Assembly: GCA_934675095.1 (NCBI GenBank) | Contig: CAKUPC010000007.1 | Location: 1-48,113 of the forward strand | DNA length: 48,113 bases | Direction: 5' to 3' | Origin: an uncultured Bacteroidales bacterium | GTDB lineage: Bacteria; Bacteroidota; Bacteroidia; Bacteroidales; UBA932 | In this document: positions 1 to 48,113 of the stretch, piece by piece | How the letters are laid out: every line of letters starts with the position of its first letter | Numbering within the stretch: position 1 is the stretch's first letter | The notes under the pieces: model-generated | Told to the model about the DNA's origin: nothing | Seen by the model: only the letters and a program-made list of their open reading frames with translations | Databases searched by the model: none | Program-made: the position numbers and the translations under genes

Positions 1-2
1 AC

Positions 3-470
3 GGGCAGACAAAAACCGCTGACACACAGACCTCCGCCACCGAGACTTCCACCGGCGACGACGGCGACACGAAGGGCAACACCAAGACCCCGATAGTGGA
101 TCTGAACAAGTACCGGGTGGTGTTCTTCTACTCGGGCTATATGCCGAACACCTACAACGCGCTTGACGACAAGCCGTGCGACGCGGCGACCGGCGTGCGC
201 TTCAGCTCGACGATAACAGCGATAGACAGCCACAACGCCCGCCTCGGTTTCGACTACGTCCTGGTGAACGGCGACGCGTCGAGCGTGATGGTGACGGTGG
301 GCCTGTACGACGAGGAGGGCACGCAGCTGTCGATGTCCCGCCAAATACAGGTTCCGATAATGCGGAGCATGCTCACGGTCGTGAAGGGCTCTTTCCTGAT
401 GCAGAACACGGGCGGCGGCGTTTCGGTCGATCCGGCCTTCGAGGGCAACTTCAACATAGTCCTGCATTGA
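3..470 (+). CDS. DUF6562-type fimbrillin-like protein, C-terminal part (5' end outside window)
   Basis: The frame is open from the left edge, so the gene starts upstream; no start codon is needed here. The visible 155 residues begin with a Thr/Asp-rich linker and continue into a beta-rich domain ending in VDPAFEGNFNIVLH. This end aligns by eye with the second half of the DUF6562 domain of the next two genes (their YVFAPADG... and NWRTNIVGN...DFNV segments match YVLVNGDA... and RSMLTVVKG...FNIV here). It lacks the extra beta-helix tail of its two neighbours and stops right after the domain. DUF6562 proteins are Bacteroidales surface lipoproteins resembling fimbrillin precursors; the role is unproven. 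It is followed after 50 bases by the next paralogue on the same strand, suggesting one operon. Confidence 0.7.
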   Translation, partial: GQTKTADTQTSATETSTGDDGDTKGNTKTPIVDLNKYRVVFFYSGYMPNTYNALDDKPCDAATGVRFSSTITAIDSHNARLGFDYVLVNGDASSVMVTVGLYDEEGTQLSMSRQIQVPIMRSMLTVVKGSFLMQNTGGGVSVDPAFEGNFNIVLH

Positions 471-520
471 CAGAAAACAATAAAAAAACAAAATAAACAA
501 CAATTTAACACAAAAAAGTC

Positions 521-3013
521 ATGAGAAAGACAACAACACTCAAGACCCTCGCGGCGGCCGCCCTGACCATTATGGCGGCCTCCTGCGCAAAGGAACAGCT
601 CGCCGACAACGGCGGGCAGTCAGGCGTGTCATTCACGGTTGAAGTACCGGGCGCACCGGCAACCAAGGCCATCGGCGACGGCACCACGGCAAAGGCACTC
701 TACTATCAGGTGTTCGACAACAACGGAGAGCCAATCTCCGGACTCGGCGTACAGACGACGACCTTCGGCACCGACGGCAAGGCCAAGGTAAGCTTCCAGC
801 TCGTGAAGGACCAGACCTACAACTTCATCTTCTGGGCGCAGACTGATGCCGAAGGCTACTATACCATCGGCGAAACCGAGACCGAGAAGGACCTCCGCAC
901 GATTACCGCCAAATACGATGGCAAGAAAGCCAACGACGAGAACTTCGACGCATTCTTCGCTGTGGAGAAAGAGTTCAAGGTTTCCGGTCCGGTAACCAAG
1001 GACATCACCCTCAAGCGTCCTTTCGCGCAGATTAACATCGCGTCAAATGACAGGATTTCGGCCGGTGGCACGCCTCAGACAATCAATTTTGAAGGTGCGA
1101 AGTCAGAAATCGCAATCAAGGGCATCCCTACGACATTCTCGCCTCTTACGGGTGCACTTGCCGGAGCGGGCGAGTCCTATGTCGAGTTCGCCACGGCTTC
1201 CGCACCTCTGAACGAAGTGAAAGTAAACGAAGTTACCTATACTAATCTCGCGATGAACTATGTCTTCGCTCCTGCTGACGGCGCAGTCTGCGACATCAAG
1301 GCAACGCTCACCGTCGATGACAAGAATGTTCTCCTCTCAGTTCCTAACGCCCCGATCAAGCGCAACTGGCGCACCAACATCGTCGGCAACATCCTTACTT
1401 CCGAGGCCGACTTCAATGTTGTCATCGACACGAACTTCGACGGCGACAACAACACATCTTGGGACGGTAATACCTTGACTCCTGTAACTCCGACAGCAGA
1501 TGGCGTCTATGAAATTAAAACCGCAGCGGAACTTGCCTGGATTGCCCAGCAGGTGAATCTGGCTCAGGATGGCTCACATTTCTCATTCTGGAACAAGACT
1601 GTCAAACTCATGAACGACATCTCTCTTGACGGTTTCCCTTGGACTCCAATCGGCGATGTTAATGCAGCCGGAACCATTGTTTATTTCGACGGTGTTCTGG
1701 ATGGTGACGGACATACTGTCTCAGGCCTGAACGTGAAGAGAAGTAAACGCTACCAGTATGGCGGTCTTGTCGGTGCACTTACCGGAACCATAAAGAACCT
1801 TACGGTTAAGAATGCCAAGGTAGAGGGCGTTGAGCGTGTCGGTGTCGTTTGCGGCTTTGCACAGCAGCGTTCAGGCGGTCCTAAAATTATAAACTGTCAT
1901 GTTTCGAATGCTGAAGTCACCGTTTCCCCGGCCGCACCGAATAACCGCGGAGACAAGGGCGGCGCAGTCTGCGGATATATTGCAGGTGGTACTCTTACCG
2001 AATGCTCTGCCGACAATGTCACCATCACCGGTTACAAGGATCTCGGTGGAATCACCGGCTGCATTGAAGGAGGTAAAGACAGGGACGGCAATTACGATGG
2101 GGTGAAGATAAGCAACAACCAACTCGGAGCGAACATCGTCATCAATGTTGACAACAGCAACAACCATGAGAATTTTGCAAAACCTGCAGATTACCTCGTC
2201 GGCCCGTATGTCGGCAGATTCTCAACAGAGGGCATTCTCGGCGAAGGCAACACAGGTGCTGAAAATGTCATAATCAACTATCCTCCGATTACAATTGCGG
2301 ACAACGCCACTTTTGCATCGTCATTCGCAAGCATAGAGGACGGCTCGACAATAGCTCTTGCATCCGGCACATACACCATTCCGACGCAGAAGGCACTTAA
2401 AAATGTCACCTTTGTCGGCAACGGCGAAACAGTGATAGACCTTGGCAGCAGCAATGACTGTCCTACAGGCACCGGAAAGTCTTATGATAATGTCACATTT
2501 AAGAACATTAAGTTTATCACATGGTCATCAGACTATAAAGGTTTTCAGCATAGCGACAACTTGGTGTTTGAGGACTGTACTTTTACCGGAAAGCATTTCT
2601 CTTATGGAACAGAGACTTATAAGGATTGCAAATTCATACAGACAGTGGCAGACTATAATATCTGGACATATTCCGGTGCTGTTTCATTTGAGAATTGCGA
2701 GTTTGACTGCCAGGGAAAAGCTGTCCTGATATATAATGAACAGAACCAAAATAGTGAGGCTGTTACGGAGCCATTGAAAATTAATTTCAACAATTGCACT
2801 TTTACAGCTCATGCAAAAGCCACGACATGGGATGGGAATCCTGTCGGGGCAATTGAAATTGACAGCAGCATATCTTCGCCATTTGAGGTTACTATAAATA
2901 ATTGCACGGCAACAGGATTCAATTATGACAGTTCTATATATCGTGTTAAGAAGCAGAAATACTATACTTCCATTGAACTCGATGGTCAGAAAACTGTTAT
3001 GGAGAAGAAATAA
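521..3013 (+). CDS. DUF6562 lipoprotein with GLUG-like repeats and beta-helix tail
   Basis: 830 residues. A lipoprotein signal ends at Cys22 (MAASC), so the protein should be anchored in the outer membrane. Residues about 35-315 form the DUF6562 fimbrillin-like domain, including LKRPFAQINIA and NWRTNIVGNILT. Residues about 325-530 hold a GLUG-like region with repeats such as YGGLVGALTGTIKNLTVKNA and KGGAVCGYIAGG. The last 270 residues look like a right-handed parallel beta-helix with many NCxF/DCTF rungs. The start ATG is the first in the frame and gives a clean signal peptide. It sits 50 bases after the preceding paralogue and 22 bases before the next. Likely a surface adhesin or fimbria-associated tip protein; ligand unknown. 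Base composition drops in the 3' third (see findings). Confidence 0.8.
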   Translation: MRKTTTLKTLAAAALTIMAASCAKEQLADNGGQSGVSFTVEVPGAPATKAIGDGTTAKALYYQVFDNNGEPISGLGVQTTTFGTDGKAKVSFQLVKDQTYNFIFWAQTDAEGYYTIGETETEKDLRTITAKYDGKKANDENFDAFFAVEKEFKVSGPVTKDITLKRPFAQINIASNDRISAGGTPQTINFEGAKSEIAIKGIPTTFSPLTGALAGAGESYVEFATASAPLNEVKVNEVTYTNLAMNYVFAPADGAVCDIKATLTVDDKNVLLSVPNAPIKRNWRTNIVGNILTSEADFNVVIDTNFDGDNNTSWDGNTLTPVTPTADGVYEIKTAAELAWIAQQVNLAQDGSHFSFWNKTVKLMNDISLDGFPWTPIGDVNAAGTIVYFDGVLDGDGHTVSGLNVKRSKRYQYGGLVGALTGTIKNLTVKNAKVEGVERVGVVCGFAQQRSGGPKIINCHVSNAEVTVSPAAPNNRGDKGGAVCGYIAGGTLTECSADNVTITGYKDLGGITGCIEGGKDRDGNYDGVKISNNQLGANIVINVDNSNNHENFAKPADYLVGPYVGRFSTEGILGEGNTGAENVIINYPPITIADNATFASSFASIEDGSTIALASGTYTIPTQKALKNVTFVGNGETVIDLGSSNDCPTGTGKSYDNVTFKNIKFITWSSDYKGFQHSDNLVFEDCTFTGKHFSYGTETYKDCKFIQTVADYNIWTYSGAVSFENCEFDCQGKAVLIYNEQNQNSEAVTEPLKINFNNCTFTAHAKATTWDGNPVGAIEIDSSISSPFEVTINNCTATGFNYDSSIYRVKKQKYYTSIELDGQKTVMEKK

Positions 3014-3035
3014 CTGATACTAATCATAAAGCATT

Positions 3036-5348
3036 ATGAAATTTACAAAGTATTTTATGGCAGCGGCGCTGGCAGTTCTGGCGCTGGGCTGCAACAAGGA
3101 GCAGGTGGCTGTTGAAGGTACGCCTGACGGACAGGAAGTGAGCGTGACATTCACGGCAGGACTTCCGGGCGCACCGGCCACCAAGGCCATCGGTGACGGC
3201 ACGACGGCGAAGAACCTTGTCGTTGCCGTTTATGAGAACGACGCTGAGAAAAGCGAACTTGCCTCTCTGCGCAAGACGGCTACATTCACCGACCTCAAGA
3301 CAACAGTGAACTTCAGCCTCGTGAAGGGCAAGACCTATCACTTCATCTTCTGGGCGCAGTCCTATGATGTGAATGCTCAGAACGGTCCTTACGACATCAC
3401 CGACCTCAAGAACATCGGCATCAAATACGATGGCGGCGCCAACGACGAGGCTCGTGACGCATTCTTCGCAGTCAGGAAGGACGTGAAGATTACCGGTGCA
3501 CTCACCGAGACCATTGAACTCAAGCGTCCTTTCGCACAGGTGAACTTCGGAACGGCCGACTTCGAGGCAGCGAAGTACGCAGGTGTAGAGCCTAAGACCA
3601 GCGTTGTCGAGGCTACCGACGTAGCCACAATCTTCGACCCGTTCGCAGGCGAGGGCAAGAACCCTACGACAGCGACGGTTCCGACGGCGTTCACGGCAGC
3701 CGCTCTTCCGACCGATCCGGAGACCATCACGGTGGAGAATGTTGCCTACAAGTACCTCGCGATGAACTACATCATCCCGACCGGTTCTATCGACGAGAAG
3801 CACGTCACCAACCTCACCGCGACCTTCACCGACGCAGCCGGCCAGAATGTAGAAGTCAGTGTTCCGAGCGCCCCGGTTCAGGCTAACTGGCGCACGAACA
3901 TCGTCGGCAACCTCCTCACCGACCAGGTAGTCTTCAACGTCGAGATCAAGCCTGCCTTCGAGGATGATGAGAACATCGACCTTCAGAACATCAGCACCCT
4001 CTCAGCCCTCAAGGCGCTCTTCGCCAACGGCGGCTCGGCTGTGCTCACTGACAACATTGAAATAAAGGAGGCTCTCGTGCTTGCCGGTGATAAGGAAGTT
4101 GTTCTTGACCTTAATGGAAAGAGCATCATCAACAAGTCCCAGGTAGTAAGAGGCGGAGGATATTACACGGAAGTCTTCAAAGTCGGCGGCAAGTCCCACC
4201 TTGTAATCAATGGCGACGGCGAAGTGAAGGCCCTTGCGGAAGATGTCGATGACGACGGCTATCGCATAGCTGTATGGGCTTACGATGAGGCAGTTGTTGA
4301 CATCAACGGCGGTTCATTCTACAACAAGCAGCGTAACCCTGCAACGGCAAATCTCATCTATGCAATGGGCAAGGCGACCATCAACATCGCCGGCGGCCGA
4401 TTCGAGACTGGAAACCTTGCAGCTGACGGCACGAGCCTTATGCTGAACCTTCGTGATTCAGACCGTGCTACAGCCAAAATCGTTGTTTCTGGCGGTGAGT
4501 TCGTTGCGTTCGACCCGGCCGACAATAATTCCGAAGGCGCTCACACCAACTTCTGCGCTCCGGGCTACAAAACCAAGGAACTTACTTCGGGCGTGTGGAC
4601 TGTCGTGGAAGCGTCAGTTATATACACGAAGGAGGAGTTTGTTGCCGCAGCGACTGCAAATGTCGAGAACATCGTCATCAAACTTCAGAACGATATTGAG
4701 TTCAATGACGGTGCAAGATATAACTTCTGGGAAATCGGTGGTGCGGACACCAAGACCGTGACTATCGAGGGCACTGGCAACGAGCTCCTTACATACGCCA
4801 ATGACTATCGCAGTCAAGTTAAAACTGTCAACCCGAATGCAAAACTCATTCTCAAGAACCTCAAGATGACAAGCACGGTTACTCCGTCTCCATGGGATGT
4901 GTATGACATCGTGTTCTGTACTCCTGTTGAAATTGAGAATGTTACATTCAACAAGGCAATTGGCTTCGGAGCTTCTGCTTATATGAAGAATGTTGTTGTT
5001 GATGAGTCTTCCAATACGACAACTGCTTCATATGCAATCTGGATTACTCCGGAGAAGGAGATGACCATAACGATGGACAACTGCGAGATTCGCAACACGG
5101 CATTCTCTGACGGTCGTGCAATCAAGATTGACGAGCAGTATGTAAGCAATCCGCAGAAAGTGACCCTTACGGTAAACGGCGGTAAGTTTGCTGCATCGTC
5201 ATCAAGCAAGGCACTTATAAATGTCAAGAATAAAGGTGGTAACGTCATCACTACAACCGGCAATATCGACATAACCGGAATCCCGAGCGGAAAGATGGTC
5301 GCAACCGACATCGCGGGCACCGTAACCTATAACGGAGTCCAGATGTAA
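3036..5348 (+). CDS. DUF6562 lipoprotein with beta-helix tail
   Basis: 770 residues. Lipoprotein signal ending at Cys19 (LALGC). The N-terminal 320 residues are the DUF6562 domain, with IELKRPFAQVNFG and NWRTNIVGNLLTDQ. The first residues after the signal share the stretch PGAPATKAIGDGTTAK with the preceding protein, nearly identical at the DNA level too (around 655 and 3169). The rest is a repeated beta-strand region typical of parallel beta-helices (for example INGDGEVKAL, DINGGSFYN, NIAGGRFETG, VVSGGEFVAF). It is the last gene of the three-gene set; a strong terminator follows 30 bases after the stop. Probably a surface-exposed adhesin-like protein. Family membership is judged by eye; the binding partner is unknown. 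Confidence 0.8.
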   Translation: MKFTKYFMAAALAVLALGCNKEQVAVEGTPDGQEVSVTFTAGLPGAPATKAIGDGTTAKNLVVAVYENDAEKSELASLRKTATFTDLKTTVNFSLVKGKTYHFIFWAQSYDVNAQNGPYDITDLKNIGIKYDGGANDEARDAFFAVRKDVKITGALTETIELKRPFAQVNFGTADFEAAKYAGVEPKTSVVEATDVATIFDPFAGEGKNPTTATVPTAFTAAALPTDPETITVENVAYKYLAMNYIIPTGSIDEKHVTNLTATFTDAAGQNVEVSVPSAPVQANWRTNIVGNLLTDQVVFNVEIKPAFEDDENIDLQNISTLSALKALFANGGSAVLTDNIEIKEALVLAGDKEVVLDLNGKSIINKSQVVRGGGYYTEVFKVGGKSHLVINGDGEVKALAEDVDDDGYRIAVWAYDEAVVDINGGSFYNKQRNPATANLIYAMGKATINIAGGRFETGNLAADGTSLMLNLRDSDRATAKIVVSGGEFVAFDPADNNSEGAHTNFCAPGYKTKELTSGVWTVVEASVIYTKEEFVAAATANVENIVIKLQNDIEFNDGARYNFWEIGGADTKTVTIEGTGNELLTYANDYRSQVKTVNPNAKLILKNLKMTSTVTPSPWDVYDIVFCTPVEIENVTFNKAIGFGASAYMKNVVVDESSNTTTASYAIWITPEKEMTITMDNCEIRNTAFSDGRAIKIDEQYVSNPQKVTLTVNGGKFAASSSSKALINVKNKGGNVITTTGNIDITGIPSGKMVATDIAGTVTYNGVQM

Positions 5349-5378
5349 TAGGAATACAAACAATCAGTACAAATCCCG

Positions 5379-5414
5379 ACCGGGCCGGAGGCTCAACCTC
5401 CGACCCGGTTTTTT
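5379..5414 (+). terminator. Intrinsic terminator of the DUF6562 operon
   Basis: ACCGGG-C-CGGAGG pairs with CCTCCG-A-CCCGGT (one C/A mismatch) around a CTCAA loop, followed by six T. It closes the three-gene DUF6562 operon. Confidence 0.9.
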
Positions 5415-5432
5415 GTGCTCGTCAAAAAATGT

Positions 5433-5463
5433 TTTGCAAATCGAAAATTAGATTTTATATTTG
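5433..5463 (+). promoter_or_regulatory. Bacteroidetes-type promoter for the DUF4143 ATPase
   Basis: TTTG at 5433-5436, 19 bases, then TATATTTG at 5456-5463. This is a full match to the known Bacteroidetes consensus TTTG-N19-21-TAnnTTTG. The start site would fall near 5470, after the upstream ATG at 5429, so it decides for the ATG at 5483. Confidence 0.85.
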
Positions 5464-5482
5464 CAAAAAGTTTTATAATCAG

Positions 5483-6631
5483 ATGTTTACACGAGAATTA
5501 CAGGCAAAACTGTTGCAGCTGTCAACAAAATTTCCGTTTGTTACCTTGACCGGACCGCGTCAGTCCGGCAAATCTACGCTGGCGAGGATGGCTTTCCCGA
5601 ACTATAGGTGTGTCTCCCTGGAGGATCTGGACACCCGCGATTTTGCAGAGACGGATCCGCGCGGATTCATCGCGGACTATCCGTCGGAGACAATCATCGA
5701 TGAGGTGCAGCGTGTTCCGTCCCTGCTGTCATATTTGCAGACTCATTCGGACAACACCGGGAAAATGGGAATGTATATCCTTACTGGGTCGCAGAACGCC
5801 GATTTGATGTCTGCTGTTGACCAGTCTCTTGCCGGGCGTGTCGGAGTGTTGACTCTGCTTCCTTTTTCCCATTCGGAAATGGTCTCGGCCGGTCTGACTC
5901 ACGATTCTGTGAATGAAGAGATTTTTACGGGAGGCTATCCCGGCATTTACGACAGGGGCATTGAACCGACGGATTTTTATCCGAGCTACATCCGAACTTA
6001 TCTGGAGCGGGATGTCCGCCGGATGAAGGGCATAGGGGACTTGTCCAAGTTCAGAAAACTTGTCAAGCTCTGTGCCGGCAGAATCGGTCAGTTGCTGAAC
6101 AAGGCCTCTCTGGCAGTGGAGTGCGGGGTCACGGCTCCAACGGTGGACTCATGGTTATCGATTCTTGAAGAGAGCTACATAATATATTTCCTTCGCCCGG
6201 ACTATAACAATTTTTCAAAAAGACTTGTGAAGTCGCCGAAACTTTATTTTTATGACACAGGGTTGGCCTGTTCTCTGCTGGAACTCCGCAGCCCGTCGGA
6301 ACTCTCGTCCCACTATCTGCGCGGCGGTCTGTTTGAAAACATGGTAATCAATGAGTTCTTCAAGTCTTCGTTCAACAAAGGGATGGAGCCGTCGTTGTCT
6401 TTTTGGCGTGACAGCACCGGGAATGAAGTTGATTTATTGAAGTCGGAGGCTGGAATGCAGTCCGGCTATGAAATAAAGTCCGGCGCCACATTCTCGCGTG
6501 ATTTTTTCGACGGACTGAATTTCTGGGGAAAGCTTTCCGGCGCGGACAGTGCCCGAAAATCCGTCATTTATGCCGGTGACATTGCAATGACAACTTCTGA
6601 CGGGCGCGTTATCCCGTGGAACGGACAATGA
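5483..6631 (+). CDS. AAA-family ATP-binding protein with DUF4143 domain
   Basis: 382 residues from the chosen ATG. An ATG 54 bases upstream (5429) is open but lies before the promoter -7 box, so it is unlikely to be used. Walker A is GPRQSGKST (about residues 24-32), Walker B ETIIDEVQ (about 72-79), followed by the sensor-like ILTGSQN; this is the AAA_14 module. The C-terminal half is DUF4143, a nuclease-fold domain, with YFYDTGLACSLL and the EVDLLKSEAG...YEIKSG stretch that resembles a PD-(D/E)XK core (D...E-x-K). Such proteins are very common in Bacteroidales, usually as single genes; their cellular role is not established. It stands alone between two transcription units. Confidence 0.88.
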   Translation: MFTRELQAKLLQLSTKFPFVTLTGPRQSGKSTLARMAFPNYRCVSLEDLDTRDFAETDPRGFIADYPSETIIDEVQRVPSLLSYLQTHSDNTGKMGMYILTGSQNADLMSAVDQSLAGRVGVLTLLPFSHSEMVSAGLTHDSVNEEIFTGGYPGIYDRGIEPTDFYPSYIRTYLERDVRRMKGIGDLSKFRKLVKLCAGRIGQLLNKASLAVECGVTAPTVDSWLSILEESYIIYFLRPDYNNFSKRLVKSPKLYFYDTGLACSLLELRSPSELSSHYLRGGLFENMVINEFFKSSFNKGMEPSLSFWRDSTGNEVDLLKSEAGMQSGYEIKSGATFSRDFFDGLNFWGKLSGADSARKSVIYAGDIAMTTSDGRVIPWNGQ

Positions 6632-6713
6632 TATTTTATTCAAAATAATTGCCGTAATGGATAAAAACAGGATTTTTTATCCATTACAATTTGATTTGTG
6701 GATAAAAGCATGA

Positions 6714-9641
6714 TTACCTTATAATCGCTCGGCCGGTGCGGCCGTCGGCGATGACGGTGAGGGGGCTGTCGAGGCGGACGGCGCGGAGGAACTCGGTCTC
6801 ATGGACGGCGGGGAGGGCGTCGAGGACGGAGGTGTCGCAGAGTTCGCCGGGGCGGGACCACGGGTTCACATTGATGTAGCCGGCGCCGGCCGAGGTCATG
6901 TTCTGGAAGAAATGCGTGCCCTGGCTCGGTTCAATGCGGAAATCGTCGAGGCTGCATTCCACGATGGCCTTCGCTTCCGAGATGTCGCTCCACTGCACCG
7001 GAACACCGAGGGAGGGGACGGCTGAGCCCCAGCGGCCGTAGCCTATTAGGACATAATTCCTCTTCAGACGGCGCATCTCGGCGTTGACGGCAGTGAGCGA
7101 GGCTGCGATTTCTCGGGTGCGCATCCTGTCGAACGCGCCTTGTTTGAGATAGACGACGTCGCATATTCCCGAAATCTCTCCCGGGCCTATGGCACAGTCC
7201 GAGCGGAGCCACGCCCCGTCGGTGTCAATCTTCGACCAATCGACGTCGCTGTTCATTCCGTCGATGGAAATAGGGCGTATCTGTAGCACGCTGAAGGCCA
7301 TGTCCCCGTCGTCCCTGAAATCGGCGGCGAACTCAATCTCGATGTCGCACTTCACTTCGGATTTCATGATTTCGAGAAGTGAGGCGAGGATTTCGGAGAG
7401 CGGCCATGTCCTGTATTTCAGAATCCTCGCGAAGGTGATGAACTTCGGTCCCTGAGGCGCGGCGGAATCGACCATGCGCATATTTTCATAGTCCCAAGTG
7501 GAGACTACGTTCCTGAACGAGCGGAACTGCCCGCAGTCGGCCACCGCAATCCTTTCGAGGTTCACGGCGTCATCGACGGAGGTCCTGAACCTTTCCGGAC
7601 TGAGGCTGAGGGCGAGCATGGAGGTCTGCGTCTGGGTCATCGTCAGCTCGGGCGTGGAGGTCTGGAGGACGCTGCGCGGGTATTTCGGGGAAAACCTGAG
7701 CACCGTCTCGCCATCGACCACCGCCTTGCCGAGCCCGTAGGCCAGTTTCACTATGCCGTCGGCCGGAGCCTCGTTGCCAATAGGGTAGAAATTGACCGAA
7801 CGCGCCACTCCCGAGACTGCCGGAAACCATCTGCCGCAGTCCTCGCTGCCGCAGACTTCCTGGAGCACGATTGCCATCTTCTCCTCGGAAATGACATTGG
7901 CGGTGGAGGTTATGTAGCCTCGCGAGGAGGCGAAGTAGATGGAGGCATAGACGGACTTGATTGCCTTGGAGAGCAGGCGGAGCTGCTGGTCCTCGTTGTC
8001 CGTGTGCGGAATCATGTAGGTGGAATAGACCCCGGCGAAGGGCTGGTAGTATGAGTCTTCGAGCTTCGAGGAGGAGCGGACTGCAAGAGGCCTGCGCGTG
8101 GTGCGGATAAAGACCCTGAGCGAATCCGTCAGCTCCTTCGGAAGGGTGGAGGCGACAAATTCGGAGAGAATCTCCGCGTCGGTGATGTCCGAGCCGATGA
8201 CATACTGGAGGCCGTTTTCGAGTATGAAGCGGTCGAACCAGTCGGTCGTGACGACGATTGTGCGGGGAACGGCTATGCGGACATTCTCCCAGCGGTCGTA
8301 AAGATTGTATTTGTGCAGGATGTGATTGAGGAAGGCGAGTCCCCGCGCCTTGCCGCCGAGCGAACCGTCCCCGAGCCGGGCGAAACGTATGGTGTCGTTG
8401 TAGCCGTCGTTGTCGAAGCGGGCTATGACCCCGACTCCCTGGCTGATGCGAAAGTCCCTGATGATCCTGAGGTAGGTTTCCCTGACGGCCGGAATGTCCT
8501 TCTCGTCTTTCATGCTGATGGGACGGAACTTGCCGGCGAGGGCGAACAGTCCCCGGGCGTAGAGCCAGCGCGAGATATAGTTGCGGTCGGAGAGGCTGCG
8601 GAGCGCGTCGGCGGGGAGGCTGCGGACGATTTCCTCGAAGTCCCGCAGGTTGTGCCCCCTTGCGATGATTTCCCCGCTCGCCGGGTCGGTGGCTATGAAG
8701 TCTCCGAATCCGAACTCCCGACCGATGTACTCGCTCAGTTCGTGGGTGAGGGTCTTTGAGGACTTAAGGATGAATCCGGCACCGAGGCTCTCTGCCGTCT
8801 GCCTCATGCTCTCCTGCGAGGACTGCATGAGGAACGGCATCGTAGGGTCTTCCCCACGCACGAGGCGGCAGAGGTCAACCCCGGCGTCGCTCTTCTCGGT
8901 GTCGGGACTGTCACCGCGATGGATCACGAATCCTATGTCGGAGATGACTCCGAGGAGGTTGCCGCCGTATCTGCGGTAGAGTTCCACCGCCTCGTCGTAG
9001 CAGGTCGCGAGCAGAATCTTGGGCCGCGAGCGCTTGCGCTGAATCTGCTGCTCCTCGTTGAGGGTGTCGCGGACGGCCTCGCTGTTCTGCTGGAGGACGA
9101 GCTTGTAGAGCAGCGGGAGGTAGGTGGAGTAGTAGCGCACGGAATCCTCGATGAGCAGGATCGCGCGCGCTCCCATTCCGAGTATGTCGTTGTCGGCGTT
9201 GAGCCGGTCTTCGAGCAGCTTGATGATGGCGATGATGACGTCGGTGTTGTTGTCCCGGCAGAATACATAGTCGATGCAGGACTTGTCCCGGCTGGCGATT
9301 CTGCGGTAAATCTCCTTCGAGAAGGAGCAGAGAAGGACTATCGGGGTGTCCGGGGATACCTCTCTGACCTGACGGGAAAAGTCGAAGACATCGACCTCGC
9401 CGAGGTTGTACATCGTGATTATGAGGTCGAAGCGTTCTTTCCCTCCGAGCCTTTCGAGGGCTTCGACAGTGGTCTCGGCACGCTCGATGGACGGGGGATT
9501 GCTGAGGTTCAGTTCGGAATATTCCCTGGTTATCCGGTATTCAATGTGACCGTCCTCTTCGAGCGCGAAGCTGTCGTAGCTGTTGCAGACGAGGAGGATT
9601 TTCCGGATTCTCCGGGACATCAGGGCATCGCGTCGTTCCAT
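6714..9641 (-). CDS. PEP/pyruvate-binding (ATP-grasp) protein with receiver-like N-terminal regions
   Basis: About 975 residues. The C-terminal half is a PPDK_N/PEP-synthase type ATP-grasp domain, seen in LGDGSLGGKARGLAFL, RPLAVRSSSKLEDSYYQPFA and LQIRPISIDG. The N-terminal 360 residues hold two stretches resembling response-regulator receivers (KILLVCNSYDSF...LIITMYNLGE...TPIVLLCSF and AILLIEDSVRYY...ISDIGF...GAGFILKSSKT). No swivelling phosphohistidine domain and no PEP-binding TIM barrel follow, so this is not a complete PEP synthase although such genes are often so named. The ATG at 9641 was chosen; a TTG at 9650 and an ATG at 9620 are possible. It follows gdhA by about 40 bases on the same strand, so co-transcription is likely. 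Function unknown. Confidence 0.78.
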   Translation of the reverse strand: MERRDALMSRRIRKILLVCNSYDSFALEEDGHIEYRITREYSELNLSNPPSIERAETTVEALERLGGKERFDLIITMYNLGEVDVFDFSRQVREVSPDTPIVLLCSFSKEIYRRIASRDKSCIDYVFCRDNNTDVIIAIIKLLEDRLNADNDILGMGARAILLIEDSVRYYSTYLPLLYKLVLQQNSEAVRDTLNEEQQIQRKRSRPKILLATCYDEAVELYRRYGGNLLGVISDIGFVIHRGDSPDTEKSDAGVDLCRLVRGEDPTMPFLMQSSQESMRQTAESLGAGFILKSSKTLTHELSEYIGREFGFGDFIATDPASGEIIARGHNLRDFEEIVRSLPADALRSLSDRNYISRWLYARGLFALAGKFRPISMKDEKDIPAVRETYLRIIRDFRISQGVGVIARFDNDGYNDTIRFARLGDGSLGGKARGLAFLNHILHKYNLYDRWENVRIAVPRTIVVTTDWFDRFILENGLQYVIGSDITDAEILSEFVASTLPKELTDSLRVFIRTTRRPLAVRSSSKLEDSYYQPFAGVYSTYMIPHTDNEDQQLRLLSKAIKSVYASIYFASSRGYITSTANVISEEKMAIVLQEVCGSEDCGRWFPAVSGVARSVNFYPIGNEAPADGIVKLAYGLGKAVVDGETVLRFSPKYPRSVLQTSTPELTMTQTQTSMLALSLSPERFRTSVDDAVNLERIAVADCGQFRSFRNVVSTWDYENMRMVDSAAPQGPKFITFARILKYRTWPLSEILASLLEIMKSEVKCDIEIEFAADFRDDGDMAFSVLQIRPISIDGMNSDVDWSKIDTDGAWLRSDCAIGPGEISGICDVVYLKQGAFDRMRTREIAASLTAVNAEMRRLKRNYVLIGYGRWGSAVPSLGVPVQWSDISEAKAIVECSLDDFRIEPSQGTHFFQNMTSAGAGYINVNPWSRPGELCDTSVLDALPAVHETEFLRAVRLDSPLTVIADGRTGRAIIR

Positions 9642-9650
9642 TTTGCGCAA

Positions 9651-9680
9651 AGATTTCTCACTTCGTTCGAAATGACAGGG
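9651..9680. repeat. REP-like palindromic element between gdhA and the ATP-grasp gene
   Basis: On the minus strand this reads CCCTGTCATTTCGAACGAAG followed by TGAGAAATCT. ATTTC and GAAAT can pair, with TTCG/CGAA inside. From memory this resembles short dispersed elements seen in many Bacteroidetes genomes. A related core occurs at 45914-45950. Confidence 0.55.
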
Positions 9681-11036
9681 CTAAACAAGCCCCTGGTCGA
9701 GCATGGCGTTCGCGACCTTTATGAAGCCGGCGACGTTCGCTCCCTTGACGTAGTTGATGTAGCCGTCCGGCTCGGTGCCGTACTTGAGGCAGGCGCTGTG
9801 GATGTCGGACATGATTCTGTGAAGTTCGGCATCGACCTGTTCCGCGGTCCACTGGCTGCGGATGGAGTTCTGGCTCATCTCAAGTCCGGATGTGGCCACT
9901 CCGCCGGCGTTCGATGCCTTGCCCGGAGAGTAGAGCAGGCGCGCCTTCTGAAAGACCGCGATTGCCTCCGGGGTAGTCGGCATGTTGGCTCCTTCCACGA
10001 CGCAGAAGCAGCCTCCATTCACGAGGGCTTCGGCGTCCGCAAGTTCAATCTCGTTCTGCGTGGCGCACGGGAGCGCGATGTCGCAGGCAATCTTCCATGG
10101 GCGCTCGCCGGGGTAATACACGGCATTCGGATACCTTTCGGCATATTCCCGAATCCTTCCGCGCCTGATGTTCTTGAGTTCGAGGACATATTTCATCTTT
10201 TCCTCCGTAAGCCCCTCGGGGTCATGGATGAACCCGTCCGAATCTGAGAGCGTCACGACCTTTGCCCCGAGCCTCATCGCCTTCTGCGCGGCATACTGCG
10301 CGACATTTCCGGAGCCGGATACAAGCACGGTCTTGCCCTCGAAGCTTTCTCCGCGCGTGGCGAGCATTTCCTGGGCGAAATAGCAGACTCCATAGCCGGT
10401 GGCCTCAGGACGCAGGCGGCTGCCGCCCCATCCGAGACCCTTGCCGGTGAGCGTGCCGGTAAATTCGTCACGCAGGCGCTTGTACTGGCCGAAGAGGTAG
10501 CCGACCTCACGTCCGCCTACCCCGATGTCGCCGGCGGGAACGTCGGTGTCCGGCCCGATGTGTCTCTGCAGCTCGGTCATGAAGCTCTGGCAGAAGCGCA
10601 TCACCTCGGCGTCGGATTTGCCCCTCGGACTGAAGTCTGAACCGCCCTTCGCCCCGCCCATCGGCAGGGTGGTGAGCGCGTTCTTGAAGGTCTGCTCGAA
10701 GGCGAGGAACTTCATTATGCTCAGATTGACGCTGGAGTGGAAGCGGATGCCTCCCTTGTAGGGACCTATGGCGCTGTTCATCTGCACACGGAACCCTCTG
10801 TTTATGTGAATTTCGCCCCGGTCGTCGGTCCACGGCACGCGGAACATGATGACGCGCTCCGGCTCGGCCATGCGTTCGAGTATTTTCTGATCCATCAGGT
10901 GAGGGTATTCCACGACATAGTCGGCGACGCTCTCGACGACCTCTCTCACTGCCTGATGAAACTCTTTCTCCCCCGGATTTTTCGCGACAAGCTCGGCCAT
11001 GAACCTGTCGGCATAGTTCTTTGCAAATTTTTCCAT
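9681..11036 (-). CDS. gdhA: NADP-type glutamate dehydrogenase
   Basis: 451 residues, the usual length for hexameric bacterial GDH. It reversibly converts 2-oxoglutarate, ammonium and NAD(P)H to glutamate in the cytoplasm, the main ammonia-assimilation step in many Bacteroidales. Seen: the Glu/Leu/Phe/Val dehydrogenase core RGFRVQMNSAIGPYKGGIRF, the active-site lysine motif PMGGAKGGSDFSPRGKS, QSFMTELQRHIGPDTDVPAGD, and the Rossmann segment VLVSGSGNVAQYAAQKA. The start MEKFAKNY (ATG at 11036) fits the family N-terminus better than the in-frame ATG at 11051. A -7 box lies 26 bases upstream. The cofactor preference is inferred from the overall E. coli-like form, not tested. The ATP-grasp gene follows on the same strand. 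Confidence 0.95.
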   Translation of the reverse strand: MEKFAKNYADRFMAELVAKNPGEKEFHQAVREVVESVADYVVEYPHLMDQKILERMAEPERVIMFRVPWTDDRGEIHINRGFRVQMNSAIGPYKGGIRFHSSVNLSIMKFLAFEQTFKNALTTLPMGGAKGGSDFSPRGKSDAEVMRFCQSFMTELQRHIGPDTDVPAGDIGVGGREVGYLFGQYKRLRDEFTGTLTGKGLGWGGSRLRPEATGYGVCYFAQEMLATRGESFEGKTVLVSGSGNVAQYAAQKAMRLGAKVVTLSDSDGFIHDPEGLTEEKMKYVLELKNIRRGRIREYAERYPNAVYYPGERPWKIACDIALPCATQNEIELADAEALVNGGCFCVVEGANMPTTPEAIAVFQKARLLYSPGKASNAGGVATSGLEMSQNSIRSQWTAEQVDAELHRIMSDIHSACLKYGTEPDGYINYVKGANVAGFIKVANAMLDQGLV

Positions 11037-11054
11037 AATCGTCTTAATCAAACA

Positions 11055-11086
11055 AATCCCACAAATTTAGGAAAATCTGCGGGATT
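11055..11086 (-). promoter_or_regulatory. gdhA promoter -7 box inside an inverted repeat
   Basis: On the minus strand TAAATTTG (11069-11062) matches TAnnTTTG, 26 bases before the gdhA ATG. It sits in the loop of an inverted repeat, AATCCC (11055-11060) with GGGATT (11081-11086). No clear -33 TTTG is present. The hairpin could instead end the upstream regulator gene. Confidence 0.4.
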
Positions 11087-11111
11087 CTGTATGCCTTGAA
11101 ATCTGAAAAAA

Positions 11112-12272
11112 CTAAGGCCTCTCGGACAAGGCGTCGTTTTGAGAGACGATTTTATTCTTGAAAACAGTTTTGCGGTATTCGCTCGGAGCCATTTCATAGC
11201 GTTTCTTGAAGTCCTTCCGGAAATTGGAACTGTCGTTGTAGCCGACGTTGTCACTGACTTGTTCTACAGTCATTTCCGGCGCTTCCGAGAACAGGCGGCA
11301 CGCTTCCTCAAGCCTCAGGGAGTTCCTCCATGTGCGGAAGTCGGTGCCGAGTTCGTCCTTCATGTAGCGGCGCATCATCACGACATCGACCCCGATTTTC
11401 TCCAGCGTCTCGGTGTAGGGCACGTCCTTTTCCGTGAATCCTCTGGCTGAAACCCATTTGTCGATGTTTTCTCGGATTTCTGCGCGTATGTTCTCGGGGA
11501 TTTCCGGATAAATCCGCTCGTCCCGGATTTCTTCCTCGCGCGCGTCTTCGCTTTCGGACGAGACCTCGGCTCCGGAATTTATCGCCATCACGATGTAGCC
11601 GGAGTCGGCCGCGTAGTTGATTATCTTAATCGTGAAGAACAGGTAGGTGAGTACGTACATGGGCACGAGCGCCAGATAGCTCCATGTCTCGGTGCAGAGG
11701 CAGACGAACGCGCAGATTCCAGTTGCAAGCGCGGAGAGGAACATCCAGTGAATCCATGACAGCCTCGGGGCGTTGTTTTCGGCGTAGTATTCGTTCGTGA
11801 GCTTTATGATTTTGCGGAAACTTTTGGCGAAGCTTCCTGCGTAGCCGAACAGCTGGACAAGGAACAGTCCCGCCGCTGCCCGATATATATATTCGTATGC
11901 GGCCGGCCAGAGCCAGTAACTGAGGTAGGGCATGGAAATCACGGCAGTTATCACGAGCACGTCACGCATGACGCACCTGAACGTGATGACCTCGGGGTTG
12001 ATGAACACGAGAATCAGGCTTGTCAACAGCAGCGCCTGAAACGGTCCCGTGGCGAGTATTGCCAGTTTGTCGTAAGGATGGGAGTAGCCCACTATGAAGC
12101 ACAGCAGATTCAGGAACGCGAGGGTCGCACAGGCTATGGCGAAGATTTTTCTCGCCTTTCTGAATTTTTTGAATTCCGGCTTGTCAGGGATTCTGACCGC
12201 CAGCACTATGACGGAGAGCGTCAGGATGACTCCCGAGGCAAAAAGCATTAGATATGGATATATGTCGCGCAT
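11112..12272 (-). CDS. Membrane-anchored AraC-family transcriptional regulator
   Basis: 386 residues from ATG 12272. The N-terminal 220 residues contain about six hydrophobic helices (for example YLMLFASGVILTLSVIVLAV and MFLSALATGICAFVCLC). After an acidic linker the last 110 residues are an AraC-type helix-turn-helix domain: LRLEEACRLFSEAP is the first recognition half and VGYNDSSNFRKDFKKRYEMA the conserved second half. The frame is open further upstream to 12452, but a -7 box at 12328-12321 places transcription start near 12312, favouring ATG 12272. Such integral-membrane AraC proteins are common in Bacteroidales; the signal and targets are unknown. It is not next to the PUL, and diverges from the gene at 12750. 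Confidence 0.85.
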   Translation of the reverse strand: MRDIYPYLMLFASGVILTLSVIVLAVRIPDKPEFKKFRKARKIFAIACATLAFLNLLCFIVGYSHPYDKLAILATGPFQALLLTSLILVFINPEVITFRCVMRDVLVITAVISMPYLSYWLWPAAYEYIYRAAAGLFLVQLFGYAGSFAKSFRKIIKLTNEYYAENNAPRLSWIHWMFLSALATGICAFVCLCTETWSYLALVPMYVLTYLFFTIKIINYAADSGYIVMAINSGAEVSSESEDAREEEIRDERIYPEIPENIRAEIRENIDKWVSARGFTEKDVPYTETLEKIGVDVVMMRRYMKDELGTDFRTWRNSLRLEEACRLFSEAPEMTVEQVSDNVGYNDSSNFRKDFKKRYEMAPSEYRKTVFKNKIVSQNDALSERP

Positions 12273-12320
12273 ACAACAATTCGACTTCAATTTTTGCGCT
12301 TTCCGAAGCGGAAAAGCCTG

Positions 12321-12354
12321 CAAAATTACGAAAAATATCGGGTATTTCATCAAA
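12321..12354 (-). promoter_or_regulatory. Promoter of the AraC-type regulator
   Basis: On the minus strand TTTG (12354-12351), 22 bases, TAATTTTG (12328-12321). The -7 box is a full TAnnTTTG match; the spacer is one base longer than usual. Confidence 0.5.
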
Positions 12355-12749
12355 TACCTGCGTGTATTTAATGAAAAATAGGAGAAATAGAGCTCCGGAG
12401 GACTAATTTTGCACCTGTCTCCGATTTCCGACGGTCGCGCAGAATTTGACAACGCTTGTCTGATGCGCCCGCGGACGGAAACTTGATTTGTTGTTAAGAT
12501 TACATAGAGGGCGGGCGACGCAGTTTCTGCCTTTGTCTGACGCCCTTTGATTCTGACCTATTTAGAATATACTAAGCAGATACTTAACCTTAAAAACACG
12601 CGTTTTGTATGTTTACAGGCAGCGGCCTCCAGTGATTGGACGCCGCTGCTGTAGTTTTTCGACGAAATGTTGTATCTTTGCAGGCTGGAAATTTCGCCGG
12701 AAGCGAAAGGTTTATGTCGTTGAAAATGTGCAGTAAAATATAAGGAAAT
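12355..12749. other. Divergent intergenic region
   Basis: About 400 bases between the AraC-type gene and the gene at 12750, with no convincing coding frame. It holds a plus-strand -7 box, TATCTTTG at 12673-12680, about 70 bases before ATG 12750, with no clear -33 partner. I see no RNA gene here. Operators for the adjacent regulator may lie here, but none can be named. Confidence 0.4.
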
Positions 12750-13376
12750 ATGGAATATTGTCTGATTTTCTCAAATATCGTTCTGATTGCCGTCGTCTGT
12801 GTCATGCTGGTAAGGCAGGAATTCAAGGCGAAGGGTCTGGTTACAGCCATAGGCAAGGTTCTCGGCGAGCATCTGGACCGGTCGCAGACGGAACCAGTGC
12901 ATCTGAGCGCGGACGGGATTATGGATGTCCTGCGCATCGGGGGATATGTGCCGGAGCGCATCGACGAGAAGACCGTGGACTTCAAGAAGGAGGGGATACT
13001 GTACCGCGTGACTTATGCCGGCAACCGCATGGATATGTCCCTGACTTTCAATCTGGACAAACTTTCCGCCGAGGAGGAGCAGGATGTCAGGGATATCTGC
13101 GCCCGCGTTTCGGACAGCATAATCATGGCAGACGCATTTCTTGACGAACCGGACAAGAGCGGAAATTCCACGATTACCTTCAAAATCAGCATGATGCTCC
13201 GCTGCAGGGATGAGTTCGCGGCCTCATACGGCGAATATATCGAGATTCTCGACGAACTCCACGCCCGTTTCATCAAGGCCTCCAACGAGAACGACGACGA
13301 TTCCGCCACCGACCAGCCCGACGACCCAGCCGCCATTCCCGTCCCTCCGTCCTCCCGCAGCAAGCTCCTGAACTGA
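12750..13376 (+). CDS. Unknown protein with one N-terminal membrane helix
   Basis: 208 residues, not recognised. Residues 4-21 form a single hydrophobic helix (CLIFSNIVLIAVVCVMLV), followed by a basic stretch, so the remainder is probably held on the cytoplasmic face of the inner membrane. The middle (about 60-170) looks like a small alpha/beta domain, with GILYRVTYAGNRMDMSLTFN. The C-terminus is low-complexity, rich in Asp and Pro. Codon use matches its neighbours and a -7 box TATCTTTG lies 70 bases upstream, so it is likely a real gene. It stands alone; the next gene begins 325 bases later. No function is proposed. Confidence 0.7.
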   Translation: MEYCLIFSNIVLIAVVCVMLVRQEFKAKGLVTAIGKVLGEHLDRSQTEPVHLSADGIMDVLRIGGYVPERIDEKTVDFKKEGILYRVTYAGNRMDMSLTFNLDKLSAEEEQDVRDICARVSDSIIMADAFLDEPDKSGNSTITFKISMMLRCRDEFAASYGEYIEILDELHARFIKASNENDDDSATDQPDDPAAIPVPPSSRSKLLN

Positions 13377-13701
13377 AGTCCGTTGTCTGTGTCATAATTT
13401 TGGCAAAATTGCCAGTTTTATGAAATAAATTGCCTCTTGTCCCGTGACTGGCCTTGATCTTCTCTGAAAAAGGTGACGGACGCTTGATGCTGTTGGGGGA
13501 TGCGCCTTTTTGTATAATATTGAGGCAAAACCGAGTCTGACAAAATGTCCGTTTTCGTGCATCTGGGAACGGACTTTGCCGTTTATGGCAGTCGTTGATT
13601 TTTTGGGGAGCAATGGGCGCAAAAAGTAGAATTTGGGTGCTTTGGTAAAATAATTGTTCGGAACGAAAAAATGATTATAAACACAAAAAATAGTTAAAAC
13701 A
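13377..13701. other. Intergenic region with a weak inverted repeat
   Basis: 325 bases without a convincing gene. TGGC-AAAATT-GCCA at 13401-13414, flanked by partly pairing A/T, could be a weak terminator for the preceding gene, but no T-run follows. No clear promoter for the gene at 13702 was found. Confidence 0.35.
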
Positions 13702-14403
13702 ATGAAAAAGTTTCTTACAGTTTCGATGATGGCGCTCGCATTGGTAGCGGCATCATCATGCAACAAGGATGAAAATCCTGAAGAGGTCAACAACGCCCGG
13801 TACATCAACACTTGGGTCGCAAAGGACGTTGAGGTCGGGAAGGTTCTCGGTGACGTGTCGGACGATGAGATTTTCAGCAAGCTTCCGGATGCGATGAAGG
13901 CTCAGCTTGCCGACACTAAGCTCGATTTGATTGTGAAGCTTGACGAGAACGGCAAAGGAAATGCGGGAGTGTATCTCAACAACAACACTCTTACTCTGCT
14001 CCGTACCCTTTTCTCTTGGATTTCCAAGCAGGAAGGTGTCACGATTCCGTCTGAGGTTTCCCAGATTTTTGCAGGAATAAAGGCGAACGACTATGTCGGC
14101 GCGGCCTTCGCCTACACGGCGGCTCCAACCGACGGGACAAAGGGCAAGTTTACCGTGACTGTCGGGACGGGCGAGGAGAGCGAAACGGAGGAAATCTCAT
14201 ACTCGGATCTCAGCGACAATGCCATGACTCTCAGCTATAAGGACGAAATCGAGAATCCGCAGACCGGCAAGACCGAGACCGTAGATGTTACCTACACTCT
14301 CAAGAGCCTCAGCTCCACTGGACTGACAATCAACAGTTTCGTCGATGTGTCAGCTCTTGCAGCCCTCATCCCTGACGGCGGTGACGATTCAGACGCTGAA
14401 TAA
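13702..14403 (+). CDS. Small lipoprotein of unknown function
   Basis: 233 residues. A lipoprotein signal ends at Cys20 (LVAASSC), predicting a membrane-anchored exported protein. The mature part begins with an Asn/Glu-rich linker, then NTWVAKDVEVGKVLG. It resembles the general form of Bacteroidales lipocalin-like or DUF49xx lipoproteins (WxA...V...L), but I cannot assign a family. The C-terminus ends in an acidic GGDDSDAE. The ATG is well placed for the signal peptide. A strong bidirectional terminator lies 39 bases after the stop, separating it from the PUL that converges from the right. No sign that it belongs to the PUL. Confidence 0.75.
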   Translation: MKKFLTVSMMALALVAASSCNKDENPEEVNNARYINTWVAKDVEVGKVLGDVSDDEIFSKLPDAMKAQLADTKLDLIVKLDENGKGNAGVYLNNNTLTLLRTLFSWISKQEGVTIPSEVSQIFAGIKANDYVGAAFAYTAAPTDGTKGKFTVTVGTGEESETEEISYSDLSDNAMTLSYKDEIENPQTGKTETVDVTYTLKSLSSTGLTINSFVDVSALAALIPDGGDDSDAE

Positions 14404-14442
14404 CTCCGTGTTTGGAAAAGTTGAAACACAAAATTGTAGAAT

Positions 14443-14476
14443 AAAAAATCTCGCGGGCAAAACCGCGAGATTTTTT
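14443..14476. terminator. Bidirectional terminator between the lipoprotein gene and the PUL
   Basis: A6-TCTCGCGG pairs with CCGCGAGA-T6 around a GCAAAA loop: a perfect 14-bp stem flanked by A-run and T-run. It serves both converging transcription units (the gene ending at 14403 and the PUL minus arm ending at 14506). Confidence 0.9.
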
Positions 14477-14505
14477 TATTGTAAAGAACAAGCCGGGGAC
14501 GGCAA

Positions 14506-15504
14506 TTATTCCTCAGCGTCAAAGACAGTAATCGTCATCTGCTGAATCTTCTGCGATGCTCCGGCGTAGTTGGAATTTGTACCGACAAAGGTGACGGTGT
14601 AGGTGCCCGGCTCGTCCCAGGTGTATTCGAAGCTGTGGAGATAGTTCTGGAGGTTCTTGATGGCAACGCCCTTGTCGTTCTCCACCTTGTTCAGCGGCAT
14701 CGGCCGTGAGATTGCCCATCCGTCGATGGCGAAGGGGAGCTTGTTCGCGGCTATGCCCTGAAAGAACAGGTCGGCTGTGGCCGGCTTGTTGAGGATAATG
14801 ATTCCCTTGTCATTCTCTCCGACACCGGTAGGATAAGTAATGCTGTTCTTCACATAAGGGTCGGCGTATTCTTCATATTCGTCGTTCATCATGACGGTCA
14901 CAAAATCCAATCCGCTGAAATCAATCGTCGAAGGATTCATCCCTTCGAGGTCGAGTGTGACGGCTCCGTTTATCCAATATGTCCTCTGAACTTTCGTGAA
15001 ATCCGTCGGACACCAGTGGAAAGCTATGCTGAAATTTTCCATATATTCATCGACGGCATATTCCTGCGATGTCCACTTGGTGCTTGCACCCTCCTGATAG
15101 TCAAGGCGTTCCCATCCGGCCATATTGTCCTCGACCATAGACTTTATGAGCGCCTTGTCTGCTGCTGCGTCATTCCCGGAAAGCCCCTCGAACTCCTTGG
15201 AAATCCAGACTTCCATGGCTCCGGCCAGTCCATATCGTGCCTGATAGTCAATGTTCAGAGCCGCCTTTTTCACGGCGCTTCCGTCAACCTCGTATCTGTC
15301 ACGGAACTCGTATTTATGCCCTGTCTCACCGCTGTAGAACACGATGTTATCGACGTCGCCGCGGAAGTTGAAACGGACAGGCCTGCCTGCCTCGTAGCTG
15401 TTTGACTTGTCGAGGGAGACGGTATAGTTGATGTCATAGACAACTTCCTGCCGGCAAGAGACGGCGAGGACAAAGATGATAAAAAGTAAATATATTCTTT
15501 TCAT
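14506..15504 (-). CDS. DUF5017 surface glycan-binding lipoprotein
   Basis: 332 residues from ATG 15504 (a TTG two codons upstream is open but unlikely). The lipoprotein signal ends at LAVSC. The N-terminal domain carries the DUF5017 signature VRFNFRGDVDNIVFYSGETG, a PKD-like fold. The C-terminal part ends in a beta-sandwich strand set (GTYTVTFVGTNSNYAGAS). DUF5017 proteins are encoded after SusC/SusD in many Bacteroidales PULs and are taken to be cell-surface glycan-binding proteins, the SusE/F position. It begins 11 bases after the SusD stop, so it belongs to the same operon. Expected role: capture of the PUL's glycan at the surface and supply to SusCD. Confidence 0.85.
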   Translation of the reverse strand: MKRIYLLFIIFVLAVSCRQEVVYDINYTVSLDKSNSYEAGRPVRFNFRGDVDNIVFYSGETGHKYEFRDRYEVDGSAVKKAALNIDYQARYGLAGAMEVWISKEFEGLSGNDAAADKALIKSMVEDNMAGWERLDYQEGASTKWTSQEYAVDEYMENFSIAFHWCPTDFTKVQRTYWINGAVTLDLEGMNPSTIDFSGLDFVTVMMNDEYEEYADPYVKNSITYPTGVGENDKGIIILNKPATADLFFQGIAANKLPFAIDGWAISRPMPLNKVENDKGVAIKNLQNYLHSFEYTWDEPGTYTVTFVGTNSNYAGASQKIQQMTITVFDAEE

Positions 15505-15515
15505 ACTCAATCAAA

Positions 15516-17222
15516 TTAGTTTGCCCACAATGAATTCTGCGAGAGCTGCTTGTTCACTCCAAGCTCGATTGACGGAATCGGAAGAAGCACATTCCTTGCC
15601 GTGACGCTCCCGCCGATGCTTGCCGCGCGTGACGCATTGACATTCTCCGCCCATCTCGGATCCGCGGTCCATGTCGCGTATGCGTTCATTTCCTGAACAT
15701 AGATGCCCCAGCGGATGAGGTCGAAGCGGCGCAGGGACTCAAAGCACAGTTCGCGTCCCCTCTCGTTGCGGACGAGTTCGCGGAAAGTCTCCTTGTCGTA
15801 GTCAGAGAATGCGCGCGTCGCGATGCCTGCCCTGCTGCGGACCTTTTCCACGCAGTCGTAGGCCTCCTGTGTCGGACCGTCAAGCTCGTTGGATGCCTCG
15901 GCATACATCAGGAGCACGTCGGAGTAGCGCAGGATGGGGAAGTTGATGGTCGTGTAGAGGTTCTTTGCCGTCTTCTGCCCCTCGTAGATGACCTCGCGCC
16001 TGAATTTGCCGCAGTTGCGGAGCGCCGGAGCGGCAGTCGGGTCGTCTGTAGTGGAAACGTTTTTATAGACATACGGGGTCTTGTCGATTCCGGAAACGCA
16101 CTGGCCGCTCGTTTCTCCGTAAGGCGGCTGGTTGGCGTTGCCGGCATAGTTGTACGGAGGCAGGTTCCAGTCCTGACGTTTGTCCGTTATCGTTGCAAGG
16201 GCATTCTCGTCATCGGTCCTGTCCGTCTGCCAGTAAAGGTCCCAGAGCTTGAGCGAGCCGTCGTACTGGCCGTAGGAGTAGTTGCAGTTGAACTCCCCGA
16301 ATCTGGTCGAGCTGCTGTTCCCGCTCTGGAGTCCGAGCAGGTCGCCGATTCGTCCGTTGGACCAGCTCTCCGCACTGGAACGGTCGCCGAGAAATTCCGC
16401 TTCCCACATCGACTCGTGCCACTCCGTGTCGTATTTGTCCTCAATCATGTTGATGAATACCTGCGAATAGTCCGGGTTCAGCCCGTGCTTCCCGCTGTCA
16501 ATCACGTCCTTGGCAAAGCCGCGGGCCTTCGTCAAGAACTCCGTCTTGTCACCGCCATCCACACTGGAGCCGGCCAGAAAGAGATATACGCGGGCTAGTA
16601 TGCCCTGAACCGTGGTCTTTGTGACGCGCGAAGGCTGGGCGGTCACCTCCTCGTCGGCAAGTTCGAGGCAGGCCTCCATTTCGGATGCCGCCCAAGTCAG
16701 AACTTCAAACTGAGGGGTTGCCCCGCACATTACCTCGTCGGGAGTCTTCACCGCCTCCCTGCGCAGAGGAACGTCGCCCCATGACTGCGCGAGGAGGAAA
16801 TGGTAGTATGCCCTGAGGAAGCGTGCCTCGTTGAAGTACTTGCCGTCCTTGTCGAACTCGGTCTTCACGACGGCCTCCATGAACTCGTTCGCGTTGCGTA
16901 TTCCCTGATAGATGGCCGTCCAGATGTCATAGACCTGAACGGTCGCCGCGTCGTGGCGGTTGTACTGCAGGAAGTTGCTCTGCACGTCCCTGTTGAAATA
17001 GCAGAGGTCGTCTCCGTTCGCGTACATTATGCTGTAGTAGTTGCCGTAAAACTGCTCCTTGTTCATCACGCCATAGACTCCGGCGAGCCCGTATTTCACC
17101 TCGTCCTCCGTGTTGTAGAACGTCTCGGAGCATATCACCTGCGGAGTCACGTCGAAGAAGCTGCATGAAGCGAGACTCGTGGCGGCCGCAAGGCAAATCG
17201 TATATTTCAATATATCTTTCAT
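15516..17222 (-). CDS. SusD/RagB-family nutrient-binding lipoprotein
   Basis: 568 residues, usual for SusD. Lipoprotein signal ending at Cys20 (SLASC), so it is outer-membrane anchored and faces out. Family marks: FFDVTPQ after the signal, NARFLRAYYHFLLAQSWGDV in the TPR-like helical core, NFPILRYSDVLLMYAEA, and the C-terminal RNERGRELCFESLRRFDLIR. SusD forms the lid of the TonB-dependent SusC pore and closes on captured oligosaccharide. It lies 12 bases after SusC and 11 bases before the DUF5017 gene, a tight operon. The glycan is inferred from the two PL8 lyases beside it: chondroitin-type glycosaminoglycan. Confidence 0.96.
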   Translation of the reverse strand: MKDILKYTICLAAATSLASCSFFDVTPQVICSETFYNTEDEVKYGLAGVYGVMNKEQFYGNYYSIMYANGDDLCYFNRDVQSNFLQYNRHDAATVQVYDIWTAIYQGIRNANEFMEAVVKTEFDKDGKYFNEARFLRAYYHFLLAQSWGDVPLRREAVKTPDEVMCGATPQFEVLTWAASEMEACLELADEEVTAQPSRVTKTTVQGILARVYLFLAGSSVDGGDKTEFLTKARGFAKDVIDSGKHGLNPDYSQVFINMIEDKYDTEWHESMWEAEFLGDRSSAESWSNGRIGDLLGLQSGNSSSTRFGEFNCNYSYGQYDGSLKLWDLYWQTDRTDDENALATITDKRQDWNLPPYNYAGNANQPPYGETSGQCVSGIDKTPYVYKNVSTTDDPTAAPALRNCGKFRREVIYEGQKTAKNLYTTINFPILRYSDVLLMYAEASNELDGPTQEAYDCVEKVRSRAGIATRAFSDYDKETFRELVRNERGRELCFESLRRFDLIRWGIYVQEMNAYATWTADPRWAENVNASRAASIGGSVTARNVLLPIPSIELGVNKQLSQNSLWAN

Positions 17223-17234
17223 ACTCTCAGTGAA

Positions 17235-20200
17235 TTAGAATGTGAATGAAACGCCTCCGGTGACACCGAATGCCCTCGGGTAGGCCGACCAGTCAAATCC
17301 CGGAGTGAGCACGGAGTTCCTTGTGGAAACCTCGGGGTCAGGTCCGGAATATTTTGTGAGCGTGAACACGTTGTCGGCGGAAATATACACCCTCATCGTG
17401 TCGAAGCGCATCTTTCTGAGAGCCTTGCGCGGGAGGGTATATCCCACGGAAACATTTCTCAGACGGAGGAAAGAACCGTCCTCGACGACGCGGGAAGAAT
17501 AGAGATAGATTCCGTTCGCCTGAACCCTCGGGATGTCGCTCTCCGGATTGTCCGGCGTCCATCTGTCCTTGTAGGTGGCCCACTGGTTCGTGTTGGTGAC
17601 GTTTCCGTTCTCGAAGTAGAGCCTGTTGGCGTTCAGGATGTTGTTGCCGTAGCTCCACGAGAAGAATAGATTGACGTCGAAGCCGTGGAAATTGAAGGTC
17701 GTGCCGAATCCTCCTGTGCTGAGCGGCTGTCCGCAGCCGATGACGGTGCGGTCGTTGTCGTCGATGACTCCGTCGCCGTTGATGTCACGGTATTTCGGGT
17801 CTCCCGGTTTCACCGCGCTTTTTCCTACTGTCGAAAGATAAGGCACTCCGTCCTTGAGGGTCGTGCCGGAATTGAAATCGTCGTACTTGTAGGTGCCCTC
17901 ATATATGAATCCGTACATAAGGCCGGATGGCTTGCCGACTTGAGTTATGTACGGGTACTGGCCGTTGAATCTCTGGTCCCATGACACGCCGCTCATCAGC
18001 GAGTACTGGTCGTTGGTAAGCGCCGTGACCTTGTTCCTGTTCATTGCTATGTTGAAGTTTACGCTCCACGCGAAGTTCCTTTTCTGAATCAGCGTCGCGT
18101 CAAGCGTCAGCTCGACTCCCCGGTTGCGCATGGAGCCGATGTTCATCATAGCGGAGGTGTAGCCGGAAGACGCAGGAATCGTGGCCTGGAGAAGCAGGTC
18201 GCGGGTGTTCTTGAGATACCAGTCGGCGGTGAGCTTGAGCCTGCTCTCGAAGAACGAGAGGTCGAGTCCGACGTTCCACTGCTCCGTGCTCTCCCATTTC
18301 AATTTGTCGTTCGTCATGTTTGACGGGAAGTAGCCCGAGACAATCTGGCCGTTGAACACATAGTCATACGAGTTGGCGTCGCCCGGAAGCGTAGAAATCT
18401 GGGAGTAGTAGTCATACGGTGTCGTGGTGCGGTTGTTTCCCGTGAGACCCCATGAGGCACGCAGCTTTCCGTTCGAGAGCCACGAGGCGTCCTTGAGCCA
18501 GTCCTCGCGGTTGAAGTTCCATGACAGTCCGGCGGAAGGGAAGTAGCCCCATCTGTTGCCGGAAGGGAACTTGGACGAGCCGTCGGCGCGGAAGGACGCC
18601 GTGAGGTAGTACTTGTACCTGTAGTTGTAGTTGAGCCTGAAGAGGCCCGACATCATTGTCCAGTCATACTGCCACGGCTTCACGGTCTGGTAGTTTCCCG
18701 TGTGCAGACCGTTCAGCCCGAGGGATTCCGTGGTCATCTGCGTGGCCGCCGTGCCCTTGTAGTCGAATGTCTCGCCCTGCATCGTGAAGCCTCCGAGAAG
18801 CTGGAGATGATGCCTGCGGCGGATGTTCTTCGTCCATGTGAGGGTGTTCTCGTTGAGCCATGTCACCTTGCTGTTCCAGTATATCGCCCCGTTTATTCCC
18901 TTTCCTGAAGGCGAGCCGGCGTAGCCCGTGTAGGTCTGCGTGCCGTTGAATTCCTCGCGGCGGCGCTTGTTCATCGTGTATCCTCCGGTAATCTTGAGCT
19001 TCAGCCCGTCGATGATTTCCCAAGTGAGTCCGGCGTTGGCGTTGAGGTAATCGACTATTGTCTTGCGATGCTCGTTCTGCGCGGTCTTCACCGGATTGAA
19101 GCGGTAGTCGTTCGCTCCGGTCACTTCCGAGTCAACGAGGTCGTCATAGAGGTCGTCGCTGTTCCCGGAGCGCAGCGGCTTCACCGGACGGTAGCCCCAG
19201 ACCGAGTACATGAGCCATCCCGTTGCCGAGGAGGCCGCCTGCGCGTCGGTAGGAGTGACTCCGTTGGTCATCGAGCGGGAGTAGTTCGCAAGCGCGTCCA
19301 GAGTCACCTTCTTGCCGAACTTCTGCTGGAAGTTGATTTTTCCCTGATAGCGCTGGAAATTGGAGCGGATGATGATTCCGTCCTGGTCGAGCGCGGAAAG
19401 GCTTATGTTGTAGCGGTTGCCGGCTTCCTTGCTGCCGCCGGAGACTGAAACGGAGTAGTTCTGGGTGAGGGAAGTGCGGAAAAGCCTGTCCTGCCAGTCG
19501 TTGTAGGGCACTCCGATGTAGTCTTCAGGGGTGTAGGCCGTGATTCCGGCGAGTTCGTCAGCATCCGACGGCTTCAGGTAGGCATTTGTGTTTCCCGTGA
19601 TGTCATAAATCTCCGTCTGGAGCTTCACGAACTCATATCCGTCCATCAGGCTGACCCTGTTGGCAATCTGATTCATTGTCCATGTCGCGTTGAAGTTGAC
19701 CTTAGGCTTGCCTTCCTGTCCCTGCTTTGTGGTGATGACGATTACTCCGTTGGCTCCGCGCGCTCCGTAAATCGCCGTCGCTGATGCGTCCTTGAGGATG
19801 TCGATGGACTCGATGTCGGCGGAGTTGAGCGAGGTCGCCATGGAACTTTCCGTAGGGAAACCGTCTATGACATAGAGAGGTGCGCTGCTCTGGGTGAGGG
19901 AGTTGTTTCCCCGGATGGTGATGTTCGCCTCCGAGCCGAGCGCTCCGTCCGATGTCGTGACCACCACTCCGGCAATCTTTCCCGTGAGAGCCTGGTCGAA
20001 GTTCGTCACCGGGGTCTTCATCAGCTCTCCCATATCGACCTTGCTCACAGAGCCTGTGAGGTCTCTTCTCGCCACAGTTCCGTAGCCCACGCTGACGACT
20101 TCCGCCGCGTCAAGCGAAAGCTGCTCTTCCTTCAGCGTTACGTCAATGCTCGTCCTTCCTCCGACGCTCTGTCTGCTTTCGGCGAATCCGAGGCAGGAGA

Positions 20201-20423
20201 AAATCAGCGTCGCGTCGGGGGATGAGACGGTAAGGACATATCTTCCGTCGATGTCGGTCACCGTTCCGTTCGATGTCCTGCCGTCCTCATACACCGTCAC
20301 CGCAACAAGCGGACTTCCGGTGCCGTCGATAACTCGGCCGCTTACCTTGGTGTTCTGTGCCGACAGTTCAAGTGCCGTACAGAGCAGCAGGATGGCCGTG
20401 AAAATTTTGGTCAAAGTCTGCAT
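17235..20423 (-). CDS. SusC/RagA-family TonB-linked outer-membrane transporter
   Basis: 1062 residues. Signal peptide (about 1-22), then a carboxypeptidase-regulatory-like domain (VSGRVIDGTGSPLVAVTVYE), the SusC plug with VVSVGYGTVARRDLTGSVSK, GANGVIVITTKQG, and a 22-strand barrel ending in the aromatic residue Phe (VSFTF). It imports oligosaccharides across the outer membrane with energy from TonB-ExbBD. Start ATG 20423 lies 50 bases after the PL8 lyase stop, and SusD follows after 12 bases, so lyase, SusC, SusD and the DUF5017 protein form one operon. No separate promoter is visible in the 50-base gap. Typical length; no disruption. Confidence 0.97.
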   Translation of the reverse strand: MQTLTKIFTAILLLCTALELSAQNTKVSGRVIDGTGSPLVAVTVYEDGRTSNGTVTDIDGRYVLTVSSPDATLIFSCLGFAESRQSVGGRTSIDVTLKEEQLSLDAAEVVSVGYGTVARRDLTGSVSKVDMGELMKTPVTNFDQALTGKIAGVVVTTSDGALGSEANITIRGNNSLTQSSAPLYVIDGFPTESSMATSLNSADIESIDILKDASATAIYGARGANGVIVITTKQGQEGKPKVNFNATWTMNQIANRVSLMDGYEFVKLQTEIYDITGNTNAYLKPSDADELAGITAYTPEDYIGVPYNDWQDRLFRTSLTQNYSVSVSGGSKEAGNRYNISLSALDQDGIIIRSNFQRYQGKINFQQKFGKKVTLDALANYSRSMTNGVTPTDAQAASSATGWLMYSVWGYRPVKPLRSGNSDDLYDDLVDSEVTGANDYRFNPVKTAQNEHRKTIVDYLNANAGLTWEIIDGLKLKITGGYTMNKRRREEFNGTQTYTGYAGSPSGKGINGAIYWNSKVTWLNENTLTWTKNIRRRHHLQLLGGFTMQGETFDYKGTAATQMTTESLGLNGLHTGNYQTVKPWQYDWTMMSGLFRLNYNYRYKYYLTASFRADGSSKFPSGNRWGYFPSAGLSWNFNREDWLKDASWLSNGKLRASWGLTGNNRTTTPYDYYSQISTLPGDANSYDYVFNGQIVSGYFPSNMTNDKLKWESTEQWNVGLDLSFFESRLKLTADWYLKNTRDLLLQATIPASSGYTSAMMNIGSMRNRGVELTLDATLIQKRNFAWSVNFNIAMNRNKVTALTNDQYSLMSGVSWDQRFNGQYPYITQVGKPSGLMYGFIYEGTYKYDDFNSGTTLKDGVPYLSTVGKSAVKPGDPKYRDINGDGVIDDNDRTVIGCGQPLSTGGFGTTFNFHGFDVNLFFSWSYGNNILNANRLYFENGNVTNTNQWATYKDRWTPDNPESDIPRVQANGIYLYSSRVVEDGSFLRLRNVSVGYTLPRKALRKMRFDTMRVYISADNVFTLTKYSGPDPEVSTRNSVLTPGFDWSAYPRAFGVTGGVSFTF

Positions 20424-20473
20424 TTTATCTTATGGTTATCCGGAAATCTGAGACAATTTATTTCTCACATCTC

Positions 20474-23413
20474 CTATCGTTTCTTCAATATAAATTCTAC
20501 CGGCTGGCCGTTTATGCAGCTCACTGAAAGTCTTGTCCTTCCGTCCTGTGCATCGGCGGTGACGGCCTCATTGTCTTCACTCAGCGCATATTTGCCGTTG
20601 AGGACAACTTCCTTCACCAAAGGCTGGCTCGGCTGCGAGGTCGTGTAGCCCTTTTTCGTAATTCCGAGATCCGGCGTGCAGACGCTCATCACTATGCTTC
20701 CGTCCTCTTTCGCCCGCTCCATCACGATTGTCTCCGGCTGAATCTCGGCTGCAAGGGTATTGTCGGAACTGTAGCCCCCGTAGCTGATGTAGGCGGTGAT
20801 TCCCGTGACAGCGTCCTTCACGACGTGCGCCTCGTTGTCCGCCTGCAGCACGCTGTATGGCAGCTTTTTCGCATATTTCCCGACCTCTTTTCCGCTCGGT
20901 CTCACAAGCATCATATACTCGTAGGAAGCCCCTTTCGGCGCGGTTCCATGGTTGATGTACGCAGTCACGAAATCTCCCTCTCCGGTCTTTTTCTTCGTGT
21001 CGGACGGCGATGACTGATGCTTTTTCTCGACGACGAGTCCTCGTCCGTCCCTTATTATATAGCTGTTCCCGTTGACGTCGGTCAGAACGACTGGCGTATT
21101 CTCCGTGTGTCTGTAGGAATATGGGAATGTCCCGGAATATTCGTCGTTTATATCGACTTCCGCGTCCTTGTCTTCGAGCCTGAGCTGATAGAGCGTGGTC
21201 TCCGTCGGATACTGCGAATTGTTGGAAATACCTGTTCCAATGTGTATTATCCTGTTGTCGAAGCAGAAGACGCTCTTCGTGGCGGTCGCTCCGGCGCAGA
21301 AATTCTTCCTGTCCCTCTCTACGTAAGTGAATGCAAGACAGCCGTTTGCCCCTTCGAGAGACGAGACCCCCGGGAAGCGTGAATCATTTCTTTCCATCAG
21401 CGTCCCTTTCAGCGGGTTCTCAAGAATGTCGAACGGCAGATGCACGGAGGTGACTCCCGGGTAGCGGTTCCAGTCCCAGCCTTCCTGCGCATATCCGCTT
21501 GCCTTCGCCCCGTCGGGGAAGATGACTTGTGCCGAGCCGTAGCTGAGGTAGCGTCCGTAGCGGTTGTCGGCGGCGTAAATCTCCGAACTCCAGACATCTG
21601 AGTTGAATCCCTTGAGGGTGAGCATCCAGCCGCTCCTGCGGTGTACTCCGAATGCGCCGTAATTATAGACGCGGAAGCCGTCCGGAGCCGCATTCGCCTT
21701 TATGCCGGCTTTCTTGAACGCGGAGAGCGCCTTCTTGTCCTTGCCTCCGAGGGCGATGTATGCTCCGGCGAGGTCGGGGTCAGCGGCGAGTCCAGCGCCT
21801 GTAAGGTCTCCGAGCAGTGCGAGCTGCGCGTATGTCTCAACATCCGCGTCCGGAATCCTGCCGTTGAAAGGATGCCTTCCGCAGACTCCTATTCCCCAGT
21901 CGCGCCCGTTGGTGTAGTCATACATGGCCATCAGCGCTTTCTTGAAGTCTTTCCTTGCGGCCTCGTCAATCTCGAAATCCGTCCCGGAGGTGAAGCGTAT
22001 GAACTCTCCGAGCGCCGCGAACGCTCCGACGGAATAGCCCGGGTAGTGCCCGCCGTGGTGGAATGAAGTCCCGTCCATCTTGAGACCTCCCACGGTGCCG
22101 TCCGTGAAGCCGAGTGAGCCGGAGGTCCATGCGCCTAATGCCTTCATATATGCGTATTTTGCATCATCTGACGGAGCCAGCATCGCCGAAACAACGCGGC
22201 AGTTGTGCAGCGTGTGCCATGCGTCGAGCACTCCGTCGCGCGTCTGCTCATAAGGCATACGGACTTCCTGAAGACCGGACCAGTAGCTGAGCGTCTTGAG
22301 ATAGTCCTGAAGCTTTCCCGCCTTTTCGAGCGGTTCTCGCAGAATCCATATTCCTTTATAAAGGTTACGCACCTGATAGCCGTAGTGGTGGTTCGTTCCC
22401 TGACCGCTTCCGTATGCAAATCCCTGGTCTATGGCGTGGTCCATCGCGTCGATGACCTTGCCGACATTGGCGGTGCTGCCCGTGTAGAGATAGTCGAGCG
22501 CGAACCAATAGACGATGTCCTGTATGAAGCGTATCCTCATCTCGCCGGCGGCATTGTTGAATTCGTCGTCGCTCAGCAGCGGCGCTCCGGTTATGCTCCC
22601 GTCCGGCAGACGGCGTATTCCGTATTTGTCGATAAGTCCTTGTGCCCTCGCGAGAAGCGTGTTCTGCGTGTATTCCGCCCCGGGATTGTCATTTTCTGCC
22701 CATTCGTCCATTCTCTTCTCGACGGCCCGGAGCATTTCCTTCTCCTCCGCAGTCACTGGCCTGATTTCCAATTCCTTGTACTGCTCCCATTCCCACAGCC
22801 GGCACCACTGCCAGAGGTCGCGTTCAAGATTGTAATTGTTCTCGGGAATCTGCATATCCGGGGTAATCTGCGCGTGAAGCTTCTTCGTTGGGAAACTTAC
22901 CCTGTCTATATATATGGTACCATGCGGAGCCGCGGATCTTATCGTCATCTTCGCCGCGAGCGTGTTTCTTTCCGAAGGCTTCTTGTCCCCATAGTGTCCG
23001 TCAGGAGTGAGCATATCAATATATTTCATCCATATAGCCCTCCATCCCGTATGGTTCATATTGAAATTGAAATGGCATATTTCATTTCCCAGCCAGTCGT
23101 AAAATGTGAACAGAAGCGGTTCATTCATGGATTCCGTGTTATAAACCCACATCATCAGCCCCGCGCCGTTCACTTTCATCGAAGCCTCAAGCTCCGCGTG
23201 GTTGGCGAACACGAGCTCCGACGTCCCGTCCCAAGAATACTTCACGGACTGTTTCCCGTCCTTGAACTTGTCGGACGAGACACAAGCCTGCCCGTTGCCG
23301 CCAGCGGAAATGAACGACGGCATTCCTCCCTCGAAATTATGTTGGGAGACAATTGCCGCAAAGGCGTTGTGCGAAAGCACTATAAGGGATAAAAGAAATG
23401 CCAGTTTCTTCAT
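20474..23413 (-). CDS. Polysaccharide lyase family 8 (chondroitinase ABC-like)
   Basis: 979 residues, the length of chondroitin ABC lyases. Cleaved signal peptide (about 1-20), so periplasmic or exported. An N-terminal beta-sandwich/CBM-like domain (to about 175) is followed by the alpha/alpha toroid with NHHYGYQVRNLY, then a beta-sandwich C-terminal domain. By spacing with Proteus chondroitinase ABC I (His501, Tyr508, Arg560, Glu653), the equivalents are His453, Tyr460, Arg513 and Glu611. These enzymes cut uronic acid-GalNAc links in chondroitin or dermatan sulfate, often also hyaluronan, by beta-elimination, leaving unsaturated disaccharides. First gene of the minus arm, 50 bases before SusC. 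Substrate choice between chondroitin, dermatan and hyaluronan cannot be read from sequence. Confidence 0.92.
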   Translation of the reverse strand: MKKLAFLLSLIVLSHNAFAAIVSQHNFEGGMPSFISAGGNGQACVSSDKFKDGKQSVKYSWDGTSELVFANHAELEASMKVNGAGLMMWVYNTESMNEPLLFTFYDWLGNEICHFNFNMNHTGWRAIWMKYIDMLTPDGHYGDKKPSERNTLAAKMTIRSAAPHGTIYIDRVSFPTKKLHAQITPDMQIPENNYNLERDLWQWCRLWEWEQYKELEIRPVTAEEKEMLRAVEKRMDEWAENDNPGAEYTQNTLLARAQGLIDKYGIRRLPDGSITGAPLLSDDEFNNAAGEMRIRFIQDIVYWFALDYLYTGSTANVGKVIDAMDHAIDQGFAYGSGQGTNHHYGYQVRNLYKGIWILREPLEKAGKLQDYLKTLSYWSGLQEVRMPYEQTRDGVLDAWHTLHNCRVVSAMLAPSDDAKYAYMKALGAWTSGSLGFTDGTVGGLKMDGTSFHHGGHYPGYSVGAFAALGEFIRFTSGTDFEIDEAARKDFKKALMAMYDYTNGRDWGIGVCGRHPFNGRIPDADVETYAQLALLGDLTGAGLAADPDLAGAYIALGGKDKKALSAFKKAGIKANAAPDGFRVYNYGAFGVHRRSGWMLTLKGFNSDVWSSEIYAADNRYGRYLSYGSAQVIFPDGAKASGYAQEGWDWNRYPGVTSVHLPFDILENPLKGTLMERNDSRFPGVSSLEGANGCLAFTYVERDRKNFCAGATATKSVFCFDNRIIHIGTGISNNSQYPTETTLYQLRLEDKDAEVDINDEYSGTFPYSYRHTENTPVVLTDVNGNSYIIRDGRGLVVEKKHQSSPSDTKKKTGEGDFVTAYINHGTAPKGASYEYMMLVRPSGKEVGKYAKKLPYSVLQADNEAHVVKDAVTGITAYISYGGYSSDNTLAAEIQPETIVMERAKEDGSIVMSVCTPDLGITKKGYTTSQPSQPLVKEVVLNGKYALSEDNEAVTADAQDGRTRLSVSCINGQPVEFILKKR

Positions 23414-23432
23414 AATTTACATCTTTGGAATG

Positions 23433-23440
23433 CAAATGTA
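23433..23440 (-). promoter_or_regulatory. -7 box for the PUL minus arm
   Basis: TACATTTG on the minus strand, a full TAnnTTTG match, 20 bases before the PL8 start. No convincing -33 TTTG, which fits a promoter that needs an activator. It lies only 13 bases from the opposing box at 23454. Confidence 0.5.
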
Positions 23441-23453
23441 ATAAATCTTTTCT

Positions 23454-23461
23454 TAACTTTG
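23454..23461 (+). promoter_or_regulatory. -7 box for the PUL plus arm
   Basis: TAACTTTG on the plus strand, a full TAnnTTTG match, about 60 bases before the GTG at 23522. No -33 TTTG at the usual spacing (nearest TTTG is 26 bases away). The two arms thus share a 108-base divergent control region. Confidence 0.5.
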
Positions 23462-23521
23462 CGCATTACTCCGTTGGCGTGCACGGAAAATTTTTGAACC
23501 GCATAAATTAGAAATATTCAA

Positions 23522-26500
23522 GTGGTATTTAAAGCATTTACAAGAACATACATTTTGCTTGCGGCCGGTCTCCTTCTTTCTGTGGGAGCCGCGGCTCAGT
23601 CCGTTGATTACGGCATTGACCACGGTGTGCTTTCATTTGAGACCGGAGTCTCGCCTGTCGTGCCCGGGAGGCATTCTTCCGTGAGCGTGTCCGGACTGCA
23701 CTATAAGCTCGGCACACATTCGCTTGAATGGAACTGGAAACGCGGCGGCGCGGATCTTTCGATTCCCGGGAGGATTCCCTATATGAAGGAGAATCCCGAC
23801 CCCAAGGAGACCTCCGTCTCGACCTTTGTCTTTTGGGTCTATGCCGACAAGCCTCTTGAGGGCTCGCTGCGCTTTTCTTTCATGAAGGGCGGGCGCGAAT
23901 GCTGCCGCTTCGACTACGGACTTGGATTCACTGGCTGGCGCGGGGCATGGGTCGCCTTCGACAGGGACATGACCGGAACGCCGGAGGAGGGAATGGACGA
24001 GGTCGTGATTACCGCCCCTGCCGGAGTGCGCCGCGGCCACCTGTGGTTTGACGGTATCATAACCTCAGCCTTTGAGGACGTGCGCTATCACACGCCCGAC
24101 TGGCAGGCTCCGTTCGTGAATCAAGACACAAACATTCATTGGCTTGTGCTGAACAAGAGCTGGAATCTCAGACTTGACATTCCGGAGACTGCGCTTTCGG
24201 AGTCGGACATCAGGGATATGGCGACCGTTACGGAGCGCTTTGTCAGTCTTGTCATGCCGGACAAAGTTCCTTCTTTGGACGAACTTCGGAAGATGTACGA
24301 GGGCTATGAGATAAGGGAGAATCCGGACGGTACGGTCACAGGCAAGCCGATCTGGTTCAAGCGTTACGGGGAGACTTTCATCAATCTCGGAATCCGTGAC
24401 GCCTCTGCCGCGTTCAGCAGGGAAGGGCAGCTGCTCAAAGACTATAACAACAACCTTCTGAATGTGGCCGCCGCATGGAACCGCACTTATGACCTCGCTG
24501 AAAAACAGGAACTTGCGCGGATGTATGTGATGATGACAAGGCATCTGCTCGACCAGGGTTTCGCCGCCGGAAGCGCACAGGGGACACTGCACCATCTGGG
24601 CTACAGCATGAGGAATTTCTACATCGCGCCGGTGCTGATGAGGGAGGTTCTGCGTGAAGCCGGCCTTTCCGAACAGGTTCAGCGGGCTATGGAATGGTTC
24701 TCAGGAGTGGGGGAGGTCAAGACCGCTCCGAAAGAACCGGGAATGGACATCGACGCATTCAACACCTCGCTCATGGGCAGGACGGCCTCGCTGCTGATGT
24801 TGGAGGATTCCACTCACAAGTGGGCTTATCTCAAGGCTCTTTCCCGCTGGATAGACAACGGATTCAAGTATGTCGATGGAACGAGGCCATGCTTCAAGAC
24901 CGACGGCTCAATCTATCATCACCGCAAGGCCTACCCGGCATACGCGGTCGGAGGGCTTGACGGTGCGGTCAATTCCGTCTGGATGCTTCGCGGGACTGCT
25001 CTTGCAGTCTCTGAGGAGAGCCACGAAATTCTGAGGCACGCGCTTTTGGAGATGCGCTTCTGGTGCAATCTCCGCTCCTTCCCGCTTGCAATGTCCGGAC
25101 GGCATCCGGACGGAAAGGGCGAACTCTTCCCGAGACACTACGCTATGCTTGCCGAGTCGGGCACTCCGGACGGCAGGTCGCAGATTGATACGGCCCTTGC
25201 CTCCGCGTTTCTGCGCCTTACTCCTGATTCCCGGCCGAGGGAAAAGGCTTGGCACCGCAGTTTTGCCGCTGCCGGCATTGCTCCGGAACCGACTCCGCAG
25301 GGCAGCCGCAGCTACGGCTACAACTGCTCTCTCTCGCACCGCTGCGGAGAGGCGCTTGTCACCTTTGCCGGGCACAGCCGCTACCTCTGGGCTGCGGAGA
25401 TTTACAACGGCGCGAACCACTACGGGCGCTACCTCACCCACGGCAGTATGCAGATTCTCTGCGGCGGAACTCCGGTGATTGACTCCTTCGGGAGCGGCTT
25501 TCAGGTCGATGGCTGGGACTGGCGTCACATACCGGGAACGACAGCGGCGGAAATCCCGATGGAGCGGATGAAGGCGAACGTCCTGAATGTTGATGAGCAC
25601 TCGGGATATGAGGAAATGCTTCTTTCCGACGAATGGTTTGCCGGAGGTGTCTCTCACAGGGGACTTTACGGGGCATTCGCGATGAAGCTGCACGAGCATG
25701 ACAAATATAACGGCAGTCTGCGTGCGCGCAAGTCATTCTTCGCATTCGGAGACAGGATTGTCGCCCTCGGCTCCGACCTTGAGAATGCGCTGCCCGGCTC
25801 AGAGCTTCATACGACCCTGTTACAGAACACGATAACGGAAGACACTCCGACTATGGTAGGCGGCACTCCGGTCAATTCCAGAGACTTCAATGCCGAGCTG
25901 AACTCTCCGCTCACGGTGCTTCGCGACAGGTTTTCCAATGCCTACCTTGTACGCGACGCGCTCGTGCGGGTTTCTCGTGGTCTCCAGCATTCGCTTCACG
26001 AGGAGACTGACGCGCCGACGGAGGGAGTCTTTGAAAAGGCCTATATCTTCCACGGCGGCATTGTCGGAAATGGTGCCGTTGCCGGAGATGACGCCATTGT
26101 CGGGAGTGATACCGTCGCCGGAGACGTTTATATGAATGACGGATATGAGTATATGGTCGGGCTTCAGCCTTCGGACGAACGCCTTGAAGAGTGGAAGTCT
26201 TCGCGTCCATACACCGTCATCCGCCGGGACAGGAACGCTCATGTTGTCAGAGACCATGAGAGCGGCGTGACGGGCTGCGCCGTGTTTGAGGGCGGCGCGG
26301 TTGATTCTCTCATCGTCGAGAGTTCTCCGGCCATGATAATGTACTCCGGAGACGGCATGGAACTTACATTGAGTGTATGCAATCCGGATCTTGCCCTCTA
26401 TGAAGGCGAGGCCGACGAGGTCTATGACGAAAACGGCAAGAGGATTGAGCGCAGCGTATATGGACGCAAATGGATTGACAATCATTGCCTTCCGACAGTC

Positions 26501-26650
26501 GTGCGTCTCAAGGTCAGGGGGCTCTGGGAAATAGCTGACGCGGGAACTTCCGTCGTTGAGGACTCCCGGGAGGACAACTGCACGACATTGACTTTCCGCA
26601 CGGGTGAGGCCGGAACCGAGGAAATCGTGCTCAAAAGAGTCTTGCTATGA
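23522..26650 (+). CDS. Second, divergent PL8 lyase
   Basis: 1042 residues. No ATG serves as start: after an in-frame TAA at 23504 the only usual start codon ahead of the signal peptide is GTG at 23522, giving MVFKAFTR and a clean signal (about 1-26). Layout matches the first PL8: N-terminal beta-sandwich with a WRGAW motif, alpha/alpha toroid with GTLHHLGYSMRNFY, then beta domains. Catalytic candidates are His467, Tyr474, Arg527 and Glu626, the same spacing as in chondroitinase ABC. The two lyases differ strongly elsewhere, suggesting different action (endo and exo) or substrate. A tandem-repeat insertion lies near residue 850. The stop overlaps the start of the sulfatase gene (ATGA), indicating translational coupling. 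In B. thetaiotaomicron a PL8 (BT3350) also neighbours a sulfatase gene. Confidence 0.88.
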   Translation: MVFKAFTRTYILLAAGLLLSVGAAAQSVDYGIDHGVLSFETGVSPVVPGRHSSVSVSGLHYKLGTHSLEWNWKRGGADLSIPGRIPYMKENPDPKETSVSTFVFWVYADKPLEGSLRFSFMKGGRECCRFDYGLGFTGWRGAWVAFDRDMTGTPEEGMDEVVITAPAGVRRGHLWFDGIITSAFEDVRYHTPDWQAPFVNQDTNIHWLVLNKSWNLRLDIPETALSESDIRDMATVTERFVSLVMPDKVPSLDELRKMYEGYEIRENPDGTVTGKPIWFKRYGETFINLGIRDASAAFSREGQLLKDYNNNLLNVAAAWNRTYDLAEKQELARMYVMMTRHLLDQGFAAGSAQGTLHHLGYSMRNFYIAPVLMREVLREAGLSEQVQRAMEWFSGVGEVKTAPKEPGMDIDAFNTSLMGRTASLLMLEDSTHKWAYLKALSRWIDNGFKYVDGTRPCFKTDGSIYHHRKAYPAYAVGGLDGAVNSVWMLRGTALAVSEESHEILRHALLEMRFWCNLRSFPLAMSGRHPDGKGELFPRHYAMLAESGTPDGRSQIDTALASAFLRLTPDSRPREKAWHRSFAAAGIAPEPTPQGSRSYGYNCSLSHRCGEALVTFAGHSRYLWAAEIYNGANHYGRYLTHGSMQILCGGTPVIDSFGSGFQVDGWDWRHIPGTTAAEIPMERMKANVLNVDEHSGYEEMLLSDEWFAGGVSHRGLYGAFAMKLHEHDKYNGSLRARKSFFAFGDRIVALGSDLENALPGSELHTTLLQNTITEDTPTMVGGTPVNSRDFNAELNSPLTVLRDRFSNAYLVRDALVRVSRGLQHSLHEETDAPTEGVFEKAYIFHGGIVGNGAVAGDDAIVGSDTVAGDVYMNDGYEYMVGLQPSDERLEEWKSSRPYTVIRRDRNAHVVRDHESGVTGCAVFEGGAVDSLIVESSPAMIMYSGDGMELTLSVCNPDLALYEGEADEVYDENGKRIERSVYGRKWIDNHCLPTVVRLKVRGLWEIADAGTSVVEDSREDNCTTLTFRTGEAGTEEIVLKRVLL
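26063..26126 (+). repeat. 18-bp tandem repeat inside the second PL8 gene
   Basis: About 3.5 imperfect copies of 18 bases (26063-26080, 26081-26098, 26099-26116, 26117-26126), each like GYCGGARATGRYRCCRTY. It codes for Gly/Ala/Val/Asp-rich residues VGNGAVAGDDAIVGSDTVAG. The frame is kept, so the repeat lengthens a loop in the C-terminal domain. Confidence 0.8.
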
Positions 26651-28197
26651 GAAATGCCGGGAAAATCATGAATGACGGACTTAAATGTCTGCTTCCTCTC
26701 TCCGCATTGGCAACGCTGTCATGCGGCGCGGGGAATGAGGCGACTCCGCCTAATATAATATATGTGTTCCCGGACCAGTTCCGCGGCTCCGCGCTTGCCT
26801 TCTGGGATGAACCAGAATACCGCCCTTATGTCCGTTGGAAGGCAGATCCCGTTCATACTCCAGCCCTCGACGCTTTTGCTGACGAGTCTGTGGTTCTCGC
26901 GAACGCGATGAGCAACTGCCCCTTGAGCAGTCCCTACAGGGGAATCTTCCTGACGGGAATGTACCCCGAAAGAAGCGGAATCACGCTGAACTGCATGGCG
27001 GAAAGGCCCGAGAGCAGTCTTCGTGAAGATGCGGTCTGCATAAGCGACGTGCTGAAGTCCCGGGGCTACAGCTGCGGCTACATAGGCAAGCTCCACGCCG
27101 ACTTCCCGATAATGAATGACCCGGGGAATCCCGGACACTATGTCAGCGACAGGCGGCCCGAATGGGATGCCTACACCCCGCCCGAGCGCCGGCACGGCTT
27201 TGATTACTGGTACTCCTACGGCACGTTCGACGTCCACAAGAACCCTCACTATTGGGACACGGACGGAGTTCGACACGACCCGAAGGAATTTTCCGTAAAA
27301 CATGAAACGGACAAGGCGATAGAATATCTCCGCAACGAGAACGGCGAGCGGGTCAAGGATGCCCCGTTCTTCCTTGTCGTCGCCTATAATCCTCCCCATG
27401 CCCCCTACGGCGGGCAGGAAGACTGCATGGAGGAAGACTACGCTCTCTATAAGGATATGTCATACAATGACTTGTATGTACGTCCCAATGCCGACACAAC
27501 ACTCGTGAAAGCTCCCTCCGCTAGGTACTACTTCGCGAATGTCACCGCCGTTGACCGGGAATTCGGGCGCATCCTCGACGAGGTGAAGCGGCTCGGGCTT
27601 GACAGAAATACAATCGTCGTCTTCACTTCCGACCACGGCGAGACCATGTGCAGCCACGGCACTCTCGACCCGAAGAATTCAATCTGGACTGAGTCGTTCA
27701 ATGTCCCGATGCTCATCCGCTATCCGGAAAGAGTCCGCCCTCATGTCGATACGACGCTCCTGTCTTCGGTCGATATAATGCCGACGCTTCTTTCCATGGC
27801 GGGTCTTCGCGACGCTGTTCCATCCACTGCCGAGGGACGGGATTTGTCTCCTCTTTTGATGGAGACCGGCGAGGGCTGCGATGTCCCGTCATCCGTTCTC
27901 TATCTTCGCAATCTCAACGGAGAAAAGGCCTCCGACGGCACTGTCACCGGCTTTTTCCCTGAGGCAAGGGGCATAAGGACGGCGTCTCACACGATGGAAA
28001 TTTCCATCACACGTGACGGCAGACTCCGCGAAGCCGTGATTTACGACGACCGGAACGACCCCTATCAGATGCATCCGATTGACCGGCATGACGCTCCCGA
28101 ACTGTTTGAAACTTTGCTCGCCGAACTCTCCGCAAAGCTGAGGGAGGCCGACGATGTGTGGCATAGAAATGGTATTATTGAAAACTTGAAATTTTGA
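26647..28197 (+). CDS. S1-family sulfatase, serine type (probable GAG sulfatase)
   Basis: 516 residues. Lipoprotein-type signal ending near TLSC. The formylglycine motif is Ser94-Ser-Pro-Tyr-Arg98 in CPLSSPYRGIFLTG, so an anaerobic radical-SAM maturase must convert serine; it is not in the window. Metal and sulfate site residues: PNIIYVFPDQFRG near the N-terminus (the usual DD is here PD, one ligand altered), YIGKLHAD, and FTSDHGETM. The ATG at 26647 overlaps the TGA of the PL8 gene by 4 bases. The PL29-like gene follows after 4 bases. Pairing with PL8 suggests removal of a 4-O or other sulfate from chondroitin oligosaccharides, as with BT3349 beside BT3350; position specificity is inference. 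Confidence 0.87.
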   Translation: MRNAGKIMNDGLKCLLPLSALATLSCGAGNEATPPNIIYVFPDQFRGSALAFWDEPEYRPYVRWKADPVHTPALDAFADESVVLANAMSNCPLSSPYRGIFLTGMYPERSGITLNCMAERPESSLREDAVCISDVLKSRGYSCGYIGKLHADFPIMNDPGNPGHYVSDRRPEWDAYTPPERRHGFDYWYSYGTFDVHKNPHYWDTDGVRHDPKEFSVKHETDKAIEYLRNENGERVKDAPFFLVVAYNPPHAPYGGQEDCMEEDYALYKDMSYNDLYVRPNADTTLVKAPSARYYFANVTAVDREFGRILDEVKRLGLDRNTIVVFTSDHGETMCSHGTLDPKNSIWTESFNVPMLIRYPERVRPHVDTTLLSSVDIMPTLLSMAGLRDAVPSTAEGRDLSPLLMETGEGCDVPSSVLYLRNLNGEKASDGTVTGFFPEARGIRTASHTMEISITRDGRLREAVIYDDRNDPYQMHPIDRHDAPELFETLLAELSAKLREADDVWHRNGIIENLKF

Positions 28198-28201
28198 ATA
28201 T

Positions 28202-30706
28202 ATGAAACTTGTTGATAAACTGTGTGTTGCGATTTTTACGGTCGCGGCTGTCGTCTCCTGCGACACTTCGGCTCTTGAGGAACGGATCGACTCCCTTGAG
28301 TCGAGGATTCATTCTCTCGAAAAATCCGTGGGGCAGGTCAATGACAATGCGGTGGCTCTGCGTCAGCTGATGAAGGACAATGTCTGGATTGAGGAATATG
28401 AGACCGTTCTTGACGGGGAAAAGACTGTGGGATATGTACTTACACTGAGTGACGGAACGACGGTGAAAGTCGTCTATGGCATCGTGGCTGACGCTGTTGT
28501 CCCTATGATTGGCATTGATTCCGAAGGGAAATGGATTATGTCGATGGAAGGAGGCAAGACCTTCTCACGCATTGAGGGGGCTACGGGTGCCGCTGCGGAA
28601 AATGGTGTCACGCCGCAGGTTCGGGTCGATTCCGCCGGATTCTGGCAGATAAGCCTTGACGGAGGCAAGACCTGGAAGCATATACTCGGAGCGGACGGCA
28701 ATCCGCAGAGCGCGGAGAGCGCACCGGCTGAGTCGGGAGGTTCTGCAAGCATATTCCGGTCAGTGACATACGATGCTGCCTCGCAGCGTATGACCTTTGT
28801 TCTTGCCGCTGACGGACAGACCATTGTGCTGAATGTCATTCAGGATTTCCGCTTTACCGTCGAAGGCTACACTCCGAAAACGGCGATATTTTTCGGGAAC
28901 AGCGCAAGCTTCAATGTTACGGCATCGGATGTCGCCGAGGTGATGCTTGAGGTTCCGGACGGCTGGAGGGCGACATTTGACGGGACGAAGCTTACCGTGG
29001 CTGCTCCTGAGGCAGGAACGCCGGGAGACTATTCCGTCAGCGTTGTCGCGGTGTCGAACGGCGGGCTTATGAAGCGTCTGACTTTGGAATTTAAACTGAC
29101 AGACATGATTGCGGGGCTTCTTGACTATTCATACGCCGGCTACAACCACGGGGAGACCGCTCCTGCCGAGGCTTCCGCATGGGGCTACAAGGTCTATAAC
29201 GTCTGTGACTACGGCGCAGTGCCGAACGACGGCAAATCGGACAGGGACGCCTTCCTGAAATGCCTTGAGGCTGCGCTCGGAGTGTCATATACGGTAAATG
29301 ACAACAATGTGATATGCTTTGGCAACAAGGCGGCTGCCAACGCGATTGTCTATTTCCCCGAAGGCGAGTTCATTCTCCATACTTCGGACGATGACGTGGA
29401 ACTTTCCGGCAAGAGTCCGAGCAGGACCATTCAGATACGCTCCGGCAACATCATACTTCGCGGAGCGGGACGGGACAAGACCGTGCTTGTCATGCAGGAT
29501 CCGAACAAGCCGTCCGACGAAAGCGTATTGTACAGTTCGCCCGCTATGATTGAGTTCAAGCACAATTCTGGACTTGCACAGGTCACGACCGTGACTTCCA
29601 ATGCTGCGAAAGGCTCGTTTTCCGTTGATGTCGCTTCGGCGGCCGGACTTTCTGAAGGACAGTGGGTCTGCCTTTCGGTGGTTAATAACGACCCCGCATT
29701 TGTCGCGGCTGAACTCAAGGCCGGAAATCCGACGGATGCCGAGCTTGCGACCATGACAAATATAAAGACGAGCGGCGTGCAGGTCTATGACTATCATCAG
29801 ATTCGGAGCATAAGCGGCAATAAGCTGACTTTCGTGGAACCCCTCATGCACGAGGTTGATCTCCAATACACCGCGAACACAAATCCCTCAGGCTACAACT
29901 GGGGCATATACAAGTTCCCTCATTATGAGAACGTCGGCGTTGAGGACCTTACCTTCCGAGGCAACGCCAAGGACCATTTCGAGCATCACGGCAGCTGGCA
30001 GGACGACGGAGCCTACAAACCGCTCAATTTTGTGCGTCTTACGAACTCGTGGCTGCGCAGGGTAGGGTTTGAAAGCGTCAGCGAGGCCTGCTCCATCGTC
30101 ACCAGCGCCAATGTCTCCGCATACGACATAACTTTCAGCGGCCGAAGAGGACACGCGGCTGTCCGTTCGCAGGGTTCCTCACGAGTGTTCATCGGCGCGA
30201 CGACGGACAGAACCTCGGGCTATCTCATAGACAGCCCTGAGACATATTCCGAGCAGGCGGGGCAGTACCACGCCGTAGGAGTGTCGAAGCAGAGCATGGG
30301 CGCGGTTCTCTGGAGAAACACCTGGGGAAACGACAGTTGTTTCGAGTCTCATGCAACGCAGCCTCGCGCGACCCTGATTGACTGCTGCACGGGAGGATGG
30401 ATGCAGTTCCGGCAGGGAGGTGACGCGGCTCAGGTTCCGAACCATCTTGCCGACCTCGTGGTGTGGAATTTCGAGTCCACGACTCCGCAGGCGACTGCAT
30501 TCATCTTCTGGGATCACGGCAGCCGTTGGTGGAAGTTCATTCCTCCGGTAATCGTCGGCTTCCACGGAGAGCCCACAACATTTGAATCCTCGCAGGTGCA
30601 GGCCGAACTGAGCAACGGAACGCCGTTTTTCATCGAATCTCTCTACGAGCACCAGCTCAAGGCCCGCCTCGGCGCAGTCCCGGCTTGGCTTCAGAGTCTT
30701 AAGTGA
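28202..30706 (+). CDS. PL29-type polysaccharide lyase candidate (DUF4988 stalk plus beta-helix)
   Basis: 834 residues. Lipoprotein signal ending at Cys20 (AVVSC), so surface or periplasm-facing. Residues 24-58 form a short coiled coil (ALEERIDSLESRIHSLEKSV), followed by two related beta units (VPMIGIDSEGKWIMSMEGGK and TPQVRVDSAGFWQISLDGGK); together this is the DUF4988 region known as the PL29 N-terminal domain. From about residue 330 a right-handed beta-helix begins with the pectate-lyase-superfamily entry CDYGAVPNDGKSDRDAFLKC. The founding PL29 enzyme, BT3328 of B. thetaiotaomicron, is a surface chondroitin-sulfate lyase. By context this is the likely surface endolyase of the PUL. Catalytic residues cannot be named. 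It starts 4 bases after the sulfatase stop. Confidence 0.75.
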   Translation: MKLVDKLCVAIFTVAAVVSCDTSALEERIDSLESRIHSLEKSVGQVNDNAVALRQLMKDNVWIEEYETVLDGEKTVGYVLTLSDGTTVKVVYGIVADAVVPMIGIDSEGKWIMSMEGGKTFSRIEGATGAAAENGVTPQVRVDSAGFWQISLDGGKTWKHILGADGNPQSAESAPAESGGSASIFRSVTYDAASQRMTFVLAADGQTIVLNVIQDFRFTVEGYTPKTAIFFGNSASFNVTASDVAEVMLEVPDGWRATFDGTKLTVAAPEAGTPGDYSVSVVAVSNGGLMKRLTLEFKLTDMIAGLLDYSYAGYNHGETAPAEASAWGYKVYNVCDYGAVPNDGKSDRDAFLKCLEAALGVSYTVNDNNVICFGNKAAANAIVYFPEGEFILHTSDDDVELSGKSPSRTIQIRSGNIILRGAGRDKTVLVMQDPNKPSDESVLYSSPAMIEFKHNSGLAQVTTVTSNAAKGSFSVDVASAAGLSEGQWVCLSVVNNDPAFVAAELKAGNPTDAELATMTNIKTSGVQVYDYHQIRSISGNKLTFVEPLMHEVDLQYTANTNPSGYNWGIYKFPHYENVGVEDLTFRGNAKDHFEHHGSWQDDGAYKPLNFVRLTNSWLRRVGFESVSEACSIVTSANVSAYDITFSGRRGHAAVRSQGSSRVFIGATTDRTSGYLIDSPETYSEQAGQYHAVGVSKQSMGAVLWRNTWGNDSCFESHATQPRATLIDCCTGGWMQFRQGGDAAQVPNHLADLVVWNFESTTPQATAFIFWDHGSRWWKFIPPVIVGFHGEPTTFESSQVQAELSNGTPFFIESLYEHQLKARLGAVPAWLQSLK

Positions 30707-30760
30707 GCGTAAGCTGAAGAACACAGAACAGCATATAATCAACAAAATAATACAGATATT

Positions 30761-32737
30761 ATGAAACGGATTTTTTCATACCTTTTACCGGTATTTGCCG
30801 CAGGCACTTTCGCCGCGTGCTCTCCCATCTCGACTATCGAAAACAGGGTGGACTCCCTTGAAAGCAGGGTCGTGGCTCTCGAAACGGCCGTAGGAAAGAT
30901 AAATGAGAGGGTGGATGCCCTCAAGGCGCTCGTCGAGGGCGGCACAATCAGCAGCGTCGAAGAGAAGGACGGAGCCTACACCATCACTCTCAGCGACGGA
31001 AAGGTCATCAAACTCAATCAGGGAAGCGTCGGCGTCGCTAATCCTCCGGTCGTGTCCATCGATGCGGACGGCTACTGGATGGTTGACTATGGAAAGGGAG
31101 CTGAATATATCCTTGTCGGCGGTCAGAAGGTCAAGGCTGTCGGGGCCGACGGCGTCACCCCGATGTTCGGCGTGGATGCAGGCGGCTACTGGACGGTAAG
31201 TTATGACGGAGGCAAGACTTACGAACAGGTCAAGGATGCCGACGGCGCTCCCGTCAAGGCAGTTCCGGACGGCGGCTCTTCGGAGGACAAGTGGTTCGAG
31301 AAAGTCTCTGTGGCGGACGGGAACCTTGAGGTTGTCATGAAGGGCGGAAAATCCTATAAGCTCCCGATTGTCTCGGATTTCTCCTGCGTCATAAAGGGCG
31401 CGGACGATGTCGTCACTTTCACCTACGGCGAGACAAAGACTTTCGACGTCGAGATGACCGGCGTGGCTTCCGTCATGGTGAGCGCACCTCAGAACTGGTC
31501 GGCAAAGCTTGAAAATGCCGTGCTCAGCGTGACCGCGCCGGCAGCCGTCACGAAGGCTCTTTCTGCGGACAGCGACGCCGACGTCTGCCTCCTTGTCATT
31601 TCCGAGAAAGGCTTCTCTTCAATAAGCAAGCTCCGCGTCAAGGTTTCCGATGAAACTCCTGTCGTGACCTATCCGGGTCTTTACGGCAAATACAGCAACG
31701 GCGAGGATGTCGTTATCGGCGGTGTTACTGTCAATAAGACTACCTATCCTACCGTTAATTACATCAGCTCCACAAGCGAGGACAAGACCCTCAAGAGCGG
31801 AGTGAACTTCGTAGATGCGGATGTTGTGGCGGAGTTCTCAGCCGCAGGTCTGACGCTTCCTTTCATCGTCGCCGGCAACACTGAAGGCAGCAGGACTGTG
31901 CTCAATGCCACGACTCAGGTCAATCTCGTGTCTTCCGAGACCATAAGCGACAATGTTGTAAGATTCCAGAACATTAAACTCAGCACCGAAAGCATAAGCG
32001 CAAATTATCTCATTGCCAACACGGCCGACAATGCAATCAACAGCATCGGCTTCAAGGACTGCGGGATTGAGCTTGTAGGAGACAAGAATCTCATGTATAT
32101 GGCTGCAGCAAGGCCGGTGAACGCCCTTGTTATGGAAGACTGCGACGTGAAGATGAACTCGACGAAAGCCACCAACAACTTCATCCTTCAGGTAAGCGGT
32201 GCTGTTTATACGATGGCGGAACTTACTTTCACGAACAATGTGTTCTGGTCAGACAGCGACAACGGTGTCAAGGCGTTCAGTCTCTATCTCGACAGAAAGG
32301 CCGCAGTCTCAAAACTTACCGTTACGCATAATACATTCGTCAATCTATATCCGCAGGCTTCCTACGCATATTGCCAGATAAACGACATGATTGCAGGCGA
32401 TTTGTCAAACAACCTCTTCTATTTCAAGGACTATGCGACGGCAACGGCAAATGCTAACGGTGTCGCTACATATACGGGTATTGTAAAGGAAGAGACGGCG
32501 GGAAATGTCGTTGAGGATGATTATGCCGCATTTAATAATAACTATTCCATTTATGGCGGTGATGCAATCCCTACTCAGAAGCTGAAGCTCGGTCAGAACG
32601 CAAAGACGACCAACATTGTCTTCAAGTTGCAGGCCGATGCTACAGAGGTTTTTGATTTCACCGACGACTCTGAGAACTTCAACATTGAGAAGGGCATCTT
32701 CAAGCCAAAGAAAGCGGAGTACGGCGCACAGAGATGA
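30761..32737 (+). CDS. DUF4988 (PL29 N-terminal-like) lipoprotein with a different beta-helix
   Basis: 658 residues. Lipoprotein signal ending at Cys20 (TFAAC). A coiled coil (about 24-60, IENRVDSLESRVVALETAVG) and two beta units (PPVVSIDADGYWMVDYGKGA and TPMFGVDAGGYWTVSYDGGK) parallel the N-terminus of the preceding protein. The C-terminal 350 residues are a different beta-helix, with rungs such as GFKDCGIEL, VMEDCDVKMN and LTFTNNVFWSDSD, resembling DUF4957/DUF5123-type regions of PUL lipoproteins. It could be a second lyase or a non-catalytic glycan-binding protein; I favour binding because no charged catalytic cluster stands out. It is the last gene of the plus arm, 54 bases after the PL29-like gene, and a hairpin follows the stop. 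Confidence 0.72.
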   Translation: MKRIFSYLLPVFAAGTFAACSPISTIENRVDSLESRVVALETAVGKINERVDALKALVEGGTISSVEEKDGAYTITLSDGKVIKLNQGSVGVANPPVVSIDADGYWMVDYGKGAEYILVGGQKVKAVGADGVTPMFGVDAGGYWTVSYDGGKTYEQVKDADGAPVKAVPDGGSSEDKWFEKVSVADGNLEVVMKGGKSYKLPIVSDFSCVIKGADDVVTFTYGETKTFDVEMTGVASVMVSAPQNWSAKLENAVLSVTAPAAVTKALSADSDADVCLLVISEKGFSSISKLRVKVSDETPVVTYPGLYGKYSNGEDVVIGGVTVNKTTYPTVNYISSTSEDKTLKSGVNFVDADVVAEFSAAGLTLPFIVAGNTEGSRTVLNATTQVNLVSSETISDNVVRFQNIKLSTESISANYLIANTADNAINSIGFKDCGIELVGDKNLMYMAAARPVNALVMEDCDVKMNSTKATNNFILQVSGAVYTMAELTFTNNVFWSDSDNGVKAFSLYLDRKAAVSKLTVTHNTFVNLYPQASYAYCQINDMIAGDLSNNLFYFKDYATATANANGVATYTGIVKEETAGNVVEDDYAAFNNNYSIYGGDAIPTQKLKLGQNAKTTNIVFKLQADATEVFDFTDDSENFNIEKGIFKPKKAEYGAQR

Positions 32738-32760
32738 CGCTCTATGTCATTGACTTACAA

Positions 32761-32797
32761 AGAAAGGTGGTTGAACGCAAAATTCAACCACCTTTCT
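32761..32797. terminator. Hairpin between converging PUL plus arm and second sulfatase
   Basis: AGAAAGGTGGTTGAA pairs perfectly with TTCAACCACCTTTCT (15 bp) around CGCAAAA. The T-run after it is short (TGTTTG), so efficiency is uncertain, but its place between two converging stops fits a shared terminator. Confidence 0.75.
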
Positions 32798-32818
32798 TGT
32801 TTGGGGCCTGGGTCACTG

Positions 32819-34399
32819 TTACTCCAAAGCATCAACCGCAATATCCTCGTTATACAGCCGGCCGCTCTGCCTCAGGAACTCCGCCTTCATCGCGGCCAGG
32901 CGCTCCGGGTCATTGACCGGTGTCGCCTGTCCCGGATCCGCGTCGAGATTCCACAGCGTATCCTCGCTGTTGTTGCCGAGTTCGATGCCGGTCGAGTTGT
33001 AGTTCGCCCCGCTGTAGGCAGGAATCATCACGTAGCTGCCATGGCGGTAGGCAAGCCTGCCCTGAGCTTCGATAATCTGGTCGGGACGGCCTCCTTTCAG
33101 TTCCCGTCCGAGCAGCACGTCAGGATAGGACTGGCTGTCAAGTCCGGAGACAACCTTGCCTCCCGTGATTTCACCGAGCGTCGCATAGAGGTCCATCTGG
33201 CAGTAGTAGGCATCGCTGACGGCAGGGGAGACATGGTCCTTCCAATAGACTATGAACGGGATGTGCGTGCCGGCGTCGTAGAGGCTGTATTTGCCTCCCC
33301 GCAGGCCGTTGTCCGGGTCGTGTCCTTTTTCGTGGGCAATCTCCTCCGCGCCGTCGTCATATCCGTCCTGAAGCACGGCCCCGTTGTCCGAGGTTATGAT
33401 AATCATCGTGTTTTCAAGCAGTCCAAGCGAACGAAGTTTCTCCACGACCTGCCCCACGCACCAGTCCGCCTCAATGACGGCGTCGCCCCTGCATCCGAGT
33501 CCGCTGGAACCGACGAAACGCGATGCCGGAACTCTCGGCACATGAGGCTCGTGCAGACCGTAGTAGAGGAAGAACGGCTCATCCTTGTGGCTGTCAATGA
33601 ATGAGTTGACCTTGGACAGGAAGTAGTCCGCCATCGTGTCGTCCTGCCACCTCGCGGAATGTCCTCCCTTCATGTAGCCGATGCGCGGAACTCCGTTCAC
33701 GATTGTGCCCTGATGACCGTGAAGCCATTTCATCGTCATCATCTCCGGATTTGTCAGGGCAGTCGGCTCCCCGTCGAAGTTCTTTTCGTAGTTCACCATA
33801 ATCGGGTCGGACGGGTCAAGCCCGAGCACCTTGCCGTTCTCGACATAGACGGTCGGAACTCGGTCAACCGTTGCCGGAATCAGGTTGGTGTAGTCGAAGC
33901 CCACGGTATTTCCCGAAGGCACGATTTCCTCGTTCCAGTCGAGTTTGCCGTAGCCCATCCCAAGATGCCATTTCCCGATGGCCCCGGTCGCATATCCCTC
34001 CTCCTGCATCATCTTAGGAAGCGTCGGCATCGACGGGTCAATCAGCAGAGGCGCGTCTCCGGGCAGGATTTTGGCATCCGGATTTCTCCACGGGTACATC
34101 CCCGTAAAGAGCGCGAAACGGCTTGGCGTGGATGTCGAGGAGGTGGCGTAGCAGTTGCGGAAACGCAGTCCCGCGTCGGCAAGCGAGTCGATGTGCGGAG
34201 TGCTGATGGTAGTTGAACCATAGCAGCTTACGTCTCCAAGCCCGAGGTCGTCGGCAACGATGAGCACGACATTAGGACGCTGCACTTTCTGCTGCTGTTT
34301 CTGTGCGCATCCGGAGGCTCCTGCCGCTATCGGAGCCAAGGCCAGCAGCGGCGATGCCTTTCCGAGTGCCGTCAAATTCAATGGGTATTTTGTTTTCAT
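32819..34399 (-). CDS. S1-family sulfatase, serine type (probable GalNAc-6-sulfatase-like)
   Basis: 526 residues. A long signal ends at the lipobox-like GASGC31. The formylglycine motif is Ser90-Thr-Pro-Ser-Arg94 (TSSTSTPSRFALFTG), the serine type needing an anSME maturase. Metal ligands are visible as ADDLGLGD (Asp50, Asp51) and ITSDNGAVL; GKWHLG is the conserved lysine/histidine stretch. The overall form (YGSTTISTPHIDSLA, FFLYYGLHEPHVPR) recalls BT3333-type GalNAc-6-O-sulfatases, but this is memory-based. It is transcribed toward the plus arm of the PUL from its own promoter at 34443-34474. A run of 13 C lies just upstream of that promoter. Expected to remove sulfate from lyase products. 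Confidence 0.88.
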   Translation of the reverse strand: MKTKYPLNLTALGKASPLLALAPIAAGASGCAQKQQQKVQRPNVVLIVADDLGLGDVSCYGSTTISTPHIDSLADAGLRFRNCYATSSTSTPSRFALFTGMYPWRNPDAKILPGDAPLLIDPSMPTLPKMMQEEGYATGAIGKWHLGMGYGKLDWNEEIVPSGNTVGFDYTNLIPATVDRVPTVYVENGKVLGLDPSDPIMVNYEKNFDGEPTALTNPEMMTMKWLHGHQGTIVNGVPRIGYMKGGHSARWQDDTMADYFLSKVNSFIDSHKDEPFFLYYGLHEPHVPRVPASRFVGSSGLGCRGDAVIEADWCVGQVVEKLRSLGLLENTMIIITSDNGAVLQDGYDDGAEEIAHEKGHDPDNGLRGGKYSLYDAGTHIPFIVYWKDHVSPAVSDAYYCQMDLYATLGEITGGKVVSGLDSQSYPDVLLGRELKGGRPDQIIEAQGRLAYRHGSYVMIPAYSGANYNSTGIELGNNSEDTLWNLDADPGQATPVNDPERLAAMKAEFLRQSGRLYNEDIAVDALE

Positions 34400-34442
34400 A
34401 TTGATGTGGATGATAAAATTTTCTCAGTCAAAGCAGAGAATA

Positions 34443-34474
34443 CAAAAATAGGCAATAATAATTATTATATCAAT
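34443..34474 (-). promoter_or_regulatory. Promoter of the second sulfatase gene
   Basis: On the minus strand ATTG (34474-34471, one mismatch to TTTG), 20 bases, then TATTTTTG (34450-34443), a full TAnnTTTG match about 45 bases before the ATG at 34399. Confidence 0.6.
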
Positions 34475-34476
34475 AT

Positions 34477-34489
34477 CCCCCCCCCCCCC
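34477..34489. repeat. Homopolymer run of 13 C
   Basis: Thirteen consecutive C (G on the sulfatase-coding strand), ending two bases upstream of the -33 element of the sulfatase promoter. The tract is in a noncoding AT-rich region. Confidence 0.95.
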
Positions 34490-34567
34490 ATGTCGTTGTT
34501 CCGTGACTACAGAGGCTTAGGATGATGTATGCATACAAAAAAGGACACAGACATCTGTGCCCTTTCG

Positions 34568-34639
34568 TACCCCCGTGCGGAATCGAACCGCAACCGTCAG
34601 AACCGGAATCTGAAATTCTATCCATTAAACTACGGAGGC
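34568..34639 (-). tRNA. tRNA-Arg (anticodon CCG)
   Basis: 72 bases on the minus strand. Acceptor GCCTCCG pairs with CGGGGGT (two G-U pairs), discriminator A, no encoded CCA. Anticodon arm TCAGA-TTCCGGT-TCTGA has CCG at positions 34-36. T-arm TGCGG-TTCGATT-CCGCA is perfect. Confidence 0.95.
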
Positions 34640-34737
34640 AAGCTCCACATTGTGACAAACATGTACTGCCGGTCGCAACGGACTGCAAAGGTAAGAATTT
34701 TTTGGCTTTATCCCTTATATGTTCGGGGATTTTTTTC

Positions 34738-34771
34738 AAAAAAGAGCCACCGGTTAAGCGGCCGGTAACTC
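34738..34771 (-). terminator. Intrinsic terminator of the small Cys-rich gene
   Basis: On the minus strand GAGTTACCGG pairs with CCGGTGGCTC (10 bp including two G-T pairs) around CCGCTTAA, followed by six T. It lies 28 bases after the stop of the gene at 34800-34949. Confidence 0.85.
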
Positions 34772-34799
34772 TCCACGGACGGAAGCTGAACTTAACGCA

Positions 34800-34949
34800 C
34801 TACTTGCTGCGGTAGTGCGTTCTCACATAGACTTTCTTGCCATTAACCACCCGGAAGTGGCCTCTGACTTTTACTCGTCCATGCGGAGTGGCCTCATTGC
34901 AATCTTCGCAAAGGCACTCTCTAACGCAAAATTCAAATATAATTTTCAT
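34800..34949 (-). CDS. Small (49-residue) Cys-rich basic protein
   Basis: A short gene easily missed. It starts MKIIFEFCVRECLCEDCNEA and ends VVNGKKVYVRTHYRSK. Four cysteines are spaced C-x3-C-x-C-x2-C (residues 8, 12, 14, 17), suited to bind one zinc ion. The C-terminal half is basic, with KVRGHFR and VYVRTHYR, a pair of [VK]RxHxR-like motifs I recall from small proteins of phages and Bacteroidetes. A 10-bp perfect hairpin (34794-34803 with 34812-34821) spans the stop codon, and a classical terminator follows at 34738-34771, which supports a real transcription unit. A -7-like TATATTTG lies inside its own start region, leaving the promoter unclear. Nucleic-acid binding is possible but unproven. 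Confidence 0.6.
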   Translation of the reverse strand: MKIIFEFCVRECLCEDCNEATPHGRVKVRGHFRVVNGKKVYVRTHYRSK

Positions 34950-35023
34950 CTTGATTGTGATAATAAAATGTGTTGAGAGCGAGGAGCGGCTTTCCCAAGA
35001 CTACATCGTCCGTTATAACACAA

Positions 35024-35059
35024 AACAGGGTAGCCATTCTCGCGAATAAATACCCTGTT
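35024..35059 (-). terminator. Probable terminator of the HAD phosphatase gene
   Basis: AACAGGGTA pairs with TACCCTGTT (9 bp), with an inner ATTC-TCGC-GAAT hairpin. On the minus strand it is followed by TTGTGTT. It lies about 120 bases after the HAD stop; the T-run is poor. Confidence 0.5.
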
Positions 35060-35177
35060 GTAATTTTGCGTGAGGCGCTTATCTCTCACAATCGATGAAA
35101 ATTATGTTACAAATTTAGAATATAAATCTGATTTCGCAAAATAAATTTACAGCGTTTTTCAAATATTTTTTCATGTT

Positions 35178-35822
35178 CTACTTCAGCACCTCACTCAGCA
35201 GCGCCCGCAGGTCGTCGCCCTGGGGGTAGTGAACGGCCTGCATACCGTTGCGACGGGCGGCCTCGACATTGGCGGGGGAGTCGTCGATGAATAGCATCTC
35301 TGACGGCAGGATCGGTGAGTCCGGCGAGCCGGAGAGGTGTTGGATTTCCCGGATGGCGGCCTGATAGATGGCGTCTCCGGGCTTGAGAAGATGCATCTCG
35401 TAGGAGAGGAAGAGCTTTTTGAATACGCTTTCAAGCGGCAGCCCCTTGCGCTCGAACTCCTCGCGGGCGAATGGCATGCACATCGCGTTGTTGTTGCTGA
35501 GCAGGTAGAGGTCATATTCCTTGCTCAAGTCTTTGAGCAGCTGCACCTTGTAGTCGTCCATCCCGACGAGGAAATGCCGGAATGCGGCTATGACGTCTTC
35601 CCTCGTCTTGCCGGGAGCGGACATGGAAAGCACGCCGGCATAAAACTCGTCCGCCGTCAGATTTCCCTCCTCAAGTTCCATAAAGAGACCCTTCTGGTGG
35701 CACGGACCGACAAATTCCGCCACCCTTTCGAATCCGAGGTCTTCCCGGCAGGCCTTAAAGCACGCGTTCAAATCCAAATCGAGGAGCACCCCTCCCATGT
35801 CGAAGACTAAAACCTTGATCAT
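35178..35822 (-). CDS. HAD-superfamily hydrolase (subfamily IA-like phosphatase)
   Basis: 214 residues from ATG 35822 (the frame opens to 35870, but a -7 box at 35847-35840 lies inside that extension). HAD motifs: I, FDMGGVLLD with nucleophile Asp8; II, LYLLSNNN; III, the lysine of HLLKPGDAIY; IV, EMLFIDDSPANVEAA. The helical cap between motifs I and II (about residues 17-85) puts it in the YihX/haloacid-dehalogenase-like group, usually phosphatases of sugar phosphates or nucleotides. Residue +2 after the nucleophile is Gly, common in FDxGGV/FDxGNV members. Cytoplasmic. It diverges from tRNA-Gly. The substrate cannot be inferred. Confidence 0.88.
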   Translation of the reverse strand: MIKVLVFDMGGVLLDLDLNACFKACREDLGFERVAEFVGPCHQKGLFMELEEGNLTADEFYAGVLSMSAPGKTREDVIAAFRHFLVGMDDYKVQLLKDLSKEYDLYLLSNNNAMCMPFAREEFERKGLPLESVFKKLFLSYEMHLLKPGDAIYQAAIREIQHLSGSPDSPILPSEMLFIDDSPANVEAARRNGMQAVHYPQGDDLRALLSEVLK

Positions 35823-35839
35823 TTTTTCACAAATTTTTG

Positions 35840-35847
35840 CAAATATA
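35840..35847 (-). promoter_or_regulatory. -7 box of the HAD gene
   Basis: TATATTTG on the minus strand, 17 bases before ATG 35822; no clear -33 partner. It gives a very short leader and excludes the upstream start. Confidence 0.5.
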
Positions 35848-35869
35848 CTCACATTTGAAGAAAAATTCA

Positions 35870-35877
35870 TATCTTTG
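35870..35877 (+). promoter_or_regulatory. -7 box of tRNA-Gly
   Basis: TATCTTTG on the plus strand, 30 bases before the tRNA. No -33 TTTG at usual spacing. Confidence 0.5.
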
Positions 35878-35907
35878 CATTCCGTTCCTGATGCAGGGGA
35901 TGGAAAA

Positions 35908-35979
35908 GCGGGTGTAGCTCAGTGGTAGAGCATCGGCTTCCCAAGCCGAGGGCCACGAGTTCGATCCTCGCCACCCGCT
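35908..35979 (+). tRNA. tRNA-Gly (anticodon CCC)
   Basis: Acceptor GCGGGTG pairs with CACCCGC; D-arm GCTC-AGTGGTA-GAGC; anticodon arm TCGGC-TTCCCAA-GCCGA with CCC at 34-36; T-arm CGAG-TTCGATC-CTCG with an A/C mismatch at its base. No encoded CCA. A strong terminator follows at 36019. Confidence 0.95.
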
Positions 35980-36018
35980 CGAAAAACGATTGACAGATGA
36001 TTGTGTCAATGAAGGAAT

Positions 36019-36070
36019 ATATCCCCGAAGATTCACGCATCGCGTGCCGTGTCTTCGGGGATATTTTTTT
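36019..36070 (+). terminator. Terminator after tRNA-Gly
   Basis: ATATCCCCGAAGA pairs perfectly with TCTTCGGGGATAT (13 bp); the loop itself holds CACGC-ATC-GCGTG. Seven T follow within the stem end and beyond. Confidence 0.9.
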
Positions 36071-36161
36071 CCGGGGATTTTTCTTATGAACTCATGCCAC
36101 GAAGAGGGTATATTCCCGTAAAATGTCGATGAAGAATATATATAACATAATGTATATCAAT

Positions 36162-39062
36162 ATGAAGCGTTTATTTCTCATTGCGGCGACGATGATTGCC
36201 GCGCTCGTTTCATCCTCCTGCTGCCGGGAGTATGAGACAGTCAAGAACGATCCGATGCACACGCGGATTTATACGCTCGACAACGGCCTGAAGGTCTATA
36301 TGAGCGTGAACAAGGAGACCCCGAGAATCCAGACCTACATCGCCGTGAAGGTCGGCGGGAAGAACGACCCGGCTGAAACGACCGGGCTCGCGCACTACTT
36401 CGAGCACCTCATGTTCAAGGGCACCGAGCAGTTCGGAACGAGCGACTATGCGGCCGAGAAGCCTATGCTCGACGAGATTGAGAACCTTTTCGAGGTCTAT
36501 AGAAAGACGATCGACGAGGCGGAGAGGGCCGCGATTTATCATAGGATAGACTCCATCAGCTACGAGGCGTCCAAGATTGCGATTCCTAACGAATACGACA
36601 AGCTCATGTCGATGATCGGCGCCGACGGGACCAACGCATTCACCTCTACCGACGAGACCGTGTATGTCGAGAACATCCCTTCAAACCAGATTGAAAACTG
36701 GGCTAAGGTTCAGGCTGACCGCTTCCAGCACCCGGTAATCCGCGGTTTCCACACGGAGCTTGAGACGATTTACGAGGAGAAGAACATGTCCCTGACGAAG
36801 GATAACCGCAAGATGTATGAGGCTATGCTCGCGGCCCTGTTCCCGCATCATCCTTATGGCACTCAGACTGTTCTCGGCACACAGGAGCATCTGAAGAACC
36901 CGTCAATCACCAACGTGAAGGCCTATCACAAGACATGGTATGTGCCGAACAACATGGCAATCTGTCTTTCCGGAGACTTCGACCCGGACGAGATGCTGGC
37001 CGTAATCAAAAAGTATTTCGGCGGAATGCAGCCTAATCCTGAACTTCCTAAGCTTGAATTTGAGCCGGAGGCACCGATTACGACTCCGGAAATTCATGAC
37101 GTATATGGACTTGAGTCCGAGTATGTCTATCTCGCATGGAGACTGCCTGCTGCCGTTGACAAGTCTAACGACATCGCTGAAATCGCCTCTTCAATCGTAT
37201 ATAACGGCAAGGCCGGAATGCTCGACCTGAACGTGAACCAGCAGCAGAAGGTGCTGATGTCATACGGGTTCAGCAACAATATGCCTGACTACGGAATGTT
37301 CATGATGGTCGGCTACCCTAAGCAGGGACAGACTCTCGAAGAGGTACGTGACGTGCTTCTCGACCAGGTCGCGAAGCTGCGTGAGGGTGATTTCGATGAG
37401 GAACTAATAACGGCCTCAATCAACAATTTCAGGAAGAATTACATGGCAGGCCTCGAGGACAACGAGCAGAGGGCGATGAGCTATGTCGATGCCTTCATCA
37501 ACGGGGAGGACTGGGCCGACTGCGTGGGCAAGATTGACCGCTGTTCCAAGGTCACCAAGGAGGACGTCGTCGCATGGGCGAACAAGTATCTCGGAGCCGA
37601 AAGCTATGTTGAAATCAATAAGAGACAGGGAGTTGACAAAAACGTGAAGAAGATTTCCGCTCCGAAGATTACTCCTATTGTGACCAACCGTGACCGTCAG
37701 TCGGAGTTCCTTTCCGAAATTCAGAACACTGAGGTAAAGCCTATTGAACCTGTCTTCGTCGATTTCAATAAGGAAATGTCAAAGTTCGCGGCGACTGACG
37801 GAATAGACGTTCTCTACAAGAAGAATGAGACCAACGGCCTCTTCTCCCTTGAATATGTGTTCGACATCAACCGGGAGCAGGATCCTGAACTGTCTTTCGC
37901 TCTGAACTATCTTTCCTACCTCGGCACGGCTACCAAGAGCCACGACGAGATTGCGAAGGAACTCTACGACCTCGCGGCGGACTATAACTGCTATGTCGGA
38001 AACACGAGGACATATGTCACTATGGAGGGACTTGGCGAGTCTATGAAGGACGTGATGGCAATCGTCGAGGACGTGATTTACAACGCGCAGGGTGACGACG
38101 AGATTCTTGAGGGGCTCAAGGCCGATATGCTCAAGGACCGCGCCGACAGCAAGCTCAACCAGCAGAGCTGCTTCCGTGCGCTCCAGAGGTACGCGCAGCT
38201 CGGAGGCGAGGCAATCCGCAGGAGCACTCTCTCGAACGAGAGGATTCTCTCCCTTACTTCGGACGAGCTTCTTGCAAAGGTGCGCGGACTTTTCGACAAG
38301 AAACATGAGGTCGTCTATTATGGTCCGGCCTCGGAGAAGTCTCTCAAGGAGGCGCTTGCCGACGTTCACGTGAAGGACAAGGCTCTTGAGGACACGAAGA
38401 TTCAGTGGCCTGAGTATCAGGTGACCGCCGACAACTCTGTAGTGATGGCGCAGTATGACGCCAAGCAGCTCTACTACATCCAGTATTCCTGCGACGGCCG
38501 TCGGTTCACCCCTGCTCCAGAGGCGGGCATCGACCTCTACAACAGCTACTTCGGCGGCGGAATGAACAGCATTGTCTTCCAGGAGATGCGTGAGGCCCGC
38601 GGTCTTGCCTATTCCGCATGGGCGGCTCTGATTTCCCCATACTTCCATGACGGGAAGTACTACTATATGGCTTTCATCGCCACCCAGAACGACAAGATGA
38701 AGCAGGCTGTCGAGGCCTTCGACGACATCATCAACAACATTCCGGAGTCCGAGGCCGCGTTCAAGATTGCGAAGGACGCGCTCATTGCGAACCTCCGCAC
38801 TTCCCGCACCATCGGCATGGGTGTCCTGAACAGCTACATCAACTGCCGCGACCTCGGTCTTTCCGAGCCGCTTGACAAGGAAATCTTCGAGGCTCTTCAG
38901 AACATGACCCTCGAAGACGTGAAGGCCGTTCACGCCGAGTGGGTGAAGAACCGTCACTACACCTACGCCATCCTCGGCGACATCAGGGACCTCGACACGA
39001 AGTTCCTCGGCACGCTGGGACCGGTGAGGACGGTTTCTCTCGAAGAAATCTTCGGCTACTAG
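36162..39062 (+). CDS. M16-family zinc peptidase (insulinase-like), lipoprotein
   Basis: 966 residues from ATG 36162, which gives the signal MKRLFLIAATMIAALVSSSC with lipobox Cys20; in-frame ATGs at 36123 and 36150 would spoil it. The N-terminal catalytic domain has the inverted zinc motif HYFEH (His78, Glu81, His82), and the third ligand lies in TELETIYEEKNM (about residues 198-209). The second, inactive-type M16 half spans roughly 500-960, with GGGMNSIVFQEMREARGLAY carrying the Arg/Tyr substrate-binding residues. One polypeptide thus holds all four M16 domains, forming the closed chamber that degrades peptides. Outer-membrane or periplasmic. It stands between two terminators as a single gene; the physiological substrate is unknown. 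Confidence 0.93.
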   Translation: MKRLFLIAATMIAALVSSSCCREYETVKNDPMHTRIYTLDNGLKVYMSVNKETPRIQTYIAVKVGGKNDPAETTGLAHYFEHLMFKGTEQFGTSDYAAEKPMLDEIENLFEVYRKTIDEAERAAIYHRIDSISYEASKIAIPNEYDKLMSMIGADGTNAFTSTDETVYVENIPSNQIENWAKVQADRFQHPVIRGFHTELETIYEEKNMSLTKDNRKMYEAMLAALFPHHPYGTQTVLGTQEHLKNPSITNVKAYHKTWYVPNNMAICLSGDFDPDEMLAVIKKYFGGMQPNPELPKLEFEPEAPITTPEIHDVYGLESEYVYLAWRLPAAVDKSNDIAEIASSIVYNGKAGMLDLNVNQQQKVLMSYGFSNNMPDYGMFMMVGYPKQGQTLEEVRDVLLDQVAKLREGDFDEELITASINNFRKNYMAGLEDNEQRAMSYVDAFINGEDWADCVGKIDRCSKVTKEDVVAWANKYLGAESYVEINKRQGVDKNVKKISAPKITPIVTNRDRQSEFLSEIQNTEVKPIEPVFVDFNKEMSKFAATDGIDVLYKKNETNGLFSLEYVFDINREQDPELSFALNYLSYLGTATKSHDEIAKELYDLAADYNCYVGNTRTYVTMEGLGESMKDVMAIVEDVIYNAQGDDEILEGLKADMLKDRADSKLNQQSCFRALQRYAQLGGEAIRRSTLSNERILSLTSDELLAKVRGLFDKKHEVVYYGPASEKSLKEALADVHVKDKALEDTKIQWPEYQVTADNSVVMAQYDAKQLYYIQYSCDGRRFTPAPEAGIDLYNSYFGGGMNSIVFQEMREARGLAYSAWAALISPYFHDGKYYYMAFIATQNDKMKQAVEAFDDIINNIPESEAAFKIAKDALIANLRTSRTIGMGVLNSYINCRDLGLSEPLDKEIFEALQNMTLEDVKAVHAEWVKNRHYTYAILGDIRDLDTKFLGTLGPVRTVSLEEIFGY

Positions 39063-39112
39063 TATTCACCCTCTCTCTCGGCATTTTTGTTGAGGTGGTT
39101 TTATAAAATTGC

Positions 39113-39148
39113 AGGGCATTTCGCTTGTACGGAATGCCCTATTTTTTT
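39113..39148 (+). terminator. Terminator of the M16 peptidase gene
   Basis: AGGGCATT pairs with AATGCCCT (8 bp) around a 12-base loop, followed by A and seven T. The T-run overlaps the next promoter. Confidence 0.85.
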
Positions 39149-39155
39149 ACCTTTG
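39124..39155 (+). promoter_or_regulatory. mtgA promoter overlapping the preceding terminator
   Basis: CTTG at 39124-39127 (one mismatch to TTTG), 20 bases, TACCTTTG at 39148-39155. The ATG at 39165 follows after 9 bases, so the transcript would be nearly leaderless. Confidence 0.6.
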
Positions 39156-39164
39156 TAGCTACCG

Positions 39165-39824
39165 ATGAAAAAATGGAAGAAAATATTGTTTCTGCGGATT
39201 CCGCTTGGGGTCGTCGCGTTCAGTGTCGTGCTGGTCACTGTGCTGAAATATGTGCCTATACGGTGGACTCCGCTGATGCTCAAACGCTCCATCGAGTTTC
39301 GGGGCGACCCTAAATTCAGGACGCGGCAGGAATGGGTGCCGCTGGAAAAGATTTCCGGGAATATGGGAACTGCCGTAATCAGGGCCGAGGACGCCTATTT
39401 CCGTCGCCACATGGGGTTTGAGATTGACGCGATGCGGAAGATGTTTGAGGACCACAGGAAAAGGGGGACGAAAATACGCGGATGCAGCACGATATCACAG
39501 CAGACGGCGAAGAATGTCTTTACATTTTGCAGCAATACATGGGCACGGAAAGTCGTCGAGGCGTGGTGGACGGTTCTTATTGAGCTGATTTGGGGCAAGG
39601 ATCGCATTCTTGAGGTCTATCTCAACGTCGCTGAAACCGGCAGGGGACTCTATGGAGTTGAGGCCGCCTCGCAGTTCTACTACGGCCATTCCTGCGCCCG
39701 TCTCTCAGCACCCGAAGCCGCCGCTCTCACCTGCTGCCTCCCGCGCCCCCTGCGCCGCACCCCTCAATGGGTGATGGCCAGCCGTCCCGCCAAGTACCGA
39801 CGACTTCTTCGCGGCATCTCCTGA
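39165..39824 (+). CDS. mtgA: Monofunctional peptidoglycan glycosyltransferase (GT51)
   Basis: 219 residues, normal for MtgA. It polymerises lipid II into glycan strands at the inner membrane, without a transpeptidase domain. One N-terminal membrane helix (about 11-30). GT51 motifs: RAEDAYFRRHMGFE with catalytic Glu75, RGCSTISQQTAKNVF (the usual RGASTISQQ with Ala replaced by Cys), and KDRILEVYLNVAETGRGLYG. The C-terminal PRPLRRTPQ is the typical end (NP..). It has its own promoter fused to the upstream terminator and no operon partner; an acyltransferase remnant converges from the right 55 bases later. Confidence 0.95.
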   Translation: MKKWKKILFLRIPLGVVAFSVVLVTVLKYVPIRWTPLMLKRSIEFRGDPKFRTRQEWVPLEKISGNMGTAVIRAEDAYFRRHMGFEIDAMRKMFEDHRKRGTKIRGCSTISQQTAKNVFTFCSNTWARKVVEAWWTVLIELIWGKDRILEVYLNVAETGRGLYGVEAASQFYYGHSCARLSAPEAAALTCCLPRPLRRTPQWVMASRPAKYRRLLRGIS

Positions 39825-39879
39825 ACGGACTCCTCTCTAAAGCCTCGACAGAAATCGTTGGCTCCTCGATAAGAAAATG

Positions 39880-40330
39880 TTACAGTGCTTTCTTTTTCAG
39901 GAACCTTGCGGCGAGAACAGCAAGAGCCTTGGTCGGGAGGCGGCGTATGAACAGCGCATAGAGGATGTTGCCTATGTATTCGAAGAACAGCGACCATGCG
40001 GGCCCGTTGAGCGGAAACATCTCACCGTTGCCGCGGACTTCGTAGGGACCTGATGAGGCGGCGCTTGAAGAAATCGCCCGTCGTGAAGCCTTTTGCCCAC
40101 CTGTCGTCGTAGGCATATCCGAGCACGAATCCCGAGAGGATGAAGAAGAAGTCAACCGCGAGATAGCCGTGGTTGAGGAATGTGATTACCGCGTCTCCTG
40201 CAGCTAAGGCGTACCCCTCGCAGATGTGGTACCAGACTACCATCAGTGCGGCCACGCCCCTCAGTCCGTCAAGGATTTCATAATGCGGTTTGGTGTCGGC
40301 GAATCCTTCCGTCGGAGCGCTTGCTGCCAT
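39880..40330 (-). pseudogene. Acyltransferase-3 family remnant with internal deletions
   Basis: The 5' part from ATG 40330 encodes the start of a membrane acyltransferase: HYEILDGLRGVAALMVVWYH, FFFILSGFVLGYAYDDRW, FFKRRLIR. Near 40045-40053 the frame shifts and jumps to EVRGNGEMFPLNGPAWSLFF, a segment that in full-length relatives lies some tens of residues later. After LPTKALAVL it runs at once into ARFLKKKAL and stop, resembling the family's C-terminal end. Full-length members have about 370-390 residues and about ten membrane helices; fewer than 150 codons remain. This points to two deletions and a frame change. Intact enzymes O-acylate cell-surface sugars. It lies convergent to mtgA. Deletion borders are judged from memory of the family. 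Confidence 0.8.
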
Positions 40331-40525
40331 TGTCGTGATGTTTTGAATGAATGAAACGCGAAGATACGCATAAAATGTCCAATATATCTGAAAAATTGTC
40401 AGATTGGTAACATTTTTCATCAAATGGCACGGGTTATGTCACATTTTTGTCTGTTCGGCATCTAATAAAGCCGAAAATGTTCTTTTCGTTTTGGGAGAAC
40501 TGAAAATTTGTGTGCATAAAGATAT

Positions 40526-41338
40526 ATGACGAAGTCGCTGAAATACATTGTTGCATTGTTCGGTCTTATGGCCTGCGCTGCGTGTTTCCGTGTCTCCGCA
40601 CAGCCGTCGGAGCTGCGGAAGGGCGATTTTATGCATATATATACCCTTGAAACAGAGCTTGTTGCTCCTGCCGGGGTTTCAATGCTTGACAATCGGATGA
40701 CCGGCGGATGCGCCTACATCGACTGGCTGCACCGCCCTAAGAAAGCCGGCTTCATCGACGAACTTCTCGGTCCGATAGGACAGGTTAAGAACGGCCCCTA
40801 CGCCGAGTGGACCACAAAAATCGCATATCTTTCAGTCACGGGAAGCATGAAGTTCCAGTCTTCGCCCCTGCTGAGCGACACATGGAAGCTCTACCGTTCG
40901 ACATACGACCGCTATGATTTCATACTCGGTCAGGAAGCCAGCAGGACCGTGACTTTCAGGCTCTCCGGCTCCTATTCCATGACGGGGATAAAAGTCTTTG
41001 ACACTCCGAAGATTGCGCACTGCTACAATGTCGGTGTCAGGCCTGAGCTTGTCCTGAACCGGATTGACTGGGGCGGGAACGGCAATTCTTCCCTGACGCT
41101 TTCCGCGCTTGCCGGCCCGGAACTCGGCGTGCTTTTCAGCATTGACAACTGGATTCTCCAGACACGCTTCTACGCCGGAGTCTCCGCCGCCGCCCGCATC
41201 GACTACAGCATCTCCGACCGTTTCTGCCTCTATTTCGAGCCGCGCCTTTCCTACGTGCCCTACACCCTCCGCCAGTTTTCCGGCAACCTCTTCGGCTCTC
41301 TTGCCCGCCTGAACCTCGGTCTCCGTATTTCTTTCTGA
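40526..41338 (+). CDS. Predicted outer-membrane beta-barrel protein, unknown
   Basis: 270 residues. A signal peptide (about 1-25, ending VSAQ) is followed by alternating polar/hydrophobic strands typical of a small outer-membrane barrel: TKIAYLSVTGSMKF, SRTVTFRLSGSYSM, SSLTLSALAGPELGVLFS, RFYAGVSAAARIDYSI. It ends LNLGLRISF; a terminal Phe is the usual insertion signal for outer-membrane barrels. The family is not recognised; DUF3316-type proteins have a similar plan, but I cannot confirm this. The stop lies 4 bases from the stop of the converging CAP-domain gene, with no terminator between. Single gene; function unknown. Confidence 0.72.
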   Translation: MTKSLKYIVALFGLMACAACFRVSAQPSELRKGDFMHIYTLETELVAPAGVSMLDNRMTGGCAYIDWLHRPKKAGFIDELLGPIGQVKNGPYAEWTTKIAYLSVTGSMKFQSSPLLSDTWKLYRSTYDRYDFILGQEASRTVTFRLSGSYSMTGIKVFDTPKIAHCYNVGVRPELVLNRIDWGGNGNSSLTLSALAGPELGVLFSIDNWILQTRFYAGVSAAARIDYSISDRFCLYFEPRLSYVPYTLRQFSGNLFGSLARLNLGLRISF

Positions 41339-41342
41339 CCTG

Positions 41343-41933
41343 CTACTCCGCGACGGTGAGCGTGACGCTTATGGCGCTGTTGAGCCGGAGGGTGTAGGTG
41401 TTGCCGTCGCGGGTCATGTAGGCCGGGTCGATAGGCATATAGGACTCGATGCCCTCGCTGTTTTCCAGAATGAGATAGGCCCGGAGCATGGACTCGAGGT
41501 CGGGGAAATCAAGGCTTCCGGTGCTGCTCTTTGCCGAAAGGATTGCTCCCGCCGCGGCGAACATCTGTCCCCAGTGGTTGCGGCCGGCGTTTATGAATCC
41601 GACGCCAATGTAGGCGAACTGCGGGTTCAGTATGTTCGCGCGGTGGCCGGTGCTGTTCATCCATGCGTCCATGACGGCCTCAGGGGTCTGCTGGCACATG
41701 GCAATGTTCTCGCCTAACTTCCTGTTCTGACGGAATGACTTGTCAAGAACGGAAAAGCATGACTGGCCGTCCGGTCTTGTGTGGCTGTAGAACTTCGTCA
41801 GTTCCTCGGCGCGGATGTCCATCGCCTTCTGGAGATTCGCTGTCATGGAAAGCGGATATGCGTGATTCCTGTAGCGCTCGATGTTGACTATGCGAAGCAC
41901 CTCCCAGTCGGCGGGGTTGACGGAAATCCTGTC
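41343..41933 (-). pseudogene. CAP/SCP-domain part cut off by an in-frame TAA
   Basis: This is the same reading frame as the gene upstream (41934-43172), directly after its stop codon. The 196 codons encode DRISVNPADWEVLRIVNIER, then a full CAP domain: AEELTKFYSHTRPDGQSCFS, LGENIAMCQQTPEAVMDAWM, NSTGHRANILNPQFAYIGVGF, keeping the family's two histidines and glutamate. The first CAP helix (ADWEVLRIVNIER) begins only eight codons past the stop, and no signal peptide precedes it. A GTG at 41900 is the best in-frame start but would remove most of that helix. So this is best read as the 3' part of one secreted protein broken by a nonsense codon. CAP proteins are secreted; bacterial roles are unclear. 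Confidence 0.75.
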
Positions 41934-43172
41934 TTAAGGCAGGGAACGGCTTATGGACGGGATTGCGTTGCAGCAGCGGAGCTCCCGCTCCTTACCTCCG
42001 AGGCTGAGCTTCAGCCACGCTACCATCTTGCCGTCCTTGCCGAACATCTCCGCGTCAGTTTTGGTGAAGGAGGTGCAGGTGATTTTGGAACCGTTCTTCG
42101 CGCTTTCGCGTGCAACGTCCAGCACATCGGCTTCCGTCGTGGCATTCGTCATTGCCATCGCATCCACGGCTCGGGACGCGAGAATGATGTCCATGTCGAG
42201 CTTTGCGTCCGTCTTGTCGCCGGCCACGGGAAGTATCTTGAGTATGCCCTTTATGTTGTCCTTCGCGTTTCCGTTGCTGAGCAGCAGGTCTCCCTTGATT
42301 TCACCGTGGTCTCTGACAGTCGGAGCCTTATAGACGGCATCGTCGTTCCACTTTACCTGCGTGCCTCCGGTGGCAGCCGAGCTCACGGCTCGCAGCAGTT
42401 CTTCCTTTGTTGTCTTTGCTGTGCAGATGAAATTCTTCAGGATGTCCTGCATCGCGGCCTTGTCTTCGTACAGCTCGCGTCCGCCGGGGACATCCTGCAA
42501 TGCGGGAATACGGGAACTGAAGCGGTAGCCATCGACAGTCACCCCTTTCACGGTCACTCCGACGCCCAACTTGACGCTGCCGGCCTTCGTATAGCTTGCT
42601 CTCATCTTTCCGAACTGGCTCGCCCCGTATGACGGCCAGACGGACGACCCTGCCGGGAGACTGCTCTTCAGATAGTCGATTATGTCTTCCTTTTCCGTGG
42701 CGTTTGACGCGGGAAATTCATCCGACAGTTCTTTCAGCTGTTTCTTGAGCCTGTACTCCGGCGTGTCCGGCTCTCCTCCGACCATTTTCCATGTAAATTC
42801 CACGACTATTTCCTTGTTGCTGCCCCTGACAACCCTGGCAGGCTCGCCGTTGACCGTCGCGGTGATGTTGTTGATGCCGGTGAATTTCTTTTCGAGCCCC
42901 TCCCTGATTCCGATGTTCACGACAATAGTGTAGTCGTTGCCCTGAATCACCGTGAGATCATCAGAAAAATATCCTTTCCACACGGTCTTCACCACCTTCG
43001 TGCTGGCTCCGGCAGACAGCGTCGGCTTATAGTCAGGCTTTACTCCGACCTGCGGAGGTGTGACGCTGAGCCTTACGATGCTGACAATATTGCCGGCCGA
43101 TGCGGGCAGGGAGAGAAAAATAAGGGCGGCGAGAATGGCCTGTAGCCTGCGGAGAAACTTGTTCATGTTCAT
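41934..43172 (-). CDS. Secreted protein of unknown function, N-terminal part of a CAP-domain protein
   Basis: 412 residues from ATG 43172 (ATG 43166 equally possible; the frame opens to 43205 without better support). Signal peptide ends at SLPASAG. The mature part has beta-rich segments (SIVRLSVTPPQVGVKP, TATVNGEPARVVRGSNKEIV) and a helical middle part. The family is not recognised. It stops at TAA 41934-41936 just after AIPSISRSLP; eight codons later the same frame begins a CAP domain (see 41343-41933). If the stop is real this protein is truncated and may or may not still work. It follows the GH fusion gene by 89 bases, with an inverted repeat between, so it may be a separate unit. Confidence 0.65.
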   Translation of the reverse strand: MNMNKFLRRLQAILAALIFLSLPASAGNIVSIVRLSVTPPQVGVKPDYKPTLSAGASTKVVKTVWKGYFSDDLTVIQGNDYTIVVNIGIREGLEKKFTGINNITATVNGEPARVVRGSNKEIVVEFTWKMVGGEPDTPEYRLKKQLKELSDEFPASNATEKEDIIDYLKSSLPAGSSVWPSYGASQFGKMRASYTKAGSVKLGVGVTVKGVTVDGYRFSSRIPALQDVPGGRELYEDKAAMQDILKNFICTAKTTKEELLRAVSSAATGGTQVKWNDDAVYKAPTVRDHGEIKGDLLLSNGNAKDNIKGILKILPVAGDKTDAKLDMDIILASRAVDAMAMTNATTEADVLDVARESAKNGSKITCTSFTKTDAEMFGKDGKMVAWLKLSLGGKERELRCCNAIPSISRSLP

Positions 43173-43185
43173 AAAATTATACAGT

Positions 43186-43237
43186 TTTCGCCATGACGAT
43201 GACACCTCTCTGCGGAAATGTCAATGGCATGGCGAAA
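43186..43237. repeat. Inverted repeat upstream of the split CAP gene
   Basis: TTTCGCCATG (43186-43195) pairs perfectly with CATGGCGAAA (43228-43237); GACA and TGTC can pair inside. No T-run follows on either strand. It may be the end hairpin of the GH fusion transcript, a leader structure, or an operator. Confidence 0.6.
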
Positions 43238-43261
43238 TTACGAATAAAATCTGAAACGGCT

Positions 43262-45880
43262 CTATTCCGAAGGCCGTATTTCGCGGACGGTATAGCCGAT
43301 GGACTGAAGAAACGGAATCTGACGCGACTTCAGGCCGTAGGAGAAGCGCGTCCATGACTTGCTTTCCGGGCGGCTCCACTGGACTTCGGCAAGGGCGAGC
43401 ATACGCGGGAGCAGCATATACTCAAGATGCTCGTTGCGGGCGATGAACTCCGTCCAGAGATTGCCCTGAACGCCGAGAATGTGGCGGGTGTGCCCGGCCG
43501 GGATGCCGTCGAGGGGCTCGTAGGAGTAGCATTTCTCAAGGGGGAGATAGTGCCCGATGCCGGTGGGCTCGCGGAGAGGGTCGGGACCGGGGCAATAGTC
43601 GAGGTAGCAGAAAGATGTCGGGGTCATGATTGCGTCGAACCCGTTGCAGGCGGCCTTGATTCCGCCTTCCGTGCCGCGCCAGGACATCACCGTCGCGCCC
43701 GGGTCAAGCGAGCCTTCGAGAATCTCGTCCCATCCGATGACCTTCTTCCCCTTGTAGGCGAGCATCTTCTGTACCCTTGCAGTCACATAGTTCTGGAGAT
43801 AGTGTTCGGCTGTCCAGTCCTCGGTGTCCTTGAGACCGAGTTCCTCGATGCGCCTCTGACAGGCCGGACATTCCTTCCACCGCGCCTTAGGGCATTCGTC
43901 TCCTCCGATGTGTATGTATTCTCCCGGGAATATGTCGCAGAGTTCGCTGAAAACGCCGTCGAGAAAGTCGAAGGACGACTCCTTGCCGACGCAGAGAACA
44001 TCCGGGGCTATGTCCCAGAGCGTGAACACCTTGTAAGGGCCTCCCGTGCAGCCAAGTTCCGGATAGGCCGCGAGGGCGGAGACAAGATGCGCCGGAAGGT
44101 CAATCTCCGGAACAATCTCTATCCCGCGCTCCGCCGCATAGGAGACGACATCGCGCAGCTGCTCCTGCGTGTAGAAGCCTCCGTAGCGGATGCCGTCGTT
44201 ATGGTTCACATCCCAATCGACCTGACTGCCGTCGCGCCATGCTCCGACACTCGTCAGAAGCGGATATTTCTTTATCTCCACCCTCCATCCGTGGTCGTCC
44301 GTCAGGTGCCAGTGGAAGCGGTTGAGCTTGTACATCGCCATCACGTCGAGAATCTTCTTCACCTCGTCAATCTTGAAAAAATGTCTGGAGCAGTCGAGTT
44401 CAAGCCCGCGGTAGGCAAAGCGCGGAAAGTCCCTTATCGACACGCAGGGAACATTCGCTCCGTTTCCGCAGAAAAATATCTGTTTCAAAGTCTCTATGGC
44501 ATAGAGAGTTCCGGAATAAGAGCCCGAACGTGCCGAAATCCCGTCGCGGCGGATGTCGATTTCATATCCCTCGCCTTCGATGGACTCGTCACGGGTGAAG
44601 ACAATCTTCGACGACGTCCTTTTTTCGCCGAAGGCCTCGGAAACATAGTCCCCGAAGCCTTCAACCATTTTTCTTTCAGCCTTTGACAGTCCCGACGAAC
44701 TGACCTCCGCCCCCGCGGCATTGAAGCTTCCTCCGTGGGAGGTCACTTCTGCGGGATAGGGGACAACCGGCAGGGTCTTGCCGTTAGCGGCTTTTATGCA
44801 CTCGACCTCCTCCTCGCTGTATGGGGTTCCGTCCCGGCGCAGGATGTCGTGGAACCAGACCTCCGGCTCGTCGGTCGGACAAGGCTCGTGCAGGGTCTCC
44901 CAACTGAAGATTGTGTTGGACTTGCCCGCGACGAATCCCCAGTTGATGGCGCCGACGTTCTCCCGCCTCAGCATCGGGAGAATGTTCTGGAAAGTGCTGT
45001 TCTGGGTGCGTGCCATGTACTCCGTGCAGACCATCGGCTTCCCGTAGGCCTTGAGCGTGTCTATCATCGCCTGATGGCTCTCCGGAGACTCGTAGGTGTG
45101 GTAGGTGACGATGTCCGAGTTCTCAATCTGCCAGATGTTCATCTCCCCGAGCAGCGGGCTCCAGACCCCTGCCGTGAGCGGTTGTGACGGGTTCACGCGC
45201 CTTGCCCAGCGGAAGATGTCCTTCAGGAGCGGGAACGACCTTTCGTAGTAGCGGTGCGGATCCTGGCCGCCGCCCGGCTCGTTGTAGAGGTCCCAGGCGT
45301 AGATGCGAGGGTCGTCCCTGAAGCTTGTCATCACGTCCGTCACGTATGCCTCAAGCCGTGCGGCGACCGCAGCGGTGTCGGCCGCATAGTCCAGACCGCT
45401 GCCGGCCTCGCCGTAGAACAGCGCTCCCGGGTCCTTCGCCCATCCTGAGTTGTGCACGCCCTTTTTCGGCTCGGGCTGCTTCCCGAGCGCGTAGTTTTCG
45501 CACCAGCAGTCGTCGAGGAAGACGAACATCGTGGATATGCCGTGCGACGACGAGATTTCGAGATATTTCTCCATCCTGCCCTTGAACCCGTCGGCGTCGG
45601 CTTCCCACAGGGCGTGGTGGAGGAATACTCTCATGCAGTTGAAGCCGAGGTCTTCCGCCCATCCGAGTTCGCGGTCGATGGCTTCGGGGTCGAAGCTCTC
45701 CTCCTGCCACATCTCAAGCTGGTTTATGGCGTATGCCGGAATGTAGTCGCATCCGGACACCCAGCCCTTCTCCTCAAACCATGTGTTCGCCTTCTCCTTC
45801 GTCCAGACTTTTCCGGTCTTCGCCGTGCAGCCGCAGAGGAGAAGGGCGGCGATGATAATTATGCCTTTTGTCGCTTTCAT
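43262..45880 (-). CDS. Fusion of a clan GH-A glycosidase and a GH20 beta-hexosaminidase
   Basis: 872 residues from ATG 45880 (lipoprotein signal LLLCGC, Cys18); the frame is open to 45931, but that stretch is an upstream repeat. Residues about 25-355 form a TIM-barrel like proteins often named '1,4-beta-xylanase' in Bacteroidetes: YIPAYAINQLEMWQEESFDP, acid/base Glu201 in DLYNEPGG, nucleophile Glu287 in PMVCTEYMAR. Residues about 370-480 are a GH20b-type domain, and 485-870 the GH20 catalytic barrel with YRGLELDCSRHFFKID, FHWHLTDDHGWRVEIKKYP and the Asp661-Glu662 pair in HIGGDECPKARW. GH20 removes terminal GlcNAc or GalNAc by substrate-assisted catalysis. Both catalytic sets look intact, so the enzyme may be bifunctional. 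It is 77 bases after a glycosidase-like gene, in a second glycan cluster. Confidence 0.9.
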   Translation of the reverse strand: MKATKGIIIIAALLLCGCTAKTGKVWTKEKANTWFEEKGWVSGCDYIPAYAINQLEMWQEESFDPEAIDRELGWAEDLGFNCMRVFLHHALWEADADGFKGRMEKYLEISSSHGISTMFVFLDDCWCENYALGKQPEPKKGVHNSGWAKDPGALFYGEAGSGLDYAADTAAVAARLEAYVTDVMTSFRDDPRIYAWDLYNEPGGGQDPHRYYERSFPLLKDIFRWARRVNPSQPLTAGVWSPLLGEMNIWQIENSDIVTYHTYESPESHQAMIDTLKAYGKPMVCTEYMARTQNSTFQNILPMLRRENVGAINWGFVAGKSNTIFSWETLHEPCPTDEPEVWFHDILRRDGTPYSEEEVECIKAANGKTLPVVPYPAEVTSHGGSFNAAGAEVSSSGLSKAERKMVEGFGDYVSEAFGEKRTSSKIVFTRDESIEGEGYEIDIRRDGISARSGSYSGTLYAIETLKQIFFCGNGANVPCVSIRDFPRFAYRGLELDCSRHFFKIDEVKKILDVMAMYKLNRFHWHLTDDHGWRVEIKKYPLLTSVGAWRDGSQVDWDVNHNDGIRYGGFYTQEQLRDVVSYAAERGIEIVPEIDLPAHLVSALAAYPELGCTGGPYKVFTLWDIAPDVLCVGKESSFDFLDGVFSELCDIFPGEYIHIGGDECPKARWKECPACQRRIEELGLKDTEDWTAEHYLQNYVTARVQKMLAYKGKKVIGWDEILEGSLDPGATVMSWRGTEGGIKAACNGFDAIMTPTSFCYLDYCPGPDPLREPTGIGHYLPLEKCYSYEPLDGIPAGHTRHILGVQGNLWTEFIARNEHLEYMLLPRMLALAEVQWSRPESKSWTRFSYGLKSRQIPFLQSIGYTVREIRPSE

Positions 45881-45913
45881 ATATGTATCTGTAATATCGA
45901 ATATATTTTTTCG

Positions 45914-45947
45914 TCTCGAATATTCTGTCATCTCGAATATTCTGTCA
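45914..45947. repeat. Exact 17-bp tandem repeat (two copies)
   Basis: TCTCGAATATTCTGTCA occurs twice in a row (45914-45930 and 45931-45947), in the gap between two genes. The core CTGTCATCTCGAA resembles CTGTCATTTCGAA in the REP-like element at 9651-9680. A further partial copy, ATCGAATAT, lies at 45896-45904. Confidence 0.9.
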
Positions 45948-45957
45948 TCCGCAGCCG

Positions 45958-47178
45958 TTATTGAATCTGGAACAGGACAATGTCGCCGGGAGCGACGGTG
46001 AAGAGGCCGGACTTGGCGGCGGCCTTGTAGCCCTCCTTGTCAATCTGCCAGGTCTCGCCAGTGAACGCGATGTCGAGCGTCATGTCGGCCTTGTAGTCCT
46101 TGTTCACCACGGCGATGTATGTCCTGCCGTCCTTGACCACCCTCGAAACCACTGCTCCGTTGTCGCCCGTGGAGAGCGCGGAGACGCCTTCCGGAAGCGC
46201 CGTGAGGGCCTTGGTGCCGTATGGCAGGTTTACGCCGGTGTGCCAAACATCGGTGACGTCGGCTCCGAGGAAAATCTTCGACAGCGACTGAAGTTCCTTG
46301 TTGAGGGTCTTCACGCGGTCATACACCTGCGTCGGGCCGTTCTGGTATATTCCCCAGTAGGTGAAGTACTGGAAGCCCTGCGCTCCGTAGGCGAGGTTGC
46401 TGAACATCTGGACGCGGAGCTCGGCAAGCGTCGGGATGGGGTAGAGCACCCCGTCGAGCCTGTGGGAGAGCGAGAGTGCGAACGCCCAGAACGGGATGTT
46501 GCGGGCGCGGGACACGCGGCGGATGTCCTCGAGGTTCTTGTACCATTCCCTGCGGAGCGAGCTGACTCCATCGACCTCCATGACAGGGTAGTGGTCGAAG
46601 GAGAGGAAGCGTACCGGCACCTGCGAGAGGTAGGAGGTGAGCTTTGACATATATCCGTCGATGTTGCCCCACGCCCAGTTCGGGTAGAGGTTGATGTAGC
46701 AGAAGTGCTTGTCATCGACCGCCCTGATTGCCTTCACCTGCGAGGCGAGCGTCGGAATGTCGCTGACCTCCGGCTCGTCCTTGATGTGGTAGCCGAAGAG
46801 CGCAGGGTGGGACATCATCGTGCGGACGGTGTTCTCCGTGTCCGAGAAAAGCTCGTCGCTCTTGGTTATGAGCCTGATTCCCGCCTTCTGCGCGGCGTCG
46901 AGCGCGAGCATCACCTCGTCGAGGCTCTTGTACCATCCGAGATAGACATTGATGCCGCAGTCTTTCATTGACTTGAACCTCGTCACGAACTGCTCCGGCG
47001 TCTGGCTGTCGGTCCATGCGATGATGGGGAACTGCCCCTCAACGGTGAGCCCTGTAAGGTCCATGGTCGGAGTGGCGCCCCCGCCGCCTCCCGGATTTCC
47101 CGGATTCCCGGATTTTTCGCAGGCCGTCATCAGAGCGATGGCGGCCGCGAAAGAAAATAGTAGTCCTTTGACTTTCAT
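45958..47178 (-). CDS. TIM-barrel glycosidase-like lipoprotein (clan GH-A-like)
   Basis: 406 residues. Lipoprotein signal ending at Cys20 (LMTAC), then a Gly/Pro-rich tether (NPGNPGGGGGA) as in surface enzymes. Residues about 45-330 look like a (beta/alpha)8 barrel: FPIIAWTDSQ, GINVYLGWYKS, HPALFGYHIKDEPEVSD with Glu135 as acid/base candidate, FLSFDHYPVM, GAQGFQYFTYWG. A beta-sandwich end follows (GRTYIAVVNKDYKADMTL...TVAPGDIVLFQIQ). It resembles GH42-like or unclassified Bacteroidetes glycosidases; the nucleophile is not obvious, so activity is uncertain. It lies 53 bases after the SusE/F-like gene and 77 bases before the GH-A/GH20 fusion, on the same strand, so probably one operon of a second PUL. 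Confidence 0.75.
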   Translation of the reverse strand: MKVKGLLFSFAAAIALMTACEKSGNPGNPGGGGGATPTMDLTGLTVEGQFPIIAWTDSQTPEQFVTRFKSMKDCGINVYLGWYKSLDEVMLALDAAQKAGIRLITKSDELFSDTENTVRTMMSHPALFGYHIKDEPEVSDIPTLASQVKAIRAVDDKHFCYINLYPNWAWGNIDGYMSKLTSYLSQVPVRFLSFDHYPVMEVDGVSSLRREWYKNLEDIRRVSRARNIPFWAFALSLSHRLDGVLYPIPTLAELRVQMFSNLAYGAQGFQYFTYWGIYQNGPTQVYDRVKTLNKELQSLSKIFLGADVTDVWHTGVNLPYGTKALTALPEGVSALSTGDNGAVVSRVVKDGRTYIAVVNKDYKADMTLDIAFTGETWQIDKEGYKAAAKSGLFTVAPGDIVLFQIQ

Positions 47179-47231
47179 TGAGTTGTATTGATTGTTCCTG
47201 TGCGGAAAGTTGCAATGTGACCGTCGTGGAA

Positions 47232-48113
47232 TTATTTGCTCAGAGTCACTGTGTTCGTCGTCTTGTTGTACTCGACGAGATAGACTCCCGGGGTGAACGG
47301 CTTGTTTATGTTCTGGGTTCCGTAGAAGAGGTTGCCGTCCTCATGTGCCACGAGGAAATCTTCCGAACCGGATTTCCAGCCTTTCTGATAGTTGCCCCAT
47401 CCGTTTCCTGCATAAAGGTGGAACGCGAAATTGTCTGCGAGGTAGATGTATGAGCGGAAGATTCCGTCGGCGACCTTGTTCAGCGGAAGCGCCTGAGCCT
47501 TGCCGGGCTGTATGTCCGAGTCTATTATCGGAAATTCAATGTATGGCTTCTGCGGGAAGCTGGCATTTCTTCCTATGAGCAGATAATTTTCTGCCGCAAT
47601 GTTGTTGGTGAATATGAGCCATTTCTGCTCCGTCCTGTACCAAACCTCATATTTCTCGCTCACTCCGATGTACCTTGCTGTCTTTGCCGTCTCGTCGATG
47701 CTGTCAAAAATCGCGAGGTTCACCATCTCCGCAATCGGGGCGTCGAAGTTCTCGAACTTCACGGTGCAGTTCTGCTCAAGCTCGAGCACCCAGCGAACAA
47801 GCCTGCCGTCTTCGTTGTCGGCCATCCCGCTCTTGTCGAGGACGACGGCCTCGCCCGGCTGAGGTTCCGGCTTAGGATCCACCGGCTTAGGGTCAGGGTC
47901 TGCCACGCCTGTCTCAAGACCTCCGAGCACGACTCCGTTGTATTTAACGAGAGAGGCCTTGCGCGTTGTCTTGTTGTAGCTGAACATATAGAGACCCTCG
48001 GTGAATGACGAGCCGGCGTTTCCGTAGTTGCCGTCAACTTTTCCTGTCTCCGGGTCGGCTTCCATCGGCGAGATTACCAGCGTCTCGGGAGTCTCGGATT
48101 CCCAGTCGAGTTC
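47232..48113 (-). CDS. SusE/SusF-like glycan-binding protein, C-terminal part (5' end outside window)
   Basis: The frame is open through the right edge, so the start lies outside. The visible 293 residues contain a domain end (FTEGLYMFSYNKTTRKASLV), a Pro/Asp linker (DPDPKPVDPKPEPQPGEAVV), and a second domain closing with FTPGVYLVEYNKTTNTVTLS. The repeat of the 'EGLYxxxYNKTT' and 'PGVYLVEYNKTT' ends shows at least two similar starch-binding-like (SusE/F) modules in tandem. LHLYAGNGWGNYQ-like text (FAFHLYAGNGWGNYQKG) is typical of SusF modules. Such lipoproteins sit on the surface behind SusC/SusD genes; here SusCD would lie beyond the right edge. It heads the operon of glycosidases to its left. 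Confidence 0.78.
   Translation of the reverse strand, partial: ELDWESETPETLVISPMEADPETGKVDGNYGNAGSSFTEGLYMFSYNKTTRKASLVKYNGVVLGGLETGVADPDPKPVDPKPEPQPGEAVVLDKSGMADNEDGRLVRWVLELEQNCTVKFENFDAPIAEMVNLAIFDSIDETAKTARYIGVSEKYEVWYRTEQKWLIFTNNIAAENYLLIGRNASFPQKPYIEFPIIDSDIQPGKAQALPLNKVADGIFRSYIYLADNFAFHLYAGNGWGNYQKGWKSGSEDFLVAHEDGNLFYGTQNINKPFTPGVYLVEYNKTTNTVTLSK

Follow-up and report, generated by a model that had tools for sequence, protein, structure and literature searches.

How a PUL against host glycosaminoglycans is switched on, and its substrate fully degraded, when it carries neither a hybrid two-component sensor (HTCS) nor a GH88 enzyme is the question raised by a locus at positions 14506-34399 of the window, i.e. 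the whole stretch of 48,113 nucleotides analysed here, which comes from an uncultured gut bacterium, presumably a Cryptobacteroides-like member of the Bacteroidales. The literature searched did not mention Cryptobacteroides. With moderate confidence, the locus is proposed to be a chondroitin/dermatan/hyaluronan PUL of which the GH88 enzyme is encoded elsewhere and the plus arm is most likely under the control of a KdgR-like repressor of the LacI family.

The PUL encodes two PL8 lyases, a PL29-like lyase, two Ser-type S1 sulfatases, a single SusCD pair, and two lipoproteins that are likely glycan-binding. It consists of two divergent arms that, as the original prediction had it, share a 108-base control region; indeed, the gap between the starts of the two PL8 genes (23414-23521) is exactly that long. 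The minus arm comprises PL8a (20474-23413; PF09093, PF09092, and PF02278), a SusC homologue (17235-20423; TIGR04056, 908 bits against a cut-off of 368), a SusD homologue (15516-17222; PF07980 and PF14322), and a DUF5017 lipoprotein with a lipobox-like N terminus (14506-15510; PF16409, 66.7 bits), likely a surface glycan-binding protein (SGBPa), which follows SusD in the kin loci too. The plus arm comprises PL8b (23522-26650), an S1 sulfatase (26647-28197; PF00884), the PL29-like surface lyase, again with a lipobox-like N terminus (28202-30706), and a DUF4988 lipoprotein (SGBPb; 30761-32737). The second S1 sulfatase gene (32819-34399, minus strand) is convergent with the plus arm. An ORF of 286 amino acids (32744-33604, plus strand) was rejected as a real gene, since it overlaps this sulfatase gene and has no match among the Pfam and NCBIfam families.

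The sensor had been reported missing, and none of the hybrid two-component type was found among the 28 proteins of the window that were scanned with Pfam (82 ORFs of at least 100 amino acids were listed) or on the PUL contigs of nine kin genomes. One window protein (6714-9650) contained a receiver domain, but together with a PPDK_N domain. The sulfatase maturase had been reported missing as well; it is indeed absent from the PUL, but this is normal among the kin, as anSME was located on contigs other than the PUL contig in eight of their nine genomes, and none was found in the remaining one. A LacI-type operator in the divergent region probably provides the missing control. The consensus of the Bacteroidota -7 box is TAnnTTTG, and predicted boxes matching it were found for the minus arm (TACATTTG; 23433-23440, minus strand) and the plus arm (TAACTTTG; 23454-23461, plus strand). 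The palindrome TCCGTTGGCGTGCACGGA (23470-23487), a putative LacI/KdgR-like operator with a central CG, follows the plus-arm box after 16 nt, a spacing that is identical in the PULs of the kin genomes G001 and G249. According to PMC4052901, most LacI operators are even palindromes with such a centre. The corresponding pattern, TCCGTNNNCGNNNACGGA, of which the consensus was initially drawn partly from the window sequence itself, had a single perfect match in the 48,113 bases, with 0.04 expected per window and a match in four of 100 shuffles. A first consensus (CCGTNANCGGTNAC, also tried in a 12-base form) had been dropped as too loose, because the matches common to G001, G007, G008, and G249 (L134, L133, L141, and L144) fell inside one conserved coding gene.

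Among 23 PUL control regions scored (L004, L005, L006, L009, L018, and L021 left out), the palindrome was perfect in three, including the window, and carried one mismatch in one, two mismatches in one, three mismatches in three, and at least four mismatches in 15; the last group included G120 and G200, whose closeness to the window is similar to that of G249. A separate scan found two two-mismatch sites in L021, one four-mismatch site in L006, and none better than three mismatches in L005, and L025-L080 (1,059,159 bases) contained one perfect site (L062:3807). In eight chosen kin genomes, 24 sites were retrieved, versus six for the reversed control pattern; 20 were intergenic and four lay inside ORFs (13 and four for 17 of the sites, the other seven being all intergenic). 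The intergenic sites lay at LacI genes with or without kdgK (six), kduI (five), PULs (two), uxaC (one), an MFS transporter gene (one), and a susC gene (one). The regulon extends beyond the use of uronate, since the remaining four perfect sites (L210, L229, L232, and L233) are next to genes without a clear link to uronate. Overall, the palindrome was found upstream of kduI, uxaC/uxaB, and kdgK/lacI in kin genomes, and the KduI, UxaC, and tagaturonate reductase proteins encoded at these sites exceeded the NCBIfam cut-offs. For example, the perfect sites of G001 were those of the PUL, kduI, and kdgK|lacI, and those of G249 were those of the PUL and kduI. In kin species, the palindrome also separates LacI genes from polygalacturonase-type genes and lies upstream of a SusCD operon that has a GH105-like gene nearby. 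In addition, five orthologous kin LacI genes were preceded by the palindrome or a one-mismatch copy of it; the nearest LacI protein in the small G249 assembly was only 47-50% identical to this regulator group. In a scan of 250 genomes with TCCGTNNNCGNNNACGGA, at least 141 had a site, and the reversed pattern scored in many of the same genomes, with up to three sites each, so that the case for an operator is based on the contexts of the sites and not on genome counts. Among the matches listed in that scan, 30 sites comprised 12 intergenic ones and 18 inside ORFs; the 18, of which L180 is right at an ORF start, were read as chance or coding conservation.

As the LacI-type palindrome in the plus-arm leader also accompanies the kin genes for KduI, a KduD-like enzyme, and KdgK, we infer a KdgR-like control of this arm. 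Repression is not the sole option, however, as the kduI site, unlike that of the PUL, lies upstream of the -7 box. The palindrome may alternatively act as a hairpin or attenuator in the leader of the plus-arm transcript, with an unlinked HTCS controlling the PUL as in B. thetaiotaomicron, where PMC3878776 lists the PUL under an HTCS. This alternative is unlikely. In its favour, a terminator scan listed the palindrome as a stem-loop followed by a T-rich tail, although shuffled sequences gave nearly as many candidates (21 against a shuffle mean of 18.3), and HTCS-type Y_Y_Y matches, the products of which could act in trans, occurred elsewhere in all nine kin genomes. However, DNA binding explains better than RNA folding why copies of the palindrome precede uronate and LacI genes with a different spacing to the -7 box, some even lying upstream of it.

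The absence of GH88 has a counterpart in the kin. Indeed, GH88 adjoined PL8a on the opposite strand in 20 of the 27 kin loci with a strong PL8a homologue, was on the same strand in three, and was absent beside PL8a in three, a contig end interrupting the last one. The three loci without it in this gap, its usual site, are those of the closest kin of the window, and each of these genomes had a GH88 gene elsewhere, the copies sharing 74-86% identity with that of G001. The identity of the kin enzyme was based on its PDB match to 3wiw (UGLs). It matched PF07470 weakly (28 bits for G001:C4 and 43 bits for G120), and the strongest PF07470 matches in the kin genomes, which would rather resemble GH105, were rejected as the PUL enzyme. 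A tblastn search with GH88 (query P0009) gave no match in the 48-kb window, and no relic was found. The gene may have been truly lost from the lineage, the organism freeing unsaturated disaccharides or living by cross-feeding; a public-goods release of glycosaminoglycan breakdown products by Bacteroides is on record (PMC9745678). Given that all three closest kin have kept the gene, this seems somewhat less likely still than an attenuator, and GH88 has probably been displaced from the PUL in the window organism, in keeping with the claim that it must come from outside.

Concerning the substrate, both lyases retained the catalytic His/Tyr/Arg/Glu at chondroitinase ABC spacing, as had been noticed (H453/Y460/R513/E611 in PL8a and H467/Y474/R527/E626 in PL8b); by a hand count in the alignment, H453 and Y460 of PL8a pair with H501 and Y508 of the Proteus ABC lyase. 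PL8a, predicted to be periplasmic from a signal peptide judged by eye, scored best with Proteus chondroitinase ABC I (1hn0, 376 bits, versus 326 bits for 2q1f), and PL8b resembles the Bacteroides lyase 2q1f (737 bits, a B. faecis PL8 scoring 2258 bits). The PL29-like protein matched the BT3328 equivalog NF058554 over residues 7-834, nearly its full length, with 934 bits; it is named PL29-like only, as the cut-off of 1100 was not reached. Residues 2-296 of SGBPb, which is BT3329-like, matched the BT3328 family model. Both sulfatases had Ser at the modified position (SSPYR in the first and STPSR in the second), and their subfamily names rest on the nearest solved structures. The first is S1_27-like, its nearest characterised relative being the endo-4-O-sulfatase 6s21 (644 bits). 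The second is S1_15-like and resembles the 6S-galactose sulfatase BT3109 (7ozc, 687 bits) more than the chondroitin enzyme (6s20, 495 bits), so that the prediction of two serine sulfatases was right about the type but less clearly so about a role of the second in glycosaminoglycan degradation. In GalNAc-6S sulfatases of S1_15 (BT3333-type), a Trp that contacts the N-acetyl group is conserved in the enzymes of chondroitin PULs. Two columns with Trp in six of six other S1_15 homologues, not matched to the numbered contact Trp, contained Tyr456 and Ser469 in the window enzyme, and were likewise replaced in a 79% identical homologue within the locus of G120. That the locus targets another uronic acid polymer, such as xanthan or an alginate-like one, is very improbable: PL8 is a broad family and both lyases gave weak matches to xanthan and mannuronan lyases, but ABC-type lyases led their PDB matches by hundreds of bits, their Lyase_N and Lyase_catalyt domains are like those of ABC lyases, and the plus arm also encodes the S1_27-like and BT3328-like enzymes. 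The resemblances of PL8a, PL8b, and the first sulfatase thus bear out a compact chondroitin-type PUL.

In the proposed pathway, the PL29-like lyase and the two binding lipoproteins would hold and cut the chain at the surface, and SusCD would import it. Unsaturated disaccharides would then be produced in the periplasm by PL8a, of the ABC type, and PL8b, of the exolyase type, the S1_27-like enzyme would strip 4-sulfates, and the GH88 enzyme encoded elsewhere would split the disaccharides. The uronate half would go to KduI, a KduD-like enzyme, and KdgK; in G120, the locus runs on into genes for a KduD-like dehydrogenase and KduI. A uronate breakdown product would release the repressor from the plus arm (PL8b, S1_27, PL29, and SGBPb), which no neighbouring hybrid two-component sensor would switch. 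An AraC-type membrane regulator (11112-12452; HTH_18), 2 kb from the minus arm, hardly qualifies as the regulator of the PUL, as it had no homologue in the kin loci compared, which extend past the PUL by only 1.5 to about 17 kb. More tentatively, and on balance doubtfully, the lineage may have shifted a host glycosaminoglycan PUL from polymer sensing by an HTCS to a general uronate regulon. If so, dietary pectin would derepress lyases and a sulfatase acting against host glycosaminoglycans, and GH88 would be free to leave the PUL, the signal being carried by its product rather than by its neighbour. This would represent a second way of switching such PULs, via a shared downstream metabolite instead of a polymer-specific sensor, and would connect, in a manner open to testing, pectin in the diet with the use of host matrix glycans by a gut group of which few members have been cultured; genome scans requiring GH88 and HTCS inside the PUL could misjudge such loci.

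Compared with known systems, the enzyme set is ordinary, since the gene content nearly equals that of the chondroitin/dermatan/hyaluronan PUL of B. thetaiotaomicron (PUL_CS/DS/HA, BT3324-BT3350). According to PMC6994673, the latter combines two PL8, PL29, S1_27, and S1_15 enzymes with one SusCD pair and two surface binding proteins in one PUL, so that the earlier contrast with functions scattered in B. thetaiotaomicron was overstated, and a tightly packed relative is reported as well. The PL29 enzyme and one binding protein share their N-terminal region in both loci, about 300 residues being common to BT3328 and BT3329 (PMC6994673). In contrast, the window locus is without GH88 and HTCS, its S1_15 enzyme is nearer to BT3109, and it has two divergent arms with a putative LacI-type operator. 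The kin PULs (L001-L024 and L081-L107, with three Candidatus Cryptobacteroides and, for L023, Alistipes montrealensis) resemble the window in having a divergent PL8 pair and an identical order of genes in 22 of the 24 loci L001-L024, but no S1_15 gene was found in the fetched stretches of these 24, and most strong PL8a loci keep the GH88 gene that the window lacks beside PL8a. Different from the known chondroitin PUL are the GH88 gene off its usual site and the uronate-type palindrome without an adjoining sensor gene, the B. thetaiotaomicron PUL being listed under the HTCS BT3334 (PMC3878776). As proposed here, the KdgR, UxaR, and UxuR regulons described for Bacteroides have LacI-type uronate regulators and an even palindrome with a central CG (PMC3878776, PMC4052901). 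Monosaccharide regulators are placed over SusCD operons in the reconstructed ManR and AraR regulons of B. thetaiotaomicron too, although their signals are mannose and arabinose and not uronate or glycosaminoglycans (PMC3878776). Finally, the LacI/GalR regulator RegR controls hyaluronidase in Streptococcus, which has no PUL (PMC13113925); a LacI-family control of glycosaminoglycan lyases, as proposed here, would likely have arisen independently in the two systems.

The original gene map of the locus (14506-34399) was borne out by the ORF listing and by Pfam and NCBIfam family matches. Two PL8 lyase genes (PL8a, 20474-23413, minus strand; PL8b, 23522-26650, plus strand) diverge from starts 108 bases apart. 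The minus arm runs from PL8a through SusC and SusD to a DUF5017 lipoprotein, and the plus arm from PL8b through a Ser-type sulfatase (26647-28197) and a PL29-like lyase to a DUF4988 lipoprotein. The gene for another Ser-type sulfatase (32819-34399, minus strand) converges with the plus arm from its right side. A 286-amino-acid plus-strand ORF across this second sulfatase gene had no Pfam or NCBIfam family match and is therefore regarded as spurious, and two tRNA genes (34567 and 35908) lie downstream. An AraC-type protein (11112-12452, minus strand), with hydrophobic stretches and a C-terminal HTH_18 domain, is encoded 2 kb off the minus arm; comparison with the kin loci revealed no homologue of it. 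Farther out, the window encodes two large tandem proteins (521-5348, plus strand), both with DUF6562 and the second with an additional putative adhesive pectate-lyase-like domain; a 978-amino-acid protein (6714-9650, minus strand) with a receiver domain and a pyruvate phosphate dikinase AMP/ATP-binding domain; and an 889-amino-acid GH20 protein (43262-45931, minus strand) with an extra N-terminal match (181-331) to Cellulase/GH2_C TIM domains, apparently two glycosidase barrels within a single chain.

Both PL8 lyases retain all four catalytic residues (His/Tyr/Arg/Glu) in alignment, as had been noted. The top PDB match of PL8a was 1hn0 (Proteus chondroitinase ABC I; 376 bits, versus 326 bits for 2q1f), and that of PL8b was 2q1f (737 bits). 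A Bacteroides faecis PL8 encoded near a PL29 homologue is nearly identical to 2q1f (2258 bits) and, judged by matching gene position, probably corresponds to BT3324, which is described as exo-acting (PMC6994673). PL8a and PL8b each share approximately 26-31% identity with the main relatives of the other, as against 34-77% with their own (G249, a kin genome, included), and are thus a pair of old paralogues. More distant still (22-25% identity) is a third PL8 type in L029, L032, and L039, loci from Paludibacter and other Bacteroidia MAGs that carry three consecutive PL8 genes, one only about 23% identical to PL8a. A 1719-amino-acid protein of B. salyersiae (L043, 16576-21735, minus strand) contains a PL8a-like part (24% identity). 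The structure nearest to the plus-arm sulfatase is 6s21, an endo-4-O-sulfatase. The BT3328 model is matched over almost its whole length by the PL29-like protein, at 934 bits against a cut-off of 1100; the protein is thus not filed as an equivalog. The DUF4988 lipoprotein has an N-terminal region in common with the same model, paralleling B. thetaiotaomicron, in which BT3329 shares this region with BT3328 (PMC6994673). The second sulfatase ranked 7ozc first (687 bits), which is BT3109 (PMC10154620), described as 6S-Gal-active (PMC10154612), followed by 6s20 (495 bits), titled an N-acetylgalactosamine-6-O-sulfatase. At two alignment columns where six further S1_15 homologues all have Trp, this protein has Tyr456 and Ser469, and both Trp residues are likewise replaced in the homologue of the kin genome G120. 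These columns may correspond to the Trp contacting the N-acetyl group that S1_15 enzymes of chondroitin polysaccharide utilization loci (PULs) conserve, reported without a residue number (PMC10154612). The gene was not found within the fetched stretches of L001-L024; in G120, a 79% identical homologue comes after the SusCD arm, making it part of the locus in one close relative.

The genome-contig scan returned 126 PL8b relatives, and 80 loci were kept. Among L001-L024, comprising Bacteroidales MAGs (three titled Candidatus Cryptobacteroides) and Alistipes montrealensis (L023), 22 of the 24 loci carried a divergent PL8 pair as in the window, across an intervening stretch of about 1.4-1.5 kb; L009 starts too late and L021 is arranged otherwise. 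In all eight of those loci inspected, this stretch encoded a GH88-like lipoprotein, and the GH88-like query protein (P0009) had 3wiw and UGLs as best PDB matches. In a sample of 250 genomes from the genus of kin genome G001, 38 contained a PL8a match of any strength, and in 27 of these the match was strong (E 2.7e-249 or better). Next to these 27 PL8a genes, GH88 was found on the opposite strand in 20 cases, on the same strand in three, and not at all in three, one further locus being cut by a contig end. The three loci without adjacent GH88 belong to the window's nearest kin in the sample, G249 (77%), G120, and G200 (both 76%), all of which have a GH88 copy at another site (74-86% identity to the G001 gene), apparently a lone gene in G249 and the neighbour of a further PL8 gene in the other two. 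The missing GH88 is thus the result of a rearrangement shared with these kin rather than of an assembly fault, and the window organism is predicted, as most likely, to carry the gene elsewhere in its genome. The lack of a sensor and a sulfatase maturase seems normal for this group, as kin PUL contigs lack both: all nine kin genomes had Y_Y_Y (HTCS-type) matches, none of them on the PUL contigs (some short; 67-121 kb in G001, G005, G009, and G120), and eight had maturase matches above cut-off, on other contigs, none being found in G120.

The -7 box of Bacteroidota follows the consensus TAnnTTTG, and predicted boxes matching it lie at 23433-23440 (minus strand, minus arm) and 23454-23461 (plus strand, plus arm). 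The palindrome TCCGTTGGCGTGCACGGA (23470-23487) begins 16 bases downstream of the first base of the latter box. The pattern TCCGTNNNCGNNNACGGA had a single perfect match in the window (shuffles: mean 0.04, one match in 4 of 100). The identical element with identical spacing occurs in G001 and G249; it leads into GH88 in G001 and into PL8b in G249 and the window, the layout that excision of GH88 from behind its promoter would leave. Among the 23 scored PUL control regions, these three were perfect, one had one mismatch (L003), one had two (L007), three had three (L008, L013, and L022), and 15 had four or more. The stretch upstream of the lone GH88 gene of G249 (L122) had four mismatches, no better than shuffles, and matches the looser CCGTNANCGGTNAC. 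Within the start of PL8b, a one-mismatch copy (TCCGTGAGCGTGTCCGGA, 23678-23695) may be a secondary operator or due to chance.

Five kin genomes (G001, G002, G007, G008, and G009) contain LacI genes of one orthologous group (61-86% identity), all preceded by the palindrome, in a one-mismatch version in G008. Among 30 loci listed from the 250-genome scan, 12 sites were intergenic: five between uxaC and uxaB, four near LacI genes (accompanied by kdgK in one case and by a GH28-type gene in two), one upstream of SusC, one near a pyruvate:ferredoxin oxidoreductase gene, and one at a contig end (families checked for L181, L188, L200, and L179, the remainder identified by eye). Perfect sites numbered two in G249 (PUL and kduI) and three in G001 (PUL, kduI, and between kdgK and lacI), and in G009 a site precedes kduI and another a SusCD operon next to a gene encoding a strong PF07470 (GH105-like) domain. 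NCBIfam cut-offs were exceeded by KduI, glucuronate isomerase, and tagaturonate reductase, and the KdgK-like protein, a PfkB kinase, stayed under every cut-off shown. Most LacI operators are even palindromes with CG at the centre, and in Bacteroides the uronate-use regulators KdgR, UxaR, and UxuR belong to the LacI family (PMC4052901, PMC3878776). Together with the genomic contexts, this makes KdgR-like LacI control of the PUL the best reading, which we infer with moderate confidence. Counting against it, a reversed control pattern also scores, sites occur at non-uronate genes, and the PUL control regions of G120 and G200, scored by mismatches, lack the palindrome. Its placement directly after the predicted start site would suit a repressor; at kduI, the palindrome instead precedes the -7 box, so that repression is not the sole option. 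In L179 (family checked) and L229, the palindrome adjoins pyruvate:ferredoxin oxidoreductase-type genes, and the regulon may reach into central metabolism. The glycosaminoglycan (GAG) locus of G120 continues with a KduD-like dehydrogenase (among the models shown, above cut-off only for gluconate 5-dehydrogenase), a DUF4861-EIIC-GAT permease fusion, and KduI above cut-off; G200 has the same fusion and a KduI-family protein (Pfam). This fusion (885-888 amino acids; L118, 16307-18973, and L120, 7881-10538), adjoining the KduI-family gene in both, is a candidate transporter of uronates or unsaturated uronates.

The enzymes and layout represent an already known type of locus; new here are the GH88 displacement and the putative uronate-type operator. 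Monosaccharide regulators controlling SusCD operons have precedents in ManR and AraR (PMC3878776), and the titles and abstract openings searched, largely outside subscription journals, described no case of a GAG PUL controlled by a LacI regulator of uronate use. In B. thetaiotaomicron, the chondroitin sulfate and hyaluronan genes are listed under the hybrid two-component sensor BT3334 (PMC3878776), whereas the GAG PUL of the window carries a putative uronate-type LacI operator.
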